Below are positions 1 through 45,816 of a stretch of DNA of 45,816 bases, one piece after another. The notes below the pieces were generated by a model. It had not been told where the DNA came from. It searched no databases and saw nothing but the letters and a program-made list of their open reading frames with translations. The position numbers and the translations under genes are program-made. The stretch comes from Caloramator sp. (GTDB lineage: Bacteria > Bacillota > Clostridia > Clostridiales > Caloramatoraceae): the NCBI GenBank assembly GCA_026417075.1, contig JAOADY010000041.1, positions 1 through 45,816 on the forward strand. The letters are read 5' to 3'. Every line of letters starts with the position of its first letter. Within the stretch, counting starts at the first letter, position 1.

Positions 1-408
1 ACCTAATATTGTGTATTCATCCCCTGCATCGTCTATCTTTGTCCTGTCGTTATATTGAATCATCTTACTTGATACAGAGAATATTTTTTCATCTTTTTTT
101 ATTAATGCTAATAAATTTTCAAGCCATCCTTTTTCAACTTCTACATCGTTATTTAATAGTACGACAAATTCGCTGTCTGATGATTTTATTCCCTCATTTA
201 CCGCTTTTGCAAAGCCATAGTTTTTATCAAGCTTTATAAACTCTACATTTTTAAAACATTTTATTATTTTTTGTACATCTTCTTTTGAATTGTTATCGAC
301 AACAATAGTTTTTATATCGTTATAATACTTATAAATAGAATTTAAGGTTTTTTTCAGCAGCTCAATATTATTATAATTTGGTATTATTATAGTAACTATA
401 TTACTCAC
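1..408 (-). CDS. Glycosyltransferase family 2, N-terminal part (runs off the window)
   Basis: Minus-strand reading from GTG at 408 gives VSNIVTIIIPNYNNIELLKKTLNSIYKYYNDIKTIVVDNNS...GFAKAVNEGI...FVVLLNNDVEVEKGWLENL, a classic GT2 (GT-A) N-terminus; overlaps the rmlC 3' end by 8 nt. Confidence 0.85.
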   Translation of the reverse strand, partial: MSNIVTIIIPNYNNIELLKKTLNSIYKYYNDIKTIVVDNNSKEDVQKIIKCFKNVEFIKLDKNYGFAKAVNEGIKSSDSEFVVLLNNDVEVEKGWLENLLALIKKDEKIFSVSSKMIQYNDRTKIDDAGDEYTILG

Positions 409-958
409 CCTCGCAATATTGTTTAAAGCCTGCCCACTTTTTATCCTTTTCAGAAATTATTAAATTATAAACTTTATCTGTCGGCCAGTTAATAGATATA
501 TCCTTATCATTCCATATAATTCCGCCTTCATCTTCAGGATGGTAAAAGTCCGTACATTTATATACAAATTCAGCCTCATCAGATAAAACTAAAAATCCAT
601 GGGCAAAGCCTTCAGGGATATAAAACATTTTTTTGTTTTCTTCGCTTAAGTAAACTCCATACCATTTTCCAAAGGTACTTGAATTTTTTCTTAAATCCAC
701 TGCAACATCAAATACCTCACCCTTTGTAACCCTTACAAGTTTACCCTGGGGATATTTTTTTTGAAAATGAAGCCCTCTTAAAACACCTTTTTTTGATTTT
801 GATTGATTATCTTGAACAAATGTTACATCTATTCCACCGTCTTTAAAATCGTTGTAATTGTAGGTTTCCATGAAATACCCTCTCTCATCGCCAAAGACAG
901 AAGGCTCAATTACAACAAGTCCATCTATTTCTGTTTTTACGAATTTAAACTTACCCAT
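401..958 (-). CDS. rfbC: dTDP-4-dehydrorhamnose 3,5-epimerase
   Basis: IEPSVFGDERGYFMETYN, FVQDNQSKSKKGVLRGLHFQ, FYIPEGFAHGF motifs; ATG at 958 (MGKFKF) is the likely start rather than 1006. Confidence 0.95.
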   Translation of the reverse strand: MGKFKFVKTEIDGLVVIEPSVFGDERGYFMETYNYNDFKDGGIDVTFVQDNQSKSKKGVLRGLHFQKKYPQGKLVRVTKGEVFDVAVDLRKNSSTFGKWYGVYLSEENKKMFYIPEGFAHGFLVLSDEAEFVYKCTDFYHPEDEGGIIWNDKDISINWPTDKVYNLIISEKDKKWAGFKQYCEGE

Positions 959-959
959 T

Positions 960-2018
960 TTAGCATCTTCCTTCATACATCTTTTCATAGTAGTTTTTAT
1001 ATTCACCCGATGTAACCTTGTCCATCCACTGCTTATTATTAAGATACCACTTGATTGTCATAACAATTCCATCTTCAAATTTTGTTTCAGGTTCCCAGCC
1101 TAACTCTTCTTTTATCTTTTTAGGATCAATGCCATACCTTCTATCATGACCTTTCCTGTCTTCAACAAATTTTATTAACTCTTCATTAACAGATGCTTCT
1201 ACATTTTTATTTACAAATTCAATTATAGTTTTAACAATATGAATATTAGTTCTCTCGTTATGCCCTCCTATATTATATACTTCACCTATTCTTCCTTTAC
1301 TTATAACCATATCTATTGCCCTGCAGTGATCTTTAACATAAAGCCAATCCCTAATATTGAGCCCGTCTCCATACACAGGAAGGGGTTTTTTATTTAAGCA
1401 GTTGTTTATCATAAGAGGAATAAGTTTTTCAGGGAACTGGTACGGCCCGTAATTATTGGAACATCTTGTAATATTAACAGGCATTTTATATGTGTCAAAA
1501 TATGCCTTAACCATTAAATCTGCACTTGCCTTGCTTGCAGAATAGGGGCTGTGAGGGTCAAGGGGGGTTGTTTCTGTAAAGTACCCTGTTTTTCCTAAGG
1601 AACCATAAACCTCATCGGTTGAAACCTGCAGAAATTTTTTGCCTTCTTTAAATCCATCTTTTGTTTCCCAATGCTTTTTGGATATATTTAAAAGATTTAA
1701 TGTACCTAAGACATTGGTCTTAACAAATATTTCAGGATCTTCAATGCTCCTGTCAACATGAGATTCTGCTGCAAAATTTACTACATAATCTATATCATAT
1801 TTAACAAATATTTCATCTAGGAGCTTGCTGTCGCATATATCTCCTTGTATAAATTTATAATTTTTATTATCTTCAACTTCTTTAAGGTTTTCTAAATTTC
1901 CTGCATAGGTTAGTTTATCAAGATTTATTATATTTATATCGCTATATTTTTTAAGCATATAGATTATAAAATTAGAGCCTATAAAGCCTGCTCCGCCTGT
2001 AACAAGATAGGTTTTCAT
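960..2018 (-). CDS. rfbB: dTDP-glucose 4,6-dehydratase
   Basis: TGGAGFIGSNF Rossmann motif, YSASKASADL, RCSNNYGPYQFPEKLIPL. Confidence 0.96.
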   Translation of the reverse strand: MKTYLVTGGAGFIGSNFIIYMLKKYSDINIINLDKLTYAGNLENLKEVEDNKNYKFIQGDICDSKLLDEIFVKYDIDYVVNFAAESHVDRSIEDPEIFVKTNVLGTLNLLNISKKHWETKDGFKEGKKFLQVSTDEVYGSLGKTGYFTETTPLDPHSPYSASKASADLMVKAYFDTYKMPVNITRCSNNYGPYQFPEKLIPLMINNCLNKKPLPVYGDGLNIRDWLYVKDHCRAIDMVISKGRIGEVYNIGGHNERTNIHIVKTIIEFVNKNVEASVNEELIKFVEDRKGHDRRYGIDPKKIKEELGWEPETKFEDGIVMTIKWYLNNKQWMDKVTSGEYKNYYEKMYEGRC

Positions 2019-2075
2019 AATTTAGTACCACCCTTTTTATATTTTATTATTATAACATTTTAACCTTAAAATTTC

Positions 2076-3542
2076 TTATAATAAGTAGTAAGATAGCTTT
2101 GTTTTAGTTTTAAATTTATAACATAATTTATACCATTCTAAAATTCTTATTAACTCAAAAGAATTCATTACTTTAAATCGTACAAAGCATTCTCCTTCAA
2201 TACTCGGAATATCAATTTCTATTTTACCATCTTCTTTAATTTTAACTATATTTTGATATATTATTGTATTTTCTTTTACAAATTCTACAAAAATATTAGA
2301 TTCTATATTGCTAATTAAATATATACACATTTTATTATAATTAGATTTCAATAATATTTTGTATTCTAAATATGTATTATAAGGAATATAATCTGTAAAC
2401 TTTAATCTATATCCTTTTTTATTAAAATAATCAAATAAAATCATTTTTTCTATAAACTCTTTATCAGTTATATCAAAAATTACATTAAACTTTTTAAAAT
2501 TGTCAAAATAATTACCAAAATAATATGCTTTTCTTTTAGTAATAATTCTTAATTCATCTGACCAAACTTTAAATTTATCTATTATTTCATTATTTTTATA
2601 AATTAAACTCTTATTTAAAATATCTTTTTCAACTAAATTTTTTTCCAATTGCTTTATTTTATTGTTTTTATCTTCTAAACTGTTATTAATCTTACTTAAT
2701 AAAAAATCTTTTTCTTGTATAATATCTTTCAAGTTTTTTATTTGATTGCTACATTCAACAAATTTATTATGTAATTTTTCATTTACTTCAATTTGTTTAC
2801 TTAATTGTTCTTTTAAAGATAAATTTTCTTCTTCTAGCTTTTTTATTATATTTATTTTACTTTCAATTTTTTGATTTTGTTTTTTAATTTCTAATTCATT
2901 TTTTCGTTTAGTAATATGCTGTGGTTCAAATAAACCATTCTCAATGATTTCTTTAATTTCTGTATTATTTATTTCCTTTTTCACAATTAATAAATGATAC
3001 ATTATTTCATCACATATATCAAATTGATGCCTTCTTAATTTTCTCTGTTCCTCATTCGACATTAATTCATATTCTGGAAAATAAAAAAATTCAATATTAA
3101 TACATCTTATATCTATATTTAAATTACTATTATCGCTACCTCTTAATCCCCAATAAGGTGAATTAGGGAAGAAATATTCTTCATTATCAATAAAATTGTT
3201 TGTTTTAATTTTCGTATAAAACCTAAATGTATGTTCATTAAAAACAATTTTATGATATGGATTAGACATATTAAGTAAAGTATTAGAATATGGAGCAACT
3301 ATACATACGAGTGCTTTATGTTTACAAACTCTATAAATTTCTTTCATTATATTATCTAAATTATCTAAATGTTCAAGCGAATGTATGGCAAGTATCAAAT
3401 CTACACTATTATCTTCTAATGGAATTCCTTTGTTTAAATCTGCTACAATATCTACACCATCTAACTCATATCTATCAATACCTATGAACCCTGGTGTTTT
3501 AGTTTGTCCACAACCTAATTCTACTTTTATATAATTACTCAT
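2076..3542 (-). CDS. SAM-dependent methyltransferase (type 11-like) with long coiled coil and C-terminal domain
   Basis: VELGCGQTKTPGFIGIDRYELDGVDIVADLNKGIPLEDNSVDLILAIHSLEHL; then about 120 residues of K/E/N/L-rich heptad-like sequence; ATG at 3542 with upstream GGGATGA. Confidence 0.8.
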   Translation of the reverse strand: MSNYIKVELGCGQTKTPGFIGIDRYELDGVDIVADLNKGIPLEDNSVDLILAIHSLEHLDNLDNIMKEIYRVCKHKALVCIVAPYSNTLLNMSNPYHKIVFNEHTFRFYTKIKTNNFIDNEEYFFPNSPYWGLRGSDNSNLNIDIRCINIEFFYFPEYELMSNEEQRKLRRHQFDICDEIMYHLLIVKKEINNTEIKEIIENGLFEPQHITKRKNELEIKKQNQKIESKINIIKKLEEENLSLKEQLSKQIEVNEKLHNKFVECSNQIKNLKDIIQEKDFLLSKINNSLEDKNNKIKQLEKNLVEKDILNKSLIYKNNEIIDKFKVWSDELRIITKRKAYYFGNYFDNFKKFNVIFDITDKEFIEKMILFDYFNKKGYRLKFTDYIPYNTYLEYKILLKSNYNKMCIYLISNIESNIFVEFVKENTIIYQNIVKIKEDGKIEIDIPSIEGECFVRFKVMNSFELIRILEWYKLCYKFKTKTKLSYYLL

Positions 3543-3558
3543 ATTTATTTCATCCCTT

Positions 3559-5247
3559 TTATTCAATTATACAAAATAATTTTTTATTAACTAATTTATT
3601 TAGAATTTTATTTGAAGTTACTTTATATTCATAGATAGAAATTTTATTATCAGATAAATAGAATAATTCAAATTCAAATATAAAATATTTTCCTTTAACA
3701 TATTTTATAGTATCAAAATTAAAAGTAACTAATTGATTATCATCTATATGTTCAAGATTTAATATTGTACTTCTAATTATATAATTACTATCTTTCGTTT
3801 TTATATTTAATTTAATTAACCCTTTACACCTTTTAAAATGAGTTCCTATAATAATACTTATTTTACTAATCTCATCGTTATAAATTAAAATTTTATACTT
3901 CTTATTATTTCTTATTCTTCTTGATGGTATAAGATTAGAAAAATCAATATCATTATTTATATTTTCTTTTTCATCCTCAGCATTGTTTTTATTAATTTTA
4001 TGTTCTTCTTTAATTTCATTTTTATTAGAATAATAATTATGTCTAATAAAAAAATTCAACAAATCATATAAAACCAACTTCTCACTGCTATATCCAGAAA
4101 ATTTTTGATAAACATCTTTTATTAAATTTATAAACAAATCCTTTGCCCCGTTAGGAGAAAACCTTTTTTTATATATATCATATCCTTTATTCCCTAATTG
4201 TTTTGCCTTATCTTGGTTATTTAATAAATACTCCATTTTTTCAGCCAACTGATGTTTATCTCCGACATCAATTAAAAAACCGCAAACATTATCAACAATT
4301 ATTTCTTCTGGTCCACCAGATTTTGCAGAAATAACAGGTTTTTTGTGTGCCATAGCTTCAATAATTGTCATCCCAAATGACTCTATATAACTTGGCTGTA
4401 TTAATGCTAAGCATTTATTATATACATTTGAAATATCATTTGTTCTATCATTAAACAAAATATAATTATTTAATTCTTTTTGTGTTACAAATTTTTTCAA
4501 GTTTATTTTTTCTTGTCCATCTCCAAATAAGTAAACTTTAAAATTATAATTACTTTTCTTTAATATTTCGGCTGCTTCAATTAGAGTATTAATACCTTTA
4601 TTATGATCAAAAGTATTTAAACAAACAAATATATTTTCATTGATATAACTTTTTGTTTCGTAATCTGTGCTTGGCTCATATGTCCAATTATATATAGTAA
4701 TAAATTTTTCTTTATTTTTATAATTTAAGAAAAATCCTTCATAATAATTCTTTGTCCAATTAGAACAAAATACAACCTTATCACTTAATTCTAACACTAT
4801 CCTATCAATTAATAGCCTAAAATATGAATTCGCATTAATCATATATGAATCTAAAATTCCATGAACCCAAGTTATAACCGGCAAATTTAATTCTACAGCA
4901 GCAAGTAAGTATATAATATTAGTTAAAGTATTATTTATAATTATATCAATATTATTTTCTAAAATTTTTTCTTTAACCAATTTTAAGTTATCTATATTAT
5001 TATTACAAAATTCTTTAAAAACATCTCGGTTAAAGTCCACATACACATACCACTTACTTGCTGGAATTATTTCATAATCCAATTTATTTTTAATTGCTAA
5101 TTCAATTAATGAGCCATCTCCATTTTGTGGTATAAACAATATTGGCTTAATCATTTCTTCATTTTTTAGCAATATTGCTAAATTTAATAACATCTTTTCA
5201 GCTCCAGTTGCTGAGGATGAATGAGACATTAATCCCACATTAATCAT
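3559..5247 (-). CDS. Glycosyltransferase family 4-type with C-terminal extension
   Basis: LPVITWVHGI, LNTFDHNKGINTLIEAAEILK, ESFGMTIIEAMAHKKPVISAKSGGPEEIIVDNVCGFLI (GT-B donor-site motif). Confidence 0.88.
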   Translation of the reverse strand: MINVGLMSHSSSATGAEKMLLNLAILLKNEEMIKPILFIPQNGDGSLIELAIKNKLDYEIIPASKWYVYVDFNRDVFKEFCNNNIDNLKLVKEKILENNIDIIINNTLTNIIYLLAAVELNLPVITWVHGILDSYMINANSYFRLLIDRIVLELSDKVVFCSNWTKNYYEGFFLNYKNKEKFITIYNWTYEPSTDYETKSYINENIFVCLNTFDHNKGINTLIEAAEILKKSNYNFKVYLFGDGQEKINLKKFVTQKELNNYILFNDRTNDISNVYNKCLALIQPSYIESFGMTIIEAMAHKKPVISAKSGGPEEIIVDNVCGFLIDVGDKHQLAEKMEYLLNNQDKAKQLGNKGYDIYKKRFSPNGAKDLFINLIKDVYQKFSGYSSEKLVLYDLLNFFIRHNYYSNKNEIKEEHKINKNNAEDEKENINNDIDFSNLIPSRRIRNNKKYKILIYNDEISKISIIIGTHFKRCKGLIKLNIKTKDSNYIIRSTILNLEHIDDNQLVTFNFDTIKYVKGKYFIFEFELFYLSDNKISIYEYKVTSNKILNKLVNKKLFCIIE

Positions 5248-5262
5248 TATTAACTCTCCTAA

Positions 5263-7110
5263 TCAATTTAAAATTATATTATTTAATAAACTAATGAAAT
5301 CTTCTATGACCTTATCAGTAGAAAAATTATTTAATACATCATTTTTACTATTTAAAACTATTTTTTGAGATAATTTAGGGTTTTCTATTACCATACATAT
5401 CTTTTGTAACCATTCATTTAAAACATTATTTTTAACAAGCAATCCATTAATTTGATCCTTAACATAATAACTATAAGGATAAACATCTGAATATATCCCT
5501 ACACTTCCAACTGCAGAAAATTCCAGATATTTATTAGGACACTTCGACATAGATGTTCTTTTTTTATCTAAAGGTGCAATTAAAGCTAATGGTTTTATAG
5601 ATGATATGATTTTACAATATTCAAAATAAGACCTATAATTAATACTAACTATTTTTTTTTCGTCAAATAATTTTCTTTGTTCTTCAGTTATTATCCCAAA
5701 TAATAATACTTTCAAATTATTAAAATATTTTGTGGCTTCTGATAGTGCTAAAAATGCACTATTATCGTATCTTAAAGAGCCTGTGTATCCTATAATAACA
5801 TTATCTCCTAATAATTTATCATAATATTGTTTATATGAAGGTTTATAAAATTCTAAATTTATATTAACAGGAAATTTATAAACTTTGTTTGTATATTTTA
5901 AAATGTCTTGTTGTAAATAATCATTATATACCATAACGCCATCAACACTACTAATAGCATAAATAAAATTATCATAATCTGGCTTTCCTGGTTTAAATAT
6001 TTCTCCATAATCATCCGGCCAATCTTTCCCTACCCATAACCAATTATCATCTATCATATACATGGTTTTTATTGATTTATCTTTGCAATATTCTATTAGA
6101 TTCAAAATATTATTACTACGTGCCCTTGAAAAAATAACTAAATCTGCATTCTTTAAATCTGAAGTTGCAGCCATAAAATCAAAAACAACCTTATATGTTC
6201 CAAATCCTCTTCCGTACAATTTATCAAAAAAATTATAGAAACATAATTGATTATGTATATATTCCCAATAACCACAGACTATCACTATATTGTATAGTTT
6301 ATTATAATTTGTTAGTTGTTCCTTAAAACTGCATCCGATTTTTTTATTAATAGTATTTTTATAATCATCGCTAATATCATTTAAAAAATCTTCTTCTCTA
6401 TTTTTTGTATTATCATAATTATAATTTATATTTCTAATAATAAATCTATGTATTAAATCCTTTGAGAAATTATAATGATAGTTATACGGATAATTAACAA
6501 AATTATATTCATTTATTGTATTTTTAGAATGAATTTCAAACAATATATAATTTCTTGTTAATCTAAGTATAAAATCCCAATCAGAATACTTTTGTAATAG
6601 TTTACTTTCATCAAATCCACCAATTAGATCAAAAGCTGTCTTTCTTATTAATAAATCATTTAATTCATATACTTTTAAACATTGATTCCATCCATATTGT
6701 AAAGTCTCTGGAGGATAAAAAGATAAGCTGTCATGTTTTTCTCTTTTTATGTAATAAACATCTTTTCTATCATTCTTATTATATAACATTGTCTTCACTG
6801 CATTAAAATCTTCTGCTACAAAATCACATCCTGGCCAAATAAAAATTAAATATTCATTTTTTGCTTCTTGTATGCCTTTGTTAAATAATTTTGAAGGCAA
6901 ATTAGTTTCCTCATCCATAAAAAAAATATTACAATTATTAAATCGTATCTTTAAACTTTGAACAATTGGTGCTCTAAAAAAAATTTTATTATCTAAAACA
7001 ACTATTAATTCAATTTCATCTCTTATTTTTTCTAATTCATTTAAAAGTGTTGAAAAACTATTTTCGATTAGTTCATATCTTCCAAAACAGCTTAATATAA
7101 CAGACAGCAT
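5263..7110 (-). CDS. Probable two-domain glycosyltransferase (GT2-like N-terminal half + GT-B-like C-terminal half)
   Basis: MLSVILSCFGRYELIENSFSTLLNEL..LIVVLDN at N-terminus; GYTGSLRYDN...SKCPNKYLEFSAVGSVGIYSDVYPY...GLLVKN at C-terminus. Confidence 0.75.
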   Translation of the reverse strand: MLSVILSCFGRYELIENSFSTLLNELEKIRDEIELIVVLDNKIFFRAPIVQSLKIRFNNCNIFFMDEETNLPSKLFNKGIQEAKNEYLIFIWPGCDFVAEDFNAVKTMLYNKNDRKDVYYIKREKHDSLSFYPPETLQYGWNQCLKVYELNDLLIRKTAFDLIGGFDESKLLQKYSDWDFILRLTRNYILFEIHSKNTINEYNFVNYPYNYHYNFSKDLIHRFIIRNINYNYDNTKNREEDFLNDISDDYKNTINKKIGCSFKEQLTNYNKLYNIVIVCGYWEYIHNQLCFYNFFDKLYGRGFGTYKVVFDFMAATSDLKNADLVIFSRARSNNILNLIEYCKDKSIKTMYMIDDNWLWVGKDWPDDYGEIFKPGKPDYDNFIYAISSVDGVMVYNDYLQQDILKYTNKVYKFPVNINLEFYKPSYKQYYDKLLGDNVIIGYTGSLRYDNSAFLALSEATKYFNNLKVLLFGIITEEQRKLFDEKKIVSINYRSYFEYCKIISSIKPLALIAPLDKKRTSMSKCPNKYLEFSAVGSVGIYSDVYPYSYYVKDQINGLLVKNNVLNEWLQKICMVIENPKLSQKIVLNSKNDVLNNFSTDKVIEDFISLLNNIILN

Positions 7111-7121
7111 ATCTTACCCCC

Positions 7122-7859
7122 CTAATAAATACTTCGTTTTATGTAAATTTGGGAAACTTCATCTGTTTTACCTATCATCTTAATTTCGCCGTTATCTAAC
7201 CAAATACATTTATTACAGAATTTATTTAAAGAGTTCATATCATGTGTAACAAAAATCAATATTTTTACATTATCAATTAGCTCTAACATTCTTTTTTGAG
7301 CTTTTTTTAAAAAAGCTGCATCTCCAGCAGCAACAACTTCATCTAATAATAATATTTCAGGTTCAATAGCAGTAGAAATCGAAAATGCAAGCCTAACAAA
7401 CATACCAGAAGAATAATATTTTACTGGAATATTAAGATATTCCCCAAGTTCGCTAAATTCTGCTATCTCTTTAGCTTTTTTACTTATACTTTTAGGAGTT
7501 TCTCCTAACATTAATCCTCTTAAAAAAATATTATCCCATCCAGTCGCTTCCATTTCAAATCCTGTAGCCAATTCAAATAGGCATGCTATTCTACCATTTA
7601 CACTAATATTTCCAGTAGTTGGTGGATAAATGCCAGCTACCAGTTTTAAAAATGAACTTTTTCCAGCTCCATTATGTCCTATTATTCCTATTCTATCTCC
7701 TTCTTTAATTTCTAAGTTAATATTTTTTAATGCATGTATTTTTTTATTATTAATTAAACTATTATTTATTTTATTATTTTTTAAAATTACATCCTTAATT
7801 TTAAATTCATTCTGCAAATCATATATTAAATTTACATTTTTTAATATAATATAGCTCAT
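7122..7859 (-). CDS. Polysaccharide/teichoic acid ABC exporter ATP-binding protein (Wzt/TagH type, no C-terminal extension)
   Basis: Walker A GIIGHNGAGKSS, signature YYSSGMFVRLAFS, Walker B ILLLDEVVAAGD; ends about 245 aa. Confidence 0.92.
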   Translation of the reverse strand: MSYIILKNVNLIYDLQNEFKIKDVILKNNKINNSLINNKKIHALKNINLEIKEGDRIGIIGHNGAGKSSFLKLVAGIYPPTTGNISVNGRIACLFELATGFEMEATGWDNIFLRGLMLGETPKSISKKAKEIAEFSELGEYLNIPVKYYSSGMFVRLAFSISTAIEPEILLLDEVVAAGDAAFLKKAQKRMLELIDNVKILIFVTHDMNSLNKFCNKCIWLDNGEIKMIGKTDEVSQIYIKRSIY

Positions 7860-7870
7860 AATTAATTCTC

Positions 7871-8662
7871 CTAAAGTTTAAAAGTTATTTTTCTACCTAC
7901 TTTTTCTATTATATAAATTGAAAGTAACATCGAAAAAATAATTATAAAAATACTTATAGCCCATATATTGTTATTTAAAATTTTTTCTCCTAATATGCTT
8001 CTTCTTATTACTTCAAGTAAATAATATAATGGATTCAATAAATATACCCATTCATAATTTTTGCTCGCTAAAATTTTAGGTGGATATATTATTGGCGTAA
8101 TATAAAAAAGAGCTTGCAATAATAAAGACTGTAAAGGCGCAAAATCTCTTATATAAACATTAATAACTGAAACTAATGTAGCCCACATGCAACCAAAAAT
8201 TAACATAACTAACAATGCTGGTATTAAAGTAATCATATTCAAACTTATCTTTTCTGGTTTAATAAAAATATAAACCAAAAAAAAAGCAATTATTGAAAAT
8301 AACAAATTAACAAAAGATACTAATGCAATTCTTATTGGGAATATTTCAATTGGTGTTTGAGTCTGTTTAATATATCCTTGAGCAATAATTAATGAAGTTG
8401 TACCCCCTTCAGCACAACTACTTAAATAAATCCAAGGAATAAGCCCAGAAAACAAAAAAGGTATAAACTCTTTCATCGGTTGTCCGAATACGATTGAATA
8501 AACTGAACCTATAATTAAAACTAATCCTAAAGGAGTAAGAAAAGTCCAGGCAAAACCTAATATCGAATTTCTATACTTATTTTTTAAATCCTGCTTTACT
8601 AGATTAATTAATATATATCGACCTTTATAAACATTATTAAAATATTTTTTTAAATAATTCAA
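7871..8662 (-). CDS. Polysaccharide ABC exporter permease (Wzm/TagG type, ABC2 family)
   Basis: LVKQDLKNKYRNSILGFAWTFLTPLGLVLIIGSVYSIVFG, multiple TM segments, LNPLYYLLEVIRRSIL. Confidence 0.92.
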   Translation of the reverse strand: MNYLKKYFNNVYKGRYILINLVKQDLKNKYRNSILGFAWTFLTPLGLVLIIGSVYSIVFGQPMKEFIPFLFSGLIPWIYLSSCAEGGTTSLIIAQGYIKQTQTPIEIFPIRIALVSFVNLLFSIIAFFLVYIFIKPEKISLNMITLIPALLVMLIFGCMWATLVSVINVYIRDFAPLQSLLLQALFYITPIIYPPKILASKNYEWVYLLNPLYYLLEVIRRSILGEKILNNNIWAISIFIIIFSMLLSIYIIEKVGRKITFKL

Positions 8663-8677
8663 AGTTTATCAGCTCCA

Positions 8678-9862
8678 CTAATAAATTTTTATTTTATCTA
8701 ATATTTTAAAAAATATATATGAAAAAGTTTTAAATTTTTCTCTTTTAATTAAAGAAATTAATTTAAAGAGAAAATAGTTTTTATTATTTTTATTCCCAAT
8801 TCCTTTTATTTCTTTAATTGAGCATTGTGGTGCCTTATAATTAACAACTTCAGGTATTGAGCTTATTAATTGTTCTGAAATTTTTAAAATATTGAAGTTA
8901 CTTTTTATGGTTTCTTTTGCTTTTAATGATATGTTCTTAATATTCGAAGGATTTTCGATTAAATATGATATATTATTTACCCAACTTTCTTTGGTATTAT
9001 TAGATAATAAACCATTTTCATTATGTTTAACAACAAATATATATGGTTCTACATTTGAATATATGCCTGCTATGCCAATTGAACTATATTCTAAAAATTT
9101 ATTGAAATATTTACATGAATTAAATTCTGTATTTTCTAATGGTGCTAATGCTATATCCCATTTTCTATTAATAATCATCTGCTTATATAAATAATAATCA
9201 TTCGTATATGGTATATAATTTAATTTATATTTATCTATTAATTTGGGTCTAGCACCAAAAAATTCAAATTTGACTCTCTCTTTATATTTCGCTAAAATTT
9301 CATTAATAACACCATCAAGTATTTTATCTAATAATTCACTATGATCAATACCACCAGCAAACCCTATAACAATACTATTCCTATTTAATTGCTTACAATT
9401 ATCAATATTCTCCATTACTTCGTAAGGAGCATTAATAACTGCTGTCTTCAAAAAATATTTCTTATATTTTTTCTCAATATTATGATTGGTTGTCCATAAA
9501 CAATTACATTCTTTCATAATATTTATAATTAAATTAATAATTTCTTTATTTCTATAGTAAACTGAAGATTTTACAATGGTAGGAACATTTAACAAATCAT
9601 CATCTAAAAAATAAATAAGATATTTATTTAATTTTTTACATTGTTTAATTATATCATACTCTAATTTTTCCGAACCTCTAATACAAATAACTACATCCGC
9701 TTCAGCTACATCTATTTTTGTTATATTTAATGTTTCTTTGAATTTAAACTGTATTCTATTTGTTGAATCTAAATATTTAAGAACATTAATAACTCCTATC
9801 TTCGCTGAAGGTATTTCTTTTAAGCAGAAAGCTAATACTCTTGTCTTAAACATTTTTTTCAC
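8678..9862 (-). CDS. Glycosyltransferase (GT-B-like)
   Basis: IGFAGGIDHSELLDKIL..., ALAPLENTEFNSCKYFNKFLEYSSIGIAGIYSNVEPY similar to the C-terminal half of the 5263..7110 protein. Confidence 0.75.
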   Translation of the reverse strand: MKKMFKTRVLAFCLKEIPSAKIGVINVLKYLDSTNRIQFKFKETLNITKIDVAEADVVICIRGSEKLEYDIIKQCKKLNKYLIYFLDDDLLNVPTIVKSSVYYRNKEIINLIINIMKECNCLWTTNHNIEKKYKKYFLKTAVINAPYEVMENIDNCKQLNRNSIVIGFAGGIDHSELLDKILDGVINEILAKYKERVKFEFFGARPKLIDKYKLNYIPYTNDYYLYKQMIINRKWDIALAPLENTEFNSCKYFNKFLEYSSIGIAGIYSNVEPYIFVVKHNENGLLSNNTKESWVNNISYLIENPSNIKNISLKAKETIKSNFNILKISEQLISSIPEVVNYKAPQCSIKEIKGIGNKNNKNYFLFKLISLIKREKFKTFSYIFFKILDKIKIY

Positions 9863-10364
9863 TTTCCTTAGAAAATTTCATTATATAAAGATTTTCTTCT
9901 TCTAAATCTTTTTCAATAATAAATCCAACTGATTTATATATATTTATTGCATAAATATTATCCTTAAATACAGACAAATATATACTATTTAAATTTAAAA
10001 CATTAAAACCAAATTGGCAAAGAGAATTTGTAACTCTTCTACCTATTCCTAATCCTCTAACATGAATATCACCTATTATTATTCTACCGAACTCAGCTCT
10101 TTTTATTGTATAGTCGATATTGTATAAAGCAACTGTTCCAATAGGCTTTTCATTATATTCTATTATAAACATAATATCGTTATCTTTTTGTAAATATTTT
10201 TCATACCATATTATTTGCTGTTCTTTTGTAATTATTTGCTGATTAATGAAACATTTTCTTATTTCATCATTATTTCTCCAATTTCTGATTAGTTCTAAAT
10301 GTTCTTTAGTTATTGGTAATAATTTTAGATTTTCTTGTATTTTAAAAAAATAATTATGATTCAT
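9846..10364 (-). CDS. GNAT-family N-acetyltransferase (sugar-amine acetyltransferase-like)
   Basis: LELIRNWRNNDEIRKCF..., GRIIIGDIHVRGLGIGRRVTNSLCQFGFNVLNLNSIYLSVFKDNIYAINIYKSVGF; ATG 10364 preceded by GGAGGT. Confidence 0.82.
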   Translation of the reverse strand: MNHNYFFKIQENLKLLPITKEHLELIRNWRNNDEIRKCFINQQIITKEQQIIWYEKYLQKDNDIMFIIEYNEKPIGTVALYNIDYTIKRAEFGRIIIGDIHVRGLGIGRRVTNSLCQFGFNVLNLNSIYLSVFKDNIYAINIYKSVGFIIEKDLEEENLYIMKFSKESEKNV

Positions 10365-10388
10365 TAATACCTCCAATTTTATATATAT

Positions 10389-11519
10389 TTATTTTGCATA
10401 TTCTATAATTTTCCTTGAAATATAATCAATATCATTATTTCTTAGTCTTAGATGCATTGGCAATGATATGATTCTTTCACTTAATCTGTGTGCATTTGGG
10501 CAAGTTCCCTTCGCATAAGAATACATTTCATATTCTGTATTATCACGATAATGAACACCTGGATAGATTTCACTTTCATTTAATGCAAGTAACAATTCAT
10601 CTCTATTTTCAACTTCAATTATATAAAGATGTCTTGATGATTCACAGCCTTCTGCAACAGGAATTGGTTTTATCTTATCTGAATAAGGTTTAAAATTCTC
10701 ATCATACCATTTTGCCAACTGTCTTCTATATGCATTATCTTGATCTAAATATTTTAATTGAACTAACCCGATAGCTGCCATAATGGAATTGCCATGATCT
10801 TTATATCCCAAATATTCAACATCATATTTCCATTTATAAGCCCCTTTATCGTTGGAACGAGCATAAGTATCTTTATTTATGCCTAACCATGTAAGCTTCC
10901 TACACAGTTCATCGTCTTCTTTTTCTTTAAAACATATCATACCTGAGTCAGCTGTTGGTAAATTTTTTACCGCCTGAAATGAATATACTACAACATCTGC
11001 ATCCTTTCCTACAACATGCCCATTATATCTTGTTCCAGACATATGAGCAGCATCAAGTATTAGTTTTAAATCATATTTCTTACATAATTCAATAATTTTA
11101 TATAATTGTCCAGTATTTCCGCCTAGTCCAACAAACATTATTGCCTTTGTTTTGTTTGTAATTTTTTTCTCAACATCTATAGGATCTAAGCATAAAAATT
11201 CATCTACATCAGCAAAAACTACTTTAAGATTTTCATACATAATTGCATGATTTGTTGAAACAAATGTTAATGGCGTTGATATGATCTCATCTCCATCCTG
11301 CCAATTATTTTTCATTTTTAAAATTTTAACTGCTAAATGTAACCCCGCTGTAGCTGAATTTAAAAAATGAGCATTATTTAATCCTGTATATTCCTTCCAT
11401 CTTTCTTCAAATTCAACAGTTTTAAAACCTAAGCCTGTCCACCCTTTTTCTAAGCATACTCTTATTTCTTCTAAACATTCATCTACTCGAAAAGTAGGAA
11501 CAAATAATTGAATTGCCAT
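10389..11519 (-). CDS. DegT/DnrJ/EryC1 family PLP-dependent sugar aminotransferase
   Basis: FLNSATAGLHLAVKIL, LILDAAHMSGTRYNG, SFQAVKNLPTADSGMI (PLP lysine region). Confidence 0.92.
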   Translation of the reverse strand: MAIQLFVPTFRVDECLEEIRVCLEKGWTGLGFKTVEFEERWKEYTGLNNAHFLNSATAGLHLAVKILKMKNNWQDGDEIISTPLTFVSTNHAIMYENLKVVFADVDEFLCLDPIDVEKKITNKTKAIMFVGLGGNTGQLYKIIELCKKYDLKLILDAAHMSGTRYNGHVVGKDADVVVYSFQAVKNLPTADSGMICFKEKEDDELCRKLTWLGINKDTYARSNDKGAYKWKYDVEYLGYKDHGNSIMAAIGLVQLKYLDQDNAYRRQLAKWYDENFKPYSDKIKPIPVAEGCESSRHLYIIEVENRDELLLALNESEIYPGVHYRDNTEYEMYSYAKGTCPNAHRLSERIISLPMHLRLRNNDIDYISRKIIEYAK

Positions 11520-11543
11520 AATATTTCTCTCCTTTAGTTTTTA

Positions 11544-12392
11544 TTATTTTATTTCTCTTATAACCTCTTCTAATGCATCTCCCCAATAATTCATATCATC
11601 TCCAATAGTACATCTTAGCATCATGTTATCTAATACTGAAAACTTTGGCCTGTTTGCTTTATTAATAAAACATTTTGAATCTATTGGTATAATATTGCAA
11701 TTTATATTCATTAATTCAATAGTTCTTTTGGCTAACTCATACCAACTACATTGTCCTTTACCACTACAATGATATAATCCATAATAATCTGTTCCAACTA
11801 ATTTTATTACATGTTTAGCTAAATCACGAGCACTTGTAGGACTTCCAATCTGATCATTAACAACCTTTAATTCATTATTATTTATTGATAGATTAATTAT
11901 TCTTTTTACAAAGTTGTTTCCATATTTGCTAAACATCCATGATGTTCTAAAAATAAAGTGTTTATCATTATAGTTTTTAATATATTCTTCACTAAGAACT
12001 TTTGTTTTACCATATATATTTATAGGTAAAGGATAATCAATCTCTTTATATGGAATATTGTTGTTACCATCAAATACATAGTCAGTAGAAAAATGAATTA
12101 TTTTTGCGTTAATTTTTTTAGTTATAATTGCAATGTTTTTAGGACCAATTGAATTTACTTTAAAGGCATAATCGATATTTTCCTCACAATCATCAACTTT
12201 ATTATATGCTGCACAATTTATAACAATATTGGGTTTAATTTCAATTAAGCATTTATTTACCTCATCATAATTAATAATATTCAAATCTTTTGATGTGAAA
12301 GGAATTATTTCATATTTATTATAATTTTGCTTAAATATATCCACTAGTTCCCTTCCTAATTGTCCATTAGCACCTGTTATAAGTATTTTCAA
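11544..12392 (-). CDS. rfbD: dTDP-4-dehydrorhamnose reductase
   Basis: MKILITGANGQLGRELV, INCAAYNKVDDCE, FSTDYVFDG, YGKTKVLSEEYI, FRTSWMFS. Confidence 0.94.
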   Translation of the reverse strand: MKILITGANGQLGRELVDIFKQNYNKYEIIPFTSKDLNIINYDEVNKCLIEIKPNIVINCAAYNKVDDCEENIDYAFKVNSIGPKNIAIITKKINAKIIHFSTDYVFDGNNNIPYKEIDYPLPINIYGKTKVLSEEYIKNYNDKHFIFRTSWMFSKYGNNFVKRIINLSINNNELKVVNDQIGSPTSARDLAKHVIKLVGTDYYGLYHCSGKGQCSWYELAKRTIELMNINCNIIPIDSKCFINKANRPKFSVLDNMMLRCTIGDDMNYWGDALEEVIREIK

Positions 12393-12409
12393 AAAACCAC
12401 CCCTAATGA

Positions 12410-13321
12410 TTATTTATCAGATGCTGCTACCTCACTAATTTCATTATTATTGTACCTATCATCTAATAATTGCATTAAGTATTTACCATAATTTGTTTTA
12501 AAATATTGTTGTGCAATTAATATTAATTGCTCACTTGTAATCCACCCATTTCTATATGCTATCTCTTCAATAGATGCTATATATGCCCCCTGCCTTTTTT
12601 GTACGGCTGCAACGAAGTTTGAAGCGTCAAGCATTGAATCGTGTGTACCTGTATCAAGCCAAGCCATTCCTCTTCCAAGCAGGTTTACTTTCAGCGTTCC
12701 TTCCTGCATATAAAGCTTATTAAGATCTGTTATTTCAAGTTCTCCTCTCTTTGAGGGCTTTAGGCTCTTTGCTTTTTCAGATACGGTATTGTCATAAAAA
12801 TACAGTCCTGGCACAGCATAATTTGACTTGGGATTTTCTGGTTTTTCCTCTATTGATAATACTTTTCCCTTATCATCAAACTCAACAACGCCATAAGCTC
12901 TTGGGTCGCTTACATAATAGCCGAATATAACTGCACCTTTTTTTATTGAAGCAGCTTCTTTTAAGTTTTGAGTAAAATTATGCCCCCAGAAGATATTATC
13001 TCCAAGAATCATAGCAACATTATCATTGCCAATAAAGTCTTGTCCAATAATAAATGCTTCTGCAAGACCGTTTGGTTTTTCCTGTACTGCATAAGTAAAG
13101 CTCATTCCAAGTTTTTGCCCGTCTTCAAGAAGTTCTCTGAAAACAGGCACATCCCTTTTTGTTGATATAATAAGTATATCTCTTATCCCTGCAAGCATTA
13201 AAACAGAAAGAGGATAATATATCATAGGCTTGTCATATATAGGCACAATCTGTTTTGATATTGATTTTGTAATTGGATATAACCTTGTCCCAGAACCTCC
13301 CGCAAGTATTATTCCCTTCAT
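12410..13321 (-). CDS. rfbA: Glucose-1-phosphate thymidylyltransferase
   Basis: [68 protein letters not shown]. Confidence 0.97.
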
Positions 13322-13322
13322 T

Positions 13323-15128
13323 TTAAACCTCCATTCCCTTTCTCTCCTCTATCTTAGCGTTTACTGCAAACCCTGCTCCAAGAAGTACCCAGAAAATCGG
13401 GGCGACAGAAATTACACTGTCGTTAAAAAGTCCTGCAGCAAGGTAAGATATAAGACCTAAAAATATTGAAACTCCTATAATCTCATAATTCGTGTCAAGC
13501 TTAGCTCTAATATATATTTTAAAGCACTGCATAATATAAAGCAATAATATTGCAATTAGTGATATCAAGGAAATAAAGCCTGTATTGACCAAAGTTTGAA
13601 GATACATATTATGCGCCTTGTCAACGAGCATATAGGCATCTCCATAGGCATTTATCTTTCCTACAACATCGTTTTGAGGAAAGTAGATTGCAAAATTATC
13701 AGGTCCGTAGCCAAAAAGCGGCCTCTTTTTTATAAGCGGAAGAGTTCTTGACCAGATATAACCCCTTGCAGAACCTAAGGACTCTTTGCCTTCAAACCCT
13801 ATCTTTTCTATATTTGTTATATCATAATATTCGTTTTCTTTCCTAAGTATTTTATATTTATCATTTACTTTTACAATATTTAGTTTAGCAGTGCCTATCT
13901 GAAATTGAACTACAGGTTTATTGTTGTAAAGACCAAAATATATCATTTTATCCTTATACCTGTTATCTTCAATATCTAATTTGCCATTGGTTCCATCTAT
14001 TGTCCAGTCTAATATATTATTCTTTTCATCAAACATTTTAAGTCCGTTATCATTTAACTCTACATAAAGAGTAATATTATTATACGCTACTTTCAGCCTG
14101 TTTCCTTCGCATTTTAAATCTTTTAAAAGATGATTGTCTTTATCCTTTTCTGAAACAAGTTTCTGGGTATCAGTAAAAAGAGTACCAATTTTATTAAACA
14201 AATAATTATTCCACATTTTGTTTGCTGCAAATATTAGTACAACTGAGCCAATAAATATAGCAGCGAATATCTTGTAGTGCTTTATTATATAGCCTCTGAA
14301 AATAACCATTAAAATAATTAGGGAAAAGGCTATACCAACAATACCTGCTCTTGAATGGCAGGCAATTAAATCGAAGAAAAATAAAACCGATAATGCTGAA
14401 AAGACTACCTTTAAAACCTTATTTTTATTTAACATGGCAAGGCTGATTGTCATCATAAATAGTATAGCAGTAAAACTTCCCATATAATTCGTATGATATA
14501 ATGTTCCATAAACTGCTCTTTCTCCTAAGGTAAATTTAAGCCCCTGCCTCATTCCTGCATATTGTGGCGGTACGATTAAATCTTTACCCAAAGGCGATGC
14601 AAAAAAGTCCATATTGAAATATTGAAAAAAGCCTATAATACCTATAATAACTGATGAGAAATATAGAGATTTTATTATTATATCTAATGATTCATAGGAA
14701 TTGATAAGATTATAAGTCAAAAGCATAATAAGAATATAGCCTATAAGTACAAATAAACCTTCATATCTATCGGGAAATCCAAAGAAGGCTATTTGTCCAT
14801 TTTCTGATCTTAAGCTTGAAATAGTTATAGATAATATATATATAAATGAAAATATATAAAGAAGTTTATTGTTTTTAAATTTAAAACCTTTATTAAAAAA
14901 ATTAATCATAATTGCAGCTAATACAAAAAATAAAAAAACTCTGGATTTATTATATGAAAAAAAGTCATAATTGACATTGCTTGTCCAAAAATTTGCTATA
15001 TAACTGTCCAATTCAATAACTTTTAATTTTACTATAAGGGGAACAATTGCTACAACTAATGCTATTGGAATTATAAACATTTTATTTTCTTTAATATATT
15101 TTGACATATTCTTTTTATTTTTTCCCAC
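13323..15128 (-). CDS. O-antigen ligase/polymerase family membrane protein (Wzy/WaaL superfamily)
   Basis: Many TM segments, [34 protein letters not shown] and [15 protein letters not shown] motif typical of Wzy_C; large hydrophilic insertion between TM blocks. Confidence 0.85.
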
Positions 15129-15332
15129 ATTATCACCTCAAGTCAATATTTTATCAAAACTGCTCCCCACTTAGCAAGTGTATAATTATACCTGACTTTA
15201 AATCTAATGGCTTTTTTATTATATTATCAACTTTAATCTACATTCTTTAACATACTTTAATAAAAGACAGGCATTTTTATAAAATACCCGCCCCAATAAT
15301 TGACAAAGAGCCTCAAAAAATCCAAAATAAAA

Positions 15333-15374
15333 TGCCGCCCAGCGGCAAGTTTGTCACTTGTCCTCTGGGTGGCA
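15333..15374 (-). terminator. Putative intrinsic terminator of the S-layer-like gene
   Basis: Inverted repeat tgccgcccag...ctgggtggca with inner caag/cttg pairs, followed on the minus strand by a T-rich stretch. Confidence 0.75.
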
Positions 15375-15392
15375 CTGTTAGTGTTTTAAATC

Positions 15393-18317
15393 TTATTTTA
15401 CTATAACTTTTACTGTTGCTGTCTTACCATCAACTGTAATAGCTGTAATTGTAATTTCATCTCCAGCTACTGAACTTGTTACAGTAAGAACTCCTGAATT
15501 ATTAATTGAATATGCTCCACCAGCATATCCTGATTCTCCTAAAGATTTACCAGCTGCATCTTTTGCAGTTAATACATAATAAACTGGTTTAACTGCACTG
15601 CATGCAACTCCATACTGATCTTTTACTTCAAAGTATACTGATGCTCTATCATCTGTTGAATTATATCTTGCATGTGCTGAAACAACTTTACCATTCATAG
15701 CAATAGCTTGTGTTGTTGTTATTACAGCTACATTATCTTTAAATACATCATATTGTCCGCTAATAGCTTTTACTGCTATTGAACTACCAACTGGTACTTC
15801 TTTTGTTAATTTTACATTCTTAAGAACAGTAGTAATTCCATCTGCTCCATTTATTGTTGCTACTATTGTAGCATTTTCTTCTGTTACACCAGGTGCAAAT
15901 GTTCCATTTGCATATACCTTGCCAGAAGCACTTGTTAAATCAACCTTAGCATTTGTTGAATGTAAGTTAATTAGATCTGTAGATTTTAATGCTACCTTAT
16001 CTCCATTTGCAGTCTTACCATATACTTCAATATCTACTGCATAAGCCTTTTCTTCTAATGTTGCTGCACTATAAGTTGTATTTGTTGTATAAATTTTATC
16101 TGCTGTATCAATTACATAGCTTGCTATATTTGATTTTGATACTGTTTCTGCAACAAATTCAAAAGCACTTGTTCCAACTACAGTTCCATTGTTATTTAAT
16201 TTTGCAGTAATAGTTGATGAACCAACTGCAACACCTGATAATCTTAATCCTGCAACGTTAACTTTTGTTGTATCAGATGAAACTACATCAATAGTCCAAC
16301 CTGTTGGTAATGAAGTCATATCTCTTTCATATTGGTCTTTTATTACAAAATCGGTGTTTGAAAGTGTAGAAGTCGCACCAACTGTCATCTTTGTAACAGC
16401 GTCTTTTGAAAGACCTGCTATTCTTGTTGGAACCTTTGCAGGATTAAGTTTTACTGTTATTGTTGATACTTTATTATTTGCAATTGCTGTAACCATAACT
16501 ATATCATTAGCTGCAGCGCCTGCACCAGTTGATAACTTAATTCTTGCTGTTCCATCTATTGGGTTCTTTTCTAATTGAATTGGATATTTTGTTGTATTAG
16601 TAGTTGATAATGTTACATTGCCATACAATTGTGAATATTTAGTTATTGCATTTCCATACTGATCAACTGCAGTAAATGGTATATATAAATCTTCACCTAA
16701 TATATATAAATCTGATGGTGTCTGTAATGTAAATGTTTCAAGTGCAATTGCTTTTTCAACAACAATACTTGCAACTGCTGAATCACCAGTAGCCTTTGAA
16801 ACTACTGTTATAGTATATGTTCCTGCTATTGTTGGGACAGCTACTAATTTTAATTTTGCAGGTTCAGTTGAAGTTGCTGAAACCCACTGAACTTGAAGTG
16901 TTATTCCTGCAGGAGTTACTACTAAATAATCATTACTTAATTGAGTAGCTGATTTTATAGGATTACCATATTGGTCAACTGCATTTACATCAAATGCAAA
17001 AATATCTGTTGATAAATCTGTATTTGTTCTTAATACCTTATTATCTTTGTTCTTTAATGCACCTAATTGTATTTTGCCTGCAGCTGATGGTAAAGCAACT
17101 TTAAGAGTCTTAGTTCCAACTGTTCCAGTTACAGGATCAACCATGGAAACTACAACAGGTGTATCCTTAGCAGGTGATGAAGACCAATTTAAAGTTATTG
17201 TTGTTCCGGAAATTGTATAACTGTTTGCTGATGTTGTTGTTGTCAATCCTGAGGATAATGCAGTTGTTGCATCCTGACCATACTGATCAGTTACTTTGAA
17301 TTCTACTGTAGCTGCATTAGCACCAGGACCTATTAAGATTGCATAATCCCCTAATATTTCAATCTTTGCTACTTTTCTGTTTTCATACTTAACTGTTCCT
17401 TTAACTTCTGAATCAAAACCTTTTACATTAACAGTATATTCTCCTGCTGCAAATGAAACAAATCCTTCTAATGTTGCTTCTGTTTTAGCATCATTCCAAG
17501 TAACAGATTTAATATTTGTTGTTATTGTTCCAAATTTTACTTCAAAGGTTGCTTTTGCTGTATCAACTGCTTTATTGAATTTTACAAGCATTTTATTAGC
17601 AGCTATCGCACTTACTGATTCAACCTTAAGTGCAACTGCCTTTACAACTACCTTTACAGTTGCCTTTAATGTTGTTCCTTCTACTGTACCATTTACAGTA
17701 TATTCGCCAGCTTTAGTTGTATCAACTGTATCCCACTTAACTGCAACTTCTTTTTCTGTTCCATCGCTCATTTTAGCTTTCACAGTTTCTGGGAGATTAA
17801 CTTTTTGACCTTCATTAACTGTTACATCTGCTAATGAAGCGAATTCTTTTATTTCTGCATTAGCTTCTTCTTTAGCCTTTACAACGAATCTTCCAGTGTT
17901 AACATATTTAGCTGTTGAAGCTTTAGCTCCTTTAGCTTTAACACCTACAACGATTTCATATGTTCCTGGTTCTGTTGCATAGAATACATCGATTGTGAAT
18001 GTTGATGTTCCTACGCAAACTGGTTTGTAGAAGTAGCTGTCCTTTGCGTATGCTGGATAAAGCTCCTTAACTACACCTACGCCTACCTTCCAAAGGAATG
18101 CCCTGTATTGAACGATTCCCTTATAAGGTGAAGCATTGAATTTAACAAGTACTCTGTCGCCAACCTTATATTCAGCGTTTGGTTTAGCAACTAAATTGAT
18201 TTTTGTTGGTCCTGCTGGCGCTTTCTTTGCAGCGTTTGCAGGTACATAGCTGAGCACTGTAAATACTGTGAATAAAGCAACTAATACAGTGCTGAGCACT
18301 TTCTTGGCTTTTGCCAT
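15393..18317 (-). CDS. Secreted S-layer-like protein with tandem bacterial Ig-like domains
   Basis: Signal peptide MAKAKKVLSTVLVALFTVFTVLSYVPANA; Big_4-like DVTVNEGQKVNLPETVKAKMSDGTEKEVAVKWDTVDTTKAGEYTVNGTVEG; KMLVKFNKAVD module; five DQYG/DQYE repeat motifs; Ala/Thr/Val/Lys-rich. Confidence 0.8.
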   Translation of the reverse strand: MAKAKKVLSTVLVALFTVFTVLSYVPANAAKKAPAGPTKINLVAKPNAEYKVGDRVLVKFNASPYKGIVQYRAFLWKVGVGVVKELYPAYAKDSYFYKPVCVGTSTFTIDVFYATEPGTYEIVVGVKAKGAKASTAKYVNTGRFVVKAKEEANAEIKEFASLADVTVNEGQKVNLPETVKAKMSDGTEKEVAVKWDTVDTTKAGEYTVNGTVEGTTLKATVKVVVKAVALKVESVSAIAANKMLVKFNKAVDTAKATFEVKFGTITTNIKSVTWNDAKTEATLEGFVSFAAGEYTVNVKGFDSEVKGTVKYENRKVAKIEILGDYAILIGPGANAATVEFKVTDQYGQDATTALSSGLTTTTSANSYTISGTTITLNWSSSPAKDTPVVVSMVDPVTGTVGTKTLKVALPSAAGKIQLGALKNKDNKVLRTNTDLSTDIFAFDVNAVDQYGNPIKSATQLSNDYLVVTPAGITLQVQWVSATSTEPAKLKLVAVPTIAGTYTITVVSKATGDSAVASIVVEKAIALETFTLQTPSDLYILGEDLYIPFTAVDQYGNAITKYSQLYGNVTLSTTNTTKYPIQLEKNPIDGTARIKLSTGAGAAANDIVMVTAIANNKVSTITVKLNPAKVPTRIAGLSKDAVTKMTVGATSTLSNTDFVIKDQYERDMTSLPTGWTIDVVSSDTTKVNVAGLRLSGVAVGSSTITAKLNNNGTVVGTSAFEFVAETVSKSNIASYVIDTADKIYTTNTTYSAATLEEKAYAVDIEVYGKTANGDKVALKSTDLINLHSTNAKVDLTSASGKVYANGTFAPGVTEENATIVATINGADGITTVLKNVKLTKEVPVGSSIAVKAISGQYDVFKDNVAVITTTQAIAMNGKVVSAHARYNSTDDRASVYFEVKDQYGVACSAVKPVYYVLTAKDAAGKSLGESGYAGGAYSINNSGVLTVTSSVAGDEITITAITVDGKTATVKVIVK

Positions 18318-18420
18318 AGTTTTTCTCCTCCTCTCGAATTTTAAAAAATTTTGTTTTAATTTATATAGATGAATAAATCATCTGCGAAGTTAGTTAATTT
18401 TGGTAATATACCTAGTAAAC

Positions 18421-18449
18421 ATAATATACTAAATACAAACCAATTTCAA
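18421..18449 (-). promoter_or_regulatory. Candidate sigma-A promoter for the S-layer-like gene
   Basis: Minus strand TTGAAA-17 nt-TATTAT, about 100 bp upstream of the ATG; strong SD GAGAGGAGGAG before the ATG. Confidence 0.6.
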
Positions 18450-18908
18450 GACATTTAATTATTTTTTTATCAAATTTTAAACTCTACCTATGTACTTTTT
18501 TATTATTTATTTACAATTTTATTCTTTATTTGCTATTTATATTTTAATACCTAATTTTATAAACATCTTCATCGTAATTCATATTTTAGCACAGAGATTT
18601 AAACTTTGTAAATATATAAATTGATACCAAAAATCTATATGTGCTGCATTGTTTGTATATAATTTCCTACTAGTTTAAATACATATTAATCGGCATAAGC
18701 TAATATTCTTTATATATTCGTAAATTCCTTGTTTATAACTTTAAATTTTAATTAAATAATGTAAAAAGTTATTCACATTATCCACATCTGCCATAGTACA
18801 AACCCTATATAGAATATATGGAATTGAGTCATTATTTATGACGATAGAAGTTTATAAAAAGTTTCATCAAAAAACAAAAAAATTAAAAAAATTTTTTTCA
18901 AAATAAAA

Positions 18909-18926
18909 AAGGCGGTTTCCCGCCTA
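18909..18926 (-). terminator. Intrinsic terminator fused to the ferredoxin stop codon
   Basis: Minus strand TAGGCGGGAAACCGCCTTTTTTATTTTG; stop TAG (18924-18926) lies at the stem base. Confidence 0.85.
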
Positions 18927-19112
18927 CTCAGTAATTATTGCATTAACAGGGCAGCTTCCCTCTGCCTCCTTTGCGCTATCCTCATCATCTTCCGGTACTG
19001 CATCACTAATTACATGAGCCTTACCATCATCCCTCATCTCAAAAACTTCAGGAGCAATCGATGGACAAAGACCACAGCCTATACAAACATCCTGATCTAC
19101 TTTAACCTTCAC
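18924..19112 (-). CDS. Ferredoxin [4Fe-4S]
   Basis: VKVKVDQDVCIGCGLCPSIAPEVFEM...EAEGSCPVNAI; GTG at 19112 with GGAG SD is more likely than the ORF-track start at 19181. Confidence 0.88.
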   Translation of the reverse strand: MKVKVDQDVCIGCGLCPSIAPEVFEMRDDGKAHVISDAVPEDDEDSAKEAEGSCPVNAIITE

Positions 19113-19180
19113 TTTATCAACTCCTTTGTATTTTAATAACCATGTAGTTATATTTTTTCCACATAAATATATTTTAAACA

Positions 19181-19741
19181 TTAGTAATCATAATCATTAC
19201 AAAAGGAAATTATAGTCTTTAAAATTAAATCCTTTGCGCCTTCATAACCGCTTTTTTCAGATATTTCAAGTTTTATAACGTTATATACCTTTGTTTTTTC
19301 TAAAGTACTTGTTACTATATTTACTTTTATATTTTTGCTCAATAAATATTTTTTAATATTTTGAGCTCTTTTGTATTCTTTCTCATCATTTTTTCTAATC
19401 CTTATTAGAATTGTATTGCTGCTTATTATGTTTTTCCCCTCGTTTATCTCAAATATATAATAACTTTGATAATTTTTTATGCTCTCTATTATCTTTTCAT
19501 CTTCACTATTATACTGAACAATCACCGCATCCCATCCATATTCATTTATTTTTTCCTTAACATATTTTAAAGAAGAATTAATTTTTTCAGAAGGAGTTTT
19601 AGTATAAAGGAGTATTCCTAGTGGCTTATTTTCTTTAAAAGCATATTTTTGAATTCTCAGTGCTATAAAAGAAAGATATAAAAGAGATAAAAAAGTTAAA
19701 AGAGCAACAAGGGCTATAATAAAAAACTTAAAATTTTTCAA
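19181..19741 (-). CDS. Hypothetical membrane-anchored protein
   Basis: N-terminal TM (LKNFKFFIIALVALLTFLSLLYLSFIAL); TTG at 19741 after a GGTGAT SD; the longer ORF-track start would read through a terminator hairpin. Confidence 0.6.
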   Translation of the reverse strand: MKNFKFFIIALVALLTFLSLLYLSFIALRIQKYAFKENKPLGILLYTKTPSEKINSSLKYVKEKINEYGWDAVIVQYNSEDEKIIESIKNYQSYYIFEINEGKNIISSNTILIRIRKNDEKEYKRAQNIKKYLLSKNIKVNIVTSTLEKTKVYNVIKLEISEKSGYEGAKDLILKTIISFCNDYDY

Positions 19742-19756
19742 ACTATCACCAAAAAT

Positions 19757-19787
19757 AAAAGCTCCATATAAAATATATGAAGCTTTT
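19757..19787 (-). terminator. Intrinsic terminator downstream of the lipoprotein gene
   Basis: aaaagctccatata ... tatatgaagctttt, 13-14 bp stem (with G-U) followed on the minus strand by ATTTTTGG. Confidence 0.65.
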
Positions 19788-19800
19788 ATCTTTAAAATGA

Positions 19801-20568
19801 TTATTTGTATTTTATATAATAACTCCATTTAGAGTTTGTGTAATTCCCCTCCAAAACATATATTACCTTTGAACCAAGGCTGTCAGTTACTGTAACATAA
19901 GTTTTGCATGTATTGTCGTTGTACTTTCTTGTATCTATCAATATATAGTAATCGTATTTTTCCGATTCCTTAGGAAATTTTACGGTTATACCTTTATTAT
20001 CAATATTTTCTATCATCTTTTTCTGTTCTAACGATGTTATATATTTTGTAACAAGAAAATCCTTTTTTATATCGACAGCAGCAATTTGTCCGTTTTTTAT
20101 ATTTATTTTTTCAAATATTAAAGAAAGCAGGGATTCATAATACTCCGATACGTGCTTAAAACTCCCCTTCTTCATAAGTCGATTTATAAATTCATCTTCA
20201 ATAGAATTATCTACATGATAACTCCTTCCCTTATCATCATAAAGATTTGCTGTATTCTCATCTTCTATCCCTGCGATGTATTTAAAGCTTACAACGCATT
20301 TGGACTCGCTATAAAAATCAAATGTAAAATCGCTCTCAAGGGTTGAATCGGATTTTGCATCCTTTGCTTCAAGTATTATATTACTGAACCTCTCAATCGT
20401 TTTTTTATCTATAATCGTATACTTTCCGGCATATTTATTATTCATTACAGTTATTCTTTCAATATCCTTATCTATTCTTAAGTTTGTTAAGGCCGGATTC
20501 TTTTTTCTTCCCATACAGGAAGTAAACAAAAAAGGTATAATGATAAGTAAAGCTACTACTCTTTTCAT
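19801..20568 (-). CDS. Putative lipoprotein
   Basis: MKRVVALLIIIPFLFTSCMGRKK: lipobox-like FTSC after a short hydrophobic signal. Confidence 0.7.
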   Translation of the reverse strand: MKRVVALLIIIPFLFTSCMGRKKNPALTNLRIDKDIERITVMNNKYAGKYTIIDKKTIERFSNIILEAKDAKSDSTLESDFTFDFYSESKCVVSFKYIAGIEDENTANLYDDKGRSYHVDNSIEDEFINRLMKKGSFKHVSEYYESLLSLIFEKINIKNGQIAAVDIKKDFLVTKYITSLEQKKMIENIDNKGITVKFPKESEKYDYYILIDTRKYNDNTCKTYVTVTDSLGSKVIYVLEGNYTNSKWSYYIKYK

Positions 20569-20572
20569 ACGC

Positions 20573-21109
20573 TCACCCTTCTATTGTTTTTGCCATATAA
20601 TAAGTGTCATAGTATCTTCCATCTATAAAAAGCGATTTTTTAAGATGTCCTTCTATTTCAAAGCCAAATTTTTTATAAAGATTTATCGCCCTTTCATTGT
20701 CCGTCCTTACTTCAAGAGCTATCTTTTTAATAGTATTATTTTCAACAGCCCATTTTAAAAAATAATCTATCATACATGAACCTATCCCTAAATTCCAATA
20801 ATCTTTTAAAATATATATTCCCATATCTCCCCTGTGCATTATTCTTTTTCTGGCTGATGCTATAAAACTTAAAATGCCAACTATTTTGTCATCAACAATT
20901 GCAACAATTAATAGGCAGTTGTGTCTGTTTCTTATGTTTCTAATAAGTATTTTTTCCTCTTCTATACTGAAATAATAATCATCCATTCCAAAGGTTAAAT
21001 TATCCGTTTCTCCTCCTATTTTATCTGATAGGCGAACTATTTCCCCCGCATCCTCCTCTCTTGCTTTTCTTATTCTTAATGTCTTTCCGTTTTTTAAATT
21101 AAAAAGCAT
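20573..21109 (-). CDS. GNAT-family N-acetyltransferase
   Basis: LRIRKAREEDAGEIVRLS..., GDMGIYILKDYWNLGIGSCMIDYFLKWA, LEVRTDNERAINLYKKFGFEIEGHLKKSLFIDGRYYDTYYMAK. Confidence 0.9.
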   Translation of the reverse strand: MLFNLKNGKTLRIRKAREEDAGEIVRLSDKIGGETDNLTFGMDDYYFSIEEEKILIRNIRNRHNCLLIVAIVDDKIVGILSFIASARKRIMHRGDMGIYILKDYWNLGIGSCMIDYFLKWAVENNTIKKIALEVRTDNERAINLYKKFGFEIEGHLKKSLFIDGRYYDTYYMAKTIEG

Positions 21110-21147
21110 ATATCCCCCTCCATAATTATTTTATATCAAAAAAACAA

Positions 21148-21171
21148 AAAGTACAGACTAGCTGTACTTTA
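21148..21171 (-). terminator. Intrinsic terminator overlapping the lgt stop codon
   Basis: Minus strand TAAAGTACAGCTAGTCTGTACTTTTTGTTTTTTTG; TAA at 21169-21171 is at the stem base. Confidence 0.85.
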
Positions 21172-21939
21172 GTCATGAGAGGCAGGAGATTTAATTATTC
21201 TATCAAAATTATATATTATTATACCTCCAATTAATACGAAAATACATATAAATTGAGAGGTTGACAGAATACCAATACTTCCTCGAGGGTCGTTTCTAAA
21301 AAACTCTATAATAAATCTCCCTATGCTATATAATATCATATAAAGCCCTGCTATTTTCCCATCATCTCTTTTCTTTGATGCAAAAACTAAGAGCATAGCA
21401 GCTATAAAAAAATTCCCAAAACTAGACATTAGCTGCGTTGGATACAGGGGCACATTATTTGGCGCATAGTCAGATATTTTAAAAGTAACTGCAAAGGGAA
21501 AATTGTGAGCTTCTCTGCCGTAGCAGCAGCCTGCACAAAAGCATCCAATTCTTCCTATACCTTGTCCTAGCGCAATTGAAGGCGCTAAAAGATCAAAATG
21601 CTTTATAAAGCTTATCTTTTTTGTCCTGCAATATATATATGCTGAAACAGCGCCTCCGATTATAGCTCCATATACAACAAATCCCTCTTTAATCATATAT
21701 TTTATAGAGGAGGGATCTTTAAAAATCGTCGGCATTTCAGCTATAAAAAATAAAAGCTTTGCGCCGATTAAACCACCTATTATGCCATATAGGGCTATAT
21801 CTATTATATAATCGGTATTAAATCCTCTTTTCTCGCCTCTGTATAGTCCAAGCAAAAGAGCACAGACAATTGCCAAAGACATAAGAACACCGTAGGAAGC
21901 TATTGTCAGCTTACCTATTTTAAATAATATTGGATGCAT
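21169..21939 (-). CDS. lgt: Prolipoprotein diacylglyceryl transferase
   Basis: GIIGGLIGAKLLFF, GQGIGRIGCFCAGCCYG, YPTQLMSSFGNF, GRFIIEFFRNDPRG. Confidence 0.96.
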   Translation of the reverse strand: MHPILFKIGKLTIASYGVLMSLAIVCALLLGLYRGEKRGFNTDYIIDIALYGIIGGLIGAKLLFFIAEMPTIFKDPSSIKYMIKEGFVVYGAIIGGAVSAYIYCRTKKISFIKHFDLLAPSIALGQGIGRIGCFCAGCCYGREAHNFPFAVTFKISDYAPNNVPLYPTQLMSSFGNFFIAAMLLVFASKKRDDGKIAGLYMILYSIGRFIIEFFRNDPRGSIGILSTSQFICIFVLIGGIIIYNFDRIIKSPASHD

Positions 21940-22109
21940 AATAAAACCCTCGAATAAAAATAATAATAGAGAATTAATATAAAACCCTTTTATTTATAAT
22001 TTATACTATTTTTCTTAATTTGTCCATAGTTTCATAAAACAAGAACAAATTTTTATAAATACTACTTCTATTATATAACTTATAAATAAAAAATTCAAAA
22101 CATATTAAA

Positions 22110-22127
22110 AGGCGGTTTTGCCGCCTA
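22110..22127 (-). terminator. Intrinsic terminator overlapping stop codon of the 22125..23246 gene
   Basis: Minus strand TCATAGGCGGCAAAACCGCCTTTTAATA; TAG at 22125-22127. Confidence 0.8.
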
Positions 22128-23246
22128 TGATTTTGGAATCATAATACATCCTGTATAGGGATTATAAAACATTGCCCATAGACCCTTTTCCCCTTCGTTC
22201 ATCTTAAACCACTTTGTAAAGCCAGTCATCCCCATATAAGGCTGATCCTCAGCGGCTAATCTGCCTTCTATTCCATAGACTATAGCTTTAACCTCTCCGT
22301 TATTATCATACTTTATTCCGAAATAATAATGTCCAATCTTTTTAATATATTTTATATAATTTATATAAGGATATGCCATTAAAGGATGATATATAGTGCA
22401 GTAATATGGATAATTAGAATCCTCAACAGTTTCATATTCCTCTTTAAAGGGTATCTTCCACCATCTATAACCCTTTAAATCATCACAAAGTTCATAAGCC
22501 TCTTCAAAATCCTTTAAAATCCTATGGAAAACCTGAGCATGAGTTTTTCTCTTTTTTACTTTATCCCCTCTTGTTAATTCGTATTCTTCATATTCTTTTC
22601 CCTCTTCTATTTTTTCCATATCAACATTATCTTCATTTATTATGTCATCCCTTTGCTCTTCCTTTATATCTTCCTCATCTTTTTTATCTTCCCTGTTTTC
22701 TTCCTCATCATTTTCCCTTTGAACTTCCTTTTTAATCTGTTCCTCATATTCTCTAAATTTTCTCGCCTCTTCTATTAGCTCTTCTTCTTTTATTTCTTTT
22801 CTCTCTTTTATACTATTTTCTTTATTTTCCACTTGGAATTTTTCTCTCCACTCTATTTTTTCCTTGCTCGCATATCCTGCAAGAGGAGATAATATTTTGT
22901 CTCCCTCTACGATTACAGCCGAAATCATAAATTTATCTATGGTCATACCTGTACCTGCTATATCCTCTTCTTTATATTCCCAAAATGTCTCTCCTCTCCC
23001 GGTGTCATCAACAGCTATCTCTCCTAGCCTTGCAACTACTGCTGGGTTTTTACTTCCATCTATCATGCAACATATATATGGGCCCTTATCCTTTACAAGG
23101 TTTTGAACATAAACAGTTATCTTGCATTTACCGTTTCTCGTTTCTATTTTTGTATATCCTGTAGGCTGCTTGTCAAGTGCAATTCCAAAACCCTTATCTT
23201 CTTCTTGAAATATTATAAAATAGCGATTATATTTTTTACTTGTCAC
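22125..23246 (-). CDS. Conserved hypothetical protein with two ordered regions flanking a highly charged linker
   Basis: N-terminal VTSKKYNRYFIIFQEEDKGFGIALDKQPTGYTKIETRNGKCKITVYVQNL; K/E/D-rich middle; C-terminal GYRWWKIPFKEEYETVEDSNYPYYCTIYHPLMAYPYI..YYFGIKYD; GTG 23246 with GGGAGGGG SD. Confidence 0.75.
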   Translation of the reverse strand: MTSKKYNRYFIIFQEEDKGFGIALDKQPTGYTKIETRNGKCKITVYVQNLVKDKGPYICCMIDGSKNPAVVARLGEIAVDDTGRGETFWEYKEEDIAGTGMTIDKFMISAVIVEGDKILSPLAGYASKEKIEWREKFQVENKENSIKERKEIKEEELIEEARKFREYEEQIKKEVQRENDEEENREDKKDEEDIKEEQRDDIINEDNVDMEKIEEGKEYEEYELTRGDKVKKRKTHAQVFHRILKDFEEAYELCDDLKGYRWWKIPFKEEYETVEDSNYPYYCTIYHPLMAYPYINYIKYIKKIGHYYFGIKYDNNGEVKAIVYGIEGRLAAEDQPYMGMTGFTKWFKMNEGEKGLWAMFYNPYTGCIMIPKS

Positions 23247-23314
23247 TATTTCCCCTCCCAATTCACCTTATCATTATAATATATGTAGAATTGGAAGGAA
23301 TGTGAACTAAATTT

Positions 23315-24160
23315 TTAAATTAACTTTTTAATCTCATCGGAAAGTTTTCCAAACTCCTCAAGGCTTAAAGTTTCTCCCCTTCTTGAAGAATCAATTTTTG
23401 AATTTTCAAAAGCACACTTTAATTTTTCATCCCCAATCCCTAAGGGCTTTAGAGCATTCCAAAGTGTTTTCCTTCTCATATTAAAGGCACTCCTTATAAC
23501 CTTAAATAACATAGATTCATCAATAACTGTTATTGAAGGTTTTTCCTTTATATCCATCCTTATTATCATAGATTCAACCTTAGGTTTTGGAATAAAGCAG
23601 TTTTTTGAAACCCTAGCAATTTTTTTAACGTCGCAGTAGTAGTTACAAAGAAGGGATAAGGAGCCATACTCGCTGCTTCCCGTCTTTGCTATTATCCTGT
23701 CGGCAACCTCTTTTTGTATCATAAGCGTAAGACTTTTAATATTAGTTTTCTGATTTAAAATGTTCGTTATAAAAGGCGTAGTAAGATAATAGGGAAGATT
23801 CGCTGCTACCTTTACATTTTCAAGGTCTTCTTCTTCAATTAATCTTTTAAAATCAAACTTTAAGGCATCGCCATGTATTATCTTTATGTTTTCATAATTT
23901 CCTAATGTTTCTTTTAAAATTTCAATAAGTGAGTCGTCTATTTCAACCGATACAACCCTTTTACAGCATTTTGCCATTGCCTGAGTTAATGTTCCAATGC
24001 CAGGGCCTACTTCAATTACACAGTCATCCTGTTTAAGCTCTGCTCCTTCTATAATCTTGTTTAAAATGTTCTCGTCTATAAGAAAATTTTGTCCAAGGTT
24101 TTTATTAAATTTAAAACCGAAATGATTTACTATATCTAAAGTTTTAGATGTTAAACTCAT
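23315..24160 (-). CDS. rsmA: 16S rRNA (adenine1518-N6/adenine1519-N6)-dimethyltransferase
   Basis: FKFNKNLGQNFLIDENILNKII, VIEVGPGIGTLTQAMA, VAANLPYYLTTPFI. Confidence 0.97.
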   Translation of the reverse strand: MSLTSKTLDIVNHFGFKFNKNLGQNFLIDENILNKIIEGAELKQDDCVIEVGPGIGTLTQAMAKCCKRVVSVEIDDSLIEILKETLGNYENIKIIHGDALKFDFKRLIEEEDLENVKVAANLPYYLTTPFITNILNQKTNIKSLTLMIQKEVADRIIAKTGSSEYGSLSLLCNYYCDVKKIARVSKNCFIPKPKVESMIIRMDIKEKPSITVIDESMLFKVIRSAFNMRRKTLWNALKPLGIGDEKLKCAFENSKIDSSRRGETLSLEEFGKLSDEIKKLI

Positions 24161-24161
24161 A

Positions 24162-24710
24162 TTAATTCCCCTTTACTTTTTTAATTGCCCTCTCATATTC
24201 TTCCCTTGTTATTCCGTATCTATTTAATCTGTTAAGAAACTGCTTTGCATTTCCATATCCTATCCCAAGCTCTGCCCCTACCTTGTCCCTTAAATCCGAT
24301 GATTTTTCATCTCCATTAAGGCCGTATCTATATAAATCCTCCATAGTAAATTCTTCTCTTCCTGAAATTTCGGTTTTAACCTTTGATAAGGCATCTATTA
24401 TATCCTCAGGGGATGCGTTTTCAATACCTATATCCCCATTCTTTGTTGCCTTATTTTTAGGTAGAAAGGCATGTTTACAGCCCGGCACCCTTTCGCTTAT
24501 TGTTTTTCTTATTCTCTCTCCTGCAAAATCCGGGTCGGTAAATATTATAACTCCTCTTTTTTGTACTGCAGTCTTTATTCTTTCAATAGTTTTATCAGTT
24601 ATTCCAAAACCAGATGTTGCTATAACTTCTGCATCTACTGCCCTTTTTACAGCAGTAATATCATCCCTGCCTTCAACTACTATTATCTCTTTAATCATTT
24701 TATCCTCCAT
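24162..24710 (-). CDS. rnmV: Ribonuclease M5
   Basis: IKEIIVVEGRDDITAVKRAVDAEVIATSGFGI Toprim domain, IFTDPDFAGERIRK, adjacent to rsmA. Confidence 0.95.
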   Translation of the reverse strand: MEDKMIKEIIVVEGRDDITAVKRAVDAEVIATSGFGITDKTIERIKTAVQKRGVIIFTDPDFAGERIRKTISERVPGCKHAFLPKNKATKNGDIGIENASPEDIIDALSKVKTEISGREEFTMEDLYRYGLNGDEKSSDLRDKVGAELGIGYGNAKQFLNRLNRYGITREEYERAIKKVKGN

Positions 24711-24750
24711 TTAATATATTTTAAGGTCTTTTTTATATTATAACAAAAAA

Positions 24751-24775
24751 AGATAAGGCGCAATCCGCCTTATCT
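24751..24775 (-). terminator. Intrinsic terminator embedding the stop codon of the yabE-like gene
   Basis: Minus strand AGATAAGGCGGATTGCGCCTTATCTTTTTTTG; TAA at 24770-24772 is inside the 10-bp stem. Confidence 0.88.
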
Positions 24776-25822
24776 TACGATATATACATCTACATATTTT
24801 GTGCTCCAGTTTCTATATTCTCTAGTCCCTGGATGAAAATAAAGGTCTATAATCTTACCCTTTACTGCTCCGCCTGTATCCTCTGCAATAGCAAAGCCAT
24901 AGCCTTCAACATAAAGCCTCGTACCGAGAGGAATAACCCTAGGATCAACTGCAACAGTGCTGTATCCATCAGGATTTCGTTTTGCCCTTGTCCCTGAACT
25001 TGTAATTCCAAAGCCAGAATCTCCTGGCCTTTTCCCCGTTGAAGCAAAGTCTGCAGTATAGGATGTTGCCTTCATAACAAGTTTTCTTGTATAGTATACT
25101 CTATCGCCTCCACGGGAAGGTATAAACCAAGATAGAGTCCCAACGGCAACTACCTTATTAATAGGCTTTTTCCTAACCTTTTCACCTGCTTTAAATCTTG
25201 AAACCTCTATTCCGTCTTCGTAAACTACCTTTGTTGTTACGATTTTTTCTCCTGAAGTACCTTCCTGCAGCACTTTAACTGTTCCCTTTGCAAGATTATT
25301 ATCGTTTCTTTTAATTGTCTTAAAGGGAATTTGAAGAGTTGTAGCAATAATCTCCTCTTTAACCCTCGTTACTTTAATGTCCAAATCTTTAATAATCTTT
25401 GATGAAAGGGTTGGAACCACCTTATCCTTTTCATTTAAAGCAATTCCCTTAGACTTTAAAACCTCATTTACTGTGTCAAAGGCAGTATAGACTTTCTCAA
25501 CTTTCCCATCATATCTTACAGTTATAGGTACTGCACGTTTTATAGAAATTTTCATGTCCTTTCTTACTGTACTGTCAAGACCCGGCAATACTCTGTCCCA
25601 TTGACCAACTTTAATATCAGCTGATTTTAAAACATCTTTAACTTTAGGCTCTCTAGTAGTTATTTTTGTTGTTTTTCCATCTACTTCAACATAAACGTCT
25701 TTTTTCATTCTTTCCACAGAAACAAAAAGAATCATTAAAGTTAAAAGAACAGAGGCAATAAGCGCAGGATCTGTTAGTAGCTTTCTTAGCTTTAACAATG
25801 CTATTTTTCTGCTGTCTTCCAT
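24770..25822 (-). CDS. yabE: YabE-like cell wall protein (DUF348 repeats, G5 domain, 3D domain)
   Basis: VYVEVDGKTTKITTREPKVKDVLKSADIKVG and repeat; G5-like region; C-terminal MKATSYTAD...GTRAKRNPDGYSTVAVDPRVIPLGTRLYVEGYGFAIAEDTGGAVKGKIIDLYF; ATG 25822 after AGGAGGT. Confidence 0.92.
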   Translation of the reverse strand: MEDSRKIALLKLRKLLTDPALIASVLLTLMILFVSVERMKKDVYVEVDGKTTKITTREPKVKDVLKSADIKVGQWDRVLPGLDSTVRKDMKISIKRAVPITVRYDGKVEKVYTAFDTVNEVLKSKGIALNEKDKVVPTLSSKIIKDLDIKVTRVKEEIIATTLQIPFKTIKRNDNNLAKGTVKVLQEGTSGEKIVTTKVVYEDGIEVSRFKAGEKVRKKPINKVVAVGTLSWFIPSRGGDRVYYTRKLVMKATSYTADFASTGKRPGDSGFGITSSGTRAKRNPDGYSTVAVDPRVIPLGTRLYVEGYGFAIAEDTGGAVKGKIIDLYFHPGTREYRNWSTKYVDVYIVR

Positions 25823-26192
25823 AATTTTACCTCCTTTCAAGATTGGATATACCAATCCTCGCTGGTACTATTTATAACAAATGCCTCAATTGGCATATAT
25901 AAGCCTTTATAATAAATTATAACCAAATATGATTCCTTTATTCACTGCCAGCTTCGGAGTGTAAAATCATAACTATTATATACCATATACCTTTTTTTTA
26001 TTAATCTTATATGTAGCAATATAAGACTATATTTTTATAAATTACTTTATTTTATAAAAATATAACTTTAATTCTTACTATAGCTCTATATAGCTTAATT
26101 ATTATTCAAATTGCTTGGTTTTCGACAAATTATATTACATATTATGGATAATTTATGGAATTTTTTAGTAAAAAATATTTGAGTAAAAAGAA

Positions 26193-26212
26193 AAGGCGCA
26201 TCACTGCACCTT
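26193..26212 (-). terminator. Intrinsic terminator with the tatD stop codon in its loop
   Basis: Minus strand AAGGTGCA-GTGA-TGCGCCTTTTCTTTTT; TGA at 26201-26203. Confidence 0.75.
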
Positions 26213-26965
26213 AAGATTAAAAAGTCTTGCCGCATTTTCATAGGTAATACTACATGCCTTATCATAGCTTATATTTCTTATCTGTGAAACCTTTTCTATT
26301 ATATAGGGAAGATATGAAGAATCGTTTCTCTCTCCTCTACAGGGAACTGGAGTCATATAGGGGCAGTCAGTTTCAATGAGTATTCTATCCTCTGGAACTT
26401 TCTCTAAAACCTCGATAGCCTTTCTTGCATTTTTAAAGGTTATAACCCCCGTAAAGCCTATATAATATCCAAGCTTTACAGCCTCAATTGCACTCTCGCA
26501 GCTTCCTGAAAAGCAGTGGAGAACTCCTTTAACTTCTTTAAACTCTAAAAGAACCTTTAAAGTATCCTCCATGGCATCACGGCTGTGAACTACGACAGGA
26601 AGATTTAAACATCTAGCAAGGTCCATCTGCTCTTTAAAGCATTTTATCTGCTCATCTTTGTCATAGCCTTCATAGTGATAATCAAGTCCAATCTCTCCTA
26701 TTGATAGTATTTTTTTATTTTGCGCTAAGTCCCCTATTTTGTTTATGTTCCCCTTTAAATCCTTTGGAAACTCTGGATGAATACCAAGGGCACCGTATAT
26801 AAAATCATGCTTTGATACAATTTCAAATACCTTTTCAATCGATGCCATATTAGAGGAACAATTTAAAACTGCACTAACTCCACTTTTTTTAATTTTATCA
26901 ATAACCTCTTCCCTGTCTTTGTCAAAGGCTTCATCGTCATAGTGGGCATGAGAATCAAATATCAT
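26201..26965 (-). CDS. tatD: TatD-family metal-dependent hydrolase
   Basis: MIFDSHAHYDDEAFDKDREEVI, SIGEIGLDYHY, VVHSRDAMEDT, VLHCFSGS, LIETDCPYMTPVPCRG. Confidence 0.96.
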   Translation of the reverse strand: MIFDSHAHYDDEAFDKDREEVIDKIKKSGVSAVLNCSSNMASIEKVFEIVSKHDFIYGALGIHPEFPKDLKGNINKIGDLAQNKKILSIGEIGLDYHYEGYDKDEQIKCFKEQMDLARCLNLPVVVHSRDAMEDTLKVLLEFKEVKGVLHCFSGSCESAIEAVKLGYYIGFTGVITFKNARKAIEVLEKVPEDRILIETDCPYMTPVPCRGERNDSSYLPYIIEKVSQIRNISYDKACSITYENAARLFNLKVQ

Positions 26966-28908
26966 TATCTCACCTGGCTTCCTGTTTCTATGTTTCCATC
27001 TACCGTTGCAACAAAAAGCTTTGAATCATCAGGAGTTGAAGCTGCAAGTATCATTCCATAGGAGTCAACTCCTTTAAGTTTTACTGGTTTTAAATTTGCA
27101 ACGAGTATCACTTTCTTGCCAATTAGTTTTTCCGGTTCATAAAACTTTGAAATTCCCGATACAACCTGACGGATTTCACCGTTCATCTCAACTTTTAACT
27201 TTAAGAGCTTATTTGAGCCCTTGATTTTTTCACATTCTACTACTTTAACAACCCTAAGGTCTATTTTATCAAAGTCATCTATTGTTATTTCATCCTTTAT
27301 TTTTTCCATATCAATCTTCTTTTCACTTTCCTTTTGCGCTTCTTTTAAGCTTTCAAGCTCTAAAAGCTTTTTATCAACATCTATCCTCGGGAAAAGAATT
27401 TCTCCTCTTTTAACTTCAATTCCATCGGGAGTTTTTCCAAATTCTAAAACTGTATCCCATGCTAATATGTCACTGCTAAAGCTAAACTGACTGTTTATTT
27501 TTGCACTTGTATCTGGAAGGAAAGAGGATATAAGAATTGATACTATTCTTATGCTCTCAACAAGATTGTATAAAACTCCTGCAAGCCTATCCCTCTTAGT
27601 CTCATCCTTTGAAAGTGCCCATGGCATAGTTTCATCGATATATTTATTTGCCCTTCCTATAAGCCTCCAAATTTCATCCATTGCATCGCTTATTCTAAGA
27701 TTGTTCATTAAATCCTCAACCTTGGTTGCAGCTTCAAGGGCAGTTTTCTTTAAGCTCTCGTCGTACTCCCCTTCAAAGCTTCCCTTTGAAAGTTTTCCAT
27801 TAAAATACTTCTCAACCATTGTTAAAGTTCTTGAAACTAAGTTTCCAAGGTCGTTTGCAAGGTCTGAGTTGATTCTTTTTATGAACATCTCGTTATTAAA
27901 AAGGCCATCTGCTCCAAAGGGTATTTCCCTTAAAAGATAGTATCTTACTGCGTCAACTCCAAAGTGTTCTGAAAGAACTACAGGATCAACTACATTTCCC
28001 TTTGACTTTGACATCTTTCCGCCGTCAACTAATAACCAGCCGTGTCCGAAAACCTGCTTTGGAAGAGGCTCCCCAAGAGCCATAAGCATAATAGGCCATA
28101 TTATAGTGTGAAATCTTACTATATCCTTTCCCACAAGGTGAACATCAGCGGGCCAATACTTTTTATAGTCAGAATCATTATCGCTTCCATAGCCCATTGC
28201 AGTAATGTAGTTTGAAAGGGCATCAACCCATACATATACTACGTGTTTTGGATCAAACTCAACAGGAATTCCCCATGTAAAGGATGTTCTTGAAACGCAA
28301 AGATCATCAAGTCCAGGCTTTAAGAAATTATTTATCATCTCATTTTTTCTCGATTCAGGCTGTATAAAATCCGGATGTTCCTCTATGTACTTTAATAATC
28401 TATCCTGATACTTTGAAAGTTTAAAAAAGTAAGCCTCTTCCTTTGTCCACTCAACGCTTCTTCCGCAATCCGGGCATTTACCGTCAACTAATTGAGTTTC
28501 TGTGAAGAAGGATTCACAGGGAGTGCAGTACCAACCTTCATAGTATCCCTTGTATATGTCACCTTGGTCGTAAAGCTTTTTAAATATCTTTTGTACTGAT
28601 TTTTCATGGTAGTCATCGGTCGTTCTTATAAATCTATCATAGGATATATTCATAAGTTTCCAAAGTTCTTTAATTCCAGCAACTATATTGTCAACATATC
28701 CCTTTGGAGTTGTTCCCTTCCCCTCTGCTATTCTTTGAATTTTTTGTCCATGCTCATCGGTTCCAGTTAAAAACATTACGTCATAGCCTGTTAATCTTTT
28801 AAACCTTGCCATAGCATCAGCAGCAACGGTTGTATATGTATTTCCAATATGAAGTTTATCGCTTGGATAATATATTGGGGTTGTGATGTAATAGGTTTTC
28901 TTTTCCAT
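26965..28908 (-). CDS. metG: Methionyl-tRNA synthetase
   Basis: TTPIYYPSDKLHIGNTYTTVAADAMARFKRLTG; KMSKSKGNVVDP; C-terminal tRNA-binding domain DLRVVKVVECEKIKGSNKLLKLKVEMNGEIRQVVSGIS. Confidence 0.97.
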   Translation of the reverse strand: MEKKTYYITTPIYYPSDKLHIGNTYTTVAADAMARFKRLTGYDVMFLTGTDEHGQKIQRIAEGKGTTPKGYVDNIVAGIKELWKLMNISYDRFIRTTDDYHEKSVQKIFKKLYDQGDIYKGYYEGWYCTPCESFFTETQLVDGKCPDCGRSVEWTKEEAYFFKLSKYQDRLLKYIEEHPDFIQPESRKNEMINNFLKPGLDDLCVSRTSFTWGIPVEFDPKHVVYVWVDALSNYITAMGYGSDNDSDYKKYWPADVHLVGKDIVRFHTIIWPIMLMALGEPLPKQVFGHGWLLVDGGKMSKSKGNVVDPVVLSEHFGVDAVRYYLLREIPFGADGLFNNEMFIKRINSDLANDLGNLVSRTLTMVEKYFNGKLSKGSFEGEYDESLKKTALEAATKVEDLMNNLRISDAMDEIWRLIGRANKYIDETMPWALSKDETKRDRLAGVLYNLVESIRIVSILISSFLPDTSAKINSQFSFSSDILAWDTVLEFGKTPDGIEVKRGEILFPRIDVDKKLLELESLKEAQKESEKKIDMEKIKDEITIDDFDKIDLRVVKVVECEKIKGSNKLLKLKVEMNGEIRQVVSGISKFYEPEKLIGKKVILVANLKPVKLKGVDSYGMILAASTPDDSKLFVATVDGNIETGSQVR

Positions 28909-28995
28909 AAAAATACTCCTTTCGTTTTATAGATATTATATACAAAAATTCAAATGCTGCACTTAAAGCCAACACAACAAATATTTAATAAAAGG

Positions 28996-29275
28996 TACCA
29001 AAAAAGCCTCGCTCCTACCTTTGTAGGGGCGAGGCACCGCTGTACCACCCTAATTCACTCATACCTTGCGGCATGAGCCTTAGCAGGTGATAAAATCACC
29101 CTGCGGTGTAACGGCCGCACCCGTTGCAGCTTACTTATTTTCGGCTGCACTGCTCCAGAGCCATCTTCACATACAGCTTCAATGCCGGCTTTCACCTCCC
29201 CCGGCTCTCTTTAATTGTTACTGAATGCTACTCTTTCCTTCACAGCACTTAAAATTTTTATTTTTCTCACCCCTT
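28996..29275 (-). promoter_or_regulatory. T-box riboswitch leader of metG
   Basis: Minus strand AGGGTGGTACAGCGGTGCC (T-box, 29042-29051 core) followed by terminator GCCTCGCCCCTAC-AAAG-GTAGGAGCGAGGCTTTTTT; candidate Met specifier ATG at 29162-29164 in gtgaagATGgctct. Confidence 0.93.
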
Positions 29276-29368
29276 AGGCAAGATTTCTAAAAATAATATA
29301 TAAAAATTATATTAGCTGGCAGTATTTTGCTACACAAACTTATCATAACTTCATTATATTATACGACA

Positions 29369-29397
29369 ATTTTATGCTTTAAATTAGTATTTGTCAA
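29369..29397 (-). promoter_or_regulatory. Candidate sigma-A promoter for the T-box/metG transcript
   Basis: Minus strand TTGACA-17 nt-TAAAAT. Confidence 0.65.
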
Positions 29398-29736
29398 GAA
29401 GCATTCAACAAAAGCACCTCTTCCAATTCTACATTGTTGTAAAAAACAGCTTTAATTAAATAAATCAACATATGTAATACCAATAATTATAAAACAAAAT
29501 ATTAATGATTTAAGAACTATGTAAGAATTATTTTTTCAATACTGTGATAGACTTAAAGATATTCAATTTTTTGAAGTTTTACAGCTTATCATGAATATCT
29601 TAAAAAATTTATTAACTGAAAAACTAACCCTCCAAATAACATAATGACTTAAATTATAGATTATTTTATTAAAGCTTTGCATTACTATATCAATAGAAAA
29701 TTAGTGTTTTTGTACTCTGAAAGTTGAGATAGTTTG

Positions 29737-31206
29737 CTAATATAGTATGCCCTCTATCATCGTTAATATCATATTTATATATAAAAGCCGTTTTACCGGT
29801 CTATATACCTCTATTTTATATTTTTGCCCCATTACATCCTTTTTATCTACGGATTTTAATATTATCTCCTCAAATCCATCATTATCTATATCACAAACAT
29901 CCTCAAGGCACTTTACGCTAAAGTTATATCTTCTTCCTGGGCGCTTTCCAAAGTTGTATAACCTTTTCATTTTCCCATTTAAATTATAAATTTCAAGATT
30001 TTGTATTGACCCTCGGTTAAAAGTCATGTTGTTTCTATTTATGTGAGACACTATTATTGAATTCTTAAACTTTTTTATATTAGTAGCATTTTCAATGTTT
30101 ACATATTTTTTATCTAAAAATTTAAATTTACCATTGACAAATTCGTAAGTGTATATTATACTTTTGTCATCCCCCTTCCCCATAACCTTTGCATATCTTT
30201 CTATATACAAAGTAATGGGTGTTATATCTTCTCCAAATTTACCAAAATATATTCTCTTTAAAGAATTTCCTTTCATTTTAAATATTTCTACATTTCCATC
30301 TTTTCCAAGAATAAGAGCTTCATCAAATCCATCTTTATCTATATCGCCGCATTTTAAAGATATTACATTTGATATTTTTATATCGCTATTTCCATATATT
30401 TTCCCATTTTCATCAACAAGTACAATTCTACCCGTGGGACTTACTCCACATAAATCCTTTGATTTTATAAATTTTCCGCTACAAATAAATTGAAGAGGGA
30501 GGTTTACAGTATATATATATTCCCCGTAGAGATAATTTCTTTCTATGTTTAATTTATATACTTCTGTATATTTTATCTTGTTTGATATTCTTATTAGATA
30601 ATTTTTCCCGCCTTTTTCAATCAGGGTTGTATATTTTCTTCCTAAAGTCTTCATGTAAAGCTCATCCTGTGATAAACTCAAAAGCTTATCACCCTCAAAG
30701 CTTTGGTAATATACATCGGAGGAATAAACCTTTTTGAGTCCCAAAAGTCCTACATCATTTAAGAGAAAGAAACTAATCCATCTTATGCAGGATATTATAA
30801 GTATTATAAAGGCTGCAGTTTTTATATAATTTTTAGTCTGCACAACATCGCTCTTAGAATCTTTATATACTACAAGAGTGTCAGATGCTGCATCATGAAG
30901 GGTTCTTCCTTTATAATCAAAAAGGGCATAAATATAGCCTATATAAAAAAAGGCTGAGGCACACCTTAGTATTTCTCTTTTTAAGCAGGTTTTAAAATCA
31001 TGTTTTATAAGTTTAAGCTTTAATGCCATCATTCCAATAGTTTCACCAAAAAAAGTTGTACTTAATGTTCTGTAAAGAAAAAAAATAATCAATAATAATA
31101 TGTAACCTAAAATTCCAAAAGAAGCAAGAAAGTAGTATAGTATGTAAAAAATCATATAATCTATTAAAAAAGAGGCAGCCCTTGAAACTATAAAAAGATA
31201 TTTCAC
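29737..31206 (-). CDS. RDD-family membrane protein fused to VCBS/FG-GAP-like repeats
   Basis: N-terminal RDD-like VSRAASFLIDYMIFYILYYF...TFFGETIGMMALKLKLI; C-terminal GDIDKDGFDEALILGKDGNVEIF and CDIDNDGFEEIILKSV repeats. Confidence 0.75.
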   Translation of the reverse strand: MKYLFIVSRAASFLIDYMIFYILYYFLASFGILGYILLLIIFFLYRTLSTTFFGETIGMMALKLKLIKHDFKTCLKREILRCASAFFYIGYIYALFDYKGRTLHDAASDTLVVYKDSKSDVVQTKNYIKTAAFIILIISCIRWISFFLLNDVGLLGLKKVYSSDVYYQSFEGDKLLSLSQDELYMKTLGRKYTTLIEKGGKNYLIRISNKIKYTEVYKLNIERNYLYGEYIYTVNLPLQFICSGKFIKSKDLCGVSPTGRIVLVDENGKIYGNSDIKISNVISLKCGDIDKDGFDEALILGKDGNVEIFKMKGNSLKRIYFGKFGEDITPITLYIERYAKVMGKGDDKSIIYTYEFVNGKFKFLDKKYVNIENATNIKKFKNSIIVSHINRNNMTFNRGSIQNLEIYNLNGKMKRLYNFGKRPGRRYNFSVKCLEDVCDIDNDGFEEIILKSVDKKDVMGQKYKIEVYRPVKRLLYINMILTMIEGILY

Positions 31207-31250
31207 ACTATCACCCCTTATCTTTTATAGTTTCCCCAATTTGCCTGTTA

Positions 31251-31769
31251 TTATCTAAAAAAATAATAACATATATATACTGCTGCTAGACTGCCTATGA
31301 TATGAGCTATAAGAGATGCTTTAAGGCTGTACCTTATATCCTTGACATTTACAGAGCCAAAATATATGGATATGGTATAAAATATTGTTTCCGTTGAACC
31401 CATCATAACCGCAGCAATTCTGCCTTCTATTGAATCTACTCCGTATTGTTTCATAATATCAGTCATAACACCAAGAGCGCCGCTTCCTGAAAGAGGCTTT
31501 ATAAGTATCATCGGAATTACTCCCTCAGGTATTTTTAAAACTTTTGACATAGGCTTTAAAACATATATAAAATAATCCATCGCGCCGGATTTTCTGAATA
31601 TATCGATTGCAAAGAGCATTGTCAAAAGATAAGGTGCTATACTGTATACGGAAGCAAAACCCTCCTTCACTCCTTCAATAAAAGTTTCATATACTCTTAC
31701 TTTTTTTACAAAAGAATAGATTAAAATAAAAAGTATCAAAAGGGGAAGAAAATATACTCCTATGTTCAT
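31251..31769 (-). CDS. spmB: Spore maturation protein B
   Basis: VYETFIEGVKEGFASVYSIAPYLLTMLFAIDIFRKSGAMDYFIYVLKP, IKPLSGSGALGVMTDI, MMGSTETIFYTISIYFGSV. Confidence 0.94.
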   Translation of the reverse strand: MNIGVYFLPLLILFILIYSFVKKVRVYETFIEGVKEGFASVYSIAPYLLTMLFAIDIFRKSGAMDYFIYVLKPMSKVLKIPEGVIPMILIKPLSGSGALGVMTDIMKQYGVDSIEGRIAAVMMGSTETIFYTISIYFGSVNVKDIRYSLKASLIAHIIGSLAAVYICYYFFR

Positions 31770-31811
31770 GATTCCCTCCTTTTTATAGGACAAGTTTTTG
31801 TTTTTTGAGGC

Positions 31812-31979
31812 GGGGGACGGTTACTTATTATACGTATTATACGTACTTTAGGATTTGAGTATTTGGGGTGCTTTGGACAGTTTTGGGGACGGTTACTTAT
31901 TTCATATAATATATAGATATTTGAGTTTATTTGTTCAATTTATTTTTAGATCATTTATGCAAAATAAGTAACTGTCCCT
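31812..31979. repeat. REP/MITE-like inverted repeat unit(s) between spmA and spmB
   Basis: gggggacggttacttatt (31812-31829), ggggacggttacttatt (31885-31901), inverted partner aataagtaactgtccc (31963-31978). Confidence 0.75.
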
Positions 31980-31994
31980 AAATTTTTGAGTTCA

Positions 31995-32585
31995 TCACTT
32001 ATCAGCCATATCCTTTTTATTATATAGGATATTAAATATAAGTCCTGATATAAGAGCTGTTAATGTTGTGATTATCGTTGGGAGTATTATATCCGCTGGA
32101 TCCTTTGCACTAAGGCCTGCTCTTATTGAAATTACAGTTGCTGGCAGAAACTGAACGCAGGCACCGTTTATTATTATAAAAGTTATCATATAATCAGAAG
32201 CCCTCTCCTTTACAGGATTTATGCTCTGAAGCTCTTTCATAGCATTTATCCCAAAGGGTGTTGCAGCATTAGAAAGCCCCATCATATTTGTAGCTATATT
32301 CATTACAATGCTTCCGAGGGCTTTTTTGTTTCTCTTCTCAAGATTAGGAAACAAAATCCTCATAATCGGCGAAAGAATCTTTGCTAAAGCGTCTACAATT
32401 CCAGATTTTTCACAAAGCTTCATAATCCCCGACCATACAGCCATAATCCCAAGAAGCGCCATTAAAAGCTCAATAGAGTTTTGCGCCGAATTGCTCATCG
32501 CCTGCAAAAGCCCTCTAGTATCTCCCTTTATCATAAAGGTTAAAATTCCCGCAGCTAATATCACAAACCATATAATGTTTATCAT
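31995..32585 (-). CDS. spmA: Spore maturation protein A
   Basis: AMSNSAQNSIELLMALLGIMAVWSGIMKLCEKSGIVDALAKILSPIMRILFP, MNIATNMMGLSNAATPFGINAMKELQ. Confidence 0.94.
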   Translation of the reverse strand: MINIIWFVILAAGILTFMIKGDTRGLLQAMSNSAQNSIELLMALLGIMAVWSGIMKLCEKSGIVDALAKILSPIMRILFPNLEKRNKKALGSIVMNIATNMMGLSNAATPFGINAMKELQSINPVKERASDYMITFIIINGACVQFLPATVISIRAGLSAKDPADIILPTIITTLTALISGLIFNILYNKKDMADK

Positions 32586-32615
32586 TACCCGCCTCCTAAT
32601 TTAAATTGATTTAGA

Positions 32616-32825
32616 AAACAGTTACTTATTTATTTATAATTTTATAGGCTTCAAATGAATTAGAAGAAAAAAACAATGGACTGTTGCTTATTTGTTTTAA
32701 TTAATTTATTTTTTTTAATATCTTACCCTTAACTTGTATGTAATTTTTCTATAATAAGTAACTGTCCCTCAAGACCTCAAAATCTTATTTGTTCATTATT
32801 TATGTAAAATAATTAACCGTCCCTC
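32616..32825. repeat. REP/MITE-like inverted repeat cluster upstream of spmA
   Basis: aaacagttacttatt (32616-32630), ggactgttgcttattt (32678-32693), aataagtaactgtccctc (32753-32770), aaaataattaaccgtccctc (32806-32825). Confidence 0.7.
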
Positions 32826-33041
32826 AAAGTTGAAATTTTACTTTATCGCTTGTAATTGGATATTGGCTATCTTCTAATTATTTCTATGTATAAAGACGAT
32901 ATAATATTATAGATGTAATTTATTTAATTTTTTGATTTAATAATGAATTTACAAAGGATTAATAATTCTAAACATTTTATATGTTACAATAAAATCAAAA
33001 GGGTAATATATAAAGCTGTCGTGTTTTCAGGAGGTGTACTA

Positions 33042-33512
33042 ATGATTTTTAAACCTGACGAAGTTTCTAATTTAAAAAAAGGAAAGCAGATATATGTTGA
33101 GATTAAGGAAGATGATATAAGAATCCTAAGGAGGAATTATTGCGGAGTTTATGAGCTTTATCCTAAAAACAATAATAGAAAAATAGAATACTTTGAAGAT
33201 TTAAACCTTTTTAAAAACAGATACGGCTCTTTAAAGAAGAAATTCCCTTTATATAATCTATCCCGCCAAAGACTTGATATTTATCCTATAGCTGAATCCT
33301 TAACTATTAAGGATTTATTAAAATGGTTTCAGGAATATGGAAAAGTATCCCTTGTAAAAACTGATAAATACGAAGACATTGAAATCGATTATTATACTTT
33401 TATATCGGATATGGAAAGTACACTTTCTAATTTTCAAATCGTAAAAAGCGAAACTGATTTTACTTTAAACATATCAATCAAAACCGATAGCAAAATAAAA
33501 AAAGCGGTATAA
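33042..33512 (+). CDS. Hypothetical protein, convergent with herA
   Basis: ATG 33042 after AGGAGGTG; MIFKPDEVSNLKKGKQIYVEIKEDDIRILRRNYCGVYELYPK...; ends at the shared terminator; the ORF-track start at 32943 is probably too long. Confidence 0.75.
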   Translation: MIFKPDEVSNLKKGKQIYVEIKEDDIRILRRNYCGVYELYPKNNNRKIEYFEDLNLFKNRYGSLKKKFPLYNLSRQRLDIYPIAESLTIKDLLKWFQEYGKVSLVKTDKYEDIEIDYYTFISDMESTLSNFQIVKSETDFTLNISIKTDSKIKKAV

Positions 33513-33530
33513 AGAAATTCTTTATACCGC
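33504..33530. terminator. Bidirectional terminator shared by convergent genes, containing both stop codons
   Basis: Perfect inverted repeat gcggtataaag-aaatt-ctttataccgc; TAA 33510-33512 (+) and TAA 33522-33524 (-) are mirror images. Confidence 0.92.
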
Positions 33531-35363
33531 ACTTTCATAGCACTGTCCAAAAATAGTGCTGTTTTTCTTTATATAACCCATATCAACTAAAGCCTCAAGG
33601 CTTCCTTTTAAATCTTCAATATCCTTAATACTTCCTGACTTTAGATTCTGAAGAACGCTTAAAAGGTCATTGGGATAAATAGGAAGATGTTCCTTTATAT
33701 CATTAAAAAGCTCTTCATACTTTTTGTTATTCATGTTTAAAAGCTCATCGAAGGGATTTTCAGTATGAACACTTGTTGTTTTAGCCATCCTAATTCTAAC
33801 TGCAACAGTTCTTCCAAATATTGCCGAGGAAATAAAAGTATCCCCCGACTGAAGATAAGGAAGACGCTTTGCCTCCTCAGATGTTATGTCTGTTTCCTCC
33901 TTTATCGTATCAATATCCGATGCCCTTACCGTTCTGAATACAAGTTTTGTGTTAAGCTGTGCCGTAACTGTTTCATCCAAAAGAGCCGGTCTTTGGGTTG
34001 CAAGTATTAAAAACACTCCGTACTTTCTTCCTTCCTGAGCTATTTCCTTTATTACAGACTTTGCCGAGGTGTCATAGCCTTTTGGAACAAAGTTATGGCA
34101 CTCATCAAAGGCTATTATAAAAGGAGGAAAATAATCAAGAGTTTCTCCAAGCTGAAGCCCATCTCTATAATCCCTTCTTTTATGATAAAGGGAGGTTATG
34201 ACATAGGATGAAAATACGTTCATTATCTTAAGAGGTCCCTGCACCACCGCAGTTTTTCCCTGCATAAGGCAGTTTTCTATTTCTTTTATATCGTTTGTAA
34301 AAAGTCCCTCTTTATTCAGCCTTTGAAGCCTCCAAAGTATTCCATTTACTGACTGGGCTGGAAGTGTGCCGTATTTTTTATATATATCAACCATTCTTTT
34401 ATATCTGTCCTGTTCAACGCTGTCCACTGCATTATTTAAAAACTCTATTATTCTTCTCTCGTTTCCTATCTCTTGAGCTTCCTTTAGTATCATAAGCCTC
34501 TCTTCAAAGCTGTAATAGGTATCACCCTTTTTGTGAAGCTGCTCTACAACCGACATCATAGGCTCAGTAAAGCTCCCCGGCGATGCTGCAGATAGTATTG
34601 CTGAAAGATCCCTTACGCTAAGGTTTGAAAATTTAATACCAACATGACGCCCTATCTGAAGACATTTGAATTTATCTTTAAAATCCGTTCTATACTTAAA
34701 ATCTAATTTCTCAAAGGGAGTTGAAAAATCCATTTCATAGTGAGGGTCAAGAACTATTGTTGGAATTGAAAGTTTCATAATCTCCTCAAGTATTACCCTC
34801 ATTCCAAAGGATTTTCCAGAACCTGAACCTCCGAATATTCCTATGTGGGGATACTGTTGCATCGATTTTATATCGAATATAAAGGGAATTCCGCTCTGAT
34901 TCATAACTTTCCCATTTTGAAGAAGGCAGAGCAAATCCTTATATTTATTATCAATGGTAGAATCGAGCTCCTCAGTGCTTTTAACAACGCCAAGCACAAG
35001 ACCTCTTTCAGGGGTGGATTTTACCAAAAGGTCTTTTACTTCATCAAAGTAAGGATATCTGACCTTTGAACCAACAGTTACAGGATATTGCGCCTCTACT
35101 ATTAAATTAAGCCTTGCAATATATATAGTGTTTTCATCTATATTATAGCCAAGAGCCCTAAGGGACTCTAAAACTCGGTTGTCACCCATTTCCCCGTTTA
35201 TATTAAAGGGTATATATTTATTATAGGATGAAGTTTCAACAACCTCCCCTAAAAGACTTCCTAAATTTTTATCTTCAATTACTAGTATCTGATTTATTTT
35301 AAAGGGTCTGCTATCCGATACAACATAAACTTCCTGTTGGTTTGTAATACCTGCAACCTTCAT
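33522..35363 (-). CDS. herA: HerA-family DNA translocase ATPase (DUF87, HAS-barrel N-terminus)
   Basis: HIGIFGGSGSGKSFGMRVILEEI Walker A, PPFIIAFDECHNFVPKG Walker B, EIAQEGRKYGVFLILATQRPALLDETVTAQLNTKLVFR. Confidence 0.92.
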   Translation of the reverse strand: MKVAGITNQQEVYVVSDSRPFKINQILVIEDKNLGSLLGEVVETSSYNKYIPFNINGEMGDNRVLESLRALGYNIDENTIYIARLNLIVEAQYPVTVGSKVRYPYFDEVKDLLVKSTPERGLVLGVVKSTEELDSTIDNKYKDLLCLLQNGKVMNQSGIPFIFDIKSMQQYPHIGIFGGSGSGKSFGMRVILEEIMKLSIPTIVLDPHYEMDFSTPFEKLDFKYRTDFKDKFKCLQIGRHVGIKFSNLSVRDLSAILSAASPGSFTEPMMSVVEQLHKKGDTYYSFEERLMILKEAQEIGNERRIIEFLNNAVDSVEQDRYKRMVDIYKKYGTLPAQSVNGILWRLQRLNKEGLFTNDIKEIENCLMQGKTAVVQGPLKIMNVFSSYVITSLYHKRRDYRDGLQLGETLDYFPPFIIAFDECHNFVPKGYDTSAKSVIKEIAQEGRKYGVFLILATQRPALLDETVTAQLNTKLVFRTVRASDIDTIKEETDITSEEAKRLPYLQSGDTFISSAIFGRTVAVRIRMAKTTSVHTENPFDELLNMNNKKYEELFNDIKEHLPIYPNDLLSVLQNLKSGSIKDIEDLKGSLEALVDMGYIKKNSTIFGQCYESAV

Positions 35364-35374
35364 AAAAACCCTCC

Positions 35375-36325
35375 TTATCTTTTGCTCCTTTTAGGATTTA
35401 ATATTCTTTCTCTTATGTCTCTACTTATTGTGCTCTCAACTAATGATTTTACCATTTCATCGGTTATTTTTACTTCTTTATCTACTATATCAAGCCAAAA
35501 AGGAATTCCTCTTCCCTTTTGAGGAGTTAATGTATATATTAAATCGCAATAAGAAACAGCCTCATCATACTGCTCTTCAATAAAGTCAAGCCCTGCAACC
35601 TGAGGATCTTCAGACATCCTTATATAACAGGATTTTATTCCGCTCTCCGTTTTTTTAGTTTTTATATTTCCTTCAAGCAAAAGCATCTCTCCAATATCTA
35701 AAAGCCCAAAGAGCAAATCCCTGTCATAAAAATTTTCAAAATCTGCATTTATTCTGCTTCCTATTATGTTTATAATATCCTTTGTTTTAACTTCTTCAGT
35801 AACTCCAATTATTATTTTATTTTTTATTATAGCCTTCCTTTTAAATTTTTCCCACTCGCTGCTACAATCAATGCTGTAATGAATTAAGGAACCATCCATA
35901 AGTATTACTTTAGATTTGAACATATCTATTGCCTTTGAAGCCGCCTCAATCTCAAGCCTGGACATCATTGCCCTTCTTCTTGCCTCATCCCCTATTTGCC
36001 CCTCATTCTCTTCAAACAAGGGCACATAAACATCCTGCAGAATAATATCTTCTTTTTCCTTTGTTGACTTTGAAAGCGCCTGGATTATGGAGATATAGTG
36101 AGGATAAATCCCTCCATAGCTGTTTATAGAACCGTCAACTCCAACTATTCCATAGCCCGAAGTTTTTTTTTCAATCTCATCATTATCAAGTCTTTTGAGT
36201 TTTATAGGATTTCCTGTTATATCAAATAAAACATTTTTAATTTTTTCTTTATCTATTTTTTCATATCTTTCTTTGAATTTATAATCTATTGAAAAAAGTT
36301 TCTGCTTTAATATTTCAAAGTCCAT
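35375..36325 (-). CDS. nurA: NurA-domain 5'-3' nuclease
   Basis: GIVGVDGSINSYGGIYPHYISIIQAL, KVILMDGSLIHYSID, GLLDIGEMLLLEG; 12 nt upstream of herA; ATG 36325. Confidence 0.85.
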   Translation of the reverse strand: MDFEILKQKLFSIDYKFKERYEKIDKEKIKNVLFDITGNPIKLKRLDNDEIEKKTSGYGIVGVDGSINSYGGIYPHYISIIQALSKSTKEKEDIILQDVYVPLFEENEGQIGDEARRRAMMSRLEIEAASKAIDMFKSKVILMDGSLIHYSIDCSSEWEKFKRKAIIKNKIIIGVTEEVKTKDIINIIGSRINADFENFYDRDLLFGLLDIGEMLLLEGNIKTKKTESGIKSCYIRMSEDPQVAGLDFIEEQYDEAVSYCDLIYTLTPQKGRGIPFWLDIVDKEVKITDEMVKSLVESTISRDIRERILNPKRSKR

Positions 36326-36600
36326 ACTCTCACCCCATAAGAAAATTTTAATACAAAAAATTAATAATTTCATTATGTATATTTTTCTTAACAAAATTAA
36401 TTTTTTTTGGATTTTATACTATTATTTAGCAAACAACAATACATATTGTCAGAAATCTGAAAGTCAATTTTAATTTATGCAATTTTTTATAGCAGTTATG
36501 AAGAAATTTTTTTCTTAATTGAAGTGTGTATTGCAATTTTCTTAATTATCTTTATTTTTATCTAAAGTTATTAATTTCTATAAAATTTTCATTTTTGCTA

Positions 36601-36629
36601 TTGACTTTAATTGGTAGTTTTGTTATTAT
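36601..36629 (+). promoter_or_regulatory. Candidate sigma-A promoter of abrB
   Basis: TTGACT-17 nt-TATTAT. Confidence 0.75.
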
Positions 36630-36641
36630 CTTAATAGAAAA

Positions 36642-36660
36642 TGTCGAAACAAATGTCGTA
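36642..36660 (+). promoter_or_regulatory. Candidate Spo0A-binding sites (0A boxes) at the abrB promoter
   Basis: Exact TGTCGAA at 36642-36648 and near-match TGTCGTA at 36654-36660, just downstream of the -10. Confidence 0.6.
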
Positions 36661-36681
36661 GTATGTAGAAGGAGGGATAAA

Positions 36682-36924
36682 ATGAAATCAACAGGCATAG
36701 TAAGAAGAGTAGATGAACTTGGAAGAGTTGTTATTCCAATCGAGCTTAGAAGAACTCTTGAAATTGGAGAAAAGGATGCCCTTGAAATTTACGTTGATGG
36801 CGAGCAGATAATATTAAAGAAATATCAGCCAGCATGTATTTTCTGCGGTGATGCAAGAGACGTTATAAACTTCAAAGGCAAGAATATATGCAAAGCTTGT
36901 CTTTCTGAACTTAAAGAAGACTAA
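36682..36924 (+). CDS. abrB: AbrB-family transition-state regulator with C-terminal CxxC zinc-ribbon-like motif
   Basis: MKSTGIVRRVDELGRVVIPIELRRTLEIGEKDALEIYVDGEQIILKKYQPACIFCGDARDVINFKGKNICKACLSELKED; SD GGAGGG. Confidence 0.95.
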   Translation: MKSTGIVRRVDELGRVVIPIELRRTLEIGEKDALEIYVDGEQIILKKYQPACIFCGDARDVINFKGKNICKACLSELKED

Positions 36925-36931
36925 TCTACAT

Positions 36932-36962
36932 AAAAGGCTGTCTCATAAAGCGGCAGTCTTTT
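36932..36962. terminator. Bidirectional terminator between convergent abrB and rsmI
   Basis: aaaaggctg ... cagtctttt stem, A-rich left and T-rich right; rsmI stop TAA begins at 36964. Confidence 0.75.
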
Positions 36963-37807
36963 TATTCTATGTCTATGCTGTACTTATAAACCTCTGATTT
37001 TGGAAGATTTCTTTCTTTTGCAACCCTTTTTACAGCATCCTTTTTCGAAAGCCCTTCATTAATATACATCATTATATGTTCTTCCAATGACATTTTTTCA
37101 AATTCCTTCATTTTCTCCATTTCAATTTCCTTCTTGCTCTTTCCCTCAAGAACTATTACATATTCTCCAAGGGGCTTTTTTTCTTTATATATTTCAATTG
37201 CCTCACTTAAAGTGCATCTTATTGTCTCTTCATATTTTTTAGTAAGCTCCCTACAAAGCGCAATCCTTCTGTCCCCAAAATTTGAATATAAATCTTCAAG
37301 GGTTCTAATAAGCTTATGGGGGGCTTCATAGAATATTATAGTTCTCTCCTCATCTAATAGATTTAAAAGCCTTTCTCTTCTTCCCTTCTTGTCCGTTGGA
37401 AGAAACCCTTCAAAAACAAATCTTGCTGTTGAAATCCCCGATACTACAAGCCCATATATAAGCGCAGCAGGACCTGGTATAAGATATACTGGAATATTAT
37501 TTTCAACAGCCAATTTAACGAGCCCTTCTCCAGGGTCAGATATTCCCGGCGTTCCTGCATCAGTAACAAGAGCTATATCTTTGCCATCTAATACCTCCTT
37601 TATAATTTTTTCACCGCTCTCTATCTTGTTATGCTCATGATAACTTATAAGAGGCTTTTTAATTTCAAAGTGATTTAAAAGCTTTAGAGTCTGCCTCGTA
37701 TCTTCTGCTGCGATTAAATCAACGCTTTTTAGGGTATTTAGAGCTCTTATCGATATATCCTCAAGGTTTCCTATTGGAGTTGCAACAAGATATATTATCC
37801 CTGTCAT
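36962..37807 (-). CDS. rsmI: 16S rRNA (cytidine1402-2'-O)-methyltransferase
   Basis: GIIYLVATPIGNLEDISIRAL, AAEDTRQTLKLLNHF, LVTDAGTPGISDPGEGLV. Confidence 0.97.
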   Translation of the reverse strand: MTGIIYLVATPIGNLEDISIRALNTLKSVDLIAAEDTRQTLKLLNHFEIKKPLISYHEHNKIESGEKIIKEVLDGKDIALVTDAGTPGISDPGEGLVKLAVENNIPVYLIPGPAALIYGLVVSGISTARFVFEGFLPTDKKGRRERLLNLLDEERTIIFYEAPHKLIRTLEDLYSNFGDRRIALCRELTKKYEETIRCTLSEAIEIYKEKKPLGEYVIVLEGKSKKEIEMEKMKEFEKMSLEEHIMMYINEGLSKKDAVKRVAKERNLPKSEVYKYSIDIE

Positions 37808-37808
37808 T

Positions 37809-38540
37809 TTAACACCTTCCGTAAATTTTTAATATTTCATCGGTATAACTTCCATCATCATTATACACATAAAGAGGATCTTCGATTTTTAAAAAATCCC
37901 CTCCTGATTTTACAGCTTCAACTAAAACCATTTTTGGAGCTTTACCTATATAAGGGTGTATAAACCTTAATCTTTTAGGCGCGAATTTATTTTTATTAAG
38001 GCTTAAAAATATATCATTAAGCCTCTCTGGCCTGTGAATCATATAAAATCTGCCTCCCCCCTTTAAAAGCCTTGAAGCAGAAAAAACAAGCTCATCTAGG
38101 GTAATAAGAATCTCATGCCTTGAAATTGCCTTTTTATCCTTTGGATTTATTATACCTGTATTGCCTTTTTTATAGGGAGGATTTGAAACTACAACATCAT
38201 AGCTGTTTATTCCTATATCATTAAAACAATCTTTAATATCTCCATTATAAATTTTTATCTTATCCTCCAGGTTATTTAAGGATATGCTTCTCATTGCCAT
38301 ATCTGCAACTTCCTCTTGAATTTCAACTCCAGTAATCTCTGATGGTTCATATTTCGCATATATTAAAAGAGGAATTATACCACTGCCGCTACCAAGATCC
38401 ACAACTTTCTCCTTTTTTCGTATATAAGCAAAATCTGATAACAAAACCGCATCTATTCCAAAACAAAACCACTTAGGATTTTGAATTATTTTAAGTCCCT
38501 TTGTTTCAAGGTCGTCTATTCTTTCTCCTTCTTTAAGCAC
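37809..38540 (-). CDS. tRNA1(Val) (adenine37-N6)-methyltransferase-like (YabB/TrmN6 family)
   Basis: VVDLGSGSGIIPLLIYAKY, DVVVSNPPYKKGNTG, MIHRPERLNDIF. Confidence 0.9.
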   Translation of the reverse strand: MLKEGERIDDLETKGLKIIQNPKWFCFGIDAVLLSDFAYIRKKEKVVDLGSGSGIIPLLIYAKYEPSEITGVEIQEEVADMAMRSISLNNLEDKIKIYNGDIKDCFNDIGINSYDVVVSNPPYKKGNTGIINPKDKKAISRHEILITLDELVFSASRLLKGGGRFYMIHRPERLNDIFLSLNKNKFAPKRLRFIHPYIGKAPKMVLVEAVKSGGDFLKIEDPLYVYNDDGSYTDEILKIYGRC

Positions 38541-38604
38541 AAAAACCTCTCCTTATAATTAGGTTATGTTATATTATAGCATAAAAACTGAATATCAAAA
38601 AATT

Positions 38605-38627
38605 AAAAAAGGCCTAAGGCCTTTTTT
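38605..38627. terminator. Symmetric intrinsic terminator downstream of the short ferredoxin gene
   Basis: aaaaaaggcctaaggcctttttt. Confidence 0.85.
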
Positions 38628-38639
38628 AACACATCAAAA

Positions 38640-38825
<186 letters not shown>

Positions 38826-38892
38826 TTATTTTATAAAGGTGTTTCCTTTATCATTTTAACACTATATGCTATTTCTGAAAAGCATTTATTTT

Positions 38893-39816
38893 TTATTTAT
38901 CTTTTGGTATATTTTCATCAAGAATTAATTCTATATCCTCATCTTCGCTTACCTGCTTTATCTCCCTTTCTGTTTCCTCTTCAGAAATTGTATTATGCTC
39001 ATAATCTCCAGATATGAGCTCTACATCATATATAGGATAGGTTTTTATTTCAGTTTCATCATCAAAATCTATTTTAACCTTTACCCATTCTCTTAATATG
39101 TTATTTTCAACAACCTCTCCTTCTCCATCGCAGGTTTTAACTCTTGAACCTACCATAGGAGTCTTTTTCCTTATACACTCATAGGTACATTGCTCATAGT
39201 TAAGACAGCACATAAGCCTGCCGCATACTCCCGATATCTTAGTTGGATTTAATGAAAGGTTCTGCTCCTTTGCCATCTTTATTGAAACAGGCTCAAAATC
39301 TCCAAGGAATGTTGAGCAGCACATAGGCCTCCCGCAGGGTCCAAGACCACCGATCATCTTTGATTCGTCCCTTACTCCTATTTGTCTAAGTTCAATCCTC
39401 GTTCTGAATATTGCAGCAAGATCTTTAACTAACTCTCTAAAATCTATTCTTCCATCTGCAACGAAGTAGAATATTATTTTATTATTATCAAAGGTATATT
39501 CAACATCTATGAGTTTCATAGGAAGTTCATGTTCTTCAATCTTCTTAAGGCATATAGAAAAAGCTTCCCTCTCCTTTGCCTTGTTTTCTAAATTCTTCTG
39601 CTTATCCTCATCATCCGCTATTCTTATTACCTTTTTTAAAGGAACTACAATTGAAGAATCATCAACCTGCCTTGGTCCTATAACAACCTCTCCAAATTCT
39701 AAGCCCCGTGCCGTTTCAACTATTACAAAGTCTCCAATTTTTAATTCGTATATATCCGGATCGAAATAATATATTTTCCCAGCTTTTTTAAATCTTATGC
39801 CAACAACTGTTATCAT
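38893..39816 (-). CDS. yaaT: PSP1-domain protein YaaT/RicT
   Basis: VETARGLEFGEVVIGPRQVDD, GGLGPCGRPMCCSTFLGDFEPVSIKMAKEQNLSLNPTKISGVCGRLMCCLNYE. Confidence 0.96.
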   Translation of the reverse strand: MITVVGIRFKKAGKIYYFDPDIYELKIGDFVIVETARGLEFGEVVIGPRQVDDSSIVVPLKKVIRIADDEDKQKNLENKAKEREAFSICLKKIEEHELPMKLIDVEYTFDNNKIIFYFVADGRIDFRELVKDLAAIFRTRIELRQIGVRDESKMIGGLGPCGRPMCCSTFLGDFEPVSIKMAKEQNLSLNPTKISGVCGRLMCCLNYEQCTYECIRKKTPMVGSRVKTCDGEGEVVENNILREWVKVKIDFDDETEIKTYPIYDVELISGDYEHNTISEEETEREIKQVSEDEDIELILDENIPKDK

Positions 39817-39817
39817 C

Positions 39818-40789
39818 TTAAACCTCCTGTATATTTAAAAGCATATCCTCAATAGTCAGCTGATAATTTAAATAATCATCTATATTTTTTCTTGCAGCGC
39901 TTATTATATTGATTATTTTATTTATTCTATCTATGGACAATACTTTACATTCTTCATTTAGTATTTCACATATATCCCTATTCATAATTATATCTTCGTT
40001 TTTTGTAATTTTCAGTACAGAAATATCCCTTAAAATAGATATCATAATGTCAAAAAGTAAATCTATGTTTTCCTTTTGTGAAAGAAAGAAATCTACGCTG
40101 TCTAAAATTTTTATCTCATCCGCTCTTATAATATCCCTTAAATTTTTTAAAGTTTCCATCCTTAGTGAAGCATATTCATCATCAAGATACTTTAGCGCAT
40201 TTCCAAGTATTCCGTCGCTTAAAGCTGCAGCAGTTTTTGCTTTTTTATTTTCAACACCCTGCTTTATTAAATATTCTTCTATTTTATCCCTTTCAACCCT
40301 TCCAAGACGCAAAACCTGACATCTTGAAATTATAGTATCAAGTATTGAGTTCATCTTTTCCAAAAGGATTATAATAGTGGTATCCTGTAAAGGTTCTTCA
40401 AGGGTTTTTAATATTGCATTTTGCCCTTCTATTGTAATTTTATCTGCTCCCTTTATAACTATAACCTTTCTATATCCTTCGTAGGGTTTTATATTAACAT
40501 AATCAATAAGTTCCCTTATAGTATCTATTCCTATGCTCTTTGAGGATGATATTATTTTATAATCCGGGTGGATTCCGCTTTGTATTTTTCTGCAGGAGGC
40601 ACATTCCATACAAGGTTTTTTAAAACCTCTACACAGTAACATTGCTGCAATGTAATCTGCAAATATGCTTTTTCCAACGCCATCAGGGCCTTGTATTATA
40701 AAGGCATGGGACATTTTATTATTATCATACATGCTTTTTATGGCGTTCTTTGCGTATTCCTGCCCTAAAATTTCAAACAATAAAACCAC
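39818..40789 (-). CDS. holB: DNA polymerase III delta' subunit
   Basis: SHAFIIQGPDGVGKSIFADYIAAMLLC, CMECASCRKIQSGIHPDYKII, ILKTLEEPLQDTTIIILLEKMNSILDTIISRCQVLRL. Confidence 0.95.
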   Translation of the reverse strand: MVLLFEILGQEYAKNAIKSMYDNNKMSHAFIIQGPDGVGKSIFADYIAAMLLCRGFKKPCMECASCRKIQSGIHPDYKIISSSKSIGIDTIRELIDYVNIKPYEGYRKVIVIKGADKITIEGQNAILKTLEEPLQDTTIIILLEKMNSILDTIISRCQVLRLGRVERDKIEEYLIKQGVENKKAKTAAALSDGILGNALKYLDDEYASLRMETLKNLRDIIRADEIKILDSVDFFLSQKENIDLLFDIMISILRDISVLKITKNEDIIMNRDICEILNEECKVLSIDRINKIINIISAARKNIDDYLNYQLTIEDMLLNIQEV

Positions 40790-40797
40790 CTCAAAAA

Positions 40798-41127
40798 CTA
40801 TATCTTTTCAAATCTATCAACATCTAATACAAATACCGTTGCACCACCTATTGTAACTTCCACAGGAGTAGGGATATAAACTCCTGTTGCACCAAGAACC
40901 GGCGATGGAGGAGATATTACTCCCTTTCTCGTCTTGCAAACATCCTGTATTATGTTCATTACATCCTCAAGTTTTTCCTTTTCAACTCCTATTAAAAGGG
41001 TTGTATTTCCTGCCTTTAAAAATCCTCCTGTAGTTGCAAGCTTTGTAACTCCAAAGCCTTCATCGGTAAGAGTATTAACAAGCTCAATAGCATCGTCATC
41101 ATGAACAATAGCGAAAATAAGCTTCAT
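40798..41127 (-). CDS. Cyclic-di-AMP receptor PstA/DarA (YaaQ, DUF970)
   Basis: MKLIFAIVHDDDAIELVNTLTDEGFGVTKLATTGGFLKAGNTTLLIGVE...TVFVLDVDRFEKI. Confidence 0.95.
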   Translation of the reverse strand: MKLIFAIVHDDDAIELVNTLTDEGFGVTKLATTGGFLKAGNTTLLIGVEKEKLEDVMNIIQDVCKTRKGVISPPSPVLGATGVYIPTPVEVTIGGATVFVLDVDRFEKI

Positions 41128-41138
41128 AAAAAGTCCTC

Positions 41139-41753
41139 CTATAATATATTTTTAATTTTTTCTATTATTATTGAATGGATCTTGTCAGCCTCCATAGCTG
41201 CATCTATCTCAAATATTCTTTTATGTCTGTTCTTTAACCTATTATAACCTTCACACACCTTCTCATGAAATATTATGCTCTCCTGCTCCAATCTGTCTAG
41301 AGTTTTGCTCTCCTTTTTTCTTTTTATTCCAATTTCAGCAGGCAAATTCAGTAAAAAAGTAATATTCGGTTCAATTCCTAAAGTTGCATAGTGATTTATA
41401 TTTTCAACTAAATCCTCTCCAAGCCCTCTTGCATATCCCTGATATACAACGGAAGAGTCTGTAAATCTATCACAGATTACAATTTTTCCAGAGTTTAATG
41501 CTGGAATTATAACCTCGTATACATGCTGTGCCCTTGCTGCTGCATATAAAAGGGCTTCACAAATCGGTGACATTCCTTTGTTTTCAGGGTTTAATATTAC
41601 TTCTCTTATTTTTTCGCTAATTTTAGTTCCCCCAGGCTCCCTCGTCAAAATCACGTCATATCCGCATTTTGTTAAGTAATTATTTAAAAGATTTATCTGA
41701 GTAGTTTTCCCTGAACCATCAGGTCCTTCAAAAGTTATAAATAATCCCTTCAT
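41139..41753 (-). CDS. tmk: Thymidylate kinase
   Basis: MKGLFITFEGPDGSGKTTQINLL, LTREPGGTKISEKIREVIL, ICDRFTDSSVVYQGYARGL; ATG 41753. Confidence 0.96.
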   Translation of the reverse strand: MKGLFITFEGPDGSGKTTQINLLNNYLTKCGYDVILTREPGGTKISEKIREVILNPENKGMSPICEALLYAAARAQHVYEVIIPALNSGKIVICDRFTDSSVVYQGYARGLGEDLVENINHYATLGIEPNITFLLNLPAEIGIKRKKESKTLDRLEQESIIFHEKVCEGYNRLKNRHKRIFEIDAAMEADKIHSIIIEKIKNIL

Positions 41754-41791
41754 GCTTTCCCTCTCAATCATTAGTTTTCTATACAATAACC

Positions 41792-43219
41792 TTAAAATTC
41801 AACAATGTCAATATATTCTGCTGAATTATCCGATATTCCATTTAATGCAATCCCTTTCCTCCTTAAATATTTAATATATTCTATTATATCATAAGTTATA
41901 ACCTCACCTGGAACAAGAATCGGAATTCCAGGGGGATAGGGTACTACCATCTCGCGGCTTATAAGGTTTTTCGCATCTTCTAATTTAACTTTTTTGCCTT
42001 TATTATAATAGGCATCCCTTAAACTCATAACAGGCTTATAATCTAAAAATTTAAAATCTATATCATTATAACTTTTTTCACTTTCAAAATATGAAATTTC
42101 TTTTAATGCATTATATAACCTTTCAAAATCATCTCTTAAATTTCCAACGCTACATATAAGAACTATATTCTTTATATCTGACATCTCAGATTGTATATGG
42201 TATTTTTCTCTTAATATTTTTTCAAGCTGCCTTCCTCCTATTTTTGATGATATAGTAAGCCTTGTAACATCTATATCATGTATATGCGCTATACCTTTTA
42301 AAGGCATATCGATTATATCATAGCCCTTAATATCTTTCATTCTTTGTTTAAATTCTTGAATATAGCCTATTAACTCATCTAATAAGGCTTCCCCTCTGCT
42401 CTCCATTATATGTCTTGCACTATCTATCGATGCCATAAACACATAGGAAGGGCTCGTACTCTGATAGGCTCTTAGCATAAACCTTATTCCTTCACTGTCA
42501 ACATTACCCCCTATGTTTAAGAGGGCTGTTTGAGTAAGAGAAGGTGTAGTTTTATGCATACTTACAACTGAGGCATCAGCTCCGCATAAAATAGCTCCTT
42601 TAGGAAGTTTACTATTAAAATAAATATGGGCTCCGTGGGCTTCATCAACAAGAACAGCAATGTTTCTTTTTTTTGCCTCCTTTGTAATCCTTTCAAGATC
42701 ACAACAAGTTCCGTAATATGTAGGATAGGTTAAAACTATTGCCTTTGCATCACTATTTTTATCCATTAAATCTATTATTTCTTCTGTATCAATAGATACA
42801 GGTATGTTAAAACCTTCAAGCATAGTTGGATTTATATAAACTATATTCAAATCTCCAAGAAGACATGCCATATAAACAGAGCGATGGCAATTTCTCTGAA
42901 TTATTATTTTATCTTTCGGCTTTGTAATCCCCATAATCATGCTGTATATCCCACAGGTGCTTCCATTTACTAAAAAGTAACTCTCTCTTGCTCCATAGCA
43001 TGCTGCAGCCTTTTTTTGCGCCTCTAATATCATTCCTTCAGGTATGTGAAGGTTATCAAGCCCAAAAACCTCTGTGTTGTCCATATTATAAAGGTTATCC
43101 CTTATTATGCTGAGTTCTTCAAAAATTTTCTTGTTATTTTTATGTCCAGGCATATGAAAGGATATGTTTTTTTCTTCTATATATTTTAAAAGCCCGTCAA
43201 TAATAGGCATATCTCTCAA
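41792..43219 (-). CDS. Orn/Lys/Arg decarboxylase family protein (YaaO/SpeA-like)
   Basis: ISFHMPGHKNNKKIFEEL, FLVNGSTCGIYSMIMGI, VLVDEAHGAHIYFN, SMHKTTPSLTQTALLNIGG PLP-Lys motif, PYPPGIPILVPGE. Confidence 0.95.
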   Translation of the reverse strand: MRDMPIIDGLLKYIEEKNISFHMPGHKNNKKIFEELSIIRDNLYNMDNTEVFGLDNLHIPEGMILEAQKKAAACYGARESYFLVNGSTCGIYSMIMGITKPKDKIIIQRNCHRSVYMACLLGDLNIVYINPTMLEGFNIPVSIDTEEIIDLMDKNSDAKAIVLTYPTYYGTCCDLERITKEAKKRNIAVLVDEAHGAHIYFNSKLPKGAILCGADASVVSMHKTTPSLTQTALLNIGGNVDSEGIRFMLRAYQSTSPSYVFMASIDSARHIMESRGEALLDELIGYIQEFKQRMKDIKGYDIIDMPLKGIAHIHDIDVTRLTISSKIGGRQLEKILREKYHIQSEMSDIKNIVLICSVGNLRDDFERLYNALKEISYFESEKSYNDIDFKFLDYKPVMSLRDAYYNKGKKVKLEDAKNLISREMVVPYPPGIPILVPGEVITYDIIEYIKYLRRKGIALNGISDNSAEYIDIVEF

Positions 43220-43333
43220 TTAAATCATCTCCCGTTTTTGTATGTTTTTATTATATCATAACTTTGTATATTTTTTATGAAACTTATAAATCTATCCCTT
43301 AATGCTTGTCCGAATTGTTTGTGAATTAAACAT

Positions 43334-43350
43334 AATAAGTAAGTGTCCCC
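43334..43350. repeat. Solitary copy of the REP-like end motif
   Basis: aataagtaagtgtcccc, one mismatch to the aataagtaactgtccc ends near spmA. Confidence 0.55.
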
Positions 43351-43458
43351 TAAAATAATTATGAATTATTTAAGTTTAAAAAATTTTTCTAAGTAAATAA
43401 TAATATTAATAAAGCAATTGATTATATAATTCCTTTTAAAAAATTTAGGAGTGATTCT

Positions 43459-44598
43459 ATGGAAAACAGTATAAGATATTCTATAAGAAAAATTATAGAC
43501 TCAAAAAAAGAAAAACTCGAATATATAGTAGATTTCATGTATAGAAATCCTGAGAAAGCCTCCTTTGAAAAAAAATCTTCATCTATGCTCATAAGCCTTT
43601 TAAAAAGCGAAGGCTTTGAAGTTGATATTAACATTGCAGGAATTGAAAACTCCTTTAAAGCTGTATACGGCTCAGGTAAGCCCAAAATTGCGTATATATG
43701 CGAATATGATGCAAAAGAATTAGGGCATGTATATGGTCACAACATAACATCTGCTATAAATGTTGGTGCTGCAATAGCCCTTAAAGAGGTACTTAATAAG
43801 ATAGGAGGAAGTGTTGCTGTAATAGGCTGCCCTTCCGAAAGCAACTCTCCTGTTAAAATAGAAATGATGAAAAAGGGAGTTTTTGATGATATAGATGCAG
43901 TTATATGCGGTCACGCCATGGATAAAACCTGTGAGAGCGGTTCGTCCCTTGGAATGGCTTTGATGGAAATAGAATTTAAAGGAAAGGCTGCTCATACATC
44001 AATAAATTTCAATGAAGGAATAAGCGCTCTATCTCCCTGCATAACCTTTTTTAACCTTATTGAAAGCATTAAATCAAAACATTCGGATTCTATATTTATA
44101 AATTATATTATAAAAAATGGAGGAGAGGACATAAACCTCATTCCTGATGATGTTCTGTGCGATATTATGATAAAATCAGTTGACATGAACAGCCTCGATA
44201 TTTTATGTAAAGAAATTGAAGACTGCGCCGCCTTTTCATCAAAACTTTACCACTGCAACTCTGCAATAAACTACCTTGAAGATAAATATATGCCATTAAA
44301 AACCAATGAGAAGCTCTCAACCCTTATATGCCACAACTTAAAAGAATGTGGAATTATAGAAATTCATGGACCTTTAAACATAATGGCAAGCCTTGATTTG
44401 GGAAATATAAGCTATAAGATTCCAACAGTACATCCCTATATTGGAATATGCTCCTCTCCTGTAGAATATTATTCTAAAGAGTTTTCAGAATGCACAATAA
44501 CACCCTATGCAAAAGAGCAAATGTTAAAGGCTGCCTCGGCACTATCAATAACCGGTGTAGATATAATTCAAAAGCCGGAAATACTAAAAGAATTATAA
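43459..44598 (+). CDS. M20-family (AbgB/M20D-like) metallopeptidase homologue
   Basis: IAYICEYDAKELGHVYGHNITSAINVGAAIALKEVL, GCPSESNSPVKIEMMKKGVFDDIDAVICGHAM, MEIEFKGKAAHTSINFNEGISALS. Confidence 0.82.
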   Translation: MENSIRYSIRKIIDSKKEKLEYIVDFMYRNPEKASFEKKSSSMLISLLKSEGFEVDINIAGIENSFKAVYGSGKPKIAYICEYDAKELGHVYGHNITSAINVGAAIALKEVLNKIGGSVAVIGCPSESNSPVKIEMMKKGVFDDIDAVICGHAMDKTCESGSSLGMALMEIEFKGKAAHTSINFNEGISALSPCITFFNLIESIKSKHSDSIFINYIIKNGGEDINLIPDDVLCDIMIKSVDMNSLDILCKEIEDCAAFSSKLYHCNSAINYLEDKYMPLKTNEKLSTLICHNLKECGIIEIHGPLNIMASLDLGNISYKIPTVHPYIGICSSPVEYYSKEFSECTITPYAKEQMLKAASALSITGVDIIQKPEILKEL

Positions 44599-44607
44599 AT
44601 AAAATAA

Positions 44608-44647
44608 AAATCCAGCAGAAGGCTTTACAGCTCACTCTACTGGATTT
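44608..44647 (+). terminator. Intrinsic terminator downstream of the M20 gene
   Basis: aaatccagcaga ... tctactggattt followed by ATTTCATT. Confidence 0.7.
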
Positions 44648-44696
44648 ATTTCATTAATTAATATTAATGAAAATTTTTAATGCCTATCTTTAAATT

Positions 44697-45200
44697 TTAT
44701 AAAACAAAACCTTTTTTGTTTACAACATCTTTTAATCTACTTAATAAATTACCACTTGGTGCAAAATAAAAACCGTATAGCTTTCCCTCTTTTTCAAAAA
44801 GACATCTATAAACGTCCTTTTTTTTGCAACCACAGGTAAAATTATATATCTTTTCTATACCATTTCTTTTTTCACTATTTTTATCTATTGAAATAATGTT
44901 TTTAACATTAAGGTTAAGTTCTACCCTTCTTTTATTCCCCTTAATCCTTTCTATAATAAGTTCATTGTCTATTATGCAGTATTTATATCTTAATCTGCAT
45001 TTTTGCCAAAATATCAAAGATAAAAGTAATGCCACAGGTAACATTGCATATCCTGCATATATAATTTCATTATAAAATTCTTTTGGGTTTGAAATGAGAA
45101 TAATTACATCAACAGAAATTATAATAAGGGTTAATATAAATGTAAATTTTGCTAAAAATCTGCGCTTATAATCTACTATCTCTCTATATAAAATACCCAT
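44697..45200 (-). CDS. Hypothetical membrane protein, two TM segments then a PH-like soluble domain
   Basis: FTFILTLIIISVDVIILIS, YAMLPVALLLSLIFW followed by RYKYCIIDNELIIERIKGNKRRVELNLNVKNIISIDK. Confidence 0.65.
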   Translation of the reverse strand: MGILYREIVDYKRRFLAKFTFILTLIIISVDVIILISNPKEFYNEIIYAGYAMLPVALLLSLIFWQKCRLRYKYCIIDNELIIERIKGNKRRVELNLNVKNIISIDKNSEKRNGIEKIYNFTCGCKKKDVYRCLFEKEGKLYGFYFAPSGNLLSRLKDVVNKKGFVL

Positions 45201-45563
45201 AATTATCTCCTCTTGCTACATTATTTAGACCATAGTAATTATATAATGAAGACATTAAAAATACTAATTTAATATATCCTTTTTATAAGCCCTAAAATGC
45301 TGTTATAATCCTTTAATCGTATTTATCATAACTCTTCTTTATAAAGATTAATATGGCTTCATTTTTTATATTATTTAAACCCAACTTTTTGATCCAAATA
45401 TAAAAAAATCCTCACTTTAAAAGAAAATAAAAAAGAAACAGACAGCGTATTTATTAAAAGTGTTAGATGTTTATGTTTATATATAACAAAATACTTTATG
45501 ATAAAATAGAACATTACAAACAAATATAGAAAACCATAAATTATCTAATTTACAAAAAGTATA

Positions 45564-45599
45564 AAAATCTGCTTGCTATTATAATAGTAAGCAGATTTT
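45564..45599 (-). terminator. Intrinsic terminator of the tRNA-Glu gene
   Basis: aaaatctgcttgctatt-at-aatagtaagcagatttt, long near-perfect stem. Confidence 0.8.
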
Positions 45600-45600
45600 C

Positions 45601-45675
45601 TGGTGACCCCTAGGGGATTCGAACCCCTGTTACCGCCGTGAAAGGGCGATGTCTTAACCACTTGACCAAGGGGCC
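45601..45675 (-). tRNA. tRNA-Glu (anticodon UUC), CCA encoded
   Basis: Minus strand GGCCCCTTGGTCAAGTGGTTAAGACATCGCCCTTTCACGGCGGTAACAGGGGTTCGAATCCCCTAGGGGTCACCA; anticodon TTC in CTTTCAC loop, GGTTCGAATCC T-arm. Confidence 0.96.
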
Positions 45676-45778
45676 ACATTCAGTTACAATCTTTATAAGA
45701 ACGACCTGACATGTAATAATATATCATGGTATTAGCGATATGTCAATACTTTTTTATAATTTTTTTAAGGGGGATATT

Positions 45779-45816
45779 ATGATAAAAATAAAATTTTGTG
45801 GGGCAGCTAAATCTGT
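45779..45816 (+). CDS. Start of a CDS running off the window, possibly MBL-fold hydrolase
   Basis: SD AAGGGGG then ATG; MIKIKFCGAAKS resembles the N-terminus of beta-CASP/MBL proteins but only 12 residues are visible. Confidence 0.5.
   Translation, partial: MIKIKFCGAAKS

Follow-up and report, generated by a model that had tools for sequence, protein, structure and literature searches.

The window analysed here, the whole stretch of 45,816 nucleotides from the thermophilic clostridium Caloramator sp. (contig JAOADY010000041.1), carries at its left end a run of 15 genes that all lie on the minus strand (Table 1). Pfam and NCBIfam profile searches bore out the gene list of a preliminary description of this DNA in full, positions and strand included. 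G+C content is 20-26% in the core glycan genes and rises to 30-37% in the majority of the flank genes, a low-G+C centre of the kind also described for slg clusters (PMC2943079). Because the left edge of the window is the end of the contig (C122), the GT2 gene is cut there and nothing further left can be read in this genome. Upstream of the S-layer gene, a gene for a 62-aa ferredoxin (18924..19112) lies within what appears to be a single intergenic gap of 860 bp.

Table 1 Features of the S-layer and glycan gene region, with the matches on which each assignment rests
Feature	Position	Strand	Evidence
GT2 glycosyltransferase, cut by contig end	1..408	-	PF00535 94 bits
rmlC, dTDP-4-dehydrorhamnose 3,5-epimerase	401..1006	-	TIGR01221 274 bits, cut-off 156
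rmlB, dTDP-glucose 4,6-dehydratase	960..2018	-	TIGR01181 501 bits, cut-off 365
Methyltransferase, K/E-rich middle and C-terminal domain	2076..3566	-	PF08241; composition
GT4 glycosyltransferase with C-terminal extension	3559..5247	-	PF00534 136 bits
Two-domain glycosyltransferase (GT2 + GT4-like)	5263..7110	-	PF00535 N-terminal; C-terminal part weakly matches GT structure 8dvw
Wzt, ABC exporter ATPase (ABC_tran), 245 aa	7122..7859	-	PF00005; NF050108 256 bits, below cut-off
Wzm, ABC exporter permease (ABC2_membrane)	7871..8662	-	PF01061; galactan export Wzm model 128 bits, below cut-off
GT4-like glycosyltransferase	8678..9862	-	weak PF13692/PF00534
GNAT N-acyltransferase	9846..10376	-	PF13302, PF00583
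DegT/PLP sugar aminotransferase	10389..11519	-	PF01041 265 bits; nearest NCBIfam PseC/ArnB, below cut-offs
rmlD, dTDP-4-dehydrorhamnose reductase	11544..12392	-	TIGR01214 291 bits, cut-off 224
rmlA, glucose-1-phosphate thymidylyltransferase	12410..13321	-	TIGR01207 484 bits, cut-off 361
Wzy_C membrane protein (predicted ligase), 601 aa	13323..15128	-	Pfam Wzy_C 54 bits, cut-off 31.7
Hairpin resembling an intrinsic terminator, separating the S-layer and ligase genes	15333..15347	-	
S-layer-like secreted protein, 974 aa	15393..18317	-	one Pfam Ig domain (Big_4), signal-peptide-like N-terminus
Leader and ribosome-binding site GAGAGGAGGAG of S-layer gene	18318..18405	-	near-identical in three species

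The 974-aa protein has a composition typical of S-layer proteins, and orthologues occupy the same place in Caloramator quimbayensis, of the same genus, and in a further comparison genome, G002. Its N-terminal module (~1-240) is kept in the genus while the multi-Ig C-terminal region diverges rapidly. Used as a profile, the protein matched the S-layer protein fragment 4uid (E=0.0012), and the best bacterial matches found by Foldseek for its all-beta, multi-Ig model were SbsC (4uic, 4uj6) and Sap (6qx4, 6hhu). Since this model is of moderate quality (pLDDT 63), we relied only on the contrast in identity, which was 18-19% to SbsC/Sap and ~10% to generic Ig chains. No SLH or CWB2 domain was detected in the protein and one SLH protein is encoded elsewhere in the same genome, so that the 974-aa protein is a likely candidate for the lattice protein. 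An SbsC-like helical anchor was considered for the N-terminus of the G013 S-layer protein and dropped, the PDB having returned no match by sequence. Of the genes compared, the S-layer gene has the smallest effective number of codons (32.0), yet one glycosyltransferase gene is close behind at 32.5, and codon bias is therefore not taken to prove high expression. The terminator that had been proposed between this gene and the ligase gene was located as a terminator-like hairpin.

For the 601-aa Wzy_C protein, searched singly or as a profile, the PDB held no real sequence match, which made a fold comparison necessary. Its AF2 model (pLDDT 92.4) had WaaL (7tpg, TM 0.57 on target) as sole significant match (E < 0.001). 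Across 81 homologues R455, D477, D503, K504, H506, N569 and D570 are invariant and R461 is conserved too, so that the protein combines the fold of the WaaL superfamily with the conserved Arg and His residues of Wzy_C. Of these, R455 and H506 are candidate catalytic residues; the correspondence of the Arg and His to E. coli R288/H338 was drawn by motif, not by superposition. Unlike the shorter WaaL, the protein carries a beta-domain of ~100 residues, inserted at ~337-436 and presumably extracellular. Pfam Wzy_C and the WaaL fold together supply the Wzy_C protein expected of an slg cluster, and it is predicted to be an oligosaccharide:protein O-transferase, that is, to have O-oligosaccharyltransferase activity. 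The preliminary description had proposed it as the transferase, which the WaaL fold, the invariant Arg/His and its surface-protein neighbours support as a prediction.

With regard to the sugar genes, RmlA, RmlB, RmlC and RmlD all score above their NCBIfam equivalog cut-offs, giving the locus the NDP-sugar genes of an slg cluster, and Wzm/Wzt give it the corresponding ABC exporter. The product of the DegT enzyme is probably a 4-amino-4,6-dideoxy sugar, for which we infer the C4 position, and the GNAT protein would act on this amino sugar. At 245 aa, Wzt is too short to include a C-terminal carbohydrate-binding domain. A WsaF-type identity was considered for the two-domain glycosyltransferase and abandoned for want of a match. 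The same applies to a WbdD-like capping protein: WbdD was absent from the PDB matches of the methyltransferase and the heptad signal was weak, so that chain capping by this enzyme stays a guess.

Comparison within the genus separates the parts of the locus that stay from those that change. In C. quimbayensis the flank is found at the same place together with the S-layer gene (43% identity over 971 aa) and the ligase (64%), but the sugars are encoded by another cassette (manC/gmd/rmd, with a different Wzm/Wzt pair). The far end of this intact cluster is formed by the gene for a WbaP-type phosphoglycosyl transferase (493 aa, Bac_transf + CoA_binding_3). Such an initiator had been anticipated beyond the left end of the window; it is absent within the window, where the contig ends. 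The Caloramator sp. genome has a WbaP homologue, 89% identical to that of C. quimbayensis, at the edge of contig C25, which is not placeable next to the window. In G002 the flank and the S-layer gene are present and the ligase and sugar cassette are both absent. Judged by these sequences, the cassette between ligase and left flank swaps among species and the ligase and S-layer N-terminal module stay.

Beyond the genus, the ligase as single-protein query had no match in the named genomes; family members were found by an alignment-based scan of genomes, in 26 of 399 sampled from the phylum and 46 of 393 from the class (~6-12%). In a controlled comparison, large secreted proteins made up 37 of 257 ORFs in ligase regions vs 12 of 321 in control regions. 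CWB2 occurred in 12 of these 37 neighbours, SLH in five and Cu_amine_oxidN1 in four, so that up to 21 of the 37 carry CWB2, SLH or Cu-amine-oxidase-N domains, and none is listed among the 12 control-region proteins. In four of 20 genomes a type IV pilus operon encloses the ligase gene, which lies between prepilin genes, and the family is also represented in a cluster that encodes Wzx, Wzz and a separate Wzy-like protein of its own. PglL/TfpO-type O-oligosaccharyltransferases and WaaL share with the family a Wzy_C core with conserved Arg and His, and the PglL/TfpO gene often adjoins that of its acceptor, a pilin (PMC3643930, PMC12645811). In contrast to the PglL/TfpO type, PglL_A, Wzy_C_2 and TPR domains were found in none of 63 family members, and because PglL_A and Wzy_C_2 are lacking we did not file the family as PglL.

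Taken together, the stretch most likely encodes an S-layer protein beside the enzymes for building, exporting and attaching a rhamnose-containing glycan. An slg-type S-layer O-glycosylation locus, as proposed in the preliminary description, is the best explanation and in our judgement a probable one, supported by gene content, WaaL fold, S-layer homology, genus comparison and the neighbourhood test; glycosylation itself is a prediction. A WbaP-type enzyme encoded outside the window, as the C. quimbayensis locus suggests, would prime undecaprenyl phosphate. The glycosyltransferases would extend the lipid-linked chain with dTDP-L-rhamnose, whose pathway the four rml genes show, and probably with an N-acylated 4-amino-4,6-dideoxy sugar, to which DegT and GNAT point; the methyltransferase may cap it. 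Wzm/Wzt would export the finished lipid-linked glycan, and outside the membrane the WaaL-fold protein would move it onto hydroxyl side chains of the S-layer protein. Several points count against this explanation: the left end of the locus is missing in this genome and the WbaP homologue lies on another contig, the presumed acceptor has neither SLH nor CWB2, and Wzt is without the domain with which capped chains are bound in the classical form of such export.

Many Gram-positive S-layers are known to bind a secondary cell-wall polymer, and the cluster could instead make such a non-covalent anchor, the Wzy_C protein attaching it to wall or lipid; teichoic-acid-type polymers also use ABC export, and the proximity of the S-layer gene would fit. 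We consider this improbable. In Gram-positive bacteria the attachment of wall polymers is usually the work of LCP enzymes, and the dedicated LCP ligase that would have spoken for such a cluster does not occur in the intact C. quimbayensis locus, the only match in the Caloramator sp. genome being on another contig (C107). Moreover, the ligase family also sits between prepilin genes, and the S-layer gene persists in G002 without the cluster, so that there the polymer would not be needed for anchoring. A role for the Wzy_C protein as a conventional chain polymerase, or in making capsule or exopolysaccharide, seems to us very improbable: polymerases share the Wzy_C domain and there is a weak TIGR04370 match (23.5 bits, cut-off 40), but Wzm/Wzt export requires no outside polymerase, WaaL is the only significant fold match, and the family occurs with both export modes (ABC and Wzx), in company with another, Wzy-like protein, and in pilus operons that have no sugar genes close by.

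The acceptor itself is presumed. The earlier choice of the 974-aa protein is well supported by genomic context, its gene adjoining that of the ligase. The ligase may nonetheless glycosylate other surface or secreted proteins and not mainly this neighbour. In C. quimbayensis a second Ig-repeat, S-layer-like secreted protein (246622..249687) directly adjoins the ligase, and a 76% identical homologue lies on contig C21 of the Caloramator sp. genome; pilus-linked members are likewise evidence that neighbours of other kinds occur in this family, and some PglL-class enzymes modify many proteins (PMC12645811). As the direct neighbour in the window is the S-layer gene, we regard a different main acceptor as unlikely.

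The S-layer O-glycosylation locus proposed here is of a kind already described in Geobacillus, Paenibacillus and C. difficile SLCT-11, and to call it a possibly undescribed system was an overstatement. C. difficile SLCT-11 (Ox247; PMC6254364) is closest by lineage and the closest studied parallel: its ~24-kb cluster near the S-layer gene has an initiating transferase, glycosyltransferases, an ABC exporter, four rml genes and the ligase orf19; the S-layer protein bears a rhamnose-rich O-glycan, proven at Thr-38 of SlpA, and this glycan is gone from the S-layer when either the initiator (orf2) or the ligase (orf19) is mutated. The glycan is proven there, whereas the Caloramator locus is known from genes; and, in the parts of PMC6254364 on which we draw, that cluster is described without mention of amino-sugar genes (DegT, GNAT). 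The slg cluster of Geobacillus stearothermophilus NRS 2004/3a (WsaA-P, rmlABCD, Wzm/Wzt, SgsE) shares with the window rml genes, Wzm/Wzt, multidomain glycosyltransferases, the low-GC centre and a Wzy_C O-OTase (WsaB), with a nearby S-layer gene that is transcribed separately there (PMC2943079); in its fold, the S-layer protein of the window is similar to SbsC of G. stearothermophilus. The two loci differ in that WsaB has a TPR partner (WsaA), none of which was seen in the window, and in that the window has the ligase and rmlA/D first and rmlB/C last, a DegT/GNAT sugar and a Wzt without extra domain (PMC2943079). Paenibacillus alvei CCM 2051 follows the same pathway logic, with a WbaP-type initiator (WsfP) and a Wzy_C O-OTase (WsfB), but WsfB contains a TPR motif and is encoded far from its target (PMC2943079), while the ligase of the window has the S-layer gene as its neighbour and TPR was not found.

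What appears to be new, and uncharacterised, is a subfamily of Wzy_C proteins that is found across the Bacillota and has a presumably extracellular beta-domain; WsaB, WsfB and Orf19 were compared with it by description. Evenly balanced, in our view, is whether it forms a distinct family of protein O-glycan ligases, marked by the beta-domain, that would act on S-layer proteins with different kinds of anchor (CWB2, SLH, Cu-amine-oxidase-N, Ig-repeat) as well as on type IV pilins in Halanaerobium-type genomes, with interchangeable sugar cassettes. Among Gram-positive bacteria, S-layer O-glycosylation is understood in only a few, and the enzyme responsible for the transfer has hardly been characterised. 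The family, often beside S-layer or pilin genes, offers a genomic marker for which Bacillota decorate which surface protein, and its thermophilic members could yield stable enzymes for glycoconjugate work. The natural cassette swap with the ligase retained, seen against C. quimbayensis, makes donor tolerance testable.

The locus is of an already known kind, and any novelty may lie in its ligase subfamily, which carries a beta-domain and is found in both S-layer and pilus settings. All genes named in the preliminary description were recovered on the minus strand from position 18317 down to 1, where the contig ends and the leftmost gene (GT2) is cut. On sequence evidence, they cover the making of dTDP-L-rhamnose and ABC export, and they include genes for a WaaL-fold ligase and for an S-layer-type protein beside it. 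The four rml genes (rmlA, rmlB, rmlC and rmlD) each exceed their curated equivalog cut-offs, and the aminotransferase belongs to the DegT family (265 bits), its nearest models, PseC and ArnB, scoring below cut-off. As no FdtA/QdtA-type 3,4-ketoisomerase was recognised among the genes seen (such a gene could still lie in the missing left part), amination would more likely take place at C4. Wzt has only 245 aa, which leaves no room for the C-terminal carbohydrate-binding domain found in capped-chain exporters. The core genes have a G+C content of 20-26% and most flank genes one of 30-37%, in agreement with the low-GC centre known from S-layer glycosylation (slg) clusters (PMC2943079).

Coordinates of features in the window and in compared locus sequences
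Sequence	Feature	Position	Strand	Remark
Window	Ligase gene	13323..15128	-	601 aa
Window	Terminator-like hairpin	15347..15333		in the gap separating the S-layer and ligase genes
Window	S-layer protein gene	15393..18317	-	974 aa
Window	Ferredoxin gene	18924..19112	-	62 aa; upstream of S-layer gene; stretch kept in three species
Window	Terminator of ferredoxin gene	18925..18910		
Window	DUF7922 protein gene	22125..23261	-	long charged central region; in housekeeping flank; conserved within genus (76% and 66% identity)
L024	S-layer gene	607-3624		compared with L049
L049	S-layer gene	103-3018		compared with L024
L072	Ligase homologue among secreted proteins	5518-17106		Candidatus Frackibacter; CxxCH haem motifs
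L149	S41 peptidase, PDZ + Big_5	4145-5767		left flank of the locus, or near the ligase in G018
L043	S41 peptidase, PDZ + Big_5	5050-6723		left flank of the locus, or near the ligase in G018

In the mechanism we propose, WbaP would initiate a glycan holding an N-acylated 4-amino sugar, a methyl group may cap the chain, and the ligase would transfer it onto the S-layer protein. The nearest experimental parallel is Clostridioides difficile Ox247, where a gene cluster of the same make-up makes a rhamnose-rich glycan on SlpA that is lost in mutants of orf2 (initiator) and orf19 (ligase) (PMC6254364). In the older model systems, transfer is assigned by prediction to WsaB (Geobacillus) and WsfB (Paenibacillus), both of which have Wzy_C (PMC2943079).

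Wzy_C is the only Pfam domain of the ligase. Structurally, its AlphaFold2 model (63 homologues; mean pLDDT 92.4, pTM 0.92) has many membrane helices and an inserted all-beta domain at about residues 337-436, and in fold comparison its sole PDB match at E < 0.001 was the WaaL O-antigen ligase 7tpg (E 4e-4, probability 1.00, TM 0.57 on target). Across 81 homologues, R455, D477, D503, K504, H506, N569 and D570 are invariant and R461 and R260 nearly so; matched by motif rather than by superposition, the conserved Arg and His probably correspond to functional residues of WaaL and PglL (R288, H338 and R215 in E. coli; PMC3643930). Because PglL_A, Wzy_C_2 and TPR were found in none of the 63 family members scanned, all of which carry Wzy_C, the ligase was not filed as a PglL. 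Members of the subfamily turned up in 46 of the 393 class-level genomes (E up to 1e-60) and in 26 of the 399 phylum-level ones (E up to 1e-40), and no description of the subfamily was found in the literature searched, which lay mostly outside subscription titles.

The acceptor candidate, the secreted 974-aa protein, has one Ig domain in Pfam and a typical composition (T+S 19%, 2 Cys). A profile of four orthologues matched the S-layer protein fragment 4uid (E = 0.0012), and the top fold matches of its moderate-quality model (pLDDT 63) include SbsC (4uic, 4uj6) and the Bacillus anthracis Sap assembly domain (6qx4, 6hhu), at 18-19% identity versus about 10% for generic Ig chains. The roughly 90 nt that precede the gene start, which include a strong ribosome-binding site, are almost unchanged across three species. 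We infer that this protein forms the lattice; elsewhere in the genome, contig C30 encodes one protein with an SLH domain (711 aa, DUF4901/PepSY), which has little resemblance to a lattice protein.

The window's genome (2.35 Mb in 167 contigs, of which C122, at 45,816 bases, is the window) is 86% complete, and the nearest genome carrying the ligase is that of Caloramator quimbayensis, from the same genus. There, the right flank is as in the window from metG to the gene at 19181 (72-97% identity), the ligase is 64% and the S-layer protein 43% (over 971 aa) identical, and the sugar cassette differs: it comprises manC, gmd, a gene for an rmd-like reductase, a different Wzm, a Wzt of greater length and GTs, and it closes some 30 kb away with a WbaP-type transferase (493 aa). 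A related genome, G002, shares the flank and the S-layer gene (76% in the N-terminal part), and ligase and sugar genes are absent from the corresponding place. The cassette is thus optional as well as exchangeable. Contig C25 of the window's genome carries, at its edge, a WbaP homologue with 89% identity to that of C. quimbayensis. The genes that form the left flank in C. quimbayensis have their counterparts on contigs C21 and C148, and C21 also has a further S-layer-like gene, with 76% identity to the one adjoining the C. quimbayensis ligase. The intact C. quimbayensis locus holds no LCP ligase, and the single LCP match in the window's genome is on contig C107.

A ligase-alignment scan gave 305 relatives in named genomes, of which 80 loci were fetched (up to 10 kb each side): Wzm/Wzt occurred in 23, at least two rml genes in 18, a phosphoglycosyl transferase in 27, and a large secreted protein within three genes of the ligase in 37. 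Large secreted proteins made up 18% of neighbours at one to three genes versus 7% at six to eight (77/419 vs 16/231; Fisher p = 4e-5, only indicative as the loci are related). Domain scanning of 41 proteins (40 neighbours and the window's own) found SLH in 11, Cu_amine_oxidN1 in 11 and CWB2 in five. In a controlled repeat, not fully independent since several genomes were already in the first set, ligase regions from 20 genomes were compared with 19 control regions from 14 of them, about 50 kb or more away and often hundreds of kb. By a simple signal-sequence rule, large secreted ORFs numbered 37/257 in ligase regions versus 12/321 in controls; the 37 included CWB2 (12), SLH (5) and Cu_amine_oxidN1 (4), more than one domain per protein being possible, and none of these three appears in the family listing of the 12 control proteins, mostly enzymes and signalling proteins.

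Four of the 20 genomes, belonging to two families, carry the ligase within a type IV pilus operon (PilB, PilT, PilC, PilD), an arrangement seen in none of the 19 control regions, and in Halanaerobium two prepilin genes with the N_methyl motif flank it. Type IV pilins are classical acceptors of TfpO/PglL-type transferases, whose genes often adjoin pilin genes (PMC3643930). In another genome, G022, the cluster with the ligase also encodes a Wzx-type flippase, Wzz and a weakly matching Wzy_C protein distinct from the ligase. Among the listed ORFs of the C. quimbayensis locus, neither a flippase nor a second polymerase was recognised. Together, the surface-protein neighbours, the pilus operons and the G022 gene set speak for a surface-protein ligase and against a polymerase. 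The pilus-operon homologues (loci L123, L127, L133, L182 and L184-L186) are candidate pilin O-glycosyltransferases in Halanaerobium-type genomes.

Residues 1-240 of the S-layer protein are 82-86% identical to C. quimbayensis and most of the remainder 20-50%, far below the flank genes; the latter is perhaps an exposed variable region. A module at residues ~30-150, with no Pfam match, recurs N-terminally in a number of further secreted proteins (loci L028, L030, L032-L035 and L040; genome G007 has six matches or more) and is a candidate surface-anchoring or adhesion module. The S-layer genes of C. quimbayensis and of G013, from another genus of the same family, share 86% nucleotide identity over 2.35 kb in their C-terminal part and have unrelated N-terminal modules (~residues 30-230), suggesting a mosaic gene with a module swapped between genera. 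The S41 peptidase, which is conserved in the left flank of the locus and has a homologue close to the ligase of genome G018, is possibly an S-layer processing or quality-control protease. In Candidatus Frackibacter, the secreted proteins around the ligase homologue carry CxxCH haem motifs, and MtrC/MtrF-like and cytochrome c7 domains occur in one set of neighbours; these are possibly glycosylated extracellular cytochromes.
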